Below the pieces are notes generated by a model, which was not told the origin of the DNA, ran no database searches, and was given only the letters and a program-made list of their open reading frames with translations. Positions 1 to 64,000 of a stretch of DNA of 64,000 bases are shown one piece after another; the first letter of the stretch is position 1; each line of letters opens with the position of its first letter. The position numbers were made by a program, and so were the translations under genes. The stretch is from Streptosporangium album (GTDB taxonomy: Bacteria; Actinomycetota; Actinomycetes; Streptosporangiales; Streptosporangiaceae). The stretch spans positions 4,588,001 through 4,652,000 of the forward strand of contig NZ_JACHJU010000001.1 in the NCBI RefSeq assembly GCF_014203795.1, given 5' to 3'.

Positions 1-2
1 TG

Positions 3-113
3 CGCGAGGGCCTGCTGGAGAGCCCGCTCGTGCCCTGGCAGGCGACGCTCGACGTGATGGGTCTGCTGGACGAGGTCCGTGCGCAGGTGGGGGTGCGCTT
101 CCCCGGCGAGTGA
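3..113 (+). CDS. Gfo/Idh/MocA-family oxidoreductase, C-terminal end (partial)
   Basis: Only the last 36 codons are inside the window; the gene begins upstream. The visible tail contains EGLLESPLVPW and ends LDEVRAQVGVRFPGE before TGA. This is the usual C-terminal helix of NAD(P)-dependent Gfo/Idh/MocA sugar or inositol dehydrogenase-like proteins, which commonly close with a 'EGL.ESP..P...T..VM...DE.R.Q.G' pattern. The catalytic domain is not visible, so the substrate is unknown. A copy of the structured repeat element starts about 40 bases behind the stop codon. Confidence 0.6.
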   Translation, partial: REGLLESPLVPWQATLDVMGLLDEVRAQVGVRFPGE

Positions 114-154
114 GGTCGTGCGGGGCGCGGAGGTGAGGGTGTTTCCGCTGCCCT

Positions 155-516
155 TTGAGGTGTTTCCCGGGTGGGCCCGAGGGGTTTTCGCTGTCCGCGC
201 TGTGGGTGTTCCGGGCTGTGGGTGTTCCGGGTTTTCGGTGTTCGCGCTGCGGTGGGTGGGTGTTCCGGCCGGCCGTCGCAGTCACCGTCCGGTGTTTCAG
301 GCCTCCGGCCTGGCGGGCGCGGTGGTTGCGCTTTTTTATAAGCCGGCCGGAACACCCACCCACCTCCGCGCCACTCCGTCTCGCCGTACGGCGTGCGGAC
401 CGTAGCCGCTCCCTTTCCGGCCGCCCAGTGGGCTCGCTGACGCTGAAGCAATCCGCGCCGGGGCCGTTCAGGATGACTCGCCGTAGCTTGCAGCCTCGCT
501 CTCCCGCCACTTCAGG
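155..516 (+). repeat. Gene-tail structured repeat, copy 1
   Basis: This is one of three related blocks; it is written here in the gene-sense direction and matches the reverse complement of copies 2 and 3. Its core is a perfect 23-bp inverted repeat (arms 251-273 and 342-364, beginning GGTGGGTGGGTGTTCCGG) around a 68-base loop. The loop holds a small hairpin, CAGGCC-TCC-GGCCTG, at 298-312. Shared flanks include the segment around GCCGTACGGCG and a CGCTGACGCTGAAGCAAT box. The block starts about 40 bases after the stop of the oxidoreductase. Open frames run through it, but they follow from the high GC content and are not conserved in all copies, so I do not call a protein. It also covers most of the gene-free stretch 114-564. 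Confidence 0.85.
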
Positions 517-564
517 GTCGCTCGCCGTAGATCGATGTTGCACGGTGCCGACCTTCCGCAGTCC

Positions 565-882
565 TCTCTGCCCGCCGTACCCGTCGATGAGGGAGACGAT
601 CCTCGGACCGGCATAGCTGATCTGGTCGCCAGCGGCCACATCGGTACCGATGTCGCGGACTGGCTGGCGGCATGGTTCGACCACCTTGCCCCCTACCTGC
701 CAGACCAGCCGCGGCTCCGCCTCCTGCATGGCGACGCCGGTCGCACCAACCTGCCGGCCGATTCCGAGACCGGGAAGTTGACCGCCCTCATCGACTGGGG
801 AGACGCATCCTGGGCCGATCCCGCGACGGACTTCGCGAAGCTGCCCCTCCGGGCAGTCACATATGCGCTGCGGGGCTACCTG
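565..882 (+). pseudogene. Aminoglycoside phosphotransferase-like fragment (broken gene)
   Basis: The frame reads like the C-terminal half of an APH/phosphotransferase-family enzyme. It has the catalytic Brenner-type motif LLHGDAGRTN, followed by the metal-binding IDWGDASWADP and then DFAKLPLRAV. These families transfer phosphate from ATP to small molecules. The N-terminal kinase lobe with the ATP-binding lysine is missing, and there is no sound start. Similarity stops abruptly near 880, after ...ALRGY, where a different gene (murJ-like) takes over in another frame. I conclude that this is a decayed fragment. The family call is firm; the original substrate cannot be known. Confidence 0.75.
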
Positions 883-1780
883 GCTGCTGGACGCCTACAC
901 GGCGGCGAACGTCACCCCCAATGCCATCTACGAACTGGTGACAGGCGGCGCGCTGGCCGGCGTGATGGTCCCGTTGCTGGTCAGAGTGGCCGCCGATAGC
1001 GACATCGACAGTGATCTGTTCACCCGGCGGCTCCAACTGCCCTACGCCGTTATCGCGGTGACGGTCATCACCGGGGTGCTGCCCAGGATGAGCAGGTCCG
1101 CGGCCGACCATGATCTCGCCCGGATCACCGCCGATCTGTCCCAGAGTCTCCGGCTGACCGGCGTCGTGCTGGTGCCGGTGGCCGCCGGGCTCATCGTGCT
1201 CGGCCCGCAACTCGCAACCGTGCTGTTCGCCCATGGCAATGCCTCACCCGCCGCGGCCCAGCTGACCGGCTCCGTGCTCGCCGCCTACGGATTCGCGCTG
1301 GTCCCCTTTGCCGCCTACCAGGTCATGTTGCGAGTTTTCTACGCCCTCGGCGACCCCCGCACTCCGGCGCTGCTCAGCGTCGGGGTCTCGGCCGTCACGA
1401 TAGTCACCTGCCTGGCCGTTACCCGGCTCACATCGGGGCCGGACCTGGTCATCGCGCTCGCCGCGTGCTCCGCCATCGCCTATACCGCCGGACTTCTCGT
1501 CACCGCCCAGGTGCTCCGTCGCCGGATCGGCCGGGTCGACGGACATCGGCTCCTCAGCACGCACACCCGGATGCTGATCGCCGCGACTCTCGCCGGGCTC
1601 GCCGCCGCCGGTACGGTAGGCGCCCTCAGCGCGGCCGCCGGGACGGACTGGGCAGGCTCACTCGTCACCGTCTGCGCTGCGACCCTCGCTGGAGGGGGGC
1701 TCTACGCACTCGCCGCACGCGGGCTCCGCATCACCGAGTTCACGTCACTGACCGCAGCCTTGCGGATCGGCAACACCTGA
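883..1780 (+). pseudogene. MurJ/MviN-family lipid II flippase, internally deleted remnant
   Basis: From LLDAYTAANVTPNAIYE onward the frame matches the MurJ/MviN family of polytopic flippases that move lipid-linked peptidoglycan precursors. The N-terminus (first helix) is missing. After VPLLVRVAAD (about 1000) the sequence jumps directly to the mid-protein signature RRLQLPYAVIAVTVITGVLP, which normally lies some 200 residues further on. The rest is a good match to the C-terminal helices (VFYALGDPRTPAL and following). At about 300 residues it is far shorter than the more than 500 expected. With no start of its own and an upstream APH fragment fused to it, this is best read as a pseudogene made by two deletions. 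Confidence 0.8.
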
Positions 1781-1901
1781 CGACAGCGATCGGATACGCC
1801 GACCTCCACCCGAGGATGGACGGTAGCGACCCGACCCGGCCGCCCCTCACCCTTGAGATGCCCGCGCTTCCTACGGCGCCCGACCTTGCGCTCCTTTCAG
1901 A

Positions 1902-2262
1902 GGTGAGGCTTCAGCTGCGGCGATCAGCGCTGCGCCGGTCTGTCACGGATTGCTTCAGCGTCAGTGGGTCCGCTGGGCGGTCCGGAAGCGAGCGGCTACG
2001 GCGTGCAGGCCGTACGGCGAGGCAGGCGTGGCGCGGAGGTGGGTGGGTGTTCCGGCCGGCGTATCAAAGGACCGCGACCGTCGCGCCCGCCAGGCCGGAG
2101 GCCTGAAACACCGGAGCGCAACTGAGACGGCCGGCCGGAACACCCACCCACCGCAGCGCGAACACCGGCAAGCCAGAACGCCCACAGCACGGACCGGAGG
2201 CCAACCGGAACACCCACCCACCGCAGCGCGCACCAGGAACAGCCCCGAAAACGACTCAGACG
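1902..2262 (-). repeat. Gene-tail structured repeat, copy 2
   Basis: This is the second copy of the element, in minus orientation, ending about 36 bases before the stop of the minus-strand ketosynthase. The perfect 23-bp inverted repeat has arms at 2038-2060 and 2130-2152. The loop again contains GGCCGGAGGCC, although the rest of the loop has diverged from copies 1 and 3. An extra half-copy of the right arm (CGGAACACCCACCCACC) sits at about 2206-2222. The remainder of the gene-free stretch 1781-2297 shows nothing else I can identify. Confidence 0.85.
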
Positions 2263-2297
2263 CGGCCCCATCCCAGGCCAGGTGCGGCCCGGGTCTC

Positions 2298-3521
2298 TCA
2301 GGGAGCGGAGGTGAAGACCAGAGAGGCGTTGTGGCCGCCGAATCCGAACGAGTTGGTCAGCGCCGTCGTCAGCCGGCCGCGCCGCGGCCGGCCGGTGACG
2401 ATGTCGAGTTTGACCTCCGGGTCGAGGTCGTCCAGGTTGCGGGTGGCAGGGATGACTCCGTCGCGGATCGCGAGAATCGCGGAGATCGCCCCCAGTGACC
2501 CGGCTGCGCCGCACAGGTGGCCGGTCATCGACTTGGTCGCGGTGACGGCCGGATGCGTTCCGATCGCCTCGGCGATCGAGCATGCCTCGGTCAGGTCCCC
2601 GGCCGGGGTGGAGGTGGCGTGGGCGTGCACGTGCTCGACGTCGAGCGCGTCCAGGCCGGCGGAGACCAGCGCCATTCGCAGGGCGCGCACCTGCCCGTCC
2701 GTGTGACCCCCGGTGATGTGATGGGCGTCGGACGTGATGCCCGCACCGGCCAGCGTCGCGTGGACACGGGCACCACGGGCCGCTGCGAAGTCGGCACGCT
2801 CCAGGACGACCAGAGCGGCTCCCTCACCGAGGACGAACCCGTCCCGCGCCGTGTCGAAGGGCCGAGAGGCCTCCTGCGGCGCGTCGTTGCGGGTGGAGAG
2901 TGCCCTGGCCTGGGCGAAGCCGGCGAGGGTGAGCGGGTGGACGCACGCCTCGGCGCCGCCCGCGATGACGACGTCGGCCCGGCCGAGACGGATGAGGTCC
3001 AGGCCCATCGCGATAGCCTCGGCCCCCGAGGCGCAGGCGCTCACCGGAGTGTGGGCGCCACCGCGGGCGCCGAACTCGATGCTGACCACGGCGGCGGGCC
3101 CGTTGGGCATCAGCATCGGAACGGTGTACGGCGAGACCTTCCGCGCCCCGGAGGCCTCCAGGACGTCATTCTGAGCCAGAGTGCTCAGCACCCCGCCGAC
3201 CCCGGTGCCGATGACCACCGCCAGCCGCTCGGGTTCCGTCTCCGGGGTTCCGGCGTCGGCCCATGCCTCGTGTGCCGCGATCAGGGCGATCTGCTGGCAG
3301 CGGTCCAGCCGTCGGGCCTTCACCCGGCCGAGCACCTCAGCGGGCTCCACCTGTAGCCGGCCCGCGATCCGCACCGGCAGGTCGGCCGCCCACTCTTCCT
3401 CGATGGGGCCGATCCCGGACCGCCCGGCCAGCAGGGCGGCCCATGTGGAGGCCACATCACCGCCCAACGGTGTCGTGGCGCCCAGTCCCGTGACCACCGC
3501 ATCAGTTCTATCGGCCACCAT
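2298..3521 (-). CDS. Beta-ketoacyl-[acyl-carrier-protein] synthase, FabF/KASII type
   Basis: A 407-residue condensing enzyme that would extend an acyl chain by decarboxylative Claisen condensation with malonyl-ACP. The catalytic set is complete: Cys163 in SACASGAEA, His301 in HATSTPAGD, Lys330 and His335 in KSMTGH. The C-terminal SFGFGGHN glycine loop is also present. The ATG at 3521 is preceded by AAAGGGGG; an upstream in-frame extension (MWIGAG...) lacks a ribosome site. The gene stands alone, with no ACP, ketoreductase or chain-length factor beside it. It may be a second fatty-acid KAS or a stray polyketide ketosynthase; the HAHATSTP motif, where NAHGTSTP is usual, is slightly divergent. 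Repeat copies 2 and 3 lie on either side. Confidence 0.85.
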   Translation of the reverse strand: MVADRTDAVVTGLGATTPLGGDVASTWAALLAGRSGIGPIEEEWAADLPVRIAGRLQVEPAEVLGRVKARRLDRCQQIALIAAHEAWADAGTPETEPERLAVVIGTGVGGVLSTLAQNDVLEASGARKVSPYTVPMLMPNGPAAVVSIEFGARGGAHTPVSACASGAEAIAMGLDLIRLGRADVVIAGGAEACVHPLTLAGFAQARALSTRNDAPQEASRPFDTARDGFVLGEGAALVVLERADFAAARGARVHATLAGAGITSDAHHITGGHTDGQVRALRMALVSAGLDALDVEHVHAHATSTPAGDLTEACSIAEAIGTHPAVTATKSMTGHLCGAAGSLGAISAILAIRDGVIPATRNLDDLDPEVKLDIVTGRPRRGRLTTALTNSFGFGGHNASLVFTSAP

Positions 3522-3801
3522 CAGCCGCCCCCTTTGAAAGATACTTCTCTCCGAGAAACCACAGCAGGATGCTCCTGCCCCGATCCACACTGTCAGGGCG
3601 GCAGCCGGTCTGGCAGGTACGGTGGCCGACGAAGATGGCGGGCCAAAATTTGTCGGAAACCCACATGATCACGGCAGCCAGCACCACCGTACCCGGCGCT
3701 TCCCACCACCTCTACGCCACTCGGCCCTCCGGCCTGGCCGTACCCGAAGCTTCCCCTCTTTTACAGTGCTCGGCCCTGAGGTTCCCTTACGGTGCTCGGC
3801 C

Positions 3802-4285
3802 CTGAAGTGGTGGGAGAGGGAGGCTTCAGCGGCGGCGACCGGCTCTGAACGGCCCCGCGCGGATTGCTTCAGCGTCAGAGGGTCCGCTGGGCGGCCCGGA
3901 AGCGAGCGACTACGGTTCGCACGCCGTACGGCGAGACGGAGTGGCGCGGAGGTGGGTGGGTGTTCCGGCCGGCTTGTAAAAAAGCGCAACCACCGCGCCC
4001 GCCAGGCCGGAGGCCTGAAACACCGGACGGTGACTGCGACGGCCGGCCGGAACACCCACCCACCGCAGCGCGAACACCGAAACCCCGGAACACCCGCAGC
4101 GCGAACACCGAAACCCCGGAACACCCGCAGCGCGGACACCGAAACCCCGGAACACCCGCAGCGCGGACACCGAAACCCCGGAACACCCGCAGCGCGAACA
4201 GCGAAAACCCGGAGTCCCCAGCCCGGAACACCGCTGCGCGAACAGCGACAGACCTCCAGTCCGAACCACCCGGGAAACGCCGCAA
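3802..4285 (-). repeat. Gene-tail structured repeat, copy 3 (with tandem array)
   Basis: The third and longest copy is in minus orientation and ends about 18 bases before the stop of the unknown gene at 4304. The perfect 23-bp arms are at 3951-3973 and 4042-4064, and the 68-base loop is nearly identical to copy 1 (inverted). Copies 1 and 3 also share the outer parts, for example CTGAAGTGG at 3802 against its complement at 507-515. A 31-bp tandem array follows the right arm. The rest of the gene-free stretch 3522-4303 holds the upstream region of the ketosynthase gene and no gene I can support. Confidence 0.85.
4072..4225. repeat. 31-bp tandem repeat array
   Basis: Four near-identical 31-bp units start at 4072, 4103, 4134 and 4165, and a degenerate fifth starts at 4196. 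The unit begins GAACACCGAAACCCCGG; units 3 and 4 begin GGACACC. The units abut with no spacers. The period is not a multiple of three, so coding is unlikely. Copy 1 has only a shortened, degenerate version (GGGTGTTCCGGG repeats at about 206-240 in sense orientation). Confidence 0.9.
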
Positions 4286-4303
4286 GGACACGGGGACAAG
4301 GGC

Positions 4304-4909
4304 TCAGACGCGGGCCCAGTCGTGACGCTTCAGGAAGAAACGCTCACCGGCGGCGTACTCGGCGAAGGCCTCCTGAACAGCACCGAGGTCGGAGACGTGC
4401 GTGCGGAGCATCAGGTCCCGGACACTGTCCTTGTACTCCAGTTCGTAGCCCGTGATCTCAGGAGACACCTGGACGAAGTGCTCGCCGAAGACGACCAGCG
4501 CGGTGAACGGGTTCTGCGGCGACAGGGCGGCCAGCGCGTCGGCCACCAGCCGCAGGTCCGGGTCGACCACGATCATCCCGTCGCCCGTGTGCATCTGCAT
4601 GCCGGGGTAGACGCCCAGGGGTGCCAGGTTGTGCACCAGCCCCCGCTGCGGGTCGCAGCAGACCAGACCGCACTCGCGGGCCACGGCGAAGACCTCGCCC
4701 GACACCTCGTCGGCCCGCTCCGGCTCCACGGTCACCAGGGCGTACGCCGGAAAGGCCTGCGCGACCCCGGCCAGCCGCCCGGCGAACTCCGCCACTCCAG
4801 GATGCGGCCCGGCGGCAGGCTCTCCCCGGCGGAGCGCCCGGAAGACGCTCTCCGCCCGTTCCCTGGTGATCGGCTCGGGCTCGTGCCAGACGGCCAGTTC
4901 TACGCTCAC
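4304..4909 (-). CDS. Unknown protein of 201 residues
   Basis: The GTG start at 4909 gives MSVELAVWHEPEPITRERAE, a soluble acidic protein without signal or membrane segments. I do not recognise a family with certainty. The N-terminal pattern (V.LAVW..P.PIT...A...F..L..G) resembles uncharacterised actinobacterial proteins. The middle has a hydrophobic strand pattern, ALVVFGEHFVQVSPE, and the end is rich in aromatic and basic residues (FFLKRHDWARV). It is flanked downstream by repeat copy 3 and upstream by a broken mscL. No function is assigned. Confidence 0.7.
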   Translation of the reverse strand: MSVELAVWHEPEPITRERAESVFRALRRGEPAAGPHPGVAEFAGRLAGVAQAFPAYALVTVEPERADEVSGEVFAVARECGLVCCDPQRGLVHNLAPLGVYPGMQMHTGDGMIVVDPDLRLVADALAALSPQNPFTALVVFGEHFVQVSPEITGYELEYKDSVRDLMLRTHVSDLGAVQEAFAEYAAGERFFLKRHDWARV

Positions 4910-5002
4910 AGTCCCATCGTCCTACAGCCGGAAGGCACACGGGTCGCAGCCGAGATGCTCCGGGAGAAATCCAAGTTCCCGGGCCGGCGAACGCGGTGTC
5001 GA

Positions 5003-5236
5003 TCACACAGGGGGCTTGTCGGCGGCGCGGACCTGGGACAGCTCAACAGTGCAGAAGGCGCAGCGGCTGGCCTTGACGGGGATGTCGCTGAGGCACTCCG
5101 GGCACTCCTTCTCGGCGGCGGCCTTGTCCCGGTCGAAGAAGGCGACGACCCGGGTCATCGGCATCACGACCAGCCAGTAGACGACCGCGGCGATGATCAG
5201 GAAGCTCAGTACGTGGTTGACGAAGTCGCCGTACAT
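5003..5236 (-). pseudogene. mscL: mscL, large-conductance mechanosensitive channel, C-terminal remnant
   Basis: MYGDFVNHVLSFLIIAAVVYW is the loop-to-TM2 segment of MscL. It is followed by the typical actinobacterial tail with KECPECLSDIPVKA and a second Cys pair (CAFC), which gives a zinc-ribbon-like end. Similarity extends a few codons upstream (KVNGAEF), then an in-frame TGA lies about 20 codons before the Met. The pore-lining TM1 and the N-terminal amphipathic helix are absent in every frame of 5237-5510. A channel cannot form without TM1, so I call a 5'-truncated pseudogene, although an expressed 77-residue protein is possible from the ATG. Confidence 0.8.
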
Positions 5237-5510
5237 GAATTCGGCGCCGTTGACCTTCGCGGCCGCCGGATGGCCCGCTCGTCGACAGCTTCATCCCGCC
5301 TCCCAGAGGGCCGGAACGGCCGCGCCGATCACCGGCGGGCAGGGGTTTGGGAGGCCGGCGCCCGCGGGTATTCCCACTGTCGCGTCAGCGCCGTGCCACC
5401 CGAGTGGACACTGTCGGCCAATGGGACCGAGTTCACAGTGACAAGGGTGGGAATGTGTGCATGATCAGGAGAGCATGGGGCATGTTTCTCCACCGCTGAA
5501 GGGCGGTGTA

Positions 5511-7616
5511 ATGATCGAGATTTGGCCGGGTGACCCCTACCCCCTTGGGGCCACCTATGACGGCGCGGGGACCAACTTCGCGCTCTTTACCGAGGCCGCG
5601 GAGCGGGTCGAGCTGTGCCTGTTCGACGAGGACAACCAGGAGACCAGGGTCCCGTTCACCGAGTGCGAGGGCTACGTATGGCACGGTTACCTGCCGCGCG
5701 TCGGTCCCGGGCAACGGTACGGCTACCGCGTGCACGGTCCGTACGACCCGGAGCGCGGGCTCCGGTGCAACCCCGCCAAGCTTCTGCTCGACCCGTACGC
5801 CAAGGCGGTGGAGGGGGACGTGAAGTGGGACGAGGCGGTGTACGGTTACCGTTTCGGGGAGCCGGACAGCCGTAACGACGCCGACTCGGCCGACTTCGTC
5901 CCCCGCTCCATCGTGATCAATCCCTTCTTCGGGTGGGGACACGACCGGCCGCCGGCCACGCCGTACCACAACACGGTGATCTACGAGGCACACGTCAAGG
6001 GCCTGACCGTCAACCATCCGAAGATCCCTGAGCGGATCCGCGGGACCTACGCCGCACTCGGCCATCCGGAGATCATCGATCATCTGACCGCGCTCGGGGT
6101 GACGGCGGTCGAGCTCATGCCGGTCCACCAGTTCGTCACCGACCACGTCCTGGCCGAGCGGGGGCTGACCAACTACTGGGGTTACAACAGCATCGGGTTC
6201 TTCGCCCCGCACAACGCCTATTCGAGCACCGGCCAGCGCGGTGGGCAGGTGCTGGAGTTCAAGGCCATGGTGAAGGCGCTGCACGAGGCGAACATCGAGG
6301 TCATCCTCGATGTGGTCTACAACCACACGGCAGAGGGCAACCACCTGGGTCCGACGCTGAGCATGCGCGGGATCGACAACCCCAACTACTACCGGCTGGT
6401 CGACAGCGACAAGCGCTACCACATGGACACCACCGGGACCGGCAACAGCCTGTTCATGCGCTCCCCGCACGTACTCCAGATGATCATGGACTCGCTCCGC
6501 TACTGGGTCATCGAGATGCACGTGGACGGGTTCCGGTTCGACCTGGCGGCGACGCTCGCACGGGAACTGCACGAGGTGGACCGGCTGAGCGCCTTCTTCG
6601 ACCTGGTCCAGCAGGACCCCGTGCTGTCGCAGGTCAAGCTGATCGCCGAGCCGTGGGACGTCGGTCCGGGAGGCTACCAGGTGGGCAACTTCCCCGCCCG
6701 GTGGACCGAGTGGAACGGCATGTACCGCGACACCATCCGCGACCTGTGGCGCGGTGAGCCCGCCTCCCTCCCCGAGTTCGCCTCGCGGCTGACCGGCTCC
6801 AGCGACCTCTACCAGGACGACAGCCGCCGCCCCGCCGCCTCGATCAACTTCGTCACCTGCCACGACGGGTTCTCCCTGCAGGACCTCGTCTCCTACAACG
6901 GCAAGCACAACGAGGCCAACGGCGAACACAACCGGGACGGCACCGACGACAACCGGTCCTGGAACTGCGGCGCGGAGGGACCGGCCTCGCTCGCGATCGA
7001 GTCGTTGCGCGAGCAGCAGAAGCGCAACTTCCTGACCACGCTGTTCCTGTCCCAGGGCGTGCCGATGATCTCTCACGGCGACGAGCTGGGGCGCACCCAG
7101 CAGGGCAACAACAACGTCTACTGCCAGGACAACGAGCTGAGCTGGGTGGACTGGTCCGACATCCGGGAGAACTGGCTGCTGCTGGAGTTCACCCGGCGGC
7201 TGGCCAAGCTCCGCGCCGACCATCCGGTCTTCCGGCGGCGGCGGTTCTTCTACGGCAGGCCGGTGCGGGGCTCGGAGGACAACCTCAGCGACATCGCCTG
7301 GCTCACCCCGCAGGGGGAGAAGATGACCGACGCCGACTGGAACGTGGGCTACGCCAAGTCGCTGGCGGTCTTCCTGAACGGCGACGCCATCACCGAGCCG
7401 GACCGGCGGGGGCGGCAGATCACCGACGACTCGTTCCTGATGCTGTTCAACGCCCACCACGACGTCATCAAATTCACGATTCCCAAGGACTACGGCGACA
7501 TGTGGCTGACGGAGATCGACACGGCGATGCCGATCACAGTGGACACCCGGCTCTGCCGGGCGGGCGAGGACGTGCCGGTGGTCGGCAGGTCGGTGCGGGT
7601 GTTGCGGCGTGTCTGA
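5511..7616 (+). CDS. treX: Glycogen debranching enzyme TreX/GlgX
   Basis: A 701-residue GH13 isoamylase-type enzyme that hydrolyses alpha-1,6 branches of glycogen to release maltooligosaccharides. An N-terminal CBM48-like region (FALFTEAAERVELCLFDE) precedes the barrel. GH13 motifs are visible: VILDVVYNH, DGFRFDLAA (nucleophile Asp), LIAEPWDVG (acid Glu) and CHDGFSLQD. The ATG at 5511 has GAAGGGCGG in front; the upstream frame back to 5457 is not needed. The last 8 bases overlap treY, so it belongs to a treX-treY-treZ operon and the linear glucans it frees are the TreY substrate. That context favours the name treX over glgX. Confidence 0.93.
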   Translation: MIEIWPGDPYPLGATYDGAGTNFALFTEAAERVELCLFDEDNQETRVPFTECEGYVWHGYLPRVGPGQRYGYRVHGPYDPERGLRCNPAKLLLDPYAKAVEGDVKWDEAVYGYRFGEPDSRNDADSADFVPRSIVINPFFGWGHDRPPATPYHNTVIYEAHVKGLTVNHPKIPERIRGTYAALGHPEIIDHLTALGVTAVELMPVHQFVTDHVLAERGLTNYWGYNSIGFFAPHNAYSSTGQRGGQVLEFKAMVKALHEANIEVILDVVYNHTAEGNHLGPTLSMRGIDNPNYYRLVDSDKRYHMDTTGTGNSLFMRSPHVLQMIMDSLRYWVIEMHVDGFRFDLAATLARELHEVDRLSAFFDLVQQDPVLSQVKLIAEPWDVGPGGYQVGNFPARWTEWNGMYRDTIRDLWRGEPASLPEFASRLTGSSDLYQDDSRRPAASINFVTCHDGFSLQDLVSYNGKHNEANGEHNRDGTDDNRSWNCGAEGPASLAIESLREQQKRNFLTTLFLSQGVPMISHGDELGRTQQGNNNVYCQDNELSWVDWSDIRENWLLLEFTRRLAKLRADHPVFRRRRFFYGRPVRGSEDNLSDIAWLTPQGEKMTDADWNVGYAKSLAVFLNGDAITEPDRRGRQITDDSFLMLFNAHHDVIKFTIPKDYGDMWLTEIDTAMPITVDTRLCRAGEDVPVVGRSVRVLRRV

Positions 7617-9804
7617 ACCGTTCACGGTGCCGTACACGGTGCCGATCTCGACCTACCGGGTCCAGCTGACCCCCGACTTCGGGTTCGCCGAGGTGGCCGC
7701 GCTCGCCCCCTACCTGCGGGATCTGGGGGTCAGCCACGTCTACCTGTCGCCGATCCTGCAGGCCGAGCCGGAGTCGCGGCACGGCTACGACGTGACCGAC
7801 CACTCCCGGATCCGGGCGGAGTTCGGCGGGATCGAGGGCCTGCGGGCGCTCTCGGCGACGCTGTCCGAGCACGGGCTGGGCGTCATCGCCGACATCGTGC
7901 CCAACCACATGACGGTCCCGGTGCCCGAGTCGGGCAACGCCGCGCTGTGGTCGGTGCTCAAGGACGGGCAGGCGTCGCCGTACGCGTCGTGGTTCGACAT
8001 CGACTGGACCGGCGGCAAGGTGAACATGCCGGTGATCGGCGACGACACCGAGCCGGTGGCCGACGGTGACGTGCTGCGCTACCACGACCACGCGTTCCCC
8101 TTCCCCGACACCCACTACCGGCTGGTCGACTGGCGTCAGGGTCCCGGCTACCGGCGTTTCTTCGACGTGTCCTCGCTGATCGGGCTGCGCGTGGAGGACC
8201 CGGAGGTGTTCGACGCCACCCACGAGGTCATCCTGGGGCTGGTCGAGGAGGGGGTCGTCGACGGCCTGCGGGTGGACCACCCCGACGGGCTGGCCGAGCC
8301 CCGCGGCTACCTGTCCCGGCTCCGTGCGGTCTCGGGCGTGTGGACCGTGGCGGAGAAGATCCTGATCGGCTCCGAAAGGCTGCCCGCCGACTGGGACTGC
8401 GACGGCACCACCGGCTACGAGGTGCTCAACCGGATCACCAGGCTGTTCGTGGACCCCGCCGGGAGCAAGCCGCTGGTGGAGCTGTTCGTCACCCACACCG
8501 GGATGCCGCACGACTACGCCACGGTCGTCCGGCGGTCCAAGCGGGAGGTCATCGACCTGTTCTTCGCCGCCGAGGTCGACCGGCTGCACGCCGCGGTCGG
8601 CGGTGACCGCGAGACACTGGTGGAGCTGCTCATCGCGATGCCGGTCTACCGTGCCTACGTGGTGCCGGGAGAGCCGGTGCCCGAGGTGTCGGCCTCGATC
8701 GTCGAGGCGGCCGGGCAGGTCGCCGCCGCCCGGCTGCCCGAGGGCGCCCCGGTCGCGGAGACCGTCGACCGGGTGCTGCGCGGCCCGGCCGACGCGGTCG
8801 TCCGCTTCCAGCAGCTCTGCGGGCCGGTGATGGCCAAGGGGGTGGAGGACACCGCCCTCTACCGGTGGTACCCGCTGGCGTGCCTGAACGAGGTGGGCGG
8901 GGAGCCCGGCCACTTCGGCGGGACCGTCGACGAGTTCCACGCGTTCGCCCGGGAGATGTCGCCGACCACGATGACGACCCTGTCCACGCACGACACCAAA
9001 CGCTCCGAGGATGTGCGCGCCCGGCTCGCCGTGCTGTCGGAGCTGCCGGAGGAGTGGGCCGCGGCGGTCGGGGAGTGGTCCGCCAAGGTCTCCTTCGATC
9101 CGGCACTCGACTACCTGGCCTGGCAGAACCTGATGGCCGCCTGGCCGATCGGCCCCGACAGGTTCTTCGGCTACCTGTTCAAGGCGGCCCGCGAGGCCAA
9201 GACCTCGATCTCCTGGGCCGCTCCCGACCCCGCCTATGAGGTGGGTCTGCGCGGCTTCGTCACCCGGGCGATCGACGAGTGCGGCGCCTCGGTGGCGGAG
9301 TTCGCCGCCGGGATCGAGCCGTACGCCCGCTCCAACTCGCTGGGCCAGAAGCTCGTCCAGCTCATGCTGCCGGGCGTGCCCGACCTCTACTGGGGCAACG
9401 AGATCACCGACTTCTCCCTCGTGGACCCGGACAACCGCCGGCCGGTGGACTTCCCGCTGCGCCGGCAGCTGTTCGCCGGGGAGGGCGGTTTCCCCTGGGA
9501 CGAGGCCAAGCTGGCCGTCACCACCCAGGCGCTGAACCTGCGGCGGCGGCTGGATCCGGCGTCGCCGTACGTCCCGCTGGAGGCGGGTGAGCACGTGGTC
9601 GCCTTCGCCCGCGGGGAGCGGGCGGTGGCGGTGGCCACCCGGCTGCCCGTCGGGCTGGCGCGGCGCGGCGGCTGGGGGAGCGAGGCGATCATGCTGCCGC
9701 ACGGCACATGGCACGACCTGCTGACCGGCGTCGAGTACACCGGTCGCATCCCGCTGGCCCACCTGTTGTCCACCTACCCTGTCGCGCTCCTGGAAGGTGA
9801 GTAG
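7609..9804 (+). CDS. treY: Maltooligosyltrehalose synthase
   Basis: A 731-residue GH13 enzyme that isomerises the reducing-end alpha-1,4 bond of a maltooligosaccharide to an alpha,alpha-1,1 bond. Diagnostic features are STYRVQLTPDFGFAEV at the N-terminus, GVSHVYLSPILQAEPES.HGYDV, VIADIVPNHM, DGLRVDHPDGL with the nucleophile Asp, VAEKIL, and STHDTKRSEDVRARL. Length is normal for TreY. The GTG start overlaps the end of treX by 8 bases and the gene ends 3 bases before treZ, so the three are translationally coupled. Confidence 0.96.
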   Translation: MSEPFTVPYTVPISTYRVQLTPDFGFAEVAALAPYLRDLGVSHVYLSPILQAEPESRHGYDVTDHSRIRAEFGGIEGLRALSATLSEHGLGVIADIVPNHMTVPVPESGNAALWSVLKDGQASPYASWFDIDWTGGKVNMPVIGDDTEPVADGDVLRYHDHAFPFPDTHYRLVDWRQGPGYRRFFDVSSLIGLRVEDPEVFDATHEVILGLVEEGVVDGLRVDHPDGLAEPRGYLSRLRAVSGVWTVAEKILIGSERLPADWDCDGTTGYEVLNRITRLFVDPAGSKPLVELFVTHTGMPHDYATVVRRSKREVIDLFFAAEVDRLHAAVGGDRETLVELLIAMPVYRAYVVPGEPVPEVSASIVEAAGQVAAARLPEGAPVAETVDRVLRGPADAVVRFQQLCGPVMAKGVEDTALYRWYPLACLNEVGGEPGHFGGTVDEFHAFAREMSPTTMTTLSTHDTKRSEDVRARLAVLSELPEEWAAAVGEWSAKVSFDPALDYLAWQNLMAAWPIGPDRFFGYLFKAAREAKTSISWAAPDPAYEVGLRGFVTRAIDECGASVAEFAAGIEPYARSNSLGQKLVQLMLPGVPDLYWGNEITDFSLVDPDNRRPVDFPLRRQLFAGEGGFPWDEAKLAVTTQALNLRRRLDPASPYVPLEAGEHVVAFARGERAVAVATRLPVGLARRGGWGSEAIMLPHGTWHDLLTGVEYTGRIPLAHLLSTYPVALLEGE

Positions 9805-9807
9805 CCC

Positions 9808-11574
9808 GTGTTCGAGGTCTGGGCGCCGCTGGCGACCGCGGTCGACGTGGAGATCGGCGAGATCCGCTACCCGATGGACGCCCGGATGGGCGGCTGGTGG
9901 TCGGCGGAGGTGCCGGGAGCCGGTCACGGGACCGACTACCGGTTCCGGCTGGACGGCGGCGAGCCGCTGCCGGACCCCCGGACCCGGTGGCAGCCCGAGG
10001 GGATCTTCGGTCCGAGCCGGGTCTACGATCACGACCGGTTCGAGTGGAACGACGAGCTGTGGCGGGGACGGAACCTGCCCGGCTCGGTGATCTACGAGCT
10101 GCATGTCGGCGCCTTCACCCCCGGCGGGACCTTCGACTCGGCGGCCGGCAAGCTCGACCACCTCGTCTCGCTGGGCGTCGACTTCGTCGAGGTCATGCCG
10201 GTGCCGCCGGTCCCGGGGGAGCGCAACTGGGGCTACGACGGGGTCGACCTGTGGGCCGTCACCGACAACTACGGCGGCCCCGACGCGCTCAAGCGCTTCG
10301 TGGAGGCCTGCCACCTGCGGGGCATCGGCGTGATCCTCGACGTCGTCTACAACCACCTCGGACCGTCCGGCAACTTCCTGGCCCCGTTCGGCCCCTACTT
10401 CCACTCCAGCGCCTCCTCCTTCTGGGGCCAGGCGGTCAACCTGGACGGCCCCGGCTCCGACGAGGTGCGCCGTTACTTCATCGGCAACGCGCTGCAGTGG
10501 CTGCGTGACTACCACATCGACGGCCTGCGGCTGGACGCCGTGCACGCGCTGCACGACAACCGGGCCGTCCACCTGCTGGAGGAGCTCGCCGGTGAGGTGG
10601 ACGCGCTGTCGGCGGCCGCGGGCAGGCCACTGACGCTCATCGCCGAGTCCGATCTCAACGACCCCCGGCTGATGACGCCGCGCGAGGCCGGTGGGTACGG
10701 CCTGGCCGCGGCCTGGAACGACGACGTCCACCATGCCCTGCACGTGGCGGTGACCGGTGAGCGGCACGGCTACTACGACGACTTCGCCGGCGCGCTGCCC
10801 AAGGTGCTCGCCTCGGCCTACCTCCACGACGGGACCTACTCGGCGTTCCGCGGCCGTTCCCACGGCCGTCCGGCCTGTCATGTGCCCGGCTACCGCTTCG
10901 TCTGCTCCGCGCAGAACCACGACCAGATCGGCAACCGGGCAGAGGGCGACCGGATGGCGCCGGAGGCGCTGCGGCTGGCCGCCGGGCTGCTGCTGACCTC
11001 GCCTTTCACCCCCATGCTGTTCATGGGCGAGGAGTGGGGCGCGCGTACGCCGTTCCTGTTCTTCACCGACCACGTCGAACCGCAACTCCGCGAGGGCGAG
11101 GGCGACCGGCGGCGGCGGGAGTTCGTCGGCTTCGGCTACGACGACTGGGCCGAGAAGGCGCCGGATCCGGGGGAGGAGCTGACCTTCCTGCGTTCCAAGC
11201 TCGACTGGAGCGAACTGGACGACGAGGCGCACCGGGCCCATCTCGACTGGTACCGGGCACTGATCGCGCTCCGTCGCGCGCAGCCGGATCTGTCGGACCC
11301 GAGGCTGGATCGGGTCCGGGTCGAGCACGGCGAGACCTGGCTGGTCATCCACCGGGGAGCGCTCCGCGTCGCGGCCAACCTCAGCCCGATCCCGCTGAAA
11401 ATACGGCTCGCTCCCGGCCGCATCCTTCTCGCCTCCGACCCGGGTGTCCATTTCGGCGACGTTCCCGTCCCGCCCGGTGCGGCCTCACCGGGCGATCCGT
11501 CCGACTTCGGTGAGGGCCTGATCCTGCCCGCTCACTCCCTGGCGGTCATCAGGCCGGACGGGAGTGGGCTGTGA
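9808..11574 (+). CDS. treZ: Maltooligosyltrehalose trehalohydrolase
   Basis: A 588-residue GH13 hydrolase that cuts trehalose off the end of maltooligosyltrehalose, completing the glycogen-to-trehalose route. The start FEVWAPLATAVDVEI is the N-terminal beta-sandwich; the barrel shows HVGAFTPGGTFDSA, VEVMPV, VILDVVYNHLGPSGN, DGLRLDAVHA, LIAESDLNDPRL and QNHDQIGNRAEGDR, all typical of TreZ. It starts with GTG 3 bases after treY. It converges with the sigma-factor gene across only about 30 bases. Confidence 0.96.
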   Translation: MFEVWAPLATAVDVEIGEIRYPMDARMGGWWSAEVPGAGHGTDYRFRLDGGEPLPDPRTRWQPEGIFGPSRVYDHDRFEWNDELWRGRNLPGSVIYELHVGAFTPGGTFDSAAGKLDHLVSLGVDFVEVMPVPPVPGERNWGYDGVDLWAVTDNYGGPDALKRFVEACHLRGIGVILDVVYNHLGPSGNFLAPFGPYFHSSASSFWGQAVNLDGPGSDEVRRYFIGNALQWLRDYHIDGLRLDAVHALHDNRAVHLLEELAGEVDALSAAAGRPLTLIAESDLNDPRLMTPREAGGYGLAAAWNDDVHHALHVAVTGERHGYYDDFAGALPKVLASAYLHDGTYSAFRGRSHGRPACHVPGYRFVCSAQNHDQIGNRAEGDRMAPEALRLAAGLLLTSPFTPMLFMGEEWGARTPFLFFTDHVEPQLREGEGDRRRREFVGFGYDDWAEKAPDPGEELTFLRSKLDWSELDDEAHRAHLDWYRALIALRRAQPDLSDPRLDRVRVEHGETWLVIHRGALRVAANLSPIPLKIRLAPGRILLASDPGVHFGDVPVPPGAASPGDPSDFGEGLILPAHSLAVIRPDGSGL

Positions 11575-11606
11575 CCTCCTCGGCCAGCGGCTGATGATCG
11601 GCCGCG

Positions 11607-12188
11607 TCATTGCGAAGGACTGATGCGTGCACGGGTTGAGGAGGCTGATCGAGGGTGTCGGCCAAGGGGCCTTCCCGTCATGAGGATGTCCGACAGGCGG
11701 TGCAGGCCGCGTGCCGTACGGGCCTTGACCGTGCCCAGGGGCACACTGAGCTGCTCGGCGATCTCACGCTGGGGCAGCTCGCCGTAGTAGGCCAGTTCGA
11801 TGGCCTGGCGCTGCGGGGCGGGAAGCTCCGCCAGCGCCCGCTGGACCTCGTCGCGATCGGCCAGGCCGTCCCCGTGGCTCCGGCCGTCCACGCCGACGGG
11901 GTCGGCCACCACGTCCAGGGGCACCGTCTGGAGCGTCCGCACCCGTAGGTGGTCCACCGCCCGGTGGTGCGCGATGCCGATCAGCCATGCCGGGAGGCTT
12001 CGGCCCGGGTCGAAACGGTGACAACACCGCCACACCTCGGCGAACACGATCTGCTGCAGGTCTTCGATCTCCTGGGGAGGGACGAACCGTCGCAGGTAGG
12101 AGCGGACCAGTGATCCGTGCTCACGGAAGCAGTCGGCCAGAGCCGCGTCCTCGCCCTTGGCGAGCCGGACGTTCAAGTCGCCTGTCAT
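11607..12188 (-). CDS. ECF-type RNA polymerase sigma factor
   Basis: A 193-residue sigma-70-family protein with region 2 (about residues 25-85: SYLRRFVPPQEIEDLQQIVFAEVW and WLIGIAHHRAVDHLR) and region 4 (about 115-168: LAELPAPQRQAIELAYYGELPQREIAEQLSVPLGTVKARTARGL). There is no region 1 or 3. It has a short basic, Ser/Arg-rich tail. No anti-sigma gene is adjacent: the neighbours are convergent treZ and a MerR-type regulator. Its target promoters cannot be read from the window. The ATG is preceded by GGGAT and weak spacing; family assignment is secure. Confidence 0.9.
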   Translation of the reverse strand: MTGDLNVRLAKGEDAALADCFREHGSLVRSYLRRFVPPQEIEDLQQIVFAEVWRCCHRFDPGRSLPAWLIGIAHHRAVDHLRVRTLQTVPLDVVADPVGVDGRSHGDGLADRDEVQRALAELPAPQRQAIELAYYGELPQREIAEQLSVPLGTVKARTARGLHRLSDILMTGRPLGRHPRSASSTRARISPSQ

Positions 12189-12391
12189 GGCAGATCCCCT
12201 TACCCGGGAAAGCTACTCAAAACTTATTCACCCTGTTCCCATTCGTACCCGCCCGTCATCGTGTCCGCAACCCTGGGTGAGTGGATCAACACGGTTTCGC
12301 CGACGAGGACGGCGGAACCGTCAAGGTAAAGATCAGTGCCCGCCGCTGCCGCCGGGAGCGGAGGAGAGGGTACGGCCCCGCGCCGGAGAGG

Positions 12392-13357
12392 TCAGCGCAG
12401 CGCGGCGCTGACCTGGGTGAGGGCCTCGCGGAAGGAGGTGACGCGTGAGACCGAGGGCGGGAGCCCGTCCAACCAGCCCGGGCCGCCGACGATGACACGG
12501 CTGGCGGGACGGAGCAGCGGGAGCGAGGCCAACGGCGTGGGATCGCCGGTCGCACGCTGCTGGGACCAGACGAACACCACCGCCGGGCCGAGGCGGCGCA
12601 TCGCGTCGGCCAGGGCGGGATAGGGGGTCCGCGCGCCGAGCACCCGGGTCTCCACATGGTGCCCGACGGTCAGCTCGGCGGCCAGCGCGTAGATCGGCAG
12701 GCTGTGCTGTTCCTCTTCGGCGCAGGCCAGCAGCACCGGTCGCTCGTTGACCGGCCGGTGCGGGCGCTCGACGAGCCGGGTCAGCGCGGCCAGCACCCGC
12801 TCGGAGAACAGATGCTCGATCTCGACGCTCGCGCCGGTCTCGGCCTGGCGCCTGCAGATCATCTCAAGGGCCGGAAAGATCAGGCTCTCCCAGGTCCACA
12901 GGACCCCGTGCCTGTCGAGTGACGCGCCGATCCAGTCCGACACGGTCTGGCTGTCCAAGGCGACCGTCGCCCGCCCCAGCATCGCCACGGTCGGGATCTC
13001 GCGCCGCGCCACCGGTGCGGCGCCCGGGAGCACGGCCTGGCCGGGGTCGCCGAGCAGGATGGCGGGCTGTCCGTCCCGGACGCGGTCCCCTGCGAGCGCG
13101 GCGTCGGACCGCAACACCTCCCGCGCCGCGTCGGCGGCCGGAACCCCGGTCCTGATGAGCCGGCTCATCTCCTCAAGACGCCGCAGGTCGCCCGTGTCGT
13201 AGCGGCGGTGCCCTCCCGGGCTGCGGCGGCTCGGCCCGATCCCGTAGCGCAGATTCCAGGTGCGCAGCGTGGGAGCGGGCACACCGAGCCGCCGCGCGAC
13301 GGCTCCTATGCCGTAACCCGGCTCCTCCTCGGTGGTCACCTGCCCCTGCTCGTCCAT
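12392..13357 (-). CDS. MerR-family regulator with cobalamin-binding domain (CarH/LitR-like)
   Basis: A 321-residue protein. Residues about 14-80 are a MerR winged helix (GIGAVARRLGVPAPTLRTWN, GHRRYDTGDLRRLEEM). About 125-200 is a methionine-synthase-like helical bundle that keeps an E-H pair (SVEIEHLFSERV). About 205-320 is a Rossmann-type B12-binding fold. The base-on histidine motif ExDxHxxG appears as EEEQHSLP, so the His is kept but Asp is Glu and Gly is Pro. The Trp expected about ten residues before the E-H pair in CarH-type light sensors is not there. Known relatives use adenosylcobalamin to sense light and repress DNA. Here cobalamin binding is plausible but altered. The gene is divergent from a coiled-coil gene, with phased direct repeats between them. 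Confidence 0.85.
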   Translation of the reverse strand: MDEQGQVTTEEEPGYGIGAVARRLGVPAPTLRTWNLRYGIGPSRRSPGGHRRYDTGDLRRLEEMSRLIRTGVPAADAAREVLRSDAALAGDRVRDGQPAILLGDPGQAVLPGAAPVARREIPTVAMLGRATVALDSQTVSDWIGASLDRHGVLWTWESLIFPALEMICRRQAETGASVEIEHLFSERVLAALTRLVERPHRPVNERPVLLACAEEEQHSLPIYALAAELTVGHHVETRVLGARTPYPALADAMRRLGPAVVFVWSQQRATGDPTPLASLPLLRPASRVIVGGPGWLDGLPPSVSRVTSFREALTQVSAALR

Positions 13358-13435
13358 GCTCGCCTCACCCCGTGCCCGTTGATCGCCCTACCAGCCTGCC
13401 AGGCAATGCGGGTGGTTCCCCCATCCACCATTCTT

Positions 13436-13503
13436 TCGGACGACGGGCGGGATGGCGCGTGCTCACCACGGCATATCGGACGGGGCGCTGGCATATCGGA
13501 CGG
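13436..13503. promoter_or_regulatory. Phased direct repeats, candidate operator
   Basis: The 14-mer GGCATATCGGACGG occurs at 13470-13483 and 13490-13503, exactly 20 bp apart. The core TCGGACG occurs once more at 13436, exactly 40 bp before the first. The sites lie in the divergent region between the MerR/B12 regulator and the coiled-coil gene. Direct repeats on one face of the helix fit a multimeric MerR/CarH-type repressor. Binding by this regulator is inferred. Confidence 0.5.
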
Positions 13504-13535
13504 AACGATCTGCCCTCTTCGCGCGTCGCAAATGT

Positions 13536-14477
13536 GTGACCTCCTTCGACAGCATCGACGACGACCTGCTCGCCGCCCGTGAGCGGGTGCGACGGCTGGA
13601 ACAACTGACCAGGCAGCGCCAGACGGTGACCGTACAGCTCGACGAGGCCGGGCGGCTCATCGGTGATCTGGAGAGCATGCTCGCCAAGGAGGAGCGCGAC
13701 GTCTCCCGGCTGGAGGGCGGCGGATTCGCGGCGTTCCTGTCCGGACTCGCCGGGTCCAAAGAGGAGAGGCTCGTCAGGGAGCGGGCCGAGGCCCAGGCCC
13801 TGCGGCAGCGCCTGGACGGGCAGCGGACCCGTCTCGCATGGCTCCAGGCCGACCGGACCGCCGTGGAGAGGGACCTGGCCGAGATCGGCCCGGCCCATGA
13901 GCAGTTCGCCGAGCTGCTCGCCCGCAAGGAACGCCTGCTGATCGAGTCGGCCGACCCCAGAGGGCGTGAGCTCGCCGAGATCGGCCGGCTGCTGGCCGAC
14001 ACCCACGCCGACCTCCGCGAGCACGAGGAGGCCCACCGGGCCGGGGTCGCCTCCTCGCACGCGGTCGGCCAGGTCCTGCGCTGCCTCGGCCACGCCCGTG
14101 GCGCCTCCACCTGGGACATGCTGGGCGGTGGCGGATTCGCGGACATGCTGGAGCACGGCCACATGCGCAACGCGGACGAGGCGGCCTGGCACGCCCAGCG
14201 CGCCCTGGACACCTTCTCCCGTGAGCTCGCCGACGTCGGGGTGCAAGCCTCCCCACAGCTGCCCAAGGTGGACACCCGCTGGTTCGCCGACATGTTCTTC
14301 GACAACATCATCACCGACGCGATCAAGCATCAGCGGATCGCCCGCACCGGCCAGGCCGTCGCGGAGGTGGCCCAGTGGGTGAACGCCACGGTGAACGGAC
14401 TGGCCGCCCACTGCGGCGAGCTGGTACGCCGTCGTGACTCCCTCGTCGTCCGTCGTGAGGAAGTCCTCACCGGTTGA
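13536..14477 (+). CDS. Coiled-coil protein of unknown function
   Basis: 313 residues from the GTG at 13536 (TSFDSIDDDLLAARERV). Residues about 10-60 and 80-175 are heptad-rich, charged helices (QLTRQRQTVTVQLDEAGRL, EERLVRERAEAQALRQR). The middle GGGGFADMLEHGHMRNADE and the aromatic DTRWFADMFFDNIITDAI segment look like a conserved globular part. There is no signal peptide or membrane helix. Homologues with a similar 'LGGGGFADM..H.HM' block occur in many bacteria without an assigned role, as far as I recall. Divergent placement next to the MerR/B12 regulator suggests, but does not show, control by it. Confidence 0.75.
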   Translation: MTSFDSIDDDLLAARERVRRLEQLTRQRQTVTVQLDEAGRLIGDLESMLAKEERDVSRLEGGGFAAFLSGLAGSKEERLVRERAEAQALRQRLDGQRTRLAWLQADRTAVERDLAEIGPAHEQFAELLARKERLLIESADPRGRELAEIGRLLADTHADLREHEEAHRAGVASSHAVGQVLRCLGHARGASTWDMLGGGGFADMLEHGHMRNADEAAWHAQRALDTFSRELADVGVQASPQLPKVDTRWFADMFFDNIITDAIKHQRIARTGQAVAEVAQWVNATVNGLAAHCGELVRRRDSLVVRREEVLTG

Positions 14478-14566
14478 GAAGAAGGTCCGTCCGGTGGGCT
14501 GACGGGACCGGCCAACGGTGGCAAGCTCGGGGCTGAAGGCATCGCACCGTCTCGATGGAGGGCAGC

Positions 14567-14968
14567 ATGTCGACGCCCCTTGTGGTCCCGTTCCTTCGTT
14601 ATCAGGATGCTCCGGCCGCCATCGAGTGGCTGGGCAAGGTCTTCGGCTTCCAGGTGGCGCTCACGGTCCCCGGGCCGAGAGGCGGCATCGGATATGCCCG
14701 GCTCGCGCTGGGAGACGCTGTGATCATGCTCGCCTCGGTCCGTGACGGCGAGCCGTACCTGCGCAGTGCCCTGGATCTACCGGCGGTCAGCCAGGGAGTG
14801 TTCGTCGTGGTGGAGGACCTGGACGCCCACTACGAGCACGCCGGCGCCATGGGCGCGGAGATCGTGGTGGAGCCCGAGGCCACCCCCGAGGGCGCCAGGG
14901 CCTATCTGGCTTTCGACCTGGAGGGTCAACTCTGGGCCTTCGGGGACGGCTTCGCGGTCAACGCCTGA
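14567..14968 (+). CDS. VOC-superfamily (glyoxalase/bleomycin-resistance type) protein
   Basis: A 133-residue single VOC domain with two beta-alpha-beta-beta-beta halves: VVPFLRYQDAPAAIEWLGKVFGF and later VFVVVEDLDAHYEHAGAMGAEI with AYLAFDLEGQLWAFGD. Such proteins bind a divalent metal or sequester small hydrophobic compounds. The final E-G-x-L-W-x-F pattern supplies the usual metal ligand. The ATG at 14567 has GGAGG at 14558-14562, better than the in-frame ATG 12 bases upstream. The substrate is not predictable; it sits alone between a coiled-coil gene and a convergent small gene. Confidence 0.85.
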   Translation: MSTPLVVPFLRYQDAPAAIEWLGKVFGFQVALTVPGPRGGIGYARLALGDAVIMLASVRDGEPYLRSALDLPAVSQGVFVVVEDLDAHYEHAGAMGAEIVVEPEATPEGARAYLAFDLEGQLWAFGDGFAVNA

Positions 14969-14970
14969 TC

Positions 14971-15324
14971 TCAGTGACCATGGCCATGACCGTGGTCATG
15001 GCCATGGTCCTCGTCCTCATCCTCGTCCGAGGGCCCGTCGGAGGGCTCCACGCCCAGCACGGCCTCGCGGGGCTCGATCTGCTCGACGTGCTCGATCAGA
15101 CCCAGGACGTGGTCCGGCTCGATGAGCCACTGCAGCGCCGTGGCGCCGGTGTCGTCGGCGGAGACCATCTCCGCCTGCTCCCGGCGCTCGTCGTCGTCCA
15201 GGTCGGCGTCCGGGTGGTTGATCTCCTTCAGTGCGGCAGCCTGGAGTCCGCCGATGTCCTGCACCTCGACGGTCAGCTCAACCGTCAGACGCAGATAGCG
15301 TTCAGTGCCCGATTCATCACTCAT
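14971..15324 (-). CDS. Small acidic protein with His/Asp-rich C-terminal tail
   Basis: 117 residues from the ATG at 15324. The body (RYLRLTVELTVEVQDIGGL, TALQWLIEPDHVLGLIEHVE) is an alpha/beta acidic domain I cannot place. The end is strikingly simple: a run of Asp/Glu (DEDEDED) followed by alternating His-Gly/Asp-His (HGHDHGHGHGH) at the stop. Such tails bind Ni, Zn or Cu ions in known metallochaperones. No metal enzyme genes lie nearby. The stop is only 2 bases from the end of the convergent VOC gene. There is no clear Shine-Dalgarno site, so the start is moderately sure. It may be co-transcribed downstream of ung. Confidence 0.75.
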   Translation of the reverse strand: MSDESGTERYLRLTVELTVEVQDIGGLQAAALKEINHPDADLDDDERREQAEMVSADDTGATALQWLIEPDHVLGLIEHVEQIEPREAVLGVEPSDGPSDEDEDEDHGHDHGHGHGH

Positions 15325-15361
15325 GGTGGAAATTCTAGTGCCCTCGAGAAGGGGGATCGCC

Positions 15362-16039
15362 CTACGGAAGCTTCCACTCCACCGGCGCCGTGCCCTGCTG
15401 CGTGAGGAGCTCGTTGGCACGGCTGAACGGGCGGGAGCCGAAGAAGCCGTTGCGGGCCGACAGGGGGCTCGGGTGGGCCGACTCGATGGCGGGGACGTCG
15501 CCGAGCATCGGACGCAGGTTGCGGGCGTCACGGCCCCACAGGATCGCCACCAGCGGCTGGTCGCGCGCGGCGAGTGCCTTGATGGCCTGCTCGGTGATCT
15601 CCTCCCACCCCTTGCCCCGGTGCGAGGCGGGCTTGCCCGGCATGACGGTGAGCACCCTGTTGAGCAGCAGCACACCGTGCTCGGCCCACGGGGTCAGGTC
15701 GCCGTTACTCGGCATCGGCAGCCCGAGGTCCTCGGTGAGCTCCTTGTATATGTTGCGCAGGCTCCCCGGGATGGGCCGCACGTCGGCGGCCACCGAGAAG
15801 CTCAGACCAATCGGATGACCCGGCGTGGGATAGGGGTCCTGGCCGACGATCAGCACCTTGACCTGGTCGAAGGGCTGTTGGAAGGCGCGGAGCACATTGG
15901 GGCCCGAAGGGAGGTACTGCCTGCCTTCGGCGACCTCCTTGCGGAGGAAGTCGCCCATCGCGGCGATCTGACCGGCGACGGGCTCCAGGGCCGTGGCCCA
16001 CCCGGCTTCCACGACTTCGTTCAAAGGGCGTGCGGACAT
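15362..16039 (-). CDS. ung: Uracil-DNA glycosylase, family 1
   Basis: A 225-residue DNA-repair enzyme that removes uracil from DNA by cleaving the N-glycosidic bond. The water-activating loop is VGQDPYP (Asp68), and the DNA minor-groove/His loop is [19 protein letters not shown], both diagnostic of Ung family 1. Length is typical. The small His-tailed gene follows on the same strand after 37 bases. This is a housekeeping gene with no oddities. Confidence 0.97.
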
Positions 16040-16117
16040 GCCGGAAACCCTATCGAGGTTTGAGGTTCGGTACGGCTTGCCCTTGAAATCAGGGCAAGCC
16101 GTACCGGGCCTGCCCCT

Positions 16118-16993
16118 TTACTTCACCGAGCCGGCCATCATGCCCTGCACGAAGTACCGCTGGAAGGCGAAGAACAACACCAGCGGGATGATCAGTGACA
16201 GGAAGGCGCCCGGCGCCAGGATGTCGATGTTGGTGCCGAACTGCCGCATCTGGGACTGCAGTGCCTTGGTCATCGGCTGGTTGTCGGTGTCGGCGAAGAC
16301 CAGGGCGACGAGCAGGTCGTTCCAGACCCAGAGGAACTGGAAGATGCCGAGCGAGGCGACCGCGGGCTTGGCCAGCGGGAACACCACGGTCGAGAAGATC
16401 TTCCACTCACCCGCGCCGTCCATCCGCGCCGCTTCGAGCAGCGAGCTCGGGATGCCCGCGAAGAAGTTGCGGAGCAGGAAGATGGCGAAGGGGAGTCCGA
16501 ACGCGACGTGGAAGAGCACCACGCTGGCGATGGAGCCGAAGATCCCGATGGAGCCGTAGAGCTTGGCGATCGGGATCAGCCCGATCTGGATCGGCACCAC
16601 CAGCAGGCCGACCACCACCAGGAACAGCCCGTCCCTGCCGGGGAACTCCATCCAGGCGAACGCGTAGGCCGCCATGGCCGCGATGCCGATCACCAGGAGG
16701 GTCGTGGGCACCGTGATGGACACCGTGTTCCAGAACGACGCGGTGAACCCGGTGGCCAGCAGGTCGGAGTAGCTCTTGAGGGTCAGTTCGGCCGGCTTGG
16801 TGAGCGCCGTCCACCAGCCGGTGGAGTTGTTGGCCGCCTCCTCGCGGATCGAGACCACGAACAGCCCGAGGGTGGGGACCAGCCAGAACACGCCGATCAG
16901 CACCAGCGCCGCCTGGAGCACGCCACCGCCGATCCGGTCGACGACCCGGCCGAGGGCGCTGCGGGGCGGAGCGCCGAGAGTGGAGGTGGTCAC
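16118..16993 (-). CDS. Carbohydrate ABC transporter permease (MalG/AglG type)
   Basis: A 291-residue inner-membrane permease with six predicted helices. The cytoplasmic coupling motif EAARMDGAGEWKIFSTVVFPL is the EAA loop that docks the ATPase. The end (FFAFQRYFVQGMMAGSVK) is the classic C-terminus of the MalG-type subunit. The GTG start at 16993 has GGAGGGACAACCA in front and overlaps the upstream permease stop by 4 bases (GTGA). It is the last gene of a four-gene importer operon. No ATPase is encoded, so a shared MsiK-type ATPase elsewhere in the genome is expected. Confidence 0.93.
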   Translation of the reverse strand: MTTSTLGAPPRSALGRVVDRIGGGVLQAALVLIGVFWLVPTLGLFVVSIREEAANNSTGWWTALTKPAELTLKSYSDLLATGFTASFWNTVSITVPTTLLVIGIAAMAAYAFAWMEFPGRDGLFLVVVGLLVVPIQIGLIPIAKLYGSIGIFGSIASVVLFHVAFGLPFAIFLLRNFFAGIPSSLLEAARMDGAGEWKIFSTVVFPLAKPAVASLGIFQFLWVWNDLLVALVFADTDNQPMTKALQSQMRQFGTNIDILAPGAFLSLIIPLVLFFAFQRYFVQGMMAGSVK

Positions 16994-18498
16994 TGGTTGT
17001 CCCTCCTGAACCGGCGGATGTTGAGAAACATGAAGGGCAGTACGAGGATCAGCAGGAAGATGGCCAGTGCGCTGCCCATCCCCTGGTTGCCGCCGCCGCC
17101 GAAGGAGACCCGCCACATCTCCAGCGCGATCACGTTGGCCTGCGGCTGCACCGATCCCGGTGCGATGACGTAGACCAGGTCGAAGACCTTCAGAGTGTTG
17201 ATGATCATCGTGACGAACACCACGAGCAGCACCGGGGAGAGCAGCGGAATGGTGATCTTGCGGAACACCTGCCACTCGGTGGCGCCGTCGATGCGGGCCG
17301 CCTCCAGCGCGTCCCGCGGGATGGCCGCGAGGCCGGCCGCGATCAGCACCATGGAGAACCCGGCCCACACCCAGATGAACGCGCCGATGATCGCCGGTGT
17401 GATCAGCGTCGGGCCCAGCCAGGAGACCCCGCTGAAGGCGGCCTCGAAGTTCGACTGCGGCAGCCGTACCGTGTAGTCGCCCGGAGCGAGTCCGGCGAAG
17501 CGGAACGTCCCGTCGGCCTCGGTGGTGGCGGTGGCCTTGACGGCGCCGTTCTGCACCGCCTCGACCGTCACCCCGGTCAGGCCCTTCTCCGTGCCGTCCA
17601 CCTGGTTGAGCGCGCCGCCGCCGCCCTGGGTGAAGTCCACCCACACGGTCCCGGCGAGCTCGCCCGGACCGGGCTGGGCCGCCTTCGCCGTCGAGGCCGA
17701 GGCGAGGGACTCGGGCTTCACGCCCACCAGCGGGATGAGCACGGCCTTCCCCGGCTGGGAGGGCTGCTTGGTCACCACCGCGCCCTGCTGGGCGGCGACC
17801 GGAGCCTGGTCGTTCTCCCGGGGGCGGGCGTCCGGGTAGCCCGTGTGGGAGCCGAAGAGGCCGTCCACCGAACTGATCACGGCGTTGGCCACGCCCCGGT
17901 CCGGGGCCTGCTCGTACACCAGGCGGAAGATGACGCCGGAGGCCATCAGCGAGACGGCCATCGGCATGAACACGATCAGCTTGAACGCGGTCGCCCAGCG
18001 GATCCGCTCGGTCAGCACCGCGAAGATCAGACCGACCGCGGTGACCAGGGCGGGAGCCACCACGACCCAGATCAGGTTGTTCCTGATCGTGGTCAGGGTG
18101 GAGGCGTCACTGAAGATCGCCGCGTAGTTGTCCACACCGACGAAGTTCTGGCCGTTGCCGTCGTAGAGGCTACGGAAGATCGAATAGATGATCGGGTAGA
18201 TCACCATCGAGCCGAGCAGGACCGCGCCCGGGAGCAGGAACCAGATCGCCATGATCGGCGGCGGTCCCAGCTCGGAGACGCGCTTCCGCTTCCCCGCCGG
18301 CGCGGCTGCCGCGACGGTGTCGTCCTCCCTCCCGGAGGAGGTGCTCTCCACGGCGGGGGCGGGGTCCGCCTCGGCCGCGGTCAGGGGTCCCTCGCCCAGG
18401 CCCACGGAGGACCTGGGGGCATCGTTCGGTCCGGAGGAGGAGCCGCGGGCGGCGTCGCCGCCACGCGGATCCTGCGGGCCGTCTAACCGGTCGGTCAC
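16990..18498 (-). CDS. Carbohydrate ABC transporter permease (MalF/AglF type) with inserted extracytoplasmic domain
   Basis: 502 residues, much longer than the usual 300. Residues 1-75 are a disordered, acidic cytosolic extension. Membrane helices start at IMAIWFLLPGAVLLG, and the EAA loop is EAARIDGATEWQVFRKITIPL. Between helices, at about residues 210-350, lies a soluble insert. It has a Pro/Gly-rich linker and then a beta-sandwich of the carboxypeptidase-regulatory/SdrD-B type (LAGTVWVDF, KGLTGVTVEAVQNG, TTEADGTFRFAGLAPGDYTVRLP). This is placed like the P2 domain of MalF, which holds the binding protein. Relatives of AglF type carry similar inserts. The likely cargo is an alpha-glucoside. 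Confidence 0.9.
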   Translation of the reverse strand: MTDRLDGPQDPRGGDAARGSSSGPNDAPRSSVGLGEGPLTAAEADPAPAVESTSSGREDDTVAAAAPAGKRKRVSELGPPPIMAIWFLLPGAVLLGSMVIYPIIYSIFRSLYDGNGQNFVGVDNYAAIFSDASTLTTIRNNLIWVVVAPALVTAVGLIFAVLTERIRWATAFKLIVFMPMAVSLMASGVIFRLVYEQAPDRGVANAVISSVDGLFGSHTGYPDARPRENDQAPVAAQQGAVVTKQPSQPGKAVLIPLVGVKPESLASASTAKAAQPGPGELAGTVWVDFTQGGGGALNQVDGTEKGLTGVTVEAVQNGAVKATATTEADGTFRFAGLAPGDYTVRLPQSNFEAAFSGVSWLGPTLITPAIIGAFIWVWAGFSMVLIAAGLAAIPRDALEAARIDGATEWQVFRKITIPLLSPVLLVVFVTMIINTLKVFDLVYVIAPGSVQPQANVIALEMWRVSFGGGGNQGMGSALAIFLLILVLPFMFLNIRRFRRDNQ

Positions 18499-18510
18499 GG
18501 CCTCTCCCCT

Positions 18511-19842
18511 TTACTTCCAGGCCTTCTTGGCCTCGGCCTCGAGCTTCTCCTGGATGTCCTTGATCTTGGAGGGGTCGCGCACGAAGTCCTGCAGGAGCTT
18601 CCACTCGCCCTTGCCGTCGGTGCCACCGAAGGCGCTGGGCGCGAGGTCGGACATGTCGTAGCGGACGGCGTCACCGGCGGAGATGATCGTCTGGGCGAGC
18701 TTCTTGGTCAGCTCGCTCGGGTAGTTGTCAGGCGAGACGTTGCGGTTGGAGGAGAGGTAGCCGGGGAGCTTGGCCCAGATCTCGCCGCCCTCCTTGGAGG
18801 CGAGGAACTCCATCAGCGCCATCGCGCCCTTGGAGTCCTTCATCACCACCGCGACGTCACCGCCCAGCACGACCGGCTCGGTGTCACCGGCCTTCGGGAA
18901 CGGGAAGTACTTGGCCTCCTCGCCGAGCTTCGCACCGGACTCCTCGGCCGTGGTGCCCACGAAGTCCGCCTCGATGACCATCGCCGACTTGTCCTGGCCG
19001 TAGACCTGGGTCACGCAGGTCGGGAAGTCGGTCTGCAGGGCGCCGGAGGAGCCGCCGAGCAGGAACTCCTTCTTGCCGACGAGCTGTCCGATCTTCTCCA
19101 GCGCGGTGGTCACGCTGGGGTCGGTCCACGGGATCTCGTGCTTGGAGAGCTTGGTGTAGTTGTCCGGGCCCGCGCTGGACAGGTAGACGTTCTCGAACAG
19201 GTCGGTCAGGGTCCAGCCGGAGGCGCCGCACAGGGAGAACGGCGGGGTGCCGGAGTCGGCGACCGCCTGGGCGGTCTTGACGAGCTCGTCCCAGGTGGTG
19301 GGCGGCTGTGTCCCGGCGTCCTGGAAGGCCTTGTCGCGATACCAGATGAGCGACTTGTGGGCCGCCTTCACCAGCACGCCGTAGGCCTGGCCGTCGGCGG
19401 AGCCGAGCTCCTTCCAGTACGGGGTGTAGTTGTCGTCGATCTGCTTCAGCACCTCGGCGGTGAGGGGCTTGAGCGCCTTCTGGTCGGAGTACTGCTTGAC
19501 CAGGCCCGGCTGGGGCAGGATCGCGATGTCCGGCGGGTTCTTGCCCTCGAGGCGCGGGCCGAGGTAGGCGCCGGTGTCCTCGCCGGTGGAGGCGTAGGTG
19601 ACCTTGGCGCCGGTCTTGTCCTCGAACGCCTTGAGCACCGTCTGGAAGTTGGTCTGCTCGGAGCCGGTCCACTTGGCGGCGACCTCGAGGGACACGCCCT
19701 CAAGGGTCTTGGCCGCGGGGGCGGCCGCGGAGGAGCTGCCGCCGGGAGCGGGGGAGGCGGCGGTGTCGGAAGCCTGGCCGCTACACGCGGCGAGTGCGAG
19801 CGCGAGACCGGCTGTGGTCACTGTCGCGACGGTTTTACGCAT
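18511..19842 (-). CDS. Sugar ABC transporter substrate-binding lipoprotein (AglE-like)
   Basis: 443 residues from the ATG at 19842, which has AGGAGG ten bases upstream; a TTG nine bases earlier sits too close to that site. The signal peptide ends in lipobox LALAAC, giving a membrane-anchored lipoprotein, followed by a Ser/Ala/Pro linker. The body is a cluster-B/COG1653-type binding fold (VLKAFEDKTGAKVTYA, PPDIAILPQPGLVKQYSD, GVLVKAAHKSLIWYRDKAF). Similarity is closest to alpha-glucoside-binding proteins. It lies directly upstream of both permeases and would be their receptor. Confidence 0.92.
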   Translation of the reverse strand: MRKTVATVTTAGLALALAACSGQASDTAASPAPGGSSSAAAPAAKTLEGVSLEVAAKWTGSEQTNFQTVLKAFEDKTGAKVTYASTGEDTGAYLGPRLEGKNPPDIAILPQPGLVKQYSDQKALKPLTAEVLKQIDDNYTPYWKELGSADGQAYGVLVKAAHKSLIWYRDKAFQDAGTQPPTTWDELVKTAQAVADSGTPPFSLCGASGWTLTDLFENVYLSSAGPDNYTKLSKHEIPWTDPSVTTALEKIGQLVGKKEFLLGGSSGALQTDFPTCVTQVYGQDKSAMVIEADFVGTTAEESGAKLGEEAKYFPFPKAGDTEPVVLGGDVAVVMKDSKGAMALMEFLASKEGGEIWAKLPGYLSSNRNVSPDNYPSELTKKLAQTIISAGDAVRYDMSDLAPSAFGGTDGKGEWKLLQDFVRDPSKIKDIQEKLEAEAKKAWK

Positions 19843-19940
19843 ACTGAGCAAACCTCCTGTGCTGTCAGAGCTCTCGGGTTTCAGCTGGGGGATGGAGATG
19901 ACAGCTCACTGTGGACGGGATGAGGGGATGACGCCTGGTC

Positions 19941-19969
19941 GGACCGAGGGTGGGGATGACCCTCGGTCC
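19941..19969 (-). terminator. Hairpin between the two binding-protein genes
   Basis: A perfect 11-bp stem (19941-19951 with 19959-19969) closes a 7-base loop. A second hairpin (about 19996-20019, GGGGG/CCCCC core with one bulge) overlaps the stop of the upstream gene. The nonamer GGGGATGAC occurs three times (19924, 19952, 19981) at 28-29 bp spacing. There is no U-tract. The structures may stabilise or attenuate read-through from the first to the second binding-protein gene. Confidence 0.6.
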
Positions 19970-20018
19970 GGGCCGGGAGTGGGGATGACGGTCTCACCCC
20001 GGGGGGATCGCCCCCGGG

Positions 20019-21275
20019 TCACTGAGCCCGGATGATCTCGTTGAGCTGGCCTTTCATGGAGACGGCGACGTCGTCGTCGTCTTCCTTGAAAGGGGGGGTG
20101 AGCGCGTTGGAGACCGCACTGGCGATCACCAGGCTCACCTGGTTGTAGTTGGCACTCGCCGGTCTCGGCTGCGCGGAGAGGATGCTCTGCTTGAGAACCG
20201 GCAGGTAGGGGAAGCGTTTGATCAGGCCGGGGTCGTCGTACAGCTCGGCCCACACGGGAGGGAACGAGCCGTCGGCGAGCACCCGCCGCTGGTTCTCCAG
20301 GCCGGTGAAGTAGCGGATGAACTCCACCGCCGACTTCTGCCGCTTGGAGTACGCGCTGAGCGCGAGGTTGACCCCGCCCAGCGAGCTGGAACCCGGGCCG
20401 TTGAGCCCGGGAAGCCGGGTGACACCGAACTTGCCGGCGACCGCCGAGGCGGTGGCCGGGCCGTACGCGTGCGGCCAGTTGCGGGCGAAGGCGAGCCGGC
20501 CCTCCTGGAAGGCCAGCCGCGACTCCTCCTCCTTGAAGGAGAGTGACTCCGCGGGGATCCATCCCTCGCGGAACCCGCCGGTCAGGAAGTCCAGACCGGT
20601 CTTCGCCTTGGCCACGTCCATGGTCACCCGTGTGCCGTCCCGGCTGAGGATCTGCCCGCCCGCCGACTGCACGGCCTCGGCGAAGTTGACGGTCAGCCCC
20701 TCGTAGGCGAGGAACTGGCCGGCGTAACCGCCGATGCCGTACTTGTCGTGCAGGGTGCGCGCCTGCTCGCGCAGCTCCGCCCAGGTCTTGGGCGGCTTGA
20801 AGCCCTGCTTGGCGAGCAGGTCCTTGCGGTAGTAGAGCAGTCCGGCGTTGCTGGTGTAGGGCACCGCCCAGAGCTTGTCCTTGTAGATCGCGGTGTCCAC
20901 CACCGGCTGCAGGAACCGGTCCAGTGGGAACATGCCACGGTCGAGCGGCAGGATCCAGCCGGCGTCGGCGAACTCCGCCGTCCAGACCACGTCGAGGCCG
21001 AGCACGTCGTAGCGGTCGCTTTTGGCCTGCAGGTTGGCGACCATCTGCGCGCGCTGCTCGTCGGCCGCCTCGGGGAGTTCGAGCAGGGTCGCCCGCTCCC
21101 CGGGGTGGGCCTGGTTCCACCGGTCGAGCAGCGGTTGCAGGTAACCGGTCGTGTCGCGTCCCGTCACGAGAGTGAACGGGCCGGTCCCGCCGGACCGCTC
21201 CGTCTTCTGGGCGACCGCGGCCGAGCATCCCGCCGTCACCAGTACGGCGAGCGCGACGGGGAACAGGCGGCGCAT
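20019..21275 (-). CDS. Sugar ABC transporter substrate-binding lipoprotein (LpqY-like)
   Basis: 418 residues with a short signal and lipobox VTAGC, so a lipoprotein. The body has RWNQAHPGERATLLELPEAAD and YDVLGLDVVWTAEFADAGW, followed by VPYTSNAGLLYYRKDLL. The 'D..WTAEFA..GW' segment is typical of trehalose/maltose-type receptors such as LpqY. The C-terminal SLVIASAVSNALT is also family-like. It precedes a second, different receptor and the permeases on the same strand, 176 bases apart with hairpins between. Two receptors for one permease pair, or a second unlinked permease partner, are both possible. Nearby tre genes make trehalose a reasonable ligand guess. Confidence 0.88.
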   Translation of the reverse strand: MRRLFPVALAVLVTAGCSAAVAQKTERSGGTGPFTLVTGRDTTGYLQPLLDRWNQAHPGERATLLELPEAADEQRAQMVANLQAKSDRYDVLGLDVVWTAEFADAGWILPLDRGMFPLDRFLQPVVDTAIYKDKLWAVPYTSNAGLLYYRKDLLAKQGFKPPKTWAELREQARTLHDKYGIGGYAGQFLAYEGLTVNFAEAVQSAGGQILSRDGTRVTMDVAKAKTGLDFLTGGFREGWIPAESLSFKEEESRLAFQEGRLAFARNWPHAYGPATASAVAGKFGVTRLPGLNGPGSSSLGGVNLALSAYSKRQKSAVEFIRYFTGLENQRRVLADGSFPPVWAELYDDPGLIKRFPYLPVLKQSILSAQPRPASANYNQVSLVIASAVSNALTPPFKEDDDDVAVSMKGQLNEIIRAQ

Positions 21276-21319
21276 CGGTTGCCTCCAAGTTTCGGAGCGG
21301 TTACATACGTGTTAGGTAG

Positions 21320-21337
21320 ATGCATGCATGTTATGCA
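21320..21337. promoter_or_regulatory. Palindromic site in the divergent binding-protein/padR region
   Basis: ATGCATGCAT at 21320-21329 is a perfect 10-bp palindrome, and TGCAT...ATGCA spans 21321-21337. It lies in the 132-bp divergent region between the LpqY-like gene and the PadR gene, whose lower GC content suggests overlapping promoters. It could be an operator for PadR or for an absent sugar repressor. This rests only on symmetry and position. Confidence 0.3.
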
Positions 21338-21407
21338 CAGCGCTAATGTGGGCGTCAACGGATAGCCACATAACGCTCACGTAACGAGCACTCCGAGGAG
21401 GTGGGGC

Positions 21408-21914
21408 GTGAGGCAGTCGCTGCTGGCGCTCCTCGCGAAGGAACCTGCCCACGGATACGAGCTAAAACAGGCGCTTGAGCAGATTTTCGGCAGTGCCTAC
21501 CCGTCACCGAACATCGGGCAGATCTACGTCACGCTCGGCCGCCTGGAGAAAGACGGGCAGGTGCGGGCCGTGGACGTCGAACAGACCAACCGGCCGAACA
21601 AGAAGGTGTACTATCTGACCGCCAAGGGCCGGGAAGTCCTCGACGTGTGGGTGGACGAGCCCACCGAGGGGCCGCGGGTCCGGGACGAGTTCTTCATGAA
21701 GCTCGTGCTGGCTCCCATGACCGGCATCGCGGACCGGATGACGCTGATCAATCGCCAGCGTCGCCACTACCTCGCGCTCATGCGCGACCTCAACGAACTC
21801 GCTGAGCGGACCGACCAGGGGGATCGCGTCGCGCTCCTGCTGATAGAGGGGGCCATGCTCCACCTGCAGGCCGACCTCGACTGGCTCGAACGCTGTCAGG
21901 AGGACCTGTCATGA
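21408..21914 (+). CDS. PadR-family transcriptional regulator
   Basis: 168 residues. The N-terminal winged helix starts almost at residue 1 (SLLALLAKEPAHGYELKQALEQIFG, IGQIYVTLGRLEKDGQV, KVYYLTAKGREVL). The C-terminal helical dimerisation region (RRHYLALMRDLNELAERTD, LHLQADLDWLERC) follows. The GTG start has GAGGAGGTG just upstream. The last 4 bases overlap the ATPase gene (ATGA). PadR repressors commonly autoregulate and control the adjacent exporter, which is the natural reading here. Confidence 0.93.
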   Translation: MRQSLLALLAKEPAHGYELKQALEQIFGSAYPSPNIGQIYVTLGRLEKDGQVRAVDVEQTNRPNKKVYYLTAKGREVLDVWVDEPTEGPRVRDEFFMKLVLAPMTGIADRMTLINRQRRHYLALMRDLNELAERTDQGDRVALLLIEGAMLHLQADLDWLERCQEDLS

Positions 21915-22657
21915 GCCCGCCCCCCACCGTCACCACGGTCAACCTCGTGAAGATCTACCAGAACGGCGGCGTCCCGGTGCCCGCCGTTCGGGGGGTGGAC
22001 CTGACGGTGGAGGCCGGGCAGTTCGTCGCGGTCATGGGGCCCTCGGGTTCGGGCAAGTCCACCCTGGTGCACATGATCGGTGGCCTGGACGCCCGCACCA
22101 GCGGCGAGATCTGGCTGAACGGCAAGCGGGCCGACACCCTGAGCGAGAGCGCCTGGGCGCTGCTGCGCCGCAGGGAGATCGGTTTCGTCTTCCAGTTCTT
22201 CAACCTGGTCGCCAACATGACCGTGGCCGACAACGTCGAGCTCCCCGCGCTGCTGGCCGGAGCGCCCCCACGCGAGGCACGCGAGCGCCGGGAGTATCTC
22301 CTCGGAGAACTCGGCCTGACCGACCGTGCCGACGCCGCCCCCGCCCAGCTCGCCGGCGGTGAGCAGCAGCGGGTCGCGCTGGCCCGCGCGCTGGCCAACA
22401 AGCCGAGCCTGTTGCTCGCCGACGAACCCACCGGCAACCTCGACAGCCGCAACGCCCGCGACGTGCTCCGCCTCCTCGGCGAGGTCCACCGCGACGGCCA
22501 GACCATCGTCATGGTCACCCACGACGCCCGGGTCGCCAGCCTCGCCGACCGGGTGGTCTCCCTGCTCGACGGTGAGATCGTCGACGACGGCGCGGTCGGC
22601 ACGGCCCGCCGTCGCCCCCGGGCCACCGCGGGCGACGTCGTCGAACTCAGGGGATGA
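21911..22657 (+). CDS. ABC transporter ATP-binding protein (MacB/LolD type)
   Basis: A 248-residue ATPase with Walker A GPSGSGKST, Q-loop FQFFNLV, signature LAGGEQQR (slightly off the LSGGQQQR consensus), Walker B LLLADEPTG and switch His in VTHD. The C-terminal addition is short and basic. It would energise the FtsX-type permease encoded 3 bases downstream. It is coupled to padR by a 4-base overlap. Confidence 0.95.
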   Translation: MSPPPTVTTVNLVKIYQNGGVPVPAVRGVDLTVEAGQFVAVMGPSGSGKSTLVHMIGGLDARTSGEIWLNGKRADTLSESAWALLRRREIGFVFQFFNLVANMTVADNVELPALLAGAPPREARERREYLLGELGLTDRADAAPAQLAGGEQQRVALARALANKPSLLLADEPTGNLDSRNARDVLRLLGEVHRDGQTIVMVTHDARVASLADRVVSLLDGEIVDDGAVGTARRRPRATAGDVVELRG

Positions 22658-22660
22658 CCG

Positions 22661-24940
22661 GTGAGCACCGCCAGGGCCTCGGCCAGATGGATCCGGGCCG
22701 ATCTGAGGGCCCGGCGAGGACAGGCGCTGCTGACGGTGCTCGCCGTGGCGGGGATCGTCACGGCGCTCATCACCTCGGCGACGCTGCTGGAGGACGGGAC
22801 GAACCCGTGGCGGGGGCTGTTCGCGGAGTCCCGGGGCGCGCATGTGTGGATCCACACCAAGGACGCCCCGGACGTGGCCGCGCTCTCCCGCCTCGCGGGC
22901 GTGGAGGAGGTGGCCGGCCCGTACCGCACGGCACCCGTGATGCTCACGATGGACGGAAAGAAGTCGCCCGTGGCGCTGCGGGGGATGCAGGCGACGCTCC
23001 CGTCCGTGGCCGCGCCGCTGGTCCGTGAGGGGCGATGGCTACGCCCCGGCGACGTCGAGGGCGTGGTCGTCGAGCGCTCCTTCGCCGAGGCGCTCGACCT
23101 GCGGGTGGGCGGTCCCTTCACCGTCACCGCGCTCAACGGGGCCTCCCACCCGCTGATCGTGGTCGGCCTGGCGGACACCGCGGACCAGGGCTTCTACCCC
23201 GAGTCGACCCCGGGTCTGGCCTGGACCCTGACCACCACCCTCGCCAGGATCGAACCCGCGCTGGGGCGCAGCGAGTCGGTCACCGGGCTGCGGCTCACCG
23301 ACGGTGAGGACACCCTGCCGGTCGTGCACGGCGCGGTCACCCTGCTGGCCGAGCAGATCCAGCGCATGTCCACCTGGCGCGAGGTCCGCGCCTCCATGGA
23401 GCTGGACAACAGGCTGCTCGGCCTGCTGCTGGCGCTGTTCGGCACCGCAGGACTGGTCGCCGCCGCACTGGCCATCGTCAACGTGGTGGGGGGCCGCGTG
23501 CTGACCCAGACACGCGACATCGCCACGCTCAAGTCCCTCGGCTACACCCGGAGCCAGATCTTCGGCCTGCTCATGGTGGAGCACGGCGCGCTCGGCCTGA
23601 TCGGCATCGTCGCCGGGCTGGTCTGCGGCCAGATCGCCTCCTCGTTCGCGCTGGACGGCATGCCGATCCTGCCGCTCTCACCGATCCCGCTGCTGTCGAT
23701 CGCCGGCGGCACCGCCGCGGTGGTCGGAGTCGCGGTGGCCCTGCCCGCCTGGCGCGGCAGCCGCACCCCGCCGATCCCCACGGCGTCCGCCGCGCCGCCG
23801 AGGGGCCACCTGTCACGGATGGCCAGGCTCGCCTTTCTCGTACGGCTGCCGCCCGCCCTCGTCCTGGGCACCCGCGACGCCTTCACCAGGCGCGTCCCCG
23901 CCCTCCTGAGCATCTTCGGCCTCGCCGTCCCGATGATGATGATCACGATCGGCCTCGGCTGCTGGGCCACCCTGGACGACTTCCTGCGCCACCCCGAACA
24001 GATCGGTCAGGCGGCGGCTCTCACCCTCCGCCCGGACAAGCTCTCCGCCGGAGAGGCCGTACGGATCGCCGGAGCCGACCCCGAGGTGCTGACCGCCTAC
24101 CCGGGCACCGAGGTCTCCGCGCTGGAGCCGGAACAGACCAGGAGCGTGCTGGCCCGTGCCGTGGGCACCTCCGCCCACCCGTACCCCTTCTCGGTGGTCG
24201 AGGGGCGGATGTTCGCCGCCCGCGGTGAGGCCGTGGCCGGGCAGGGACTGCTCGACCTGCTGGAAGTGAAGATCGGAGACCGGGTGCGGATGACGGTCGG
24301 CGGCACGCCGCTGATCGTCCACATCGTCGGCAGGGTGGTGGAGCCCGACCAGGACGGTGAGGTGCTCTCCCTCGGACTGGACAGCCTCGCCGCCAAGGAC
24401 GCGATGCCGCCGCAGTTCTACAGCCTCATCCTCCGGCCGGGCGCCGACCCCGCCGCGGTCCGGGCCCGGCTGCTGGCCGCCTCGGGCGAGGGGCTGGAGG
24501 TCCACCTGGTGGTCAACCCGGCCGAACGGCTCTCGGTCATCCGAGTGGTGATCGTGGCGCTGATCGGCGTGCTCTCCCTGCTCGGCCTGGCCAACCTGCT
24601 GACCGCCAGCGCCCTCGGCCTGCGCGACCACGCGCTGGACCTGGCGGTGCTCAAAGCCATGGGTCTCACCCCGCGGCAGGTGGCCGCGACCCTGGTCACC
24701 GGTACGGGGCTGCTCGTCGTGCTGGGCGTGGTCGCGGGCACCGCCGCCGGGGCCTCCCTGGTCGGCGGACTGATCGACCTGCAGGGCCACACCAGCGGTG
24801 TCGGCGCGGGCATCGGCCGTACGCCCTCGGCCCTGACGCTGGTCTCCGCGGTGCTGATCGCGGTGGGGGCATCCCTGCTGGTGACGCTGATACCGGCCCG
24901 CAGGGCCGTACGCGCCCAGGTGCCGGTGACCGCCAGGTAG
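22661..24940 (+). CDS. FtsX-like (MacB-type) ABC permease
   Basis: A 759-residue protein built as two repeats of the MacB/FtsX plan. Each begins with a helix, then an extracytoplasmic domain, then three helices. First unit: a helix around LLTVLAVAGIVTALITSAT, an extracellular part to about 240, then LLALFGTAGLVAAALAIVNV. Second unit: LSIFGLAVPMMMITIGLGCW, an extracellular part to about 620, then helices to the end (LVSAVLIAVGASLLVTLIPARRAVRAQ). Such systems export or transduce signals for lipids, peptides or antibiotics. The substrate is unknown. The GTG start lies 3 bases after the ATPase gene. Confidence 0.92.
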   Translation: MSTARASARWIRADLRARRGQALLTVLAVAGIVTALITSATLLEDGTNPWRGLFAESRGAHVWIHTKDAPDVAALSRLAGVEEVAGPYRTAPVMLTMDGKKSPVALRGMQATLPSVAAPLVREGRWLRPGDVEGVVVERSFAEALDLRVGGPFTVTALNGASHPLIVVGLADTADQGFYPESTPGLAWTLTTTLARIEPALGRSESVTGLRLTDGEDTLPVVHGAVTLLAEQIQRMSTWREVRASMELDNRLLGLLLALFGTAGLVAAALAIVNVVGGRVLTQTRDIATLKSLGYTRSQIFGLLMVEHGALGLIGIVAGLVCGQIASSFALDGMPILPLSPIPLLSIAGGTAAVVGVAVALPAWRGSRTPPIPTASAAPPRGHLSRMARLAFLVRLPPALVLGTRDAFTRRVPALLSIFGLAVPMMMITIGLGCWATLDDFLRHPEQIGQAAALTLRPDKLSAGEAVRIAGADPEVLTAYPGTEVSALEPEQTRSVLARAVGTSAHPYPFSVVEGRMFAARGEAVAGQGLLDLLEVKIGDRVRMTVGGTPLIVHIVGRVVEPDQDGEVLSLGLDSLAAKDAMPPQFYSLILRPGADPAAVRARLLAASGEGLEVHLVVNPAERLSVIRVVIVALIGVLSLLGLANLLTASALGLRDHALDLAVLKAMGLTPRQVAATLVTGTGLLVVLGVVAGTAAGASLVGGLIDLQGHTSGVGAGIGRTPSALTLVSAVLIAVGASLLVTLIPARRAVRAQVPVTAR

Positions 24941-25044
24941 ACGGGCCGCGCCCCGGAACGGACGCCGGCGGCATGGAACGGCGCGGTACGGAGAACGCCG
25001 CGGGCCGACGCGGAACGGCCGCCGGGCGCCGCGGAGAACGGTCA

Positions 25045-25095
25045 CCATACGGAACGGTGCGGTACGGCCAGGCCGCACCGCACCGTTCCGTATGG
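25045..25095. terminator. Perfect 19-bp hairpin between convergent genes
   Basis: Arms 25045-25063 and 25077-25095 are fully complementary (CCATACGGAACGGTGCGGT and its complement) around a 13-base loop. It lies between the FtsX permease stop (24940) and the treS stop (25101) and can serve both strands. There is no poly-U run, as is usual in high-GC actinobacteria. The stretch just before it repeats CGGAACGG-type words. Confidence 0.85.
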
Positions 25096-25100
25096 AGGGA

Positions 25101-26804
<1,704 letters not shown>

Positions 26805-27313
26805 GGTGAGAAAGGGCAGGACGAAGTCACCGGATAGTCCGGCTGATGATGTTTGGTGACCGCGCTGGCGGGAGCCGTCATCCCCACGTGCTCCATGCCC
26901 TCGGTCAGACCGAATTTGTGATTTGGTCTGTCCGTTGTGGCGCTTTCTGGGCCGAACACTACCAGCCGTTCGCGCCTGCCGTAGCCCCTGAACATCTCGT
27001 CACGTCCCCACGCCACGGAAACTTCGCAGGCATCGCGCCGCCCGCCCGTAATCGCGCTGTCGCTTACTGTTCTCTTTCCCGAAACATGCCACACGCGGTG
27101 ATGATGACCTCGGCTTATGGCTGGGGGCCGGCAGACACGCACACCCGGACCAGGTCGTCGCCGGAGCCCGGGTCCCCACCCGCCCGCCTGTGACGGGAGT
27201 CTCCCCCTCGGTTCAGCGGACCCCGCCAGTCGAGCCTACCCAGCCATGGGGTATGGGCCCCAACCGCGCTCCGCCGTACTCCCGGTCGCAGGAGGAGACG
27301 GCGCGGGGAGAGA
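26805..27313. other. Gene-free stretch upstream of treS
   Basis: About 510 bases between the treS start and the end of the asparagine-synthase-like gene. Open frames on both strands lack ribosome sites and any recognisable family. The part near 26920-27080 is lower in GC than its surroundings (for example TTTGTGATTTGG) and probably contains the treS promoter. No hairpin or repeat stands out. Confidence 0.5.
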
Positions 27314-28972
27314 TCAGCTCCAGGGCGGGGCAGGGGTGGGCAGGCGGTCCTCGTAGTCGCCCAGCCAGGCTCCGAACAGGACCAGGCTCCGCACCCAGAA
27401 CCGGTCGTTCCAGCCGTTGAACCGCGCCAGGGCGTCAGGGCCCTCGGCGACCACGCCGTGAAGCTGCTCCGACAGCAGGGAGGGAACCGCGCCCGCGACC
27501 CGGCTCAGCATCCGGTGTCCGTACTCGCGCGCGGGGGCGGCGGCCGAGCGGAGCGGGACCCGCTGGAGCGGCTGCTTGACCACGTTCGTGGAGGGGAGCG
27601 CGGCGACACGGGGGTTGGCGGTGTGCAGGAGCTCCCGGTAGAAGTGCCCCTTGTCCTTACGGGCCACGCCCACCGAGAGGGCGGCGTCGAAGAAGTCCGG
27701 GTGCATGAAGGGCGCCGCGAACGACACCTCGGGGCCGACCAGGTTGACCGGGGAGCGGGCGATGCCCCGGGCGGTCCGGGTGTGCAGGACCGACAGCGGG
27801 AGTTCGGCCCGGTGCCCGTTGAGCATCGAGGTCGACTGGGTGAAGGCCGCCTCGACCGAGGAGGTGATCCAGGCCGACGCCTCCTCCGACAGGAACGGCA
27901 CCGACGGGGCGCCCAGCGCGAGGGAGCCGAGCAGCGCCGCCTTCCGTTCCGCCTCCGAGGAGGCCTCCAGCGCGGCCCCGCTGACCATGAAGTTCTTCAG
28001 CAGCGGCCCTCCGGCCAGGCCGTCCACCAGGGTCCGGCCGGCCCGGTGCACCTCACGGGCGAACGGGGTGTACCAGGCGTGGTGCGGGGTCAGGAATTCC
28101 AGCCGCCGGGCGACGGCGAGCGCGTCGTCGGGGTAGGCGGCGGCGTCCTGAGTGATCACGCGGTGCCGTACGCCCAGCTCGCGGGTTATCGCGCGGGCGA
28201 AGGCGATGTCGGTGTCGGTGCCGTCGTCGGGGCTCGTCGTCCACGATTCGACGTCGGCGCCCCGGGTCACCGCGACCGAGCAGAGCAGCCGCGAGTCGTA
28301 GCCGCCGCTGACCGGGACGAGCAGCGGACGGCCGTCGAACTCCTTGTAGACCTCGTGCAGGATCTCCAGGATCTCCCCGGCCGTCCGTCCCGCCTCGAAC
28401 GGCTCCTCGCGCAGCCACCGGGGCAGCCTGCGCTCGGTCGAGATCCGGCCCGAGGCCCGGTCGAAGGCCAGTGCGCTGGACCCGGCCAGCCGCTTGACCT
28501 GGGCGTAAGGGGTGTCGTCGCGGAGCGGGAAGGTCAGTTGGATGATCGACGCCCAGGCGTCCCAGTTGATCTCGTACGGCGTGCGGGCCAGAGCCAGCAG
28601 CGGCTCCAGGAGCGAGGAGAAGTAGACGGCCCCGTCCCGGGACAGGTAGTAGACGTCCACCAGGCCGAGCCCGCCGGTGTGCAGCGTGACCCGGTCTCCG
28701 TCGTCGATCAGGCCGGGGGTCTCGAACTCCTCCGCCACGCTGATCCACGGCGCCGCCTCCGTCGGCCTGCGCTCCCCCCAGGCGAACGCCCAGGTCTGTG
28801 CGTCCCGCTGGTAGGGCGGCAGCGGTGAGGAGCTGAACAGTGCCGCCTGGGGGGTTCGCAGCGCGGGCCTCACCCGTGGTCCGGCCCCCCGCAGTGTCTC
28901 CAGGACGGCATCGTCGAGGTGGCCGATGCCGCCGCAGACGTAGGGCCTCACATTGAACGTCGGCCACTGCAC
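27314..28972 (-). CDS. Asparagine-synthase-like protein (degenerate glutaminase domain)
   Basis: 552 residues from a GTG at 28972 with GAGGAG eight bases upstream; the frame continues further 5' without a ribosome site. The C-terminal half is an AsnB-type ATP-pyrophosphatase: PP-loop VPVSGGYDSRLL, FARAITRELGVRH and GLAGGPLLKN. The N-terminal half resembles the Ntn glutaminase domain, but the Cys2 nucleophile needed for ammonia release is missing (it starts QWPTFNV). Such proteins activate carboxylates with ATP in glycan amidation or peptide cyclisation. Being divergent from a glycosyltransferase and close to others, a role in modifying a surface glycan is the best guess. Confidence 0.75.
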   Translation of the reverse strand: MQWPTFNVRPYVCGGIGHLDDAVLETLRGAGPRVRPALRTPQAALFSSSPLPPYQRDAQTWAFAWGERRPTEAAPWISVAEEFETPGLIDDGDRVTLHTGGLGLVDVYYLSRDGAVYFSSLLEPLLALARTPYEINWDAWASIIQLTFPLRDDTPYAQVKRLAGSSALAFDRASGRISTERRLPRWLREEPFEAGRTAGEILEILHEVYKEFDGRPLLVPVSGGYDSRLLCSVAVTRGADVESWTTSPDDGTDTDIAFARAITRELGVRHRVITQDAAAYPDDALAVARRLEFLTPHHAWYTPFAREVHRAGRTLVDGLAGGPLLKNFMVSGAALEASSEAERKAALLGSLALGAPSVPFLSEEASAWITSSVEAAFTQSTSMLNGHRAELPLSVLHTRTARGIARSPVNLVGPEVSFAAPFMHPDFFDAALSVGVARKDKGHFYRELLHTANPRVAALPSTNVVKQPLQRVPLRSAAAPAREYGHRMLSRVAGAVPSLLSEQLHGVVAEGPDALARFNGWNDRFWVRSLVLFGAWLGDYEDRLPTPAPPWS

Positions 28973-29043
28973 CGTGCTGACTCCTCTGTGTCGCGATTGA
29001 CCAAAGGGTATCCTTTCGCCCGGCTCAGAAATCGGAGGACGGC

Positions 29044-31002
29044 GTGGCGAGCGAGCAACTCGAGAGCACACGGTTGGCGTTGCGGGAGGCTGTGGCCGAG
29101 GCGGAACGGGCCGCCGAACTGGCCAGACTGCTCGACGCGGCACAGGCGAAGATCACCGAAGCGGAGCGCGCCACGGCCGAACTGCGTGGAGTCCAGGAAC
29201 GGCTGAGCGAGACCGAGGAACGGCTCGAAGCGGCACAGGCGGCCGAAGAGCGACTCCGCAGGGACCTGGCCGAGCAGCGCTACCAGGCCGAGGTGGCGAA
29301 GTGGAAGCTGTCGTCGGTGCAGGTGGCGCGGTGGTCCCGGCTGGGCGACGCGATCAAGACGGGTAAGAGCAATCCCGTGCGGCTGGCGCGTGGCCTCCGC
29401 GGAGCCGCCAGGCCCGCCAAGCGACCGGCCGCCCCCAAGCGCCAGCCCGTCCCGGTCAAGAGCACCTCCAGGGCGGTCCCGGGTGCGTCCTTCCAGGCCA
29501 CCACGTCCACCAGGACCGTTGGCGGGACGTCGGTCAAGCTCAAGCCGTTCCGCGTCCCGACCGGCCCGAACACCCGCCCGCACCTGACGGTGGCCGTCGT
29601 CGCGGAGCCGCACGCCGAGGCGCTGCTGCGCTACGAGTGGCGGCAGACCACCGGCTTCACGCCCAGGGACTTCGCCCGGGTGCTGTCCGCCGAGGTCCCG
29701 CACCTGCTGCTGGTCGAGTCGGTGACCCACGGGCCCTGGGCCGAGGAGTTGCGCGAGCCGGGCGAGGGCCTGACCGCGCTGCTGTCGTGGTGCGCGGAGC
29801 GGGGCATCCGCACGGTCTTCTGGCACACCCGGGGTGAGGTCGGCGACTTCGCCGCCGCCGCCGGGTTGTTCGAGCACATCGTCACCGCACTGCCCAGGTC
29901 CGTGGCGGCGTGGGGCGCCGCGCTGGCGTCCCGGGAGCCGGATTCCGGCCGCCGCTCGCCCTCGCTGGGGCTCCTGCCCTTCGCCGTCCAGCCCCGCGTG
30001 CACAATCCGCTGCCGCTGGCCGGGGACCGGTTCGACCGGGTGCTCACCCTGGAGGAGCTGCTCCCGGGCCACCTGTCGTATCCGGACGTGCTCACCTCCT
30101 ACCGCTGGCCCAGGGCCGTCTACTGCCCGCCGGGCACGGAGGTCTGGCGGATGGCCGAGCTGGCCGCCTGCGGCACGCCGATCGCGGCGTCTCCGGCGGG
30201 CCCCGCACCGGACGCCGGGACCGTCCCGCCCGGTGTCCAGGACGGCGCCGACGCCCGCCGGGCCCATGCGGCGCTCCGCCGGGCCTATGCCTCCGGCACG
30301 ATGACGGAGAAGGTGGACGACCTGCTCGACGCGGTCGGGCTGCCCAGCGCCCGTGCCACCCTGACCGTCTCGGTGATCATGATCGATCGAGGCGATCTCG
30401 ACCACACCCTCGCCCAGGTCGCGCCGCAGAAGGGCGTCGTCCAGCTGGTGCTGCTGTCGGACGCGCACGACGCCGCGGGGCGGGCCCGCGCCGCGATGCC
30501 GGACAGGGTGGACGTCGTGGTCCGTCCCACCGACCCGGGGCTCACCACCGGCGGCATGCTCAACCGTGCCCTCGACCTGTGCCAGGGCGATCTGGTGGCG
30601 GTCATGGACGCCAGGGACATGTACGGCGAGCACTATCTGACCGATCTCGCCCGCGCCTTCCTGTTCACCACCGCCGACATCGTCGGTAAGGCGGCCTTCT
30701 ACGCCCACCTGCGCGACGTCGCCGCCACGGTGCTGCGCCAGCCGGACGCCGAATACTCCTATCTCCCCGAGATCACCGGCGCCACCTTGCTGGCCCGCCG
30801 TGCCGTCCTGCGCGGCATCGGCTTCGCCGACGTCTCGGAGGGGTGGGACGAGGTGCTGATGCGCCAGTGCCGCACGGACGGGATCAAGGTCTTCTCCGCC
30901 GACCGCTTCGGCTACGTCTGCCTGCGCGATCGCGACCGCTGGCTCCTCGGCTCGGCCCAGCTCGTCGACTACGGCCCGGCCGCTCCGCACGCCCTGGCCT
31001 GA
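29044..31002 (+). CDS. Coiled-coil glycosyltransferase-like protein (CgeB/DUF3880 plus GT2-like domain)
   Basis: 652 residues. Residues 1-85 form a charged coiled coil (ERLSETEERLEAAQAAEERL), then a basic Ala/Pro/Lys linker to about 150. About 180-430 looks like the CgeB/YkvP GT-B-like half (LTVAVVAEPHAEALLRYEW, RVLTLEELLPGHLSYPDV, ELAACGTPIAA). About 440-650 is a GT2-like nucleotide-sugar fold (TVSVIMIDRGDLDHTLAQV, LNRALDLCQGDLVAVMDARD) in which the usual DxD is altered to DARD. The GTG start has GGAGG. Divergent from the asparagine-synthase-like gene across 71 bases. The product is probably a cytoplasmic surface-glycan enzyme. Confidence 0.7.
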   Translation: MASEQLESTRLALREAVAEAERAAELARLLDAAQAKITEAERATAELRGVQERLSETEERLEAAQAAEERLRRDLAEQRYQAEVAKWKLSSVQVARWSRLGDAIKTGKSNPVRLARGLRGAARPAKRPAAPKRQPVPVKSTSRAVPGASFQATTSTRTVGGTSVKLKPFRVPTGPNTRPHLTVAVVAEPHAEALLRYEWRQTTGFTPRDFARVLSAEVPHLLLVESVTHGPWAEELREPGEGLTALLSWCAERGIRTVFWHTRGEVGDFAAAAGLFEHIVTALPRSVAAWGAALASREPDSGRRSPSLGLLPFAVQPRVHNPLPLAGDRFDRVLTLEELLPGHLSYPDVLTSYRWPRAVYCPPGTEVWRMAELAACGTPIAASPAGPAPDAGTVPPGVQDGADARRAHAALRRAYASGTMTEKVDDLLDAVGLPSARATLTVSVIMIDRGDLDHTLAQVAPQKGVVQLVLLSDAHDAAGRARAAMPDRVDVVVRPTDPGLTTGGMLNRALDLCQGDLVAVMDARDMYGEHYLTDLARAFLFTTADIVGKAAFYAHLRDVAATVLRQPDAEYSYLPEITGATLLARRAVLRGIGFADVSEGWDEVLMRQCRTDGIKVFSADRFGYVCLRDRDRWLLGSAQLVDYGPAAPHALA

Positions 31003-31094
31003 GGGCCGACCGGCGAGGTGGCGGACGCGCCGGGACGGGCACGTGCGGCCTCGATCATCTGGCTCCGCGCGTGGTCCGGGCTAGGCTGCCAGGC

Positions 31095-31751
31095 GTGACG
31101 CCCGGTCAGCTCGGCGAGGTCCTCGGCCTGCCGCCGATCCCGCAGGGGACGTGGGCCGAGGAGGCCGTCTACGTCTCGCCTGCCGCGTTGCGCCGGCGCC
31201 GGGCACCCGGGGAGCTGGCGGCGCGGCTGCGTGAGCTGCCGGGGATCGCGGGCGTCCGGGTGCGGGACGACGGTTTCCTGGAGATCGTGGTGGCCGTGCC
31301 GGGGGAGCTCGTCGCGGAGATCGGCCCGGTCGCCTCGCCGTCCCGCGGGGTGTCGCCGTGGGCCGACTCTCCCAGGACCTGGAGCAATCCCGGATTCGTC
31401 GTGCGATACGCGCATGTGCGGGCGGTCGCCGTACAGCGCTGGGCGGCGGAGCTGGGGGTCGGCGGGGAGTTCCGGCCCGAGCTGCTCACCGGCCACCTGG
31501 ACCGGGCGGTCCTGAGGTCGCTGGCCGAGGTGCACGGCAGGCGGGTGAGCCGGGATCCGGGGTGGGCGGCCTATGCCGGGCAGCTCGCCCTGGCCTATCA
31601 CGACGCGTTCGAGCGGGCCCCCGCGCTGCCCGTGGGGGATGAGGAGCCGTCCGCCCTCCACCTGGCGCGGGTACGGCTGGCCGGGGCGGTGCGGGACGTT
31701 CTGGCCGAGGGGCTGGCGGCGCTGGGCGAGGCGGCGCCCGACGTCCTGTGA
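31095..31751 (+). CDS. Stand-alone DALR anticodon-binding-domain protein (ArgRS-like, no catalytic domain)
   Basis: 218 residues. The first 75 resemble the N-terminal Add-1 domain of arginyl-tRNA synthetase (LAARLRELPGIAGVRVRDDGFLEIVV). The rest resembles its DALR helical anticodon-binding domain (NPGFVVRYAHVRAVAVQ..., AGQLALAYHDAFERAPALP, LAGAVRDVLAEGLAALG). The HIGH and KMSKS catalytic core is entirely missing. It occupies the slot directly before lysA where other actinobacteria have full argS. Such lysA-linked DALR proteins occur in related genera; a role in tRNA-Arg binding or regulation is unproven. The GTG start is chosen by frame and domain extent. Confidence 0.8.
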   Translation: MTPGQLGEVLGLPPIPQGTWAEEAVYVSPAALRRRRAPGELAARLRELPGIAGVRVRDDGFLEIVVAVPGELVAEIGPVASPSRGVSPWADSPRTWSNPGFVVRYAHVRAVAVQRWAAELGVGGEFRPELLTGHLDRAVLRSLAEVHGRRVSRDPGWAAYAGQLALAYHDAFERAPALPVGDEEPSALHLARVRLAGAVRDVLAEGLAALGEAAPDVL

Positions 31752-31939
31752 CCGATCCCCCGGCGGGGGCCGGGGGCGGCCGCGCGTCAGGTGTCTTGTC
31801 GGGCGGATCGCCACAAAACGTAAAAATATGGCGCTGAAGTTATTAATGACATGAAAAGTTTCTGTATTTCCGGTTGATCGTGTCTCGCCAATTGGGCACT
31901 CGTCCCACGGGGATCACCGCTTCCGATAGCCTCGATCGG

Positions 31940-33322
31940 GTGAGTCGATTCGCCCACCCCGCCGGTGACCGGCACGCCGAAGTGCGGCCAGAGGAGCGCC
32001 CTCCGCACGCACCTGCCGACCTGAACACACTCGACCCGACGATCTGGCCTCGGACGTCGGGCCGTGCCGGAGGCTCGATCACGGTCGGCGGCGCCGACGT
32101 CAGGGATCTGGTCGAAGAGCACGGCACGCCGCTCTACGTGGTGGACGAGGAAGACTTCCGCTCCCGGTGCCGCGACTACCGGGACGCGTTCGCCGGCGGT
32201 GAGGTCCACTACGCCGGTAAGGCGTTCCTCTGCCGTGAGGTGGCCCGCTGGATCATGCAGGAGGGTCTCGGCCTCGACGTGTGCAGCGCGGGCGAGCTCG
32301 CCGTCGCGCTGAGCGTCGGGTTCCCGCCCGAGCGGATCACGATGCACGGCAACAACAAGTCGCTCGCCGAGCTGGAGAGGGCGATCGAGGTCGGGGTCGG
32401 GCACATCGTGGCCGACTCGTTCGAGGAGATCGCCCGGCTGGGGTTCCTGGCGGCCAAGCACGGAAAGCGGCCCCGGATCATGATCCGGGTGACCGTGGGC
32501 GTGGAGGCGCACACCCACGAGTTCATCGCCACCGCCCACGACGACCAGAAGTTCGGCTTCTCGCTGAGCGCCGGCGCCGCGGCCGAGGCGGCCCGGCGCA
32601 TCCTCGCACTGCCCCAGCTCGAACTCGTCGGCCTGCACTCCCACATCGGCTCCCAGATCACCGACACCGCCGGTTTCGAGGTGGCCGCCCGCCGCCTGGC
32701 CACGCTGCTGGTGCAGATCAAGGAGGAGCACGGCGTCGTCCTGCCGGAGCTCGACCTCGGCGGCGGCTACGGCATCCCCTACGTCGAGGGCGACACCGCG
32801 CCCGACGTGAAGGAGATCGCGGACGGGCTGCGGGAGATCGTCGCCAAGGTGGCCGAGGCCGCGGGCCTGCCGGTGCCCAAGCTCACCGTCGAGCCGGGCC
32901 GGGCCATCGCCGGGCTCGCGGGTGTGACGCTCTACGAGATCGGCACGATCAAGGACGTCGAGGGGCTGCGGACCTACGTCGGCGTCGACGGCGGCATGAG
33001 CGACAACATCCGCACCGCGCTCTACGGCGCCGAGTACACCGCGCGCCTGGCCTCGCGGGAGAGTTCCGCCGAGCCCATGCTCTCGCGCCTGGTGGGCAAG
33101 CACTGCGAGAGCGGCGACATGGTGGTCCGCGACCTGTGGCTGCCGCGGGACCTGGCCACCGGTGACCTGATCGCCGTCGCGGGGACCGGCGCCTACTGCC
33201 GCTCGCTCGCCAACAACTACAACTACCTTCCCAAGCCCGCCGTGGTCGCGGTCAAGGACGGGGTGTCCCGCGTGATCGTCCGCAGGGAGACCGAGGACGA
33301 TCTGCTGAGAGGACAACTGTGA
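31940..33322 (+). CDS. lysA: Diaminopimelate decarboxylase
   Basis: 460 residues. This PLP enzyme converts meso-diaminopimelate to lysine. The PLP lysine lies in [10 protein letters not shown]. Other fold-III motifs are [32 protein letters not shown] and the dimer-interface catalytic Cys in HCESGDMV. The start at GTG 31940 ([14 protein letters not shown]) matches the usual actinobacterial LysA N-terminus. There is no Shine-Dalgarno site, while TAGCCT stands 7 bases before GTG, so a leaderless transcript is possible. The upstream 31800-31900 region is AT-rich for this genome. hom follows after 61 bases. Confidence 0.96.
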
Positions 33323-33383
33323 AACGACCCGAAATCGCAGGCCGCCGGGCGGGCGGAGCGGACGAGAAGGAGAGTGCGACCGG

Positions 33384-34676
33384 ATGGCACTGAAAGTCGC
33401 TCTCCTCGGGTGCGGTGTCGTCGGTTCCCAGGTGATCCGGCTGATGCGCGAGCAGGCCGACGACCTCGCCGCGAGGGTCGGGGCCCCGCTGGAGCTCGCC
33501 GGCGTCGCCGTGCGGAGGCTGGGCCGTAAACGGGACACCGACGTGGACCCGGCCCTGCTCACCACCGACGCCGAGGCCCTGGTCACCCGTGACGACGTGG
33601 ACATCGTCGTCGAGGTGATCGGCGGCATCGAGCCCGCCAGGTCGCTCATCCTGGCCGCGATGAACAGCGGCAAGTCGGTCGTCACGGCAAACAAGGCGCT
33701 GCTCGCCGAGGACGGCGCGACCGTCCACGGCGCGGCCAGGTCCAACAACGCGGACCTGTACTTCGAGGCGGCCGTCGCGGGCGCGATCCCGCTGATCCGG
33801 CCGCTGCGCGAGTCCCTGGCCGGCGACGACGTGCATCGCGTGCTCGGCATCGTCAACGGCACCACCAACTACATCCTCGACAAGATGGACGGAAGCGGCG
33901 CGTCCTTCTCCGACGCGCTGGAGGAGGCCCAGGCCCTGGGATACGCCGAGGCCGACCCCACGGCCGACGTGGAGGGCTTCGACGCCGCGGCCAAGGCCGC
34001 GATCCTCGCCGGGATCGCCTTCCACAGCCGCGTGACGGCCGCCGACGTGCACCGTGAGGGCATCACCGAGATCACCGCGACCGACGTGGCCAGCGCCAAG
34101 GCGATGGGATACGTCATCAAGCTGCTGGCGATCTGTGCCCGCTCCGACGACGGACGCTCCTTCGGCGTCCGGGTGCACCCGGCCATGATCCCCAGGACGC
34201 ACCCGCTGGCGGGGGTCCGCGAGGCGTACAACGCGGTCTTCGTCGAGGCCCGGTCCGCCGGGCAGCTGATGTTCTACGGCGCGGGCGCGGGCGGCGCCCC
34301 GACGGCGAGCGCGGTGCTGGGCGACATCGTGGCGGTGGCCCGCAACCTGCTGGCCGGCACGCGGGGCCCCGAGGAGTCGACCTACGCCGACCTGGCCGTG
34401 CACCCGATGGGTGAGACCGTCACGCGCTACCACGTCTCCCTGGACGTCGCCGACAAGCCGGGCGTGCTCGCCCGGGTCGCCGACATGTTCGCCAAGCAGG
34501 ACGTGTCCATCCAGACCGTCCGCCAGGAGGGGCACGGCGACGACGCCCAGCTCGTCCTGGTCACCCACCGGGCCAGTGACGCGGCGCTGTCGGCCACCAT
34601 CGAGGGCCTGCGCGAGATGGACATCGTCCGTGACGTGGTGAGCGTCATGCGGGTCGAGGGCGAGGAGGCCTCGTAG
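33384..34676 (+). CDS. hom: Homoserine dehydrogenase with ACT domain
   Basis: A 430-residue enzyme that reduces aspartate semialdehyde to homoserine. It has an NAD(P)-binding start (VALLGCGVVGSQVIRL), the catalytic region (GIVNGTTNYILDKM, ALGYAEADPTADVEG, ADVHREGI), and a C-terminal ACT domain (YHVSLDVADKPGVLARVADMF) that normally mediates feedback by threonine. GAGAAGGAGAG lies upstream of the ATG. In other actinobacteria thrC follows directly; here an 11.8 kb glycan block intervenes, and a strong hairpin lies behind the stop. Confidence 0.96.
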   Translation: MALKVALLGCGVVGSQVIRLMREQADDLAARVGAPLELAGVAVRRLGRKRDTDVDPALLTTDAEALVTRDDVDIVVEVIGGIEPARSLILAAMNSGKSVVTANKALLAEDGATVHGAARSNNADLYFEAAVAGAIPLIRPLRESLAGDDVHRVLGIVNGTTNYILDKMDGSGASFSDALEEAQALGYAEADPTADVEGFDAAAKAAILAGIAFHSRVTAADVHREGITEITATDVASAKAMGYVIKLLAICARSDDGRSFGVRVHPAMIPRTHPLAGVREAYNAVFVEARSAGQLMFYGAGAGGAPTASAVLGDIVAVARNLLAGTRGPEESTYADLAVHPMGETVTRYHVSLDVADKPGVLARVADMFAKQDVSIQTVRQEGHGDDAQLVLVTHRASDAALSATIEGLREMDIVRDVVSVMRVEGEEAS

Positions 34677-34693
34677 GCCCGCTCGCCGGTTGC

Positions 34694-34721
34694 GGGCACC
34701 CTCGGCGGACGGAGGGTGCCC
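34694..34721 (+). terminator. Hairpin behind hom
   Basis: A perfect 10-bp stem (34694-34703, GGGCACCCTC, with 34712-34721) and an 8-base loop start 18 bases after the hom stop. The stem extends by a few pairs with one bulged C. Just beyond, GACGCCGTACGGCGTC at 34734-34749 is a further 16-bp palindrome. Together they probably end the lysA-hom transcript. Confidence 0.8.
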
Positions 34722-34847
34722 CGCTCCCGTGCCGACGCCGTACGGCGTCGCCTTCCTGACCCTTTGGTAACGACTGCATCGACAAGCCTTATGGGCTTAT
34801 ATGGTGCTTTTCTGCTCTTCTGATCCGCTGCCCGAAGGGACGTCCCC

Positions 34848-35651
34848 GTGAAGATCGCTCGTTGGGCCGCGGTGCTGCCGGCGGCGCTGGTCGTGCCGGC
34901 GTTCCTGCAACCGGTCTCCCTCGCCGAGAGCGCCAGGCCCCCGAAGGCCAGGACGGTCGTCTCGCTCACCTTCGACGACGGGGACGTGACCCACCTGGCC
35001 ACGGCCCGCATGCTGGAGAAGCGGGGCGTGCGCGGGACCTTCTACGTCAACACCGACACCATCGGGCGCGACCTCAAGCTGAACCGCGAGCAGCTCGCCG
35101 CGATCGCCAAGGGCGGGCACGAGATCGGCGGCCACACGCTGACCCATGTCCGTCTCACCGAGCTGACCCGCAGCCAGCAGCGCGAGCAGATCTGCGACGA
35201 CCGCAGGACACTGGTGGCGTGGGGGTACCGGCCCGCCACTCTCGCCTACCCGTTCGGGTCGGTCGACGCCGACGCCGAGGCGGTGGCCCGGCAGTGTGGC
35301 TACGACGCGGCTCGCGGGGTCGGCGGGCTCAAGGAGTGGGGATGCCCCACCTGTCCGGGTGCCGAGAAGCCGCGCCCGGCGGATCGCTACGACATCCGCA
35401 CGCCGGGCTCGGTCCGCGAGGACACGCTGCTGCGGCAGATGAGGCAGCAGGTCCTCAACGCGGAGAAGACCGGCGGGCTCGTCACCATGGTGTTCCACCG
35501 GGTCTGCGACGGCTGCGGCGTCTACTCGGTGTCTCCCCGGACCCTGGACGGCTTCCTCGGCTGGCTGGTGAGCCGCAAGGCCCACGGCACGGTCGTCAAG
35601 ACCCTCCAGGACGCGGTCGGCGCCCGCTACCGGCCCGTGCCCGGGCAGTAG
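34848..35651 (+). CDS. Secreted polysaccharide deacetylase (NodB/CE4)
   Basis: 267 residues. A Sec signal (KIARWAAVLPAALVVPAFLQ) is followed by a NodB domain with the base Asp and metal Asp in LTFDDGDVT, metal histidines in GGHTLTHV, the arginine-loop region PATLAYPFGS, and a late VFHRVCD. It would remove acetyl groups from peptidoglycan or another extracellular glycan. Extra Cys (WGCPTCPG, CDGCG) could form disulfides or bind metal. It is a single gene with its own promoter region after the hom hairpin, and it opens the glycan block. Confidence 0.88.
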   Translation: MKIARWAAVLPAALVVPAFLQPVSLAESARPPKARTVVSLTFDDGDVTHLATARMLEKRGVRGTFYVNTDTIGRDLKLNREQLAAIAKGGHEIGGHTLTHVRLTELTRSQQREQICDDRRTLVAWGYRPATLAYPFGSVDADAEAVARQCGYDAARGVGGLKEWGCPTCPGAEKPRPADRYDIRTPGSVREDTLLRQMRQQVLNAEKTGGLVTMVFHRVCDGCGVYSVSPRTLDGFLGWLVSRKAHGTVVKTLQDAVGARYRPVPGQ

Positions 35652-35688
35652 GCGCCCGGCCGTCGCCCCCAAGGGCAGGCGGGGAGCC

Positions 35689-37380
35689 TCAGACGAGCCT
35701 GCGGAGACGGCCGACGGTGCGGTTGAGGAGCGAGCGTTTCCGCGCCTGGCGCAGGGCGACGGCCTCCAGGCGGCGCTGCTCGGCCTTCTCCTTCCACCGG
35801 ACGGTGTCGCGACGGCCCTTGGCCGCCGAGGCGCGCATCTCCTTGAGCTCGGCCTTCAACGCCGCGACCTGCCGCTTGGCCCGCTCGGCCTCCCGCTTGG
35901 CCCGTTCGGCCTCCGCGCGCCAGCGCACGGCCTCACGGTTACGGTCGGAGGCCCAGTACGGGTAGGCCTGCGCCGCCGGCCGGAACCGCCACGACTCGGC
36001 GTCCAGCCAGGTCGCGCCGTGCAGATCGGCGATCACGTCGTCCAGGGACTCGCCGTCGCGGGCGACGCGCAGCGCCCGGGCGGCGGAGGCGGTCCGCTCC
36101 AGGCGGGCGGCCACGACACCCGACTCGTTCTCCTCCAGCGCCACGAGCAGCAGGCCCTCGTCGTCCTTCTCCGCCTGCTGGACCAGCAGGGCCAGCGACT
36201 CGGCGCCGGGCACCCATCCGGCGGGGCAGGTGAGACGGAACGGCGCGGGGATCGAGGTCGCCGGGGCCCGCTCCACGTAGGAGACGCGGCCGTCGTGGGC
36301 GTACTGCCCGCGGACCAGCCGCAGGTCGAGGAGCGGATCGTCCAGCGGTGCCCGGCGCTCGGCGGTCAGCGACGCCCACGGGCCGGTCAGGGTGACGTGC
36401 ACGTCGGGCAGGGTGCTCGCCAGCGCCCCGTCCACGCTCGCCCGGACGTCCTCGAAGGAGGCGTCGCGGGCGTCCACCACGACGTCGACATAGGGGACCA
36501 GCCACTGGCGGCCCCCGTCGGTGCGCAGCCGGCGCCGGTAGGGCACGCGGTCGGCGATGAACGGCCCGTTGTACCGCCGGACCTCTTCCGGCCTCCGCAT
36601 CGCCGTCGTCGTGCCCAGATGCCAGCTGAGCGCCTCGGCGTCCGGGACGAACACCGCGCCCGTCTGGGTGAGCCGGTAGCCCAGCTCGGTGTCCTCGCCG
36701 AGCACCAGGGAGGTGTCCATCCCTCCCGCGGCCTTCAGCAGGGCCGCGGGCAGCGAGACCGTCGCGCCCACGTGGACGCGGTGCAGCAGTGAGCTGGGCG
36801 CGTCCCGGAAGCCGCGGTGGGTGGTGACGAGCTCGTCGATCCAGTGGTGCCCGTGGTCGGGGTCGAGCTCGAAGAGGGAGTCGGCCCTGTCCTTGGCGAC
36901 GGCGATCTGGACCTCGGCCGGGGTGGGCGGTGTGCCCGCCATGGCGGTGAAGCGCAGCGTTCCCAGCACCACCAGGTAGTCGGCCAGGTGATGCCAGCGC
37001 ATGTGCGCCTCCACGTGGTCCGCGTAGCAGACGATGTCGGCGTCCAACCGGTGGATCACCTCGCCGTCGGCGGCCGCCGTACCGGCCTCCAGGGCGTGGG
37101 CGATGCCCCAGCGGCCGGGGTCGCGGCCGACGATCCGGGTCCGTTCCGGGGCGATCTCGGGGAGCCGCAGCGGGGGAGTGCTGCCATCGTCCACAACGAT
37201 CACTTCGAGGAGGTGCGCGGGGTAGGTCTGGGCGGCGAGGGCGGCCAGCGTGAGGTCGAGTCTCTCCTGCCGCCCCCTGGCGGGGATCACCACGCTCACC
37301 GACAGGTGGGGCTCCCACGCCCCCAGGGCGGGCGGGCCGAGGACCCCGTAGTCGTTGCCCGGGATCCGCGGCGCGCTCAC
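35689..37380 (-). CDS. GT2-family glycosyltransferase, type A paralogue (copy 1)
   Basis: 563 residues from GTG 37380, which overlaps the upstream gene stop by 4 bases; GGAGGAGG precedes it. The N-terminal GT-A domain has SVSVVIPARGRQERLDLTLA, the DxD-type HRLDADIVC and acceptor-side GEDTELGYRL. Residues about 290-440 form a second, GT-like but motif-poor half (LVPYVDVVVDARDASFEDV, FRLTCPAGWVPGAESLA). The C-terminal 90 residues are a charged coiled coil ending in a basic stretch. It is the last gene of the leftward four-gene operon. The donor and acceptor sugars are unknown. Confidence 0.8.
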   Translation of the reverse strand: MSAPRIPGNDYGVLGPPALGAWEPHLSVSVVIPARGRQERLDLTLAALAAQTYPAHLLEVIVVDDGSTPPLRLPEIAPERTRIVGRDPGRWGIAHALEAGTAAADGEVIHRLDADIVCYADHVEAHMRWHHLADYLVVLGTLRFTAMAGTPPTPAEVQIAVAKDRADSLFELDPDHGHHWIDELVTTHRGFRDAPSSLLHRVHVGATVSLPAALLKAAGGMDTSLVLGEDTELGYRLTQTGAVFVPDAEALSWHLGTTTAMRRPEEVRRYNGPFIADRVPYRRRLRTDGGRQWLVPYVDVVVDARDASFEDVRASVDGALASTLPDVHVTLTGPWASLTAERRAPLDDPLLDLRLVRGQYAHDGRVSYVERAPATSIPAPFRLTCPAGWVPGAESLALLVQQAEKDDEGLLLVALEENESGVVAARLERTASAARALRVARDGESLDDVIADLHGATWLDAESWRFRPAAQAYPYWASDRNREAVRWRAEAERAKREAERAKRQVAALKAELKEMRASAAKGRRDTVRWKEKAEQRRLEAVALRQARKRSLLNRTVGRLRRLV

Positions 37381-39299
37381 ACCTCCTCCGCGGGGAGTTC
37401 CATGAGCGCGCTGGGCCGGAAGCCCCGCCACTGGCGCTTGTTGCGCCGCAGGAACGTGCCGATCGGCTCGCGCCAGGTGTGGTTGGCGGCGTTGCCGCGC
37501 CGCAGGATGTAGCCCAGACCCTGGGTGCGGTAGATCTGCCCGCCCGCGGCCTGTACGGCGTGCTGGAACTGGGCGTCGATCGTGCCCGGCAGCGGGCGGA
37601 AGCCGCCCACGGCCTCGAAGGCGGAGCGTGCGGCGAAGATGGTCCCTCCGGCGATGAAGTTGGTGATCTGCTCGGTGACCTGCTCGCGGTGGACGGTCAC
37701 CCCGATCGACGCGAGGTAGACGAACTCGGGCACCATGCCCACGACCTCGGCCCCCGAGTAGGAGTGGGCCAGGAGCAGGTCGGAGATGAAGTCGGGCCCG
37801 TACCAGTCGTCGTCGTCCATTTTCAGCAGGAACGATCCCGACGCCCTGGTCGCGGCCTCGTTCAGCACGGCTCCGAACACGGTCTCCCGGGCCGCCTCGA
37901 ACACGGTGATCGGCCCCTGGTAGGAGGCCACCGCCTCCGTCACGTCGGGATGCCCGACGGGGAGTCCGTGCAGGGCGAGGATCACCTCGAACTCGGCTCC
38001 GCGCTGCCTGGCCAGCTGTTCCAGCGCGAAGCGCACCATCTCCGGGCGGCGGGTGGCCAGCAGCACCGAGGTCGTCGGCACCGGCGTGGCGGGGGCGCCC
38101 AGCTGCTCCCAGCGGGCACGGACACCATGGGTGCGCAGCGCCTCGCGGCGGAGCCGGATGCTGTGCTCCTCCCGTTCCAGGTCGTCCTTGAGCTCGGGCC
38201 CGTCGACCGAGGTGATCAGCCTGGTCAGCTCGGGGCCGAGGGCCCCCGCCCAGCGGGGCACGGCGGCGGAGAACAGCGGTACCCCCGCCGCGGCCAGCCC
38301 GGTGACGACCCGCAGCGCGGCCACGGGGCCGCTGTGGCTGCGCCGCCAGTCCACGTTCACCCCTCTGACCTGCCTGATCCGGTTCACGTCCACATCGGTG
38401 ACGCAGCCGGAGGAGCCGAAGACGGTGAGCGTCCGGCCCTCACAGACGACCGCCCAGCGGCCGGACTCCACGGACAGTTCGGCCATGCCGAGCGAGGGCA
38501 CCGTGAGGAAGTTCATCGGGTTGACCGAACGGTCGTCCACCGGAGGGATGGTCCGGGGCTCCGACAGGTCCCCCAGGTCGTCTCTCAGGATCTCGGCCCC
38601 GCCGGGACGGCCGATCCGCTCCCAGCTCATCAGCTCGGCGACCGGACGATCCATCGGGATCTCGCCGCCGGACCAGGCAGGCGGGTCCTGGCCGACGGTA
38701 CGCACGACCAGGTCGCCGCCGCGGGCGCCGAACCGGTCGGGGACGGGGCCCGTCACCCCGGCCGGTGCCGCGTTGGGGTCGCCGGGACGCCAGTGCGCCG
38801 CTCCGGGGCCCGCCAGGCCGGCCACCGGTGCCGCGACGGCGTCCATCCGGTGCCCGGCGAACGCCCTGACCGTCGCGGCGAGCGTACGGCCGGCCGGCGT
38901 GGGCTTGGAGAATCCCGCCTCCACCACCCACGCGGGCCGCTCCGGCTGGTGCACGCGCAGTTCGGTCAGCGACCGCCAGCGGTGGGCGGGCGTGGGCGAC
39001 AGCACCGGCGCGGTGTACCAGTGAGGCGTCTCCTCCACGGCCACGACGACCCGCGTGGCCATGGGCAGGGTGGACTGCAGGGTCGCGGCCCGGCGGAGAT
39101 CGGTCGGCGTCCGGGCGAGCACCAGCACCTCGGCGGCACCCTCCTCGGCCCGCGGGGCACCCCCGAGGTCGCCGTCGAGGTCGATCGCCCCGTACGGTTC
39201 CAGCCCGTCAAAGGTCTCGAAGCCCGCGTAGTAGACGAGGACGCGCCGCTTGCCGTTCCGTTCCCCCGCGGCACGGACGAGGTTGAGCAGCAGGGACAT
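37377..39299 (-). CDS. GT2-family glycosyltransferase, type B paralogue (copy 1)
   Basis: 640 residues from ATG 39299 (overlap ATGA with the upstream gene). The first half is unlike known enzymes: LVYYAGFETFDGLEPYGA, then a domain with FLTVPSLGMAELSVESGRW. A segment VTGLAAAGVPLFSAAVP is shared with the type B partner at 41620. The C-terminal GT-A domain carries TTSVLLATRRPEMVRFALEQ and the metal site KMDDDDWYGPDF, then a GGTIFAARSAF acceptor loop. It is probably a surface-glycan transferase acting with the type A enzymes encoded on either side. Confidence 0.78.
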   Translation of the reverse strand: MSLLLNLVRAAGERNGKRRVLVYYAGFETFDGLEPYGAIDLDGDLGGAPRAEEGAAEVLVLARTPTDLRRAATLQSTLPMATRVVVAVEETPHWYTAPVLSPTPAHRWRSLTELRVHQPERPAWVVEAGFSKPTPAGRTLAATVRAFAGHRMDAVAAPVAGLAGPGAAHWRPGDPNAAPAGVTGPVPDRFGARGGDLVVRTVGQDPPAWSGGEIPMDRPVAELMSWERIGRPGGAEILRDDLGDLSEPRTIPPVDDRSVNPMNFLTVPSLGMAELSVESGRWAVVCEGRTLTVFGSSGCVTDVDVNRIRQVRGVNVDWRRSHSGPVAALRVVTGLAAAGVPLFSAAVPRWAGALGPELTRLITSVDGPELKDDLEREEHSIRLRREALRTHGVRARWEQLGAPATPVPTTSVLLATRRPEMVRFALEQLARQRGAEFEVILALHGLPVGHPDVTEAVASYQGPITVFEAARETVFGAVLNEAATRASGSFLLKMDDDDWYGPDFISDLLLAHSYSGAEVVGMVPEFVYLASIGVTVHREQVTEQITNFIAGGTIFAARSAFEAVGGFRPLPGTIDAQFQHAVQAAGGQIYRTQGLGYILRRGNAANHTWREPIGTFLRRNKRQWRGFRPSALMELPAEEV

Positions 39300-40996
39300 C
39301 AGGCGGTCTTCCCGTGCCGCATCGCCGTCGCGATGATCCCTCTCAGCGGGCCGCGCCGCTGAGCGTCCTCCACCTGTCCGGCCTCCGCCCGCAGACGTTC
39401 GTTCTCGGCGCGCAGGCTCTCCACCTCGCCTTTCAGCCGTTCCGCCTCGCGTTTCCACCGCGCCGAGCTGGCCCGCCACCTGGCGGGATCCCCGGCGACG
39501 GGCTCCGCCTCCCCGGCGGCCGTGACGCCGAGCTCGTCCGCGCTCACCCAGAACGAGCCGAACAGCTCGTGCACCACGCCGTCGAGGTCATCGGTGCCGT
39601 CGTCCACCAGCGCCGCCCTGGCGAAGGCGGCGGTGCGTTCGAGCCTGGCCGCCCGGATGCCGGTGCCCCCCTCCTCAAGCGCCGCACTCAGCAGGCCGTA
39701 CTCCTCGTCCTCGGCGAGTTTCACCAGGCCGGCGAGGCTTTCGGCGCCGAACGCCCACCCCGCGGGGCAGGTGAGGCGGAACGGCGCGGGCGCGGAGCTG
39801 TGCGGCGTCTCCTCGGTGAAGGAGACGCGCGGCTCGTGGCCGTACAGGTTGCGCACGAGCCGCGCCTCGAGCAGCGGCTCGTCCAGGGAGGAGCGGCGTC
39901 CGCCGGTGAGGGCCGGCCACGGTCCGACCACGGTGACGGCGACGTCGACGAGGGTGCCCGCGAGCGCGCTGTCCACGGTCGCCCGGACGTCCTCGTAGGA
40001 GGCGCCGTGGGCGTCGACGACGACGTGCACGTACGGCACCAGCCAGTGCCTGCGCGGGTGGCTGCGCAGCCAGCGCAGGTCGGGAATGAGATCGGGGAGC
40101 ACCGACCAGTTGTGCCGGTGCACCTCCTTCTCGCGGAGCATGACCGTGGACGGGCCGAGATGCCAGGCGCGGGCCTGCGGGTCGGGGATGAAGACCGCGC
40201 CCGCCTGGGCGAGCCGGAAGCCGAGGTCGGTGTCCTCGCCCATGTTCAGCGCGGTGTTGACCCCGCCGACGCCGCGCAGGAGCGCCAAGGGGACCGACGT
40301 GGTGGCCCCCGAGTGGAGCCGGTAGGCCCCGGCGCCGGCGTCCCGCAGCCACCGGGTCTCCTCCAGCACGTCCGCCCGCCAGGTGTGCGGGGCCGACCCG
40401 TCGAACAGCTTCTCCGTGTCCCCGGCCTGTACGGCCGCGGAGACCTCCTGGGCGCTGGGCCCGTCCTCGCCGGTGGTGAACCGGACGTCGCCGAGCACGA
40501 CGGCGTAGGAGGTGAGATGGTGCCAGCGCATGTGCGCCTCGAGGTGTTCCCGGTCGAGGATCATGTCGGAGTCGACCCAGTGAAGGACGTCGCCGGCCGC
40601 CGACGCCGCGCCGGTCTGGCGGGCCCAGCCCCGCCCCCACCGGCCGTCGGGCACCCGGACGAGCCGGGTGTTCGCCGGGGCGAGCTCGGGGATCCGCAGA
40701 GGTGGGTCGCTGCCGTCGTCGGCGACGATCACCTCTGTCAGGTGTGCGGGGTAGCTCTGCGCGGCCAGCCCGGCGAGCGTGCGGTCCAGCGCCTGCTGGC
40801 AGTCGTGCGCCGGGATCACCACGCTCACCCTGAGGCGCGGTTCCCAGCCGCCCAGGTCGGGCGGGAGCAGCGATCCGTAGTCGTTGTGCCTGATCCGCAC
40901 GCGGGGGACGGCGGTCCGGTCGTCCTCGGAGAGCGGGGTGCGGGCGTCGCGGGGGAGAGGGGAGCCGTTACGGGCGGCGAGGTCGGCCGCGGTCAT
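39299..40996 (-). CDS. GT2-family glycosyltransferase, type A paralogue (copy 2)
   Basis: 565 residues. It has the same plan as the copy at 35689: RVSVVIPAHDCQQALDRTLA, the aspartate motif HWVDSDMILD, MGEDTDLGFRL, a second degenerate half (WLVPYVHVVVDAHGASYEDV, FRLTCPAGWAFGAESLA), and a C-terminal coiled coil (KREAERLKGEVESLRAENER). A 30-residue charged N-terminal extension precedes the shared HNDYGSLLPPDLGGWEP start block. It overlaps neighbours on both sides by 4 bases, so it is in one operon. Confidence 0.8.
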   Translation of the reverse strand: MTAADLAARNGSPLPRDARTPLSEDDRTAVPRVRIRHNDYGSLLPPDLGGWEPRLRVSVVIPAHDCQQALDRTLAGLAAQSYPAHLTEVIVADDGSDPPLRIPELAPANTRLVRVPDGRWGRGWARQTGAASAAGDVLHWVDSDMILDREHLEAHMRWHHLTSYAVVLGDVRFTTGEDGPSAQEVSAAVQAGDTEKLFDGSAPHTWRADVLEETRWLRDAGAGAYRLHSGATTSVPLALLRGVGGVNTALNMGEDTDLGFRLAQAGAVFIPDPQARAWHLGPSTVMLREKEVHRHNWSVLPDLIPDLRWLRSHPRRHWLVPYVHVVVDAHGASYEDVRATVDSALAGTLVDVAVTVVGPWPALTGGRRSSLDEPLLEARLVRNLYGHEPRVSFTEETPHSSAPAPFRLTCPAGWAFGAESLAGLVKLAEDEEYGLLSAALEEGGTGIRAARLERTAAFARAALVDDGTDDLDGVVHELFGSFWVSADELGVTAAGEAEPVAGDPARWRASSARWKREAERLKGEVESLRAENERLRAEAGQVEDAQRRGPLRGIIATAMRHGKTA

Positions 40997-41475
40997 GCCT
41001 CTCCCTCTCGTCCTTCTCGCTCGGCCCGTTCGGTTCTGGCCTCCACCGCGGCCAGGCGGGGCAGCACCTCGTGGACCATCTCCTCGATCTCCAGGCGCTG
41101 GGGCATGGCGGCCATCCGGTCTTCGCCGAGAGAGATCAGGATCGCCTGCAGATCCTCGTCGCGCCTGCGCCCGTCCTCCCTGAGCAGCTCGACGATCTCG
41201 TCCAGCCGGCGGTCCAGCCGCTCCGTGGCGGCCCTGACCTTGGCGAGCTCCGCCTCATAGCGCTTGGCCCTGTTGTCGATGCGCAGGGCTTTGCCGTCGA
41301 CCCTGCGGACGGTCACGACGGCGAGAACCTGGGCGGCGAGCACCATCATGATCGCGCCGAGTATGACGGCCGCCGTCACGGAGATGGCGTCGGCACCCGC
41401 GAGCAGGACCAGCGCGATCAGGACCAGCGAGCCGACGATTACCGCCAGGAGCGTCAGTTTCCGGAGCGTGGGCAT
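40993..41475 (-). CDS. Two-helix membrane protein with coiled coil, first gene of glycan operon
   Basis: 160 residues. Two hydrophobic segments (LTLLAVIVGSLVLIALVLLA and AVILGAIMMVLAAQVLAVVTV) sit at the N-terminus, then a cytosolic coiled coil (AKRYEAELAKVRAATERLDR, LEIEEMVHEVLPRLAAVEAR). I do not recognise a family. It leads a four-gene ATGA/GTGA-linked operon with three large glycosyltransferases whose C-termini are also coiled coils. That makes it a candidate membrane anchor for those enzymes; this is inference. Confidence 0.75.
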   Translation of the reverse strand: MPTLRKLTLLAVIVGSLVLIALVLLAGADAISVTAAVILGAIMMVLAAQVLAVVTVRRVDGKALRIDNRAKRYEAELAKVRAATERLDRRLDEIVELLREDGRRRDEDLQAILISLGEDRMAAMPQRLEIEEMVHEVLPRLAAVEARTERAEREGREGEA

Positions 41476-41565
41476 CCGCGCGTACCTTTCCTACCGCTCT
41501 GTCGTGAGCTGCCATTGGGGAAGGTAATTGAGGCTATCTGCTGTTTAAGAGTAAATATGGCGATA

Positions 41566-41590
41566 AACAGGAAATTTGGAGCTTCCTGTT
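41566..41590. promoter_or_regulatory. Inverted repeat in the divergent glycan-block promoter region
   Basis: AACAGGAA (41566-41573) and TTCCTGTT (41583-41590) form a perfect 8-bp inverted repeat with a 9-base gap. It sits in the AT-rich 144-bp region between the leftward operon (start 41475) and the rightward pair (start 41620). It could be an operator controlling both directions. A related word, TTTCCTGTGT, lies upstream of the GT gene at 46294. Confidence 0.4.
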
Positions 41591-41619
41591 ACCTGTGTGA
41601 CTGCTATCAGTGATCAGCG

Positions 41620-42900
41620 GTGGGCATCCATGTCAAGCCCGGAGAACGGTGGCCGCCGGGCCCGACGCCGCCCGTGGCCGCGGATCCCGCGGCGGCTCCA
41701 GCCCTGGATCCATACCGGATGCCCCCATATGTCGGCTCTTCCGGCCGGGGAGCGCCCGGCCCTCGCTATCCTTCGCTGGTGCCCGCGCAGTCGCCCCCCC
41801 TCTCTGCCGTCCTGCCCGCGACCCCCGCCGGCTTCCAGCGATCGGCGACCGGAGGGACGGCGGAGCTGTCCTGGGCCGGCCAGGGGTGGCTGGCGGACGG
41901 CGAGCCGCTCGGCGACCGGCCGGACGCCACCGAGGTCGCCCGCCTTCGACCGCTGCGCGGCCTGACCGTCCGATGGCCCTCCGCCGCCGTCCCCACCGGT
42001 GCGGTCACCGCCCTGGCCGCGGCAGGGGTGCCGCTGCACGCCGCCGCCTCGCCGGCCTGGGTGGAGCCCCGCCTGGCCCGCCTGCTCGCGGACTGGACGC
42101 CCGAGGAGGGCGTCGGCGGGCCCCGCTCGGTGACCGACCTGCGCAGGGAGGAGCAGAGCGTACGGCTGCGCCGCCACGGCCTCCGCGGTGCTGATGACAC
42201 GGCCGCGCCCAAGGTCAGCGTCGTGATGGCCAGCATGCGCCCGCACCTGCTGGGCTCCGCGCTCACCCAGATCGCCCGGCAGCGGCGGGTCGAGGCCGAG
42301 GTCCTGCTGGCCCTGCACGGCGTCCCCGCCGGCCACGAGGCGGTACGGCGGGCGATACGGGGATGCGACCTGCCGATCACCGTGATCGAGGCGGACGCGG
42401 CCACCCCGTTCGGGGAGGCGCTCAACACGGCCGCCTCCCGGGCGGGCGGTGAGTACGTCGCGAAGTGGGACGACGACGACTGGTACGGCCCCGAGCATCT
42501 GGCCGACCTCCTTCTCGCGAGGTCGTACGCCGGCGCGGACATCGTGGGCGCGGCGGCCGAGTTCTTCTACCTGGAGCCCCTGAACGCCACGATCCGCCGC
42601 ACCGACTACACCGGCGAGATCTGGTCGGACCACGTGGCCGGCGGCACGATCCTGCTCGGCAGAGCCGCCTTCGCCGAACTCGGCGGGTTCCCCGCGCTGC
42701 CCCGCGGGGTGGACGCCGGATTCCTCAAGGCGGCCCACGCGGCCGGGGCGCGCATCTACCGCACCCACGGTCTCGGCTACGTGCTGCGGCGCTCGGTGAG
42801 CGCCGAGCACACCTGGCGGCTCTCGCTCGCCCATTTCCTGCGCGTCGCGACGAATCAGTGGCGAGGCTTCCGTCCGAGCCTGATTCTGGAAACGCCATGA
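41620..42900 (+). CDS. GT2-family glycosyltransferase, type B paralogue (copy 2)
   Basis: 426 residues from GTG 41620; later starts in the Pro-rich first 60 residues are possible. The N-terminal part has ALAAAGVPLHAAASPAWVEP, shared with the copy at 37377. The GT-A domain shows KVSVVMASMRPHLLGSALTQ, VLLALHGVPAG, the metal site KWDDDDWYGPEH, HVAGGTILLGRAAF and a closing TNQWRGFRPSLILE. It lacks the 200-residue N-terminal extra domain of its paralogue. The stop overlaps the next gene (ATGA). Confidence 0.8.
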   Translation: MGIHVKPGERWPPGPTPPVAADPAAAPALDPYRMPPYVGSSGRGAPGPRYPSLVPAQSPPLSAVLPATPAGFQRSATGGTAELSWAGQGWLADGEPLGDRPDATEVARLRPLRGLTVRWPSAAVPTGAVTALAAAGVPLHAAASPAWVEPRLARLLADWTPEEGVGGPRSVTDLRREEQSVRLRRHGLRGADDTAAPKVSVVMASMRPHLLGSALTQIARQRRVEAEVLLALHGVPAGHEAVRRAIRGCDLPITVIEADAATPFGEALNTAASRAGGEYVAKWDDDDWYGPEHLADLLLARSYAGADIVGAAAEFFYLEPLNATIRRTDYTGEIWSDHVAGGTILLGRAAFAELGGFPALPRGVDAGFLKAAHAAGARIYRTHGLGYVLRRSVSAEHTWRLSLAHFLRVATNQWRGFRPSLILETP

Positions 42901-44636
42901 CAGCACGGATCACCGGTAACGACTACCGGAGCCTCACCCCGCCCGAACTCGGCGCCTGGACCCCCTCACTGCGGGTCAGCGTGGTCGTGCCCGCCTACGG
43001 CGGCCAGGACAAGCTCGACCTGGTGCTCGCCGGACTGGCGGGGCAGTCCTACCCCGCCGGCCTGACCGAGGTCATCGTGGTGGACAACGGCAGCGAACCA
43101 CCGCTGCGCCTGCCGGAGATCCGGCCCGAGGGCACCCGGCTCATTACCTGCCCCACCCCCGGCAGGGCCCACGCCCGCAACGCCGGCCTCCGGGCCGCCA
43201 CCGGCGACGTGATCCACTGGCTCGACTCCGACGTGGTCCTGGACCGCCGGTCGGTCGAGGCGCACATGCGCTGGCACCACGCGGCGCCCTACCTCGTGGT
43301 CACCGGCTATCTGCGTTTCACCCCGGCCGGCCTGCCCACCCCCGAGACAGTGGCGGCCACCGACGACCTGGCCGGGCTCTTCGAGCCGGCCGAGCCGCAC
43401 GCCTGGCTGGTGGACCTGATCGAGCGGACCGGCGGTCTCACCGACAACCCGCACCGCGCGTTCAGCCTGCACGTGGGCGGGGCCACCTCGGTCAACGCCG
43501 CGTTGTTCACCCAGGCGGGCCCGATGGACACCGAGCTCATCCTCGGCCAGGACACCGAGATGGGCTACCGGCTCGCCCAGGCGGGCGCGGTCTTCGTGCC
43601 CGAGCCGCTGGCCCGCGCCTTCCACCTGGGCCCCACCATGCGGATGCGTGACAAGGCGCCGATCGACCGGGTCAGCCACGCGTTCGTCGCCGACCGGATC
43701 CCGAGCTACCGCTGGCTCCGCTCCCACCCCGCCCGGCAGTGGAAGGTGCCCTACCTGGAGGTGGTGGTCGAGCCCGCCGGACGGCAGGGGCCGGCGGAGG
43801 CGGACGGGCGGAAGTACGGCTACGACGAGGTCCGCGCGACCGTGGACGCCGTCCTCGCGGGCACCCTGCCCGACGTCGTGGTCACCGTCCCCGGTCCCTG
43901 GGACCGCGTCCGGGCCGAGGGACGCGCGCCGCTGACGGACCCGGACCTGGACCTCGTGCTGATCCAGGGGCACTACGCCCACGAGGGCCGGGTACGTTTC
44001 GTCTCCGGCCCCTCCGGTGAGGCGCCGGCCCTCCCGCCCCACCCGCCGGAGGCCGGGGCGGCTCCGCGGGGCGGCGATCCGCCGGAAACCGGGGTGGCCG
44101 CGCCGTACCGGCTGAGACTGCCCGCAGGGTGGGTGCCCGGGGAGGACAGCCTCGCGCGCCTGCTCGACCTGGCCAGGGACGGCGGGTACGGCCTGGTGGC
44201 GGTGCTGCTGGCCGAGGACTCCAGTGAGGCGGTCGTCGCGGCCAGGCTGGAGCGGACCGCCGCCTTCGCCCGGGCCGCGATCGTCGTGCGGGAGGGCGAG
44301 GACCTCGACGACGCCGTCGAGGACACCTTCGGGATGCTCTGGGTGGACGGCCAGACCTACGGGTTCCTGCCCGAGGCTCGGCAGCTCACCGGACGTCGCG
44401 GCGCCTACCGCGCCAGGACGGAGGCGCAGGCCGAGATCGCCCGCCTCACCAAGGAGACCGAGCGGCTCCGTGCGCAGGTGACCAGATGGCGCGACGAGGC
44501 GGGTCGCTGGCGCAAGAGCGCGGTCGAGATGCGGCGTGAGATCGGCGGGCTGCGCAAGGAGCTGGCCGCGGCCAGGAAGATCGTCCAGTACGGCCTGCTC
44601 TCGTCCGTCAAGCGGGCGATCATCCGCCGCCGATGA
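42897..44636 (+). CDS. GT2-family glycosyltransferase, type A paralogue (copy 3)
   Basis: 579 residues. The shared start block GNDYRSLTPPELGAWTP leads into RVSVVVPAYGGQDKLDLVLA, the aspartate motif HWLDSDVVLD and GQDTEMGYRL, where the usual GED is GQD. The second degenerate half contains a Pro/Gly-rich insertion of about 40 residues (residues 375-415) before YRLRLPAGWVPGEDSLA. The C-terminal coiled coil (RTEAQAEIARLTKETERLRA) ends basic. It is paired with the type B gene by a 4-base overlap, repeating the B/A pairing of the leftward operon. Confidence 0.8.
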   Translation: MTARITGNDYRSLTPPELGAWTPSLRVSVVVPAYGGQDKLDLVLAGLAGQSYPAGLTEVIVVDNGSEPPLRLPEIRPEGTRLITCPTPGRAHARNAGLRAATGDVIHWLDSDVVLDRRSVEAHMRWHHAAPYLVVTGYLRFTPAGLPTPETVAATDDLAGLFEPAEPHAWLVDLIERTGGLTDNPHRAFSLHVGGATSVNAALFTQAGPMDTELILGQDTEMGYRLAQAGAVFVPEPLARAFHLGPTMRMRDKAPIDRVSHAFVADRIPSYRWLRSHPARQWKVPYLEVVVEPAGRQGPAEADGRKYGYDEVRATVDAVLAGTLPDVVVTVPGPWDRVRAEGRAPLTDPDLDLVLIQGHYAHEGRVRFVSGPSGEAPALPPHPPEAGAAPRGGDPPETGVAAPYRLRLPAGWVPGEDSLARLLDLARDGGYGLVAVLLAEDSSEAVVAARLERTAAFARAAIVVREGEDLDDAVEDTFGMLWVDGQTYGFLPEARQLTGRRGAYRARTEAQAEIARLTKETERLRAQVTRWRDEAGRWRKSAVEMRREIGGLRKELAAARKIVQYGLLSSVKRAIIRRR

Positions 44637-44737
44637 CGCTTCCGGGCCCGGCGAGGGGGTCGTCGTGCCCGCCGCCGCGCACCGGCCCCGGCCGTGCCGG
44701 AACCGGCGGCGCCACGGAACGGGGCGGTTGACCCGCC

Positions 44738-46294
44738 TCAGTTCCTCCGGATCGCGGAGCGGAGCCGGGCGAGCTTGGACCTCCGCTTCTTCCTCGCGGG
44801 CGGTTTCTTCGCGGGAGCCGGTTCCTGCGCGGCCTTGTCCGCCTTGTCTGCCCGGTCCTGTGCAGGCTTGTCCGCCTTGCCCGCGGACCCGCCGGCCGGG
44901 GACGGAGGCCGAGCCGGCCAGAACTCCGTCCGGTGGCCGTGCCGTACGCCATGGGTCGCCGTGATCGAGCCGAGGGCGTCGTCGGCACCCAGCAGCCGTG
45001 CCCGGCCCAGGGCCTCGGTCCGTTCCAGCGTCGCCGAACCGTCGTCACCGAGGTCGACGACGAGCATGCCGGAGCGGTCGTTCTGGACCGCCGCGATCAT
45101 CCGTTCCAGGGAGTCGTGTCCCAGCGGGACCGCGACCGGGCCCGTGAACCGGAACGGGGTCGGCGCGGGCGTGGGGGAGACCTCGTCGGCCAGCCGTACG
45201 CGCTCGTCGTGGGCGAAGTGCTCACGCAGCAGCCGCAGTTCGAAGGAGGGATCGCCGAGCACGGGGCGGCGGCCCGAGGACAGCCGTGACCAGGGGGCGA
45301 CCAGGGTGACACGTACGTCGGTCACCGATCCCTCGAGCGCCGCGCTCACCGCCTCGCGCACCTGCCCGCCGGCGCCGTCGACATGGAGCACCACCTCCAC
45401 GTACGGCACCAGCCACCGCCGGCCCTTGTCCTTGCGCAGGTCGCGGCGGAGCGGTACGCGGTGGGCCAGATAGGGGCCGACCGCGCGGACCGCGCGGTCG
45501 CGGTCGCGACGCTGCGCCGGAAGCCCCAGATGCACGGCCTCGGCCGCCATCTCCGGGATGAAGACCACACCGTGCGTGGCCAGCCGGTAGGCGAACTCGG
45601 TGTCCTCACCCCTGAGTACGGCGGGGTCGAGGCCGCCGACGGCGTGGAAGATCTCCCGCCGCATCGACACCGTCGGCCCGGTGCACACGTGGTAGGGGTT
45701 ACGGCTGGTCCGCAGGCCGTCGGTGCGGGAGATCGTCTGCTCGGTGGAGCTGGGCAGCGCGTCCGACAGGTCGAAGACGGCCTTCAGCGAGCCCGCGCGC
45801 ACGCCGTCGTACAGCCGGTCAGGGGCCAGCTCCGGCTCCTCGACGAACTTCTTCGCGCCGATGACGACCAGGTAGTCGGCCAGGTGGTGCCAGCGGGCCA
45901 TCGCCTCGATGTGCTCGCGGCAGACGACCATGTCGGCGTCCAGACGATGGATGATCCGCCCCTGCGCGTCGGCGGCCCCGGTGTTGACCGCGTGGGCGAT
46001 GCCCCAGTCTCCGGGGTCGGCGGTGACGAGCCTGGTGCCCGTCGGGACGATCTCCGGCAGCCGCAGGGGCGGGTCGCTGCCGTCGTCCACCACGATCACT
46101 TCCATGAGATGGCCGGGGTAGGTCTGCGCGGCCAGGGCGGCGAGGGTCAGGTCGAGTCTGCGCTGGCCACCGTGCGCGGGGATGATCACGCTCACCGGGA
46201 GCGCCGGATCCCATTCGCCGAGTGCGGGCGGAACCAGCGGGGAGTAGTCGTTGTGCCGGATCGAGGGCAGGTCGAGCCCCGCTCCATCCGTCAT
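44738..46294 (-). CDS. GT2-family glycosyltransferase, type A paralogue (copy 4)
   Basis: 518 residues from ATG 46294; the frame extends 12 codons to a TTG without a ribosome site. It has the start block RHNDYSPLVPPALGEWDP, then PVSVIIPAHGGQRRLDLTLA, the metal motif HRLDADMVVC and RGEDTEFAYRL, and the second half WLVPYVEVVLHVDGAGGQV. Instead of a coiled coil the C-terminus is a low-complexity Ala/Lys/Asp/Pro tail ending in basic residues (KKPPARKKRRSKLARLRS). It stands alone, convergent with the previous pair and divergent from thrC. Confidence 0.8.
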   Translation of the reverse strand: MTDGAGLDLPSIRHNDYSPLVPPALGEWDPALPVSVIIPAHGGQRRLDLTLAALAAQTYPGHLMEVIVVDDGSDPPLRLPEIVPTGTRLVTADPGDWGIAHAVNTGAADAQGRIIHRLDADMVVCREHIEAMARWHHLADYLVVIGAKKFVEEPELAPDRLYDGVRAGSLKAVFDLSDALPSSTEQTISRTDGLRTSRNPYHVCTGPTVSMRREIFHAVGGLDPAVLRGEDTEFAYRLATHGVVFIPEMAAEAVHLGLPAQRRDRDRAVRAVGPYLAHRVPLRRDLRKDKGRRWLVPYVEVVLHVDGAGGQVREAVSAALEGSVTDVRVTLVAPWSRLSSGRRPVLGDPSFELRLLREHFAHDERVRLADEVSPTPAPTPFRFTGPVAVPLGHDSLERMIAAVQNDRSGMLVVDLGDDGSATLERTEALGRARLLGADDALGSITATHGVRHGHRTEFWPARPPSPAGGSAGKADKPAQDRADKADKAAQEPAPAKKPPARKKRRSKLARLRSAIRRN

Positions 46295-46389
46295 GTCTTC
46301 ATGCCCCTTGTCTGCGTTCCCGCTTGTCAAGTCCTGTCAACCTTATCTTCGGTTGCTTAGGGTTTCCTGTGTAAAGGTGGGAAAGCCCT

Positions 46390-46418
46390 ATGCGTTGTCC
46401 AATGGATGGACAACGCAT
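46390..46418. promoter_or_regulatory. Perfect 12-bp inverted repeat upstream of thrC
   Basis: Arms ATGCGTTGTCCA (46390-46401) and its exact complement (46407-46418) flank a 5-base gap. The repeat lies 95 bases before thrC and 95 bases before the divergent GT gene. There is no U-run. It may be an operator for a dimeric regulator or an RNA hairpin in the thrC leader. Confidence 0.55.
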
Positions 46419-46513
46419 CCCGTCATGGAGCCCATTGCCCGTAGACTCGTTGCTCAACACCGCAGGTAGCAGGTAGGACGCGCATGGTGTAGCCCTGCGC
46501 GGGAGGAGCAATC

Positions 46514-47572
46514 ATGACCAGGGCGTGGCGTGGCCTCATCGAGGAGTACCGTGATCGACTTCCGGTGACCACGGCGACGCCCGTCGTCACGCTCCTGGAG
46601 GGAGGCACGCCTCTCGTTCCCGCGCACCGGGTCTCGGCCCTGACCGGCTGCGACGTCTATCTCAAGGTCGAGGGCGCGAACCCGACCGGCAGTTTCAAAG
46701 ACCGTGGCATGACCATGGCCATCAGCAAGGCGGTCGAGGAGGGCGCGAAGGCGGTCATCTGCGCCTCCACCGGTAACACCAGTGCCTCCGCGGCCGCCTA
46801 CGCGGTCCGCGCGGGCCTGACCTGCGCCGTGCTGGTGCCCCGCGGCAAGATCGCGATGGGCAAGCTGGCCCAGGCGCTGGTTCACGGCGCCACGCTGCTC
46901 CAGGTCGAGGGCTCCTTCGACGACTGCCTGGAGATGACCAGGAAGCTGTCGGCGGACTACCCCATCGCCCTGGTCAACTCGGTGAACCCGTTCCGGCTCC
47001 AGGGCCAGAAGACCGCGGCCTTCGAGATCGTGGACGCGCTCGGCGACGCGCCCGACATCCACTGCATCCCGGTGGGCAACGCGGGCAACATCTCCGCCTA
47101 CTGGATGGGCTACACCGAGTACGCCCGAGACGGCCTCGCCACCCGGACGCCCCGCATGTTCGGCTTCCAGGCCAGCGGCGCCGCACCGATCGTCAACGGC
47201 GCGCCGGTTCCCCGCCCCCAGACGATCGCCACCGCGATCCGCATCGGCAACCCTGCCTCCTGGCAGCTCGCCGAGGCCGCCCGCGACGAGTCCGGCGGCG
47301 TCATCCAGGCCGTCACCGACCGCCAGATCGCCGCCGCCTACAAGCTGCTGGCCCAGGAGGAGGGCGTGTTCGTCGAGCTCGCCTCCGCCGCCGGCGTGGC
47401 CGGCCTCCTCCAGGCCCACGGACAGGGCCTCGTCGAGCCCGGCCGGCGCATCGTCTGCACAGTGACCGGCAACGGCCTCAAGGACCCCGACTGGGCCATC
47501 TCCGGCGCCCCCACCCCGGTGACGATCCCCGTCGACGCCCGCGCCGCCGCCACGGCCCTCGGGCTCGCCTAG
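46514..47572 (+). CDS. thrC: Threonine synthase
   Basis: A 352-residue PLP enzyme that turns O-phosphohomoserine into threonine. The PLP lysine is in [11 protein letters not shown], the phosphate-binding loop is [19 protein letters not shown], and later [11 protein letters not shown] and [10 protein letters not shown] are typical of the short actinobacterial form. The ATG has GGGAGGAGCAATC upstream. It resumes the threonine pathway 11.8 kb after hom, and it has its own promoter region, so it is probably expressed apart from hom. Confidence 0.97.
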
Positions 47573-47596
47573 CCTCCGCGCACACCATGACGACAT

Positions 47597-47630
47597 CGGC
47601 CGGGCGGCGGGACGTCCCGCCGCCCGGCCG
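47597..47630 (+). terminator. 34-bp perfect palindrome behind thrC
   Basis: Two 17-base arms meet without a spacer at 47613/47614 (centre GGGACGTCCC). It begins 25 bases after the thrC stop and stands before thrB. In RNA it would make a very stable hairpin, suggesting termination or processing between thrC and thrB. It is almost entirely G/C, with no U-run. Confidence 0.75.
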
Positions 47631-47649
47631 CGCACCGAACACGGCAGAT

Positions 47650-47709
47650 AGGAGGAGGGGCTCCCTCCCTATGGCTAAGCCAGGGGCCTTTGCCCCGCAA
47701 TCTCGATGA
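47650..47709 (+). CDS. Possible 12-codon leader peptide coupled to thrB
   Basis: An ATG at 47671 opens MAKPGAFAPQSR and stops with TGA at 47707-47709, overlapping the thrB ATG (47706) as ATGA. The purine-rich AGGAGGAGGGG at 47650-47660 stands before this small frame, whereas thrB itself has no ribosome site. The purine run can pair with CTCCCTCCCTAT just before the ATG, which would hide it. The feature includes the ribosome site from 47650; the frame is 47671-47709. The peptide is not rich in Thr or Ile, so classic attenuation is not indicated. Confidence 0.45.
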   Translation, partial: RRRGSLPMAKPGAFAPQSR

Positions 47710-48716
47710 CCCACACCAGCACGGTCGTCGTCCGGGTCCCGGCGACGTCGGCCAACCTCGGCCCCGGGTTCGACACGCTGGGACTGGCCCTCGCCCTCTA
47801 CGACGAGGTCGAGGTCAGCCTTGTCGATCCCGGTGGCGGTCCCCGTTCCCGTAGCGTCGAAATCGAGGTCACGGGGGAGGGCGCGGGCGAGCTCGACCTC
47901 GACGAGGGCCACCTCATCGTGAGGACGATGCGGCTGACCTTCGGGCGGATGGGAGTCCCGCAGCCGCGAGGCATCCGGCTGAGCTGCCTCAACCGCATCC
48001 CGCACGCGCGGGGTCTCGGTTCCTCCTCCGCGGCGATCTGCGCCGGGATCCTCGCCGCACGGGCGCTGGCCGGCACCCCGTATCCGGCAGCGGACGGCGC
48101 GGGTGGCCGGAACGGCCCGGACGCCGCCGTCTCCGGCCATCCGCGGCCCCGGCCCGCCTTCACCGACGACGACGCCTTCGCGCTGGCCACCGAGATCGAG
48201 GGACACCCTGACAACGTGGCCCCCTGTCTCGCGGGCGGGCTGACCATCGCATGGACGGACCAGTCAAACGCGCCACATATGGTGAAACTGATCCCACATG
48301 CCGATATTCGGCCCGTGGCCATCATCCCCAGACAACGGCTCGCCACCGAGGTCGCACGGGGACTGCTCCCCAAGGACGTGCCGCACGCCGACGCGTCCGC
48401 GAACGCCGGCCGGGCCGCGCTGCTCGTCGCAGCACTGACCGGACGGCCGGAGCGGGAGCTGCTGCTGGCCGCCACCGAAGATCGGTTGCATCAGAGCTAC
48501 CGCGCGCCTGCGATGCCGCAGAGCGCGGATCTGGTACAACGTCTGCGCGGGATCGGCGTCCCTACGGTTGTCTCGGGAGCGGGCCCCACAATTCTTGCGT
48601 TTTCGACAGTGGATACGCAGGATTTGATCGCACCGGAAGTGGGTACTGATTGGCACATCCAGCCACTGGATGTCGAAACCCGCGGTGCGTGCGTTGTCTC
48701 TTCCGAGACACGCTGA
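47706..48716 (+). CDS. thrB: Homoserine kinase
   Basis: A 336-residue GHMP kinase that phosphorylates homoserine. The N-terminal VRVPATSANLGPGFDTLGLA, the ATP loop RIPHARGLGSSSAAICAG and ATEIEGHPDNVAPCLAGG are diagnostic. An insertion of about 30 residues (residues 122-155, rich in Gly/Pro/Ala) separates the ATP loop helix from the EGHPDN segment and is unusual. There is no Shine-Dalgarno site before the ATG; translation may be coupled to the 12-codon frame that overlaps it by ATGA. Confidence 0.95.
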   Translation: MTHTSTVVVRVPATSANLGPGFDTLGLALALYDEVEVSLVDPGGGPRSRSVEIEVTGEGAGELDLDEGHLIVRTMRLTFGRMGVPQPRGIRLSCLNRIPHARGLGSSSAAICAGILAARALAGTPYPAADGAGGRNGPDAAVSGHPRPRPAFTDDDAFALATEIEGHPDNVAPCLAGGLTIAWTDQSNAPHMVKLIPHADIRPVAIIPRQRLATEVARGLLPKDVPHADASANAGRAALLVAALTGRPERELLLAATEDRLHQSYRAPAMPQSADLVQRLRGIGVPTVVSGAGPTILAFSTVDTQDLIAPEVGTDWHIQPLDVETRGACVVSSETR

Positions 48717-49180
48717 TGCCTCTTCGACCTTCAGGGAATAGCTGTGTGCGCTGGTGATGTTAGGCTGATAGCCGCACCAGGTGCCCCCTTGTTGGGTGCG
48801 TGCTTGTCAGCCACACATCGCTGCATCGTGTCTCACTCCGTGAGGCATGAGCGTCGCAGTGGCCTCCCCGAATCCGACCCCTCTGAATGCTCCACATTCG
48901 GTTGGGGCAACGAGAGGCGGCGTTTGAGGGGACATGCGCGTTCGAATTACCTCGACACCTGGTTGCCGGTAGCAATCCGGGGGGTGTCTTCCCGGCCCCA
49001 CCATCGACGAACCTCGATGGTGACGGCAGGGATGTGCCCTTCTCCGACAGTGGCGGCAGTCCGTGAGGACCGCCGAGGATCGCAACGTGCAACCCGGCCC
49101 GGTCTGTCCCACCGGGCCGACGCACCACCGGGACGATTGGCTGATCGTGGCCACGCCCGACCCCTGGGAAGGACCCATTA
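48717..49180 (+). promoter_or_regulatory. Long structured leader/promoter region of rho
   Basis: 464 gene-free bases between thrB and rho. Two hairpins are clear: ACCATCGA (49000-49007) with 49014-49021, and GGCCCGGT (49096-49103) with 49111-49118, each 8 bp with 6-7 base loops. The region is less GC-rich near 48730-48780, where a promoter probably lies. Rho is autoregulated through its leader in several bacteria; a similar role here is inferred. Confidence 0.5.
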
Positions 49181-51205
49181 GTGAGCGACACCACCGAACT
49201 CCTCTCCGACGCCGCCGGCGCGCCGCCGACGGCCGGCGACACCCCCACCCGAGCCGCGGCCAAGCCGCGCCGTCGCTCCGGCACCGGCCTGTCCGCCATG
49301 GTGCTGCCCGAGCTGCAGGCCATCGCCTCCGGGCTTGGCATCAGCGGGACCGGGCGGATGCGCAAGAGCCAGCTCATCGCGGCCATCCAGGAGAAGCAGG
49401 GCGTATCAAGCGAGAACACCCCTGCTCCCGCCGCCGTCAAGGAGGCACCGCCGGCGGCTCAGACGGCTCCGGCCCCCGTGGCCGAGCCGGTCGCCGAGCG
49501 CCCGGCCCGCAGCCGCAGGGAACGTTCCCGTCCCGCGGCCGTCGAGCCCGTGGCCGAGCAGACGCCCTCCGCGCCCGAGCCCGTGGCCGCTCCCGTCGTG
49601 GAGCAGCAGCCCGAGACCGGTCAGTCCGAGGGCCGCGCCGAGCGCGGCGAGAGCCGCCGTGAGCGCGGCGACCGCCGTAGCCGCAACAGCGACCGCGGCG
49701 AGCGGACGGGCGACCGTCGCGAGCGTGCCGAGCGCGGCGACAGCCGTACCGACCAGCGCGCCGCCGACGCGGGCCAGAGCCGCGGCGAGCGTGCAGGCGA
49801 CCGCAACGACCGTGGCGACCGCACAGGTGACCGCAACGACCGCGGTGACCGTGGCGACCGCGGCGACCGCGGTGAGCGTGGCGACCGCGGCCCGCAGAAC
49901 CGCGGCTCGCAGGACCGGGGCCCGCAGGACCGGGGCCCGCAGGACCGGGGCGACCAGCACGGCATGGGCGAGGACGATGACCGCCGTGGCCGCCGTGGCC
50001 GGTTCCGGGAGCGCAACCGCCGCGGCCGTGACCGCTTCGACAGCAACGAGCCCGTGGTCGCCGACGACGACGTCCTGATCCCGATCGCCGGCATCCTGGA
50101 CATCCTCGACAACTACGCCTTCGTGCGGACCAGCGGCTACCTTCCGGGTTCCAACGACGTCTACGTCTCGCTGGCCCAGATCCGCCGCAACGGCCTGCGC
50201 AAGGGCGACGTCGTCACCGGTGCCGTCCGGCAGCCCCGCGACGGCGAGCGCCGCGAGAAGTTCAACGCGCTCGTCCGCCTCGACACGGTCAACGGCATGG
50301 ACCCCGAGCAGGCCCGGCAGCGGCCGGACTTCAACAAGCTCGTCCCGCTCTACCCACAGGAGCGGCTCCGCCTGGAGACCGAGCCGAACGTCCTGACCAC
50401 CCGGATCATCGATCTGGTGGCGCCCATCGGCAAGGGCCAGCGTGGCCTCATCGTCTCTCCGCCCAAGGCCGGCAAGACGATGGTGCTCCAGTCGATCGCC
50501 AACGCGATCACCCGCAACAACCCCGAGTGCCACCTGATGGTCGTCCTGGTCGACGAGCGTCCGGAAGAGGTCACCGACATGCAGCGGTCGGTGAAGGGCG
50601 AGGTCATTCACTCGACCTTCGACCGTCCGGCCGAGGACCACACCACGGTGGCCGAGCTCGCCATCGAGCGGGCCAAGCGGCTGGTGGAGCTGGGCCACGA
50701 CGTCGTCGTGCTGCTCGACTCGATCACCCGTCTGGGCCGGGCCTACAACCTGGCGGCTCCGGCCTCCGGCCGGATCCTGTCCGGCGGTGTCGACTCGACC
50801 GCGCTCTACCCGCCGAAGCGCTTCTTCGGCGCCGCCCGCAACATCGAGAACGGCGGCTCGCTGACGATCCTCGCCACGGCGCTGGTGGAGACCGGCTCCA
50901 AGATGGACGAGGTCATCTTCGAGGAGTTCAAGGGCACGGGAAACCTGGAGCTCAAGCTCAACCGTTCGCTCGCCGACAAGCGAATCTTCCCCGCGGTGGA
51001 CGTCGACGCGTCCGGCACCCGTAAGGAAGAGATCCTCATGTCGAAGGACGAGCTGCAGATCACCTGGAAGCTGCGGCGCGTGCTGCACGCCCTGGACATG
51101 CAGCAGGCCCTGGAGCTTCTCCTGGAGAAGATGAGGGAGACCAAGTCCAACGCGGAGTTCCTCCTCCAGGTCCAGAAGACGACGGTCAGCTCCGACCGCG
51201 ACTGA
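49181..51205 (+). CDS. rho: Transcription termination factor Rho, with RG/RGD-rich insertion
   Basis: A 674-residue hexameric RNA helicase that ends transcription. The Rho-N helix-extended-loop-helix is at about residues 29-70 ([18 protein letters not shown]). A low-complexity insertion at about 72-290 begins Ala/Pro/Glu-rich and becomes repeats of [12 protein letters not shown] and PQDRG. The cold-shock RNA-binding domain follows ([20 protein letters not shown]). Then come Walker [11 protein letters not shown] (about 425), the Q-loop/R-loop region [20 protein letters not shown] and Walker [11 protein letters not shown]. Large charged insertions are known from high-GC Rho proteins; this one is long and very repetitive. 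The GTG start has AAGGA. The gene follows thrB as in relatives. Confidence 0.97.
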
Positions 51206-51226
51206 CACCACCTGGTTGCACGGCTC

Positions 51227-51252
51227 GCGCCCCGGCCTCCCGGCCGGGGCGC
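51227..51252 (+). terminator. Hairpin behind rho
   Basis: A perfect 11-bp G/C stem (51227-51237 with 51242-51252) and a 4-base loop lie 22 bases after the rho stop. Only scattered T follows. It probably ends the rho transcript. Confidence 0.8.
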
Positions 51253-51417
51253 TCGTCGTCTCCGGGCTCTTGTGCGGACGCCCTCCTCGGGATATTCATA
51301 CGTCAGGACGCCTGGCTGTCTCGTTCACCGCGTCCTGGGTTCCGGCACGCCCGAACGGCCCGGGACGAGTCCCGGGCGCGCGCCGTGATCACAGCGTGTG
51401 GAGCCAGAGGGGGGCGC

Positions 51418-52737
51418 ATGACGGCCGAGACGGCAGTTGGCCGGCCGGTGGCGCGCACGCCACTGCGCCGGCGTGTGCCGCTGGGGCCCAACGGGCCGCT
51501 GGGCATGCTCGTCGACCCGATGACCTGGCGTGCCGTGCCGTACATGCTGGCGAGCATGTTCTACGGCATCGCGTGCTTCGCCTTTCTGGCGTCCGCGATC
51601 CCGGTCGCGCTCGCCCTGGTGATCGTCTGGGTGGGAGTGCCCCTGCTCGCGCTGACCATGTTCGTCTGGCGCGGTGCGGCGATGCTGGAGCGCAGGCTGC
51701 TCCGGCTGGCCTTCGGCGTCAGGATCCGTGATCCCTACCGGCCATCCCAGCGCAAGAACCTGTTCTTGCGCTGGAAGGACGTGCTCGTCGATCCGGCGAC
51801 CTGGAAAGACCTCCTTTACGTGCTGCTGTTGCTGCCGATCGGGATCGTGGAGTTCGTCGTCTCCATGGTCCTGTGGTGTCTGGCGTTCGGCCTGATCGTC
51901 GCGCCCCTGGCCCTGCTGCTCGGCGGCGATCCACTGACGATCACCGATGGTCTGCTGATCGACTCCGTTCCGAAGGCGCTGCTCTGCCTGCCCGTCGGGG
52001 TGGGGGTCTTCTTCGTCGCGCTCTACGCGACGCGGGGGATGGCCTGGCTGCACATGCTGCTCGGCGTCGCGCTGCTGAGCACGGGGGAGAAGAGCCTGCT
52101 GGCGGCGCGGGCGGCGCACCTGCGGGCCAGTCGCGCGCGCGGGGTCGACGCGGCCGAGGCGGAACGGCGCAGGATCGAGCGCGACCTGCACGACGGCGCC
52201 CAGCAGCGGCTGCTCGCCGTCGCCATGGACCTGGGGCGGGCCCAGGCCAAGATGGACTCCGATCCCCAGGCCGCCCGGGAACTCCTCGCCCAGGCCCATG
52301 CCGGCACCAAGGCGGCCATCGCCGAACTACGCGATCTCGCGAGAGGCATCCACCCGGCGATCCTCACCGACCGGGGACTGGACGCGGCGCTCTCCTCGCT
52401 CGCGGCCAGGGCGCCGATGCGGGTGGATCTGTCGGTGAAGATCACCCACCGTCCTCCGGCCGCCGTGGAGAGCATCGCCTACTTCATCGTGGCCGAGTCC
52501 CTGACGAACATGGTCAAGCACTCCGAGGCGAGCGAGGCGTTCATCCGGGTCAGCCGTCAGGGCCAGCGGGTCGTCGTCGAGGTGTACGACAACGGGGTCG
52601 GCGCCGCGGTGCCGAGCGCCGGAGGCGGCCTGGCGGGACTGGCGGACCGGGCCGCGACCATCGACGGCACCCTGAGCGTGGACAGCCCGCCCGGCGGTCC
52701 CACGCTGATCCGCGCCGAACTCCCCTGCGAGTGGTGA
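51418..52737 (+). CDS. Membrane sensor histidine kinase (NarL/DesK-type HisKA_3)
   Basis: 439 residues from ATG 51418, with AGAGGGGGGC upstream. Four to six N-terminal membrane helices form a putative sensor domain of the actinobacterial type (YMLASMFYGIACFAFLASAI, LLYVLLLLPIGIVEFVVSMV). The HisKA_3 dimerisation helix carries the phospho-accepting His in AERRRIERDLHDGAQQRLLA. HATPase_c motifs are ESLTNMVKHSEA (N box) and VYDNGVGAA...GGGLAGLADR (G boxes). The signal is unknown. The response regulator gene follows after 12 bases. The pair sits between rho and rpmE, which are adjacent in relatives. Confidence 0.93.
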   Translation: MTAETAVGRPVARTPLRRRVPLGPNGPLGMLVDPMTWRAVPYMLASMFYGIACFAFLASAIPVALALVIVWVGVPLLALTMFVWRGAAMLERRLLRLAFGVRIRDPYRPSQRKNLFLRWKDVLVDPATWKDLLYVLLLLPIGIVEFVVSMVLWCLAFGLIVAPLALLLGGDPLTITDGLLIDSVPKALLCLPVGVGVFFVALYATRGMAWLHMLLGVALLSTGEKSLLAARAAHLRASRARGVDAAEAERRRIERDLHDGAQQRLLAVAMDLGRAQAKMDSDPQAARELLAQAHAGTKAAIAELRDLARGIHPAILTDRGLDAALSSLAARAPMRVDLSVKITHRPPAAVESIAYFIVAESLTNMVKHSEASEAFIRVSRQGQRVVVEVYDNGVGAAVPSAGGGLAGLADRAATIDGTLSVDSPPGGPTLIRAELPCEW

Positions 52738-52749
52738 ACACTTGGGCCC

Positions 52750-53394
52750 ATGCGGGTGGTGATCGCCGAAGACTCGGTGCTGTTGCGTGAGGGGCTGGCC
52801 CGGCTGCTGGCCGACGGCGGGATCGAGACGGTCGGGGTGGCGGGAGACGGCCCCGGGCTGGTGACCGCGGTGGCCGAGCACGACCCCGACCTGGCCATCG
52901 TGGACGTGCGGATGCCGCCGAGCCACACCGACGAGGGGTTGCGTGCCGCGCTGGATGTCAGGTCACGGCGGCCGGGTCTGCCGATCCTGGTGCTGTCGCA
53001 GTACGTCGAGCAGCAGTACGCCACCGAGCTGATCGGCGGGGGAGTGTCGGCGGTCGGTTACCTGCTCAAGGAGCGGATCGCCGACGTGGCGGAGTTTCTC
53101 GACGCGGTACGCCGGGTGGCGTCCGGAAGGACGGTCATCGATCCCGAGGTGATCGCGCAGCTACTGAGCCGCCACCGCCGGGACGACCCCCTGGACTCCC
53201 TGACCGCCAGGGAACGGGAGGTCCTGGCGCTGATGGCCGAAGGCCGTTCCAACACGGCGGTCGCCGCGCGCATGGTCGTCACCGACGGCGCCGTGGAGAA
53301 GCACATCTCCAGCATCTTCGCCAAGCTCGGCCTCGAACCGGCCTCCGACGACCACCGCCGGGTCCTGGCCGTGCTCGCCTATCTGGGGAGATGA
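52750..53394 (+). CDS. NarL/FixJ-family response regulator
   Basis: 214 residues. The receiver domain has acidic residues VVIAEDSVLLREGLA, the phosphorylated Asp in LAIVDVRMPP, and Lys in GYLLKERIADV. The C-terminal LuxR-type helix-turn-helix is LTAREREVLALMAEGRSN and GAVEKHISSIFAKLGL. It is encoded 12 bases after its kinase partner. No obvious target promoter is visible; the convergent secreted-protein gene is a neighbour but not clearly a target. Confidence 0.95.
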   Translation: MRVVIAEDSVLLREGLARLLADGGIETVGVAGDGPGLVTAVAEHDPDLAIVDVRMPPSHTDEGLRAALDVRSRRPGLPILVLSQYVEQQYATELIGGGVSAVGYLLKERIADVAEFLDAVRRVASGRTVIDPEVIAQLLSRHRRDDPLDSLTAREREVLALMAEGRSNTAVAARMVVTDGAVEKHISSIFAKLGLEPASDDHRRVLAVLAYLGR

Positions 53395-53396
53395 CA

Positions 53397-53428
53397 GAGC
53401 GCCCGGAGCCGGCCGCCTCCGGGCGCTC
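53397..53428. terminator. Hairpin between response regulator and secreted-protein gene
   Basis: A perfect 12-bp stem GAGCGCCCGGAG (53397-53408) with 53417-53428 around an 8-base loop starts 2 bases after the response-regulator stop, in a convergent gap of 97 bases. A second GC-rich stem-like stretch follows to about 53480. Confidence 0.85.
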
Positions 53429-53491
53429 CCGGCCGTCCCCGTACGGCCGCGCCCGGAGGGGACCGGGAACGGCCCGGCCTCCGTGTGCCTC

Positions 53492-54586
53492 CTAGCGGAC
53501 GTCGACGAACTCGTAACCGGACCTGGCCTTGGAGGTCTTGCCGGTCCCGGCGGTCTGAGCGCGCCAGTAGGCGTCGGACTTCGGCGTGACGGTCTTACTG
53601 AACCGGCCGCTGCCGTCCGCCTTCACGGAGTAGGCGAGCTTCCAACCGGAAGATCCCGTCTTCTTGCAGTAGAGCCCGACCTTCTTGCCGGAGTAGGCCG
53701 AGCCGTTCCGGTAGGCCTTGCCGTACAGGCGGACCTTCCCGCCCTTCTTGATCTTGTGCGCGCTCACGTCGAAGGTGACCTTCGCCCTGGCTCTGGTGCC
53801 GGCCCGGACCCAGAAGCTGCCGGCGTTGCCGAACTTGACGCTCTCCTTTCCTCGCGTGACGGTCAGCTCCAGGCTCCAGGGCCCCTTGGCGTAGTCGTCG
53901 TCGAACCAGGTCTTCCGCTCCCACCGGCCTGCGGTGGCGCCTTCGGAGAGCTTGACGTCGACGGAATCGTCGGTGTCGTCGCTGAGGAGACGGGCGGTGA
54001 CCGAGGAGGCGCCGATGACGTTCGCACGGATGTCCACCCCGGTCTCCTCGCCGGGGACGAGGACGACCGGATCCGTCACGGAGGCGCTGATGTACTTGAG
54101 CCGCGGGGCGACCGTGACCTCCGCGCAGCTCTCACGGGTCTGGTGACCCCGGGTGATCAGCAGGCGGACCCGCCACCTGCCGTCCCTGTCGGCCTTCGTG
54201 ACTTTGAAGCGGCCCTTGACCTTGATGTCGGCCGGAGCGGCAGCGGCCCCGTCCGGCGGCTCGGGGATCTGCTCGACGAGGGCTCGGTCCCAGGTGGTCT
54301 CGCCGGCCCTCTGGAACTGGGCGCTCAGCCCGGTCACATTCCTGCCGAGCTTCCCGTCGTAGCCCTTCACGTACGGGTTCTCGACGGTGGCCTCGAAGTC
54401 GAACGTGGCGTCGTCCTTGAGGGGGACGTAGGCGTCGTCGGCAGTGATGCCGGTGACGTCCGTGGTGGTGAGCGCGCAGGCCGTCGCGGTGTCCCCGGTC
54501 GGTGCGGCGAGAGCGGTCGCCGTACCGGCGGTGAAGACGGCAGCCCCCGTCGCGGTCGCCAGAAGCAACCGCGTCCTTTTCCTCAT
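53492..54586 (-). CDS. Secreted protein with repeated beta-sandwich (Ig-like) regions
   Basis: 364 residues. The Sec signal (RLLLATATGAAVFTAGTATALAAPTG) has an AXA-type cleavage site. The mature part is beta-rich, with several 110-residue-like units: DDATFDFEATVENPYVKGYD, then LKYISASVTDPVVLVPGEE, then AGTRARAKVTFDVSAHKIKK. The last unit, with GKVRLYGKAYRNGS and a pair of aromatics, resembles the Ig-like domains found at the ends of actinobacterial extracellular proteins. There is no LPXTG or membrane anchor, so it is released or wall-associated. The ATG has AAGGGGACC. Function unknown. Confidence 0.8.
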   Translation of the reverse strand: MRKRTRLLLATATGAAVFTAGTATALAAPTGDTATACALTTTDVTGITADDAYVPLKDDATFDFEATVENPYVKGYDGKLGRNVTGLSAQFQRAGETTWDRALVEQIPEPPDGAAAAPADIKVKGRFKVTKADRDGRWRVRLLITRGHQTRESCAEVTVAPRLKYISASVTDPVVLVPGEETGVDIRANVIGASSVTARLLSDDTDDSVDVKLSEGATAGRWERKTWFDDDYAKGPWSLELTVTRGKESVKFGNAGSFWVRAGTRARAKVTFDVSAHKIKKGGKVRLYGKAYRNGSAYSGKKVGLYCKKTGSSGWKLAYSVKADGSGRFSKTVTPKSDAYWRAQTAGTGKTSKARSGYEFVDVR

Positions 54587-54857
54587 CTGGTCCCCTTACT
54601 GAGGCGAAAGGTAGCTAAAGTTGCGTTTTGGACACCGGAGCCTAGTGGGACCACCGTGACCCGTCTATCGACTCAGGTCAGACGGGTGGGGAATGACTTG
54701 TGGCCTGGGATGGTTGGAGGATCTGGCACACTGGTAGCGAACCGCAGCGGTTCCGGTTCCCGCCCGCGCGCACCACAGTGTGCACACCGCGCGCAAGCCT
54801 GACAGGCGAGAGACAGTGGCGACCCGGCGACCGCGCTCTGGAGAGGAACGCAGAATC

Positions 54858-55076
54858 ATGAAGCCCGACATTCACCCGGAGTACGTCACCACCGAGGTGA
54901 CCTGCACCTGTGGTAACACGTTCACCACGCGCAGCACCGCCACGAGCGGCGCGATCCACGCCGACGTGTGCTCCGCCTGCCACCCGTTCTACACGGGCAA
55001 GCAGAAGATCCTGGACACCGGTGGCCGGGTGGCGCGCTTCGAGAAGCGCTTCGGCAAGAAGACCACGGGCCAGTAG
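54858..55076 (+). CDS. rpmE: 50S ribosomal protein L31, zinc-binding form
   Basis: A 72-residue ribosomal protein. [20 protein letters not shown] and later [20 protein letters not shown] are diagnostic. The four Cys (two in TCTCG, two in CSAC) form the zinc site of the C+ type, as opposed to the zinc-free paralogue made under zinc starvation. The conserved place between rho and prfA is kept apart from the inserted genes. Confidence 0.97.
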
Positions 55077-55086
55077 CCCGCACTCG

Positions 55087-55140
55087 ACGCCGACCCGGAA
55101 CCACCCCCTGTTTCCGCCGGGGGTGCGCCCGGGTCGGCGT
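55087..55140 (+). terminator. Nested hairpin behind rpmE
   Basis: An outer 12-bp stem (ACGCCGACCCGG, 55087-55098, with 55129-55140) encloses an inner 7-bp stem (CACCCCC, 55102-55108, with 55119-55125). It begins 10 bases after the rpmE stop and ends 45 bases before prfA. This is a strong candidate terminator or attenuator. Confidence 0.85.
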
Positions 55141-55185
55141 TCGTGGTGATGAGGCAGGCTCCGTAGGTTTCAGGAAGGACGCACG

Positions 55186-56238
55186 GTGAATCTCGACGAG
55201 CTGCTCAGTGAGTATGCCGAGCTGGAACTCAAGCTCGCCGACCCCGCCGTGCACGCCAACCAGACGCAGGCGCGTAACTTCGGCAGGCGTTACGCCGAGC
55301 TGACCCCGATCATCACCACCTACCGGGAGCTCGAAGGCGTCCAGAACGACCTGGGCACCGCCAGAGAGCTGGCCGCCGAGGACGAGGCCTTCGCCGAGGA
55401 GGCCAGAGAGCTCGAGGGCCGCATCCCCGAACTGGAGGACCGGCTCAGGCACCTGCTCATCCCGCGTGATCCCAATGATGACAAGGACATCATCATGGAG
55501 ATCAAGGCGGGCGAGGGCGGTGAGGAGTCGGCGCTGTTCGCCGGAGACCTCCTGCGGATGTATCTGCGGTATGCCGAGCGGGTCGGCTGGAAGACCGAGC
55601 TCATCGACGCCACCCACTCCGATCTGGGCGGCTACAAGGACGTCACGGTCGCGCTGAAGGCCAGGGGCGACGACGGCGTCTGGTCGAGGCTGAAGTTCGA
55701 GGGCGGCGTGCACCGCGTCCAGCGGGTGCCGGTCACCGAGTCGCAGGGCCGCATCCACACCAGCGCGGCGGGTGTCCTGGTCTATCCGGAGGCCGAGGAC
55801 GTCGACGTCCAGATCGACCCGAACGACCTCCGCGTCGACGTCTACCGTTCCAGCGGTCCCGGAGGCCAGAGTGTCAACACCACCGACTCGGCCGTGCGGA
55901 TCACGCACATCCCGACCGGGGTGGTCGCCTCCTGCCAGAACGAGAAGAGCCAGCTCCAGAACAAGGAGTCGGCCATGCGCATCCTGCGGGCCCGCCTGCA
56001 GGCCATAGCCGAGGAAGAGGCCAACGCCGCCGCGATGGCCGAGCGTAAGTCTCAGATCCGGACGGTCGACCGCTCCGAGCGCATCCGCACCTACAACTTC
56101 CCCGAGAACCGCATCTCCGACCACCGTGTCGGCTTCAAGGCCTACAACCTTGACCAGGTGCTGGACGGTGACCTGACGGCCGTCATCCAGTCCCTGCTCG
56201 ACGCCGAGATGGCGGAGAAGCTCGCCGCCCACTCATAG
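55186..56238 (+). CDS. prfA: Peptide chain release factor 1
   Basis: A 350-residue factor that recognises UAA and UAG and releases the peptide. The codon-reading tripeptide is PVT in [16 protein letters not shown], as in RF1 (RF2 has SPF). The catalytic loop is [16 protein letters not shown]. The GTG start has AGGAAGGACGCACG. prmC, which methylates the GGQ glutamine, follows after 9 bases. Confidence 0.97.
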
Positions 56239-56247
56239 AACGCGCTC

Positions 56248-57102
56248 ATGACCTTTCTGCTGGACGAGATCGCCCTCGCCACCGCCCGGCTCGCCGAGGC
56301 AGGTGTGCCGTCGCCGCGCACCGACGCCGAGGAGATCGCCGCATTTGTCCACGGTGTACGGCGCAGCGAGCTGCACAATGTGACGGACTCCGACTTCGAC
56401 GCGCTGTTCTGGGAGGGCGTCGCCCGGCGTGAGGCCCGCGAACCACTCCAGCACATCACCGGGCGCGCGTACTTCCGCTATCTGTCCCTGGAGGTCGGGC
56501 CGGGGGTGTTCGTGCCGCGCCCGGAGACCGAGGTCGTGGCCGGATGGGCCATCGAGCGGCTGCGGGAGATGGACGTCGCCTCCCCGGTGGTCGTGGACCT
56601 CGGCACCGGCTCGGGCGCCATCGCGCTGTCCATCGCCCAGGAGATCGCGCTGGCCACGGTCCACGCGGTCGAGGTCGACCCGGACGCCTACCACTGGGCC
56701 AAGCGCAACATCCTTGAGCACGGCCAGGGCCGGGTCCACCTGCACCCGGAGGACCTGTCCGACGCCCTGTCCGAGCTGGACGGCCAGGTGGACCTGGTCA
56801 TCTCCAATCCGCCCTACATCCCGCCCGGCGCGATCCCCCGCGACCCCGAGGTGCGCGACTACGACCCGCACCGGGCGCTGTACGGCTCCGGCAGCGACGG
56901 CCTCGACGAGGTCAGGGCGGTGGAACGGACCGCCAGGCGGCTGCTGCGCGCCGGAGGGTTCGTCGCGGTGGAACACGCCGACGAGCAGGGCACCCCGGTC
57001 TATCTCATCTTCTCCGAGGACAACGGCTGGCGCGATGTCCGCAGCCGCCAGGACCTCACCCGCAGGGACCGCTTCGTCACCGCCCGATTCGGCCAGGAAT
57101 AG
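56248..57102 (+). CDS. prmC: Release factor glutamine N5-methyltransferase
   Basis: A 284-residue SAM-dependent enzyme that methylates the GGQ glutamine of RF1/RF2. It has an N-terminal helical domain (HVRRSELHN-like, in VHGVRRSELHNVTDSDF), PGVFVPRPETE, the SAM loop VVDLGTGSGAIAL, and the catalytic ISNPPYIPPG. Being directly behind prfA is the standard arrangement. Confidence 0.96.
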   Translation: MTFLLDEIALATARLAEAGVPSPRTDAEEIAAFVHGVRRSELHNVTDSDFDALFWEGVARREAREPLQHITGRAYFRYLSLEVGPGVFVPRPETEVVAGWAIERLREMDVASPVVVDLGTGSGAIALSIAQEIALATVHAVEVDPDAYHWAKRNILEHGQGRVHLHPEDLSDALSELDGQVDLVISNPPYIPPGAIPRDPEVRDYDPHRALYGSGSDGLDEVRAVERTARRLLRAGGFVAVEHADEQGTPVYLIFSEDNGWRDVRSRQDLTRRDRFVTARFGQE

Positions 57103-57112
57103 GATGGCACGC

Positions 57113-57778
57113 GTGAGTCGACGTTATGACTGCACGGACGCTGAGCAGCGAGCCGCCGGGTTGACCGACGCCGCGTCAACCGTACGGCGGGGCGAGCTCG
57201 TGGTGCTCCCGACCGACACCGTCTACGGCATAGGCGCCGACGCCTTCACGCCGGCCGCCGTCACCTCTCTGATCGAGGCCAAGGGGCGGGGCCGGGACAT
57301 GCCGGTGCCCGTGCTGGTCGGCACCGTGCGCGCCGCCACCGCCCTCGTGGAGAACCTCGGCCCCTACGGCCAGGACCTCGTCGACTCCTTCTGGCCCGGC
57401 CCGCTCACGCTGATCTGCCGGGCGAACCGGTCGTTGTCGTGGGATCTCGGAGACACCAAGGGCACCGTCGCCATCCGGATGCCGCTGCACGCGGTCACTC
57501 TTGAGCTGCTCAAGGAGACCGGCCCGATGGCCGTGTCCAGCGCCAACCGCTCCGGAGCCCCCGCCGCCACCACGGCGGCCGACGCCGAGAAGCAGCTCGG
57601 CGAGTCGGTCGCGGTCTACCTCGACGGCGGCCCGTGCGTCGACAACGTCCCATCCACGATCCTCGATCTGACCACGGCGGTGCCCAGGCTGCTGCGCCGT
57701 GGCGCCATCTCGGTGGAGAAGCTGCGCGGTGTGATCGGTTACGTGGCGACGGACGCGGGCCCGGAGTCCGACGACTGA
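57113..57778 (+). CDS. L-threonylcarbamoyladenylate synthase (TsaC/Sua5 family)
   Basis: 221 residues. This YrdC-fold enzyme joins threonine, bicarbonate and ATP into the precursor for t6A at tRNA position 37. Signature segments are LVVLPTDTVYGIGADAF, IEAKGRGRDMPVPVLVG, FWPGPLTLICR and AVSSANRSGAPA. GTG 57113 (SRRYDCTDA) fits the usual N-terminus and has AGGA eight bases upstream; ATG 57104 is an alternative. It follows prmC as in other actinobacteria and lacks the C-terminal Sua5 domain. Confidence 0.94.
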   Translation: MSRRYDCTDAEQRAAGLTDAASTVRRGELVVLPTDTVYGIGADAFTPAAVTSLIEAKGRGRDMPVPVLVGTVRAATALVENLGPYGQDLVDSFWPGPLTLICRANRSLSWDLGDTKGTVAIRMPLHAVTLELLKETGPMAVSSANRSGAPAATTAADAEKQLGESVAVYLDGGPCVDNVPSTILDLTTAVPRLLRRGAISVEKLRGVIGYVATDAGPESDD

Positions 57779-57783
57779 ACGGC

Positions 57784-57807
57784 GGATCACGGTCCAGACC
57801 GTGATCC
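57784..57807 (+). terminator. Hairpin behind the TsaC-type gene
   Basis: A perfect 10-bp stem GGATCACGGT (57784-57793) with 57798-57807 and a CCAG tetraloop lies 5 bases after the stop. It marks the end of the prfA-prmC-tsaC unit. Confidence 0.85.
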
Positions 57808-57885
57808 ATGCCGTCTGATTATCCTCGTGACGCGGGGCTGTCTCCCCGGTACCGTGAAGTCCGCCGACACTTCCGGGAGACCTCC

Positions 57886-59256
57886 ATGGGCAAGTTCGAC
57901 GGAATGGACCCCAAGCTGGTCCGTGATCTGCTGCATGAGGTCCGGCGGGCGGCCACGGAGATGCGGGAGACCGAGGCCCAGATCCTCCAGCTGATGAACA
58001 GGGCGGATCTCTCTTCGACCTCCTCCCACCGTCCGGCGCGGATCGCCGACGCCGGTGACGCGATGGTCCGCGACGTCACCGCCCGCGTGACGCTGCTGGA
58101 GAAGAAGATCAAGCACGATGTGTCGCCGCCGACCGAACCGAAGGCGGGAGAGCCGAAGGCCGAGAACCCGGAGCCGGACGCCGGCTCGCAGACCAGAGCG
58201 GATGCGAAGCCGGACACGCCGAAGGTCGAGGATCTGAAACCCGCTGTCCCCAAGGGTGACGAGGGTCCGCCGCGGGATCAGCCGCAGTCTCAGGGTCAGC
58301 CGGCGGACGATCAGCCCAGGGACGGCGCGAAGCCTGATCCGAAGCCGGACACCGGTTCGGAGAGCACGCCCGACAGCGGTGCGGACTCCAAGCCGGACAC
58401 CGGTTCCAAGGGGGATGAGACATCTCCCCGTGACGGGGGCTCCCTCCCCGACACGTCCCGGAACGCGCCCGAGTCTCAGAACGAGAGCGTCTCCGACGGT
58501 GGTGCGGATTCCAAGCCGGATGCCGGTTCCAAGGGTGATGAGCGCTCTCCCCGGGACGGTGGCGCCACCACCGGTATCGAGGTTCTGGACACCGCCCGGC
58601 AGGACCACCCCGACGACGTCGACCAGCGCGGAGACATGAAGCCAAGGGTGGTGGCGGTGGACGGGGTGCAGGTGTTGCAGATCCCGCTCGACTCGCCCAC
58701 AGCGGCGGAGGTCACCGAGCTGCTGAAGAACATCGAGGACATCCCGCCGCTGGACATGCCCGCGGCCGACGGCGTCCCCGACGCGACCGGAGTGCCGTCC
58801 GACCGGATCGACTTCGATCAGACGCAGACATGGGATGACTCCGCGGCCTCCATCCCCGACACGGTCGAGCCCGTCCCCGACCAGACGATCCAGCCGCCGG
58901 GCACCGGCGGGGAGACGGACGCTCCCTCCACCGGCACTCTTCCCGAGAGCGGGAGGACACCGTCCTCCGAGACCACGGTCGGGGAGTCGGCCGCGTGGTG
59001 GGCGGACGACGGCAGCGACGTGGTCTCCGTCCAGACGGCCCCGCCGGACGTCGACGCGGTCAAGACACTCGCCGACAACGCGCGCGGCATCGAGCCGATG
59101 GACATGCCGAGCGTGCGGGTGCCCGATGGGGAGACCTGGGGCGAGGGCGGGTGGACGCCCATGGACATCGGGCCCGACGGCCGGTCGGGCGACGTGGACC
59201 CGGGAGACCCGCCCCGGCCGATTCCGCCACCCGGCGGCCGGTCGGGCGGGCAGTAG
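57886..59256 (+). CDS. Unknown protein with short helical head and long acidic disordered body
   Basis: 456 residues from ATG 57886 (GGGAGACC upstream). Residues 1-75 are helical (MDPKLVRDLLHEVRRAATEM, MVRDVTARVTLLEKKI), similar in size and style to WXG100/ESX-like or flagellin-like helical hairpins, but without the WxG motif. Residues 76-230 are Pro/Asp/Lys/Ser low complexity with a repeated unit GADSKPD.GSKGDE.SPRDGG. The rest is acidic, with short conserved-looking islands (VVAVDGVQVLQIPL, RGIEPMDMPSVRVPDG). There is no signal peptide. It is paired with the next small gene 15 bases downstream. A type VII or polymorphic-toxin link is only a suggestion. Confidence 0.7.
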   Translation: MGKFDGMDPKLVRDLLHEVRRAATEMRETEAQILQLMNRADLSSTSSHRPARIADAGDAMVRDVTARVTLLEKKIKHDVSPPTEPKAGEPKAENPEPDAGSQTRADAKPDTPKVEDLKPAVPKGDEGPPRDQPQSQGQPADDQPRDGAKPDPKPDTGSESTPDSGADSKPDTGSKGDETSPRDGGSLPDTSRNAPESQNESVSDGGADSKPDAGSKGDERSPRDGGATTGIEVLDTARQDHPDDVDQRGDMKPRVVAVDGVQVLQIPLDSPTAAEVTELLKNIEDIPPLDMPAADGVPDATGVPSDRIDFDQTQTWDDSAASIPDTVEPVPDQTIQPPGTGGETDAPSTGTLPESGRTPSSETTVGESAAWWADDGSDVVSVQTAPPDVDAVKTLADNARGIEPMDMPSVRVPDGETWGEGGWTPMDIGPDGRSGDVDPGDPPRPIPPPGGRSGGQ

Positions 59257-59271
59257 CGTGAGGAGCCTGTG

Positions 59272-59658
59272 ATGTCCGTGGACCCGCCCGCCCCGCAGCC
59301 GCTACGGCCGGGGGAGACCCCGCCTGCCCCGGCGAGCACCGGCCTGCCGTCTTCGGACAGGGCCACGGCATGGGAGTTCAACCCCAAGTACCAACGGCTG
59401 GTCACCACCTGGCAGCAGGTGCTCCCTCTGCTCGACGCCCTGGCCCTCCGCCTGGACGAGGTTCACCGGCAGGCCATGCGCACGGAGGTGTGGGACGCTC
59501 CTGTGTCGAAGCGCTATGTGGAGGAGATGGCCCAGTGGCGCGCGGGTCTCCGCCTCTACCGGCAGGCGATCCTGACCTCGATCAGTGATGAGGCCCAAGA
59601 GGACCGCACCCCGAGATGGGTGCCGGTGAACGCCGGCGCTCCGCACGCATTCTCGTGA
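59272..59658 (+). CDS. Unknown small protein, partner of the preceding gene
   Basis: 128 residues from ATG 59272, with GAGGAG six bases upstream; the GTG three bases before is too close. A Pro-rich N-terminal 30 residues is followed by a helical domain (KYQRLVTTWQQVLPLLDALALRLDEVHRQ and EEMAQWRAGLRLYRQAILTS) and a short tail. I do not recognise a family. Tight spacing behind the disordered protein suggests they act together. Confidence 0.7.
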   Translation: MSVDPPAPQPLRPGETPPAPASTGLPSSDRATAWEFNPKYQRLVTTWQQVLPLLDALALRLDEVHRQAMRTEVWDAPVSKRYVEEMAQWRAGLRLYRQAILTSISDEAQEDRTPRWVPVNAGAPHAFS

Positions 59659-59735
59659 CGACGCGCCCCTGACGTCGGAAAACCGGGGTGGGCGGGCTTA
59701 CAGTGGGGTGAGTCGTCGTCCCCGGGATGTGAGCC

Positions 59736-60995
59736 ATGGGCGCAGAACCGTACTACGGGCCCGACTTCGGGCTGCTGCAGAGACAGGACCCAGAGGTCGC
59801 GCGGATGCTTCTCGACGAGCTCGATCGGCTCCGTGGCGGTCTCCAACTCATCGCGAGCGAGAACTTCGCCTCACCGGCCGTGCTCGCCGCGCTCGGATCG
59901 ACGCTCACCAACAAATACGCCGAGGGCTATCCGGGCAGGCGCTACTACGCCGGGTGCGAGGTCGTCGACCGGGCCGAACAGCTCGCGATCGACCGCGCCA
60001 GACGGCTGTTCGGCGCCGACCACGTCAACGTTCAGCCCCACTCGGGTGCCTCGGCCAACCTGGCGGCCTACGCCGCGCTGCTTCAGCCGGGTGACACGGT
60101 TCTGGCCATGGCGCTGTCCCACGGCGGCCACCTCACACACGGCTCCAAGGTCAACTTCTCCGGCCGGTGGTTCGACGTCGTCGCGTACGGCGTGCGCAGG
60201 GACACCGAGCTGATCGACTACGACGAGGTCAGGGAGCTGGCGCTCCGGCACCAGCCCAAAATGATCATCTGCGGTGCCACGGCCTACCCCCGTGAGATCG
60301 ACTTCGCCGCGTTCCGGGGGATCGCCGACGAGGTCGGTGCCTGGCTGCTGGCCGACGTCGCCCACACCGTCGGCCTGATGGCGGGGAAGGCCCTGCCGTC
60401 GGCCGTGCCGTACGCCGACGTGGTCACCTTCACCACGCACAAGGCGCTGCGCGGACCGAGAGGCGGCGCCATCATGTGCACGCAGGAGCTGGCGGCCAGG
60501 ATCGACCGGGCGGTCTTCCCGTTCACCCAGGGAGGCCCCCTCATGCACGCGGTGGCGGCCAAGGCGGTGGCGTTCGGCGAGGCGCTCCAGCCCGAGTTCG
60601 CCGACTACGCGCGACAGGTGGTGGCCAACGCCCAGGTGCTGGCCGACGCGCTGGCCGCGGAGGGCATGCGCCCCGTGTCGGGCGGGACCGACAGCCATCT
60701 GGCCCTGATCGACCTGCGGGACATCGGGGTCTCCGGGGCGGTGGCCGAGCAGCGGTGCACCGCCGCCGGGATCACACTGAACCGCAACGCGATCCCCTAC
60801 GACCCCGAGCCGCCCACGGTGACGTCGGGCATCCGGGTGGGCACCCCCTGCGTCACGACGCAGGGGATGGGGCCCGAGCAGATGAAGGAGATCGCCTCGA
60901 TGGTGGCGCAGGTCATCCGCAACCCTGACGCGATGGGAGAAATCAGGGAGCGGGTGTCGGCGCTGACAGAGCTCCATCAGATTTATCCCAGCTAA
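59736..60995 (+). CDS. glyA: Serine hydroxymethyltransferase
   Basis: A 419-residue PLP enzyme that interconverts serine and glycine with tetrahydrofolate. [52 protein letters not shown] and the PLP lysine site [14 protein letters not shown] are all present. The C-terminal part also fits ([15 protein letters not shown]). Length is normal. It lies between the unknown pair and wecA, as in streptomycete-type gene order. Confidence 0.96.
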
Positions 60996-61058
60996 CTATG
61001 AGCTGTTCTGTGTCGTTTTCCGGTCACAGTCGGCCGGACTATCAGCGAAACTAGGTCC

Positions 61059-62387
61059 GTGCGCGAATATCTACTGATGGCGCTGGTGGCGGCGACGGTG
61101 ACCTATCTCCTGGTGCCGCTCGTCCGTGTGTTCGCCATCCGCATCGGTGCGATGCCAGAGGTCCGTGACCGCGATGTGCACACCATCCCGACGCCCAGAC
61201 TGGGCGGCCTGGCCATGTACGGCGGGCTCGTAGCGGGTCTGCTGATCGCCGGCCAGCTGCCCTACGCCGGGAGCAAGTTGGCCGAGGACGGGGGCAGGAC
61301 CGTGATCGCGCTGATAGTGGCGGGCGGCCTGATCACCCTGACCGGTTTCCTGGACGACTGGTGGGGGATGGACGCCCTCATCAAGCTCGCCGGGCAGATC
61401 GGTGCCGCGGGTGTGCTCGTGGCGTTCGGCATCAGCCTGCCGTGGCTTCCGCTGCCCACCTCCCTGGGCGGCCAGGTCATCCTCGATGACACGCTGAGCC
61501 CACTGATCACGATCCTGATCGTGGTCGTCATGATCAACGCGGTGAATTTCGTCGACGGGCTGGACGGCCTGGCGGGCGGGATCGTCGGCATCGCCGCCAT
61601 GGCCACCTGGACCTACTCCATCATCTTGTCCAAGGACTACTCCGACACCAGCATCAACGCCACGGCGGCGATTGCCGCGGTGCTCATCGGCATGTGCCTG
61701 GGATTCCTGCCGCACAACTTCCACCCCGCCAAGATCTTCATGGGTGACACCGGGGCGATGTTGCTGGGCCTGGTCCTCGCATCCACGATGATCACCATCA
61801 CTCCGCTCGACTCGACCAGCATCAACCGCTTCCCGGTGATCCTCCCGTTGCTGGTGCCGATCGCCATCCTGGTCCTGCCGCTGCTCGACCTGATCATGGC
61901 GGTGGTCCGGCGCACCTCCAACGGCCTGTCGCCGTTCGCACCCGATCGCGGGCACCTGCACCACCGGCTGCTGGACATCGGTCACTCGCACCGGAGCAGC
62001 GTGCTGATCATGTACATCTGGACCTTCCTGTTCGCCTTCGCGGTCGTGGCGATGTCCATGGAGGGCGTCCCGCTCATCCTGTTCGCGCTCACCGTGCTGC
62101 TGGCCGTCGGGGTGCTGGTGATGATGGCACTGCCGCGCTGGCGGGCACGGAAGGGCGGTGGCGGGGGTGGGGCCCATGTCGGCGGGCGCCACATCCGTCC
62201 TGATGACGGTCCGACCCAGGACCAGGCCCGCCGGCTCCCCCCGGAGCCTGTCCACCTGCTTTCCCCTGAGCCGGCAGGCCCTCGCTCGGCCCCCGCGGGC
62301 GACGACACCGCGGCGCTGTCCGTGCTCCCCGACCTGTCACTCACCGCTCCTCGTCCGGGGTTTCCGACCTCCGAGACACCGCGCTGA
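61059..62387 (+). CDS. Undecaprenyl-phosphate sugar-1-phosphate transferase (WecA/TagO/Rfe family)
   Basis: A 442-residue polytopic membrane enzyme (about 10-11 helices) that puts HexNAc-1-phosphate on undecaprenyl phosphate, starting surface-glycan synthesis. Family motifs are PTPRLGGLAMYGGL, LDDWWGMD (Mg site), NFVDGLDGLAGG (catalytic Asp), KIFMGDTGAMLLG and DRGHLHHRLLDIGHSH. A 90-residue Gly/Pro/Arg-rich tail follows the last helix and is an extension. GTG 61059 has no clear ribosome site. This could supply the lipid carrier for the glycan genes 15-30 kb away; that link is inferred. Confidence 0.92.
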   Translation: MREYLLMALVAATVTYLLVPLVRVFAIRIGAMPEVRDRDVHTIPTPRLGGLAMYGGLVAGLLIAGQLPYAGSKLAEDGGRTVIALIVAGGLITLTGFLDDWWGMDALIKLAGQIGAAGVLVAFGISLPWLPLPTSLGGQVILDDTLSPLITILIVVVMINAVNFVDGLDGLAGGIVGIAAMATWTYSIILSKDYSDTSINATAAIAAVLIGMCLGFLPHNFHPAKIFMGDTGAMLLGLVLASTMITITPLDSTSINRFPVILPLLVPIAILVLPLLDLIMAVVRRTSNGLSPFAPDRGHLHHRLLDIGHSHRSSVLIMYIWTFLFAFAVVAMSMEGVPLILFALTVLLAVGVLVMMALPRWRARKGGGGGGAHVGGRHIRPDDGPTQDQARRLPPEPVHLLSPEPAGPRSAPAGDDTAALSVLPDLSLTAPRPGFPTSETPR

Positions 62388-62409
62388 CGCATCCTGGAAA
62401 CCTATTGAT

Positions 62410-62435
62410 CCTTTACTTGAAACGGCAGGTAAAGG
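62410..62435. terminator. Hairpin between wecA-like gene and the atp region
   Basis: CCTTTACTTG (62410-62419) pairs with 62426-62435 through 10 bp, including one G-T pair, with a 6-base loop. It lies 23 bases behind the wecA-like stop in a relatively AT-rich gap that also should hold the promoter of the next gene. It may terminate, or serve as an operator. Confidence 0.55.
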
Positions 62436-62538
62436 TGCTCTTCCATGAGCTTGTGATAGCTTTCACTAGCAGCCGCTCACCAGGATGAGCCCTGCGAGGT
62501 AGCAATCGCTCGCTTGATAACAGTTACTTGGAGTGCCG

Positions 62539-62955
62539 ATGCAGGCCAACGACATACGCCTCCTGAAAGGGGCCGCGATCCCCACGGTCCTGGTGGGCCT
62601 GGTCGTGGTCGTCGTCGCCGCTCTGCTGGCCGGTGCCAAGGGGGCGCTCGGCGCGACGATCGGGGCCCTGGTCGTCTGCGTCTTCTTCACCCTCGGCATA
62701 GTCGCGATCTCCTACGCCAGCCGGGTCTCGCCCATGGCGATGATGACCGCCGCCGTCGTGGGTTACGCGGTGAAAATCCTCATGGTCATGGCTCTGCTCA
62801 AGGCTTTCGAGGACGTCACCGCGTTCGAGCCCAGGGCGTTCGGATGGGGGGCCGTCGCATGCACCGTCGCCTGGACCGTCGGCGAGATGCGCGGCTTCAT
62901 GAAACTCAAGATGCTCTACGTCGACCCCGACGGCAGAACCCCCGGACCCAGGTGA
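62539..62955 (+). CDS. AtpI-type membrane protein upstream of ATP synthase
   Basis: 138 residues from ATG 62539, with GGAG five bases upstream. Four membrane helices (IPTVLVGLVVVVVAALLAGA, TIGALVVCVFFTLGIVAISYA, MTAAVVGYAVKILMVMALL, GWGAVACTVAWTVGE) end in a short cytosolic tail. It resembles the small membrane protein that sits before the F1Fo ATP synthase genes in actinobacteria (Rv1303-like/ATP synthase protein I). It probably helps c-ring assembly or Mg uptake. Confidence 0.85.
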   Translation: MQANDIRLLKGAAIPTVLVGLVVVVVAALLAGAKGALGATIGALVVCVFFTLGIVAISYASRVSPMAMMTAAVVGYAVKILMVMALLKAFEDVTAFEPRAFGWGAVACTVAWTVGEMRGFMKLKMLYVDPDGRTPGPR

Positions 62956-63040
62956 TCCTGGATGAGGTATAGGATCTCGCCCGGCATGACGGGGCTCGAT
63001 ATGACTAGTCCTCACTATGCCTGCTATCCTCGGGGCCGCG

Positions 63041-63256
63041 ATGAGCGAGAAGAAAATACGGCCCGAGGACGATGGCCGCGACTTCGCCAACGCCGCCTGG
63101 TCGATCCCCAGCTATCTCCTCTCCGGGATGATTCTGTACGGCGGTGCAGGCTGGTTGCTGTCCCAATGGACAGGCGTGGTCGCTTTCATGCCGATCGGGT
63201 TGATCCTCGGGGTCGCTCTCGCCGTCTACCTGGTCTACCGGAAGTACGGTCGCTAG
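63041..63256 (+). CDS. AtpZ/AtpI-family small membrane protein
   Basis: 71 residues from ATG 63041. A charged start SEKKIRPEDDGRDFANAAW is followed by two helices (IPSYLLSGMILYGGAGWLLSQ and MPIGLILGVALAVYLVYRKYG), the standard AtpZ/AtpI hairpin. An in-frame ATG eight codons earlier is less likely. It lies just before atpB. Such proteins are thought to aid assembly of the ATP synthase or carry Mg/Ca. Confidence 0.85.
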   Translation: MSEKKIRPEDDGRDFANAAWSIPSYLLSGMILYGGAGWLLSQWTGVVAFMPIGLILGVALAVYLVYRKYGR

Positions 63257-63323
63257 CCTTCGGCGGCGGTCGCTTCGCTGACGAAGCCATTTCGATCCAC
63301 TACCACGCTGAAGGGAACGCTGC

Positions 63324-64000
63324 GTGAGCACGCTGACGCTCCTCGCTTCCGGGGACGAGTTCACGCCTCCGGGCCTCGAACTCTTCAACTCCCAGCCGAT
63401 CATTCCAGGCGTCGACTGGTTCACGAAGCCCGTGCTGCTGGCGCTTCTGAGCTCGCTCATCGTCGTGGCCTTCTGCTGGTCCGCGTTCGCCAACCCGAAG
63501 ATCGTGCCCCGGGGCGTCCAGAACGTCGCCGAGATGGGCTACATGTTCGTCCGCGACCAGGTCGCCCGGCCGTTCCTCGGCAAGGACGCAGACCGGTGGA
63601 TGGGCCTGCTGCTCAGCATCTTCTTCATGGTCTGGATCTGGAACCTGATGGGCGTCGTCCCCATCCTGCAGTTCCCGGTCGCCTCGCACATCGCCTTCCC
63701 CGTCGTGCTGGCGCTCAGCATCTACGTCCTCAAGATCTACCTGGGCGTCAAGCACCAGGGCGCGATCGGCTTCTTCAAGAACATGATGTTCCCGCCGGGT
63801 CTGCCCAAGCCGATCTATCTGCTGCTGGCCCCGATCGAGTTCCTCTCGAACATGATCATCGCGCCCTTCACGCACGCGGTGCGACTGTTCGCCAACATGT
63901 TCGCCGGCCACATCATCCTCGCGTTCTTCAGCCTGGTCGGCTTCTGGTTCCTCTTCGAGAAGCTCACGCCGCTGGGCGCCCCGCTCGGCGTGGTCGGTGT
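63324..64000 (+). CDS. atpB: ATP synthase subunit a (partial)
   Basis: The first 225 codons are present; the gene runs off the window. This Fo subunit forms the proton half-channels facing the c-ring. Helices such as VLLALLSSLIVVAFCWSAFA and LLSIFFMVWIWNLMGVVPI are present. The essential arginine is in HAVRLFANMFAGHIIL. The GTG start has AAGGGA. It heads the expected atpBEFHAGDC operon. Confidence 0.96.
   Translation, partial: MSTLTLLASGDEFTPPGLELFNSQPIIPGVDWFTKPVLLALLSSLIVVAFCWSAFANPKIVPRGVQNVAEMGYMFVRDQVARPFLGKDADRWMGLLLSIFFMVWIWNLMGVVPILQFPVASHIAFPVVLALSIYVLKIYLGVKHQGAIGFFKNMMFPPGLPKPIYLLLAPIEFLSNMIIAPFTHAVRLFANMFAGHIILAFFSLVGFWFLFEKLTPLGAPLGVVG

Follow-up and report, generated by a model that had tools for sequence, protein, structure and literature searches.

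The described systems that come nearest to the genes analyzed here are the chondroitin polymerase K4CP (KfoC) of Escherichia coli K4 (PDB 2z86, 2z87), with its tandem GT-A domains, and proteins of the WbdD type. According to the accessible text of two reports (PMC3482155; PMC11231755), WbdD of E. coli O9a is a coiled-coil chain terminator of ABC-exported O antigens, with likewise organized systems for the O4, O7 and O12 antigens of Klebsiella pneumoniae. Further points of reference are Pasteurella heparosan synthase 2, the wall teichoic acid glycosyltransferases TarS, TarP and RmlT, teichoic acid loci of the TagF type and the exopolysaccharide glycosyltransferase EpsD (NF041875). Streptomyces PdtA (SCO2578) was also considered as a relative of the glycosyltransferases but dropped, the accessible part of the literature naming it an LCP-domain protein.

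For sporangium-forming actinomycetes we know of few wall-polymer genes that have been assigned. Our literature search, outside which most subscription journals lay, listed none, and among the titles listed none concerned a glycan island between hom and thrC or the gene module (TMcc-GT_B-GT_A) described below.

Organization of the Locus in Streptosporangium album

Genes of the window, i.e., the whole 64,000-nt stretch of S. album DNA under analysis, were called from open reading frames and GC3 and then checked with Pfam. The gene lysA (31874-33322, plus strand; PF02784/PF00278, start uncertain) precedes hom (33384-34676, plus; PF00742, E = 3.6e-68), which is the sole PF00742 match in the genome. 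The end of hom at 34676 is separated from the start of thrC at 46514 by 11.84 kb, and the content originally predicted for this interval was confirmed: a polysaccharide deacetylase, six GT2 proteins matching PF00535 and a two-helix membrane protein (Pfam and hydropathy; coiled coil by eye). Beyond it lie thrC (46514-47572, plus; PF00291, E = 1.1e-72, with a TIGR00260 match) and thrB (47706-48716, plus; PF00288, E = 7.7e-13).

The NodB-type deacetylase PSDA (34848-35651, plus; PF01522, E = 1.1e-24) has a hydrophobic N-terminus with a KD peak at residue 8. An operon on the minus strand then runs from TMcc (40993-41475), a 160-residue protein with a transmembrane hairpin and a helical stalk, through GT_A2 (39299-40996; PF00535, E = 2.7e-17) and GT_B1 (37377-39299; E = 2.4e-9) to GT_A1 (35689-37380; E = 1.2e-16). 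The hairpin of TMcc is seen by hydropathy as two strong hydrophobic helices (KD19 3.05 and 2.65), the stalk in the alignment of its relatives; its coiled-coil character was judged by eye. A divergent intergenic region of 144 bp (41476-41619) separates this operon from a second one on the plus strand, GT_B2 (41620-42900; E = 3.9e-8) followed by GT_A3 (42897-44636; E = 2.2e-16). The tightness of both operons, as predicted, is borne out by overlaps of 1-4 bases that chain the genes together, including a TGATG stop/start between GT_A2 and GT_B1, 4 bases between GT_B1 and GT_A1 and an ATGA between GT_B2 and GT_A3. The last gene, GT_A4 (44738-46294, minus; start ATG at 46294 by eye), adjoins and diverges from thrC. 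The GT_A proteins are tandem GT2 proteins, the second domain being degenerate in GT_A1 to GT_A3; GT_B1 combines an N-terminal extension, and GT_B2 an N-terminal domain (structure model), with a single GT2 domain.

A dyad, TGTCCA-N5-TGGACA (46396-46412), lies in the spacer between GT_A4 and thrC; read as an RNA hairpin, its pair counts favor neither way. Scans for the promoter types covered and for terminators gave no hit at 31700-47700, and Rfam had no match at 20000-52000.

More glycan-type genes do stand left of lysA, as predicted. An asparagine synthase-like gene (27314-28972, minus; PF00733, E = 2.2e-4, scoring 21.4 bits where the cut-off is 21; TIGR01536, E = 2.3e-7, below cut-off) diverges from CC_GT (29044-31002, plus), which encodes an N-terminal helical or coiled-coil stretch (by eye) and a GT2 domain (PF13641, E = 2.9e-6). 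They are followed by a housekeeping neighbor that had been missed, an NrtL-like, ArgS-related gene (31095-31751, plus; NF045898, E = 1.3e-20, 74 bits, short of the cut-off of 340), whose relatives occur in island and outgroup loci alike (a protein cluster of 30 loci). CC_GT sits left of lysA in many islands, and the AsnS-like match adjoins it in 24 of the 42 loci that hold it, several of which end too early to tell. However, this pair is an association separate from the hom-thrC island, because it is kept in a genome (G025) in which hom and thrC are contiguous and GT_A is absent at E 1e-80.

The original prediction spoke of an undescribed glycan assembly system. The gene set is indeed coherent, and none of the ten block proteins scanned (PSDA was outside the scan) reaches an NCBIfam cut-off, but no exporter (ABC exporters included), initiating transferase, Wzy-type polymerase or nucleotide-sugar gene was recognized by Pfam at 27314-46294, and the "assembly system" is therefore only part of a pathway. 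Further left, at 21911-24940, there is an ABC pair that appears MacB-like by eye.

Distribution and Ancestry of the Split

The hom-thrC gap was surveyed in 147 of the 148 genomes with a hom match (G035 was left out) and could be measured in 137 genomes of the family; in the ten others the contigs are split or thrC was not among the matches listed. The gap is contiguous in 73 genomes (0.36-1.7 kb) and split in 64 (3.2-19.4 kb). Island-type GT_A, counted anywhere in the genome, is present in 61 of these 64, belonging to 24 genera; its position inside the gap was read in the fetched loci. The remaining three belong to one genus (g52) with a 3.5-kb gap, and in the single genome that was read this gap is occupied by unrelated genes. 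Named strains that carry the island gene set include members of Nonomuraea, Microbispora, Planobispora and other genera.

Outside the family, 55 of 56 genomes of the class are contiguous (351-519 bp), the other one having 2683 bp. The contiguity assumed for other actinobacteria thus holds for nearly all class genomes sampled outside the family but for only about half of those measured within it. In a tree of lysA, hom, thrC and rho, the island genomes form one clade. Of the 12 family genomes that fall outside this clade, 11 are contiguous and one (G135) carries an unrelated insert. Since the tree was labeled by gap alone, G135 appears as "island" and G003, which has a contig break and carries GT_B2 after hom in locus L030, as "none". 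The comparison of family and outgroups proposed with the original prediction thus speaks, for the outgroups sampled, against the split arrangement as the ancestral order. That separation came first, with hom and thrC becoming joined later in other lineages, is scarcely credible: we found no point in its support, and the contiguous genomes on both sides of the family boundary speak against it.

The contiguous arrangement is the ancestral order, and the island is an old, vertically inherited trait of the Streptosporangium-Nonomuraea-Microbispora clade. The idea of a block that settled inside an amino-acid locus therefore stands, but not as a feature of this particular genome; the gap survey and the tree rule out a recent insertion or a strain-specific block. 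Unlike mobile genomic islands, the block has no recognizable mobility genes: there is no tRNA in the 64,000-nt window and no Pfam match to an integrase or transposase among the 14 genes scanned at 27314-48716.

The content of the island varies. Among 44 named loci with the whole hom-thrC interval, 14 have the entire cassette GT_A1-GT_B1-GT_A2-TMcc, 30 lack it and none has only part of it (partial cassettes occur in 10 of all 80 named loci, some of them cut), while PSDA is found in 7 and GT_A3 in 37. GT_A4 is the recognized gene next to thrC in all 80 named loci; these are 80 of 330 loci, overlap in part with the genomes of the survey and were found through GT_A4, so that they cannot reveal islands without it. 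G022 seemingly has such an island.

The gap might also be permissive to insertion and accumulate unrelated genes, the glycosyltransferases then belonging to no common pathway. In favor of this are dnaE in one interval (G123), MFS, methyltransferase and PMT_2-type genes in others and the unrelated genes of g52. It nevertheless seems improbable to us, given the constant place of GT_A4 beside thrC in the loci found through it, the all-or-none cassette of the complete intervals and the operon that the same gene families form elsewhere in relatives (see below).

GT_A Proteins and Chondroitin Polymerase

GT_A proteins are closest to K4CP (profile E = 4e-37). The predicted structure of GT_A4 (residues 7-456) aligns to residues 122-626 of 2z87 with a Z score of 29.4 and rmsd of 3.0 over 405 residues at 22% identity, and it contains a second GT-A domain like that of K4CP. 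Pasteurella heparosan synthase 2 matches more weakly (Foldseek 1e-14, rmsd 18.6 over 338 residues). For all four GT_A proteins the top NCBIfam match is EpsD, yet at 89.6-103.8 bits it falls far under the 370-bit cut-off, and the best-matching stretch reaches no further than residue 284, which still belongs to domain 1.

Domain 1 shares with K4CP the aspartates of the DDG, DXD and ED motifs: the first D of DDG is present in 45 of 45 sequences and the second in 42, while both D of DXD and the D of ED are invariant (45/45). Domain 2, in contrast to that of K4CP, has no D in the DDG columns of any of the 45 rows (A/G in the first column in 44, P in the second in 41, W in the third in 40), and its DXD columns are unconserved, in a part where the alignment is weak. 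These motifs indicate that domain 1 keeps its active site whereas domain 2 appears to have lost its own; a second sugar would need a partner protein. In two outgroup rows (L044 and L047), a DD lies a few residues from the DDG columns of domain 2. GT_A also has a C-terminal helical and basic tail, noted by eye, that is extra to K4CP. The fold of GT_B2, from a model search, points to no particular GT2 family.

In a quick tree, GT_A4, GT_A3 and GT_A1 each form one clade (starred support of 100, 100 and 99, respectively). GT_A3 groups with five copies whose neighbors were identified by eye as purA and fba (99, starred), and GT_A4 is placed with copies of other genera (94, not starred). These two placements do not support tandem duplication in situ as the sole origin of GT_A1 to GT_A4. 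A search for viral copies gave 20 pattern matches, none of them a relative.

The Module outside the Island and the Methyltransferase of TMcc

Glycan genes scattered elsewhere in relatives, which the original prediction had held against itself, were found in part: GT_A stands elsewhere in 25 of the 73 contiguous family genomes. Because of this, the glycan system did not arise at hom-thrC. Its gene families predate the insertion: in 20 stretches chosen from among the matches listed (19 genomes), the recognized gene that precedes GT_A is a same-strand GT_B in 19, and TMcc or its methyltransferase form comes ahead of both in 16, so that the genes run TM/stalk(-methyltransferase), GT_B, GT_A. An older operon of this kind seems to have been relocated or expanded into the island. 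When the best 4-5 candidates per genome were scored in 295 other genomes of the phylum, GT_A was found in 8, GT_B in 10 and both in 4, against 0.27 expected (P = 4e-5); GT_A occurs without GT_B in 4 of 8 and GT_B without GT_A in 6 of 10. Two of the four genomes with both (G211 and G262) hold them 15 and 25 kb apart.

TMcc seems to resemble the WbdD type, as far as the latter is covered by the accessible text, in its membrane anchor (by hydropathy), its helical stalk (coiled coil by eye) and the place of its gene beside glycosyltransferases; in relatives the far end of the stalk also bears a methyltransferase. It differs in that the anchor is an N-terminal transmembrane hairpin, the methyltransferase a C-terminal PF13578 domain, no kinase is seen and the host is Gram-positive. 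In the window, moreover, TMcc has no exporter beside it and, by alignment, lacks the C-terminal methyltransferase that many relatives carry. The methyltransferase profile matches 15 of the 20 stretches elsewhere (7 of the 15 being rows of that profile), PF13578 was detected in all four TMcc relatives scanned, and the domain is also present in Microtetraspora and Microbispora islands. Of 60 island-side TMcc loci, 53 lack it, and the seven that have it represent four genomes; G022 and G125 are further genomes bearing it. Capping cannot be general, because those 53 loci and the S. album genome, with no TMcc-methyltransferase at E 1e-15, are devoid of it. Because the S. album genome lacks it at this threshold, we dropped this enzyme as the maker of madurose (3-O-methylgalactose), a sugar present in S. 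roseum according to the accessible text of PMC3035251, and claim no such role.

A TagF-like match lies near GT_A in 5 of the 20 stretches elsewhere (PF04464 confirmed in both of the two scanned); the block itself, unlike TagF-type loci, has no PF04464 glycerophosphotransferase by Pfam or TagF-like search. These neighbors, together with TarS, TarP and RmlT among the structural neighbors of the catalytic domain, would suit enzymes that add single sugars to another polymer such as teichoic acid, building no chain. We regard this as rather unlikely. The match to TarS, TarP and RmlT is to the catalytic part (Z 18.6-20.3), far behind K4CP, which alone spans both GT_A4 domains at low rmsd, and a paired GT_B-GT_A operon with up to six glycosyltransferases fits a repeat unit better.

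Glycosylated antibiotics are products of many of these genera, and PMT_2-type genes occur in two islands (L051 and L061), which could suggest glycosylation of secreted proteins or of a natural product. Against this very doubtful alternative, Pfam recognized no biosynthetic or sorting genes in the block, and vertical inheritance over 24 genera is unlike a natural-product cluster. Two distant relatives' stretches also hold polysaccharide-type genes: in L047 an ABC-2 exporter adjoins GT_A, and genes for a CDP-alcohol transferase and a nucleotidyltransferase lie at a distance of 5-6 kb, while L042 contains a UDP-sugar dehydrogenase. These genes, the TagF-like matches and the PMT_2-, DUF2079- and AftA_N-type genes of three islands are of the envelope type and favor the reading proposed below.

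Proposed Function and Significance

With moderate confidence, we favor reading the block as an old, vertically inherited envelope-glycan locus, built of copies of an older three-part module that would carry out membrane-tethered assembly of a polysaccharide, in a layout resembling the coiled-coil ruler systems of Gram-negative bacteria; the module probably helps assemble one at the cell surface. TMcc, anchored through its hairpin, may recruit soluble GT_A and GT_B to the membrane's inner face. In each GT_A a single GT2 site would be active, equivalent to the GalNAc site of K4CP, the second GT-A domain being dead, and GT_B would supply the partner site. Such pairs could lengthen a glycan of repeating units on a lipid carrier that is produced elsewhere, while secreted PSDA, where present, might trim N-acetyl groups outside. 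In many relatives the methyltransferase at the end of the stalk could cap and measure the chain, whereas in S. album this domain is gone, leaving anchor and stalk.

Taken jointly, and only tentatively, these features might describe a Gram-positive counterpart of the coiled-coil ruler, in which an anchored stalk, ending in many lineages in a methyltransferase that caps the chain, bears pairs of separate glycosyltransferases that evolved from a chondroitin polymerase-like double enzyme, one site being lost and replaced by a partner protein. The pairs could make a wall polymer of much of the Streptosporangiales, one lineage having put an expanded and mostly cap-less version inside its threonine genes.

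The locus thus offers a conserved gene set with both a structural pointer, to chondroitin polymerase, and a mechanistic one, the stalk with its methyltransferase. The clade-wide split of amino-acid genes that almost every other sampled member of the class keeps contiguous provides a clade marker, and may help to trace how thrC could have acquired regulation of its own.

Extent and Age of the hom-thrC Island

The glycan gene set between hom and thrC, hereafter called the island, is real, old and clade-wide. The window is part of a genome of 9.0 Mb and has its nearest named matches in Streptosporangium minutum and S. canum. Its hom gene runs up to 34676 and its thrC gene begins at 46514, and between them lie the gene for the polysaccharide deacetylase PSDA (+ strand), the operon TMcc > GT_A2 > GT_B1 > GT_A1 (- strand), the operon GT_B2 > GT_A3 (+ strand) and GT_A4 (- strand), which is divergent from thrC. 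GT_A denotes proteins in which a second domain accompanies the GT2 domain, GT_B those with a single GT2 domain after an N-terminal extension, and TMcc a protein with transmembrane (TM) hairpin and helical stalk. Neighboring genes inside each of the two operons overlap by 1-4 bases, which bears out the tight operons of the original prediction. A GC-rich perfect hairpin (GGGCACCCT...AGGGTGCCC), spotted by eye, lies directly 3' of hom (window 34677-34847), and the terminator scan found no T-tailed terminator there; an NrtL-like, ArgS-related gene (window 31095-31751) precedes lysA, and an antisense ORF at that place has a higher GC3 score.

The hom-thrC distance could be measured in 137 genomes of a family sample of 150 (hom matched in 148, thrC in 150). 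It is below 3 kb in 73 of them (363-1680 bp, median 493) and above 3 kb in 64, of which 61, from 24 genera, have GT_A at some place in their genome, with gaps of 3.2-19.4 kb and a median of 9.0 kb. The remaining three belong to a single genus, g52, and unrelated genes fill the insert of the one analyzed; this independent 3.5-kb insert (L033:6594-9697) has four ORFs, one without Pfam match and three small and unknown. Outside the family, the distance is 351-519 bp in 55 of 56 genomes of the class and 2683 bp in one, as expected from the claimed contiguity of hom and thrC in other actinobacteria; the split order, a sign of ancestry had it recurred in distant actinobacteria, was not found among those 55.

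A quick tree built on the lysA, hom, thrC and rho sequences of 51 genomes places all genuine islands within one clade of 39 (support 100). Genome G025, with hom and thrC 552 bp apart, falls inside this clade (support 88), which implies one gain and one loss or, equally short, two gains. In the closest same-genus genome of the tree, G123, a full-length dnaE (DNA polymerase III alpha) sits within the island (L005:10676-14224).

Conserved Order and the thrC Spacer

Gene order was compared in the best 80 of 330 relatives found with the GT_A4 profile (L062-L141, hereafter named loci). GT_A4 is the recognized island gene nearest thrC in 80/80 of these and divergent from it in 79/80, with a spacing of 107-501 bp in 75/80 and of 1.6-2.9 kb in five Sphaerisporangium loci. 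In the 44 named loci that cover the whole hom-thrC interval, the cassette of GT_A1, GT_B1, GT_A2 and TMcc is either complete (14) or absent (30) and never partial, and PSDA was found in only seven; over all 80, some of which are cut, the cassette is complete in 34, absent in 36 and partial in 10. GT_A4, GT_A3 and GT_A1 each form one clade across genera, as does GT_A2 for 8 of 10 rows.

Given the position of the island, thrC has its own spacer, common to GT_A4, and in the window this contains the dyad TGTCCA-N5-TGGACA (46396-46412). A spacer of at most 500 bp occurs in 74 of the 80 named loci, and 41 of these 74 contain the dyad there with up to two mismatches, vs about 0.5/74 in shuffled spacers, the pattern having been derived from these very spacers; with up to one mismatch, 41 of 43 matches in all loci analyzed lie in the GT_A4/thrC spacer. 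It is mostly 82-84 or 106-115 bp upstream of the thrC match. Its spread is narrower toward thrC than toward GT_A4, but the search covered just 78-140 bp from thrC and thus this contrast is not evidence. The dyad may be an operator of thrC.

Fold and Active Sites of GT_A and GT_B

A profile of 45 GT_A rows ranks two sequences of the E. coli K4 chondroitin polymerase (K4CP) first (E 4e-37; next best 1.1e-14), with an alignment that continues beyond domain 1 into domain 2. For GT_A4, the AlphaFold model (pLDDT 90.2, pTM 0.87) matches K4CP in Foldseek (4.6e-29) and, over residues 7-456, in VIA-align (405 residues aligned at Z 29.4, rmsd 3.0 and 22% identity), where the next family reaches Z 22.7 over one domain only. 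In domain 1, the first D of DDG, both D of DXD and the D of ED are kept in 45/45 rows and the second D of DDG in 42/45. Tandem domains are common to both enzymes, but domain 2 of GT_A lacks the DDG aspartates: these columns have D in 0/45 rows, with P in the second column in 41 and W in the third in 40, and two outgroup rows show DD a few residues away. As described in PMC2889854, domain A1 of K4CP adds GalNAc and domain A2 adds GlcUA. Considering the K4CP-like fold and the motifs kept in domain 1 and lost in domain 2, GT_A appears to be a double enzyme of the K4CP type in which the A1-like site alone is predicted to be alive. The GT_B2 model (pLDDT 81.9) has a single GT-A domain with no clear favorite among solved structures.

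An Older Module outside the Island

GT_A is detected at E 1e-80 in 91/150 family genomes; among the 73 in which hom and thrC are contiguous, 25 have it. The original prediction regarded glycan genes scattered individually in relatives as evidence against it, and the GT_A genes that do occur elsewhere in relatives partly count as such. From the GT_A matches at this threshold we chose 20 stretches elsewhere (19 genomes); in 19 of the 20, GT_B is the recognized gene that precedes GT_A on its strand. A TMcc/MT gene precedes the GT_B-GT_A pair in 16 of the 20, and a methyltransferase was detected in 15 of these 16, seven of the 15 having themselves supplied rows for the search profile. Among the TMcc proteins aligned, the longer ones (364-449 aa as called) have a TM hairpin, a variable helical stalk and the methyltransferase in this order (TMcc-MT), with PF13578 in 4/4 scanned. 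TMcc of the window stops after the stalk, without methyltransferase, and no other TMcc-MT copy was found in its genome at E 1e-15; on the island side the methyltransferase is present in 7/60 loci with TMcc (four genomes, Microtetraspora and Microbispora), G022 and G125 being further genomes with TMcc-MT.

Near the module, the chosen stretches have TagF-like genes in five cases, an AsnS-like gene in one and a deacetylase in three, with a weaker fourth. Loci L154 (beside TMcc-MT/GT_B/GT_A) and L159 (beside GT_B/GT_A) show a GT2-TagF fusion and two CDP-alcohol transferase/sulfotransferase gene pairs, Pfam having confirmed one of each kind. In L045:2383-3690, a cytidylyltransferase fused to PEP phosphomutase adjoins a GT_A relative and a CWB2 cell-wall-binding gene flanks the opposite side, which hints at a phosphonate-bearing wall polymer.

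Among 295 other genomes of the phylum, GT_A is found in eight (E 1e-40), GT_B in ten (E 1e-20) and both in four, vs 0.27 expected (P 4e-5). The two are divergent neighbors in G257, where an ABC-2 exporter adjoins GT_A; G267 has three of each inside 16 kb, and the separation is 15 kb in G211 and 25 kb in G262. The GT_A/GT_B/TMcc module predates the island, which looks derived from the older TMcc-MT/GT_B/GT_A form; we found no earlier description of this source module among the paper titles listed.

Proposed Working of the Island

In coiled-coil terminators of ABC-exported O antigens, as PMC3482155 and PMC11231755 describe, the membrane-proximal part recruits the polymerase, and the stalk carries the capping enzyme at its distal end and serves as a ruler. 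The likeness to the island is one of layout only; we claim no membership in this class because the terminator domain and the exporter are absent from the block in the window. Against membrane-tethered assembly count the occurrence of GT_A and GT_B apart, the highly variable gene content and the fact that G025 does without. In the tethered assembly of envelope polysaccharide that we propose, TMcc would hold GT_A and GT_B at the membrane, GT_A/GT_B pairs would extend a glycan on lipid made elsewhere and PSDA, where present, would trim that glycan outside.
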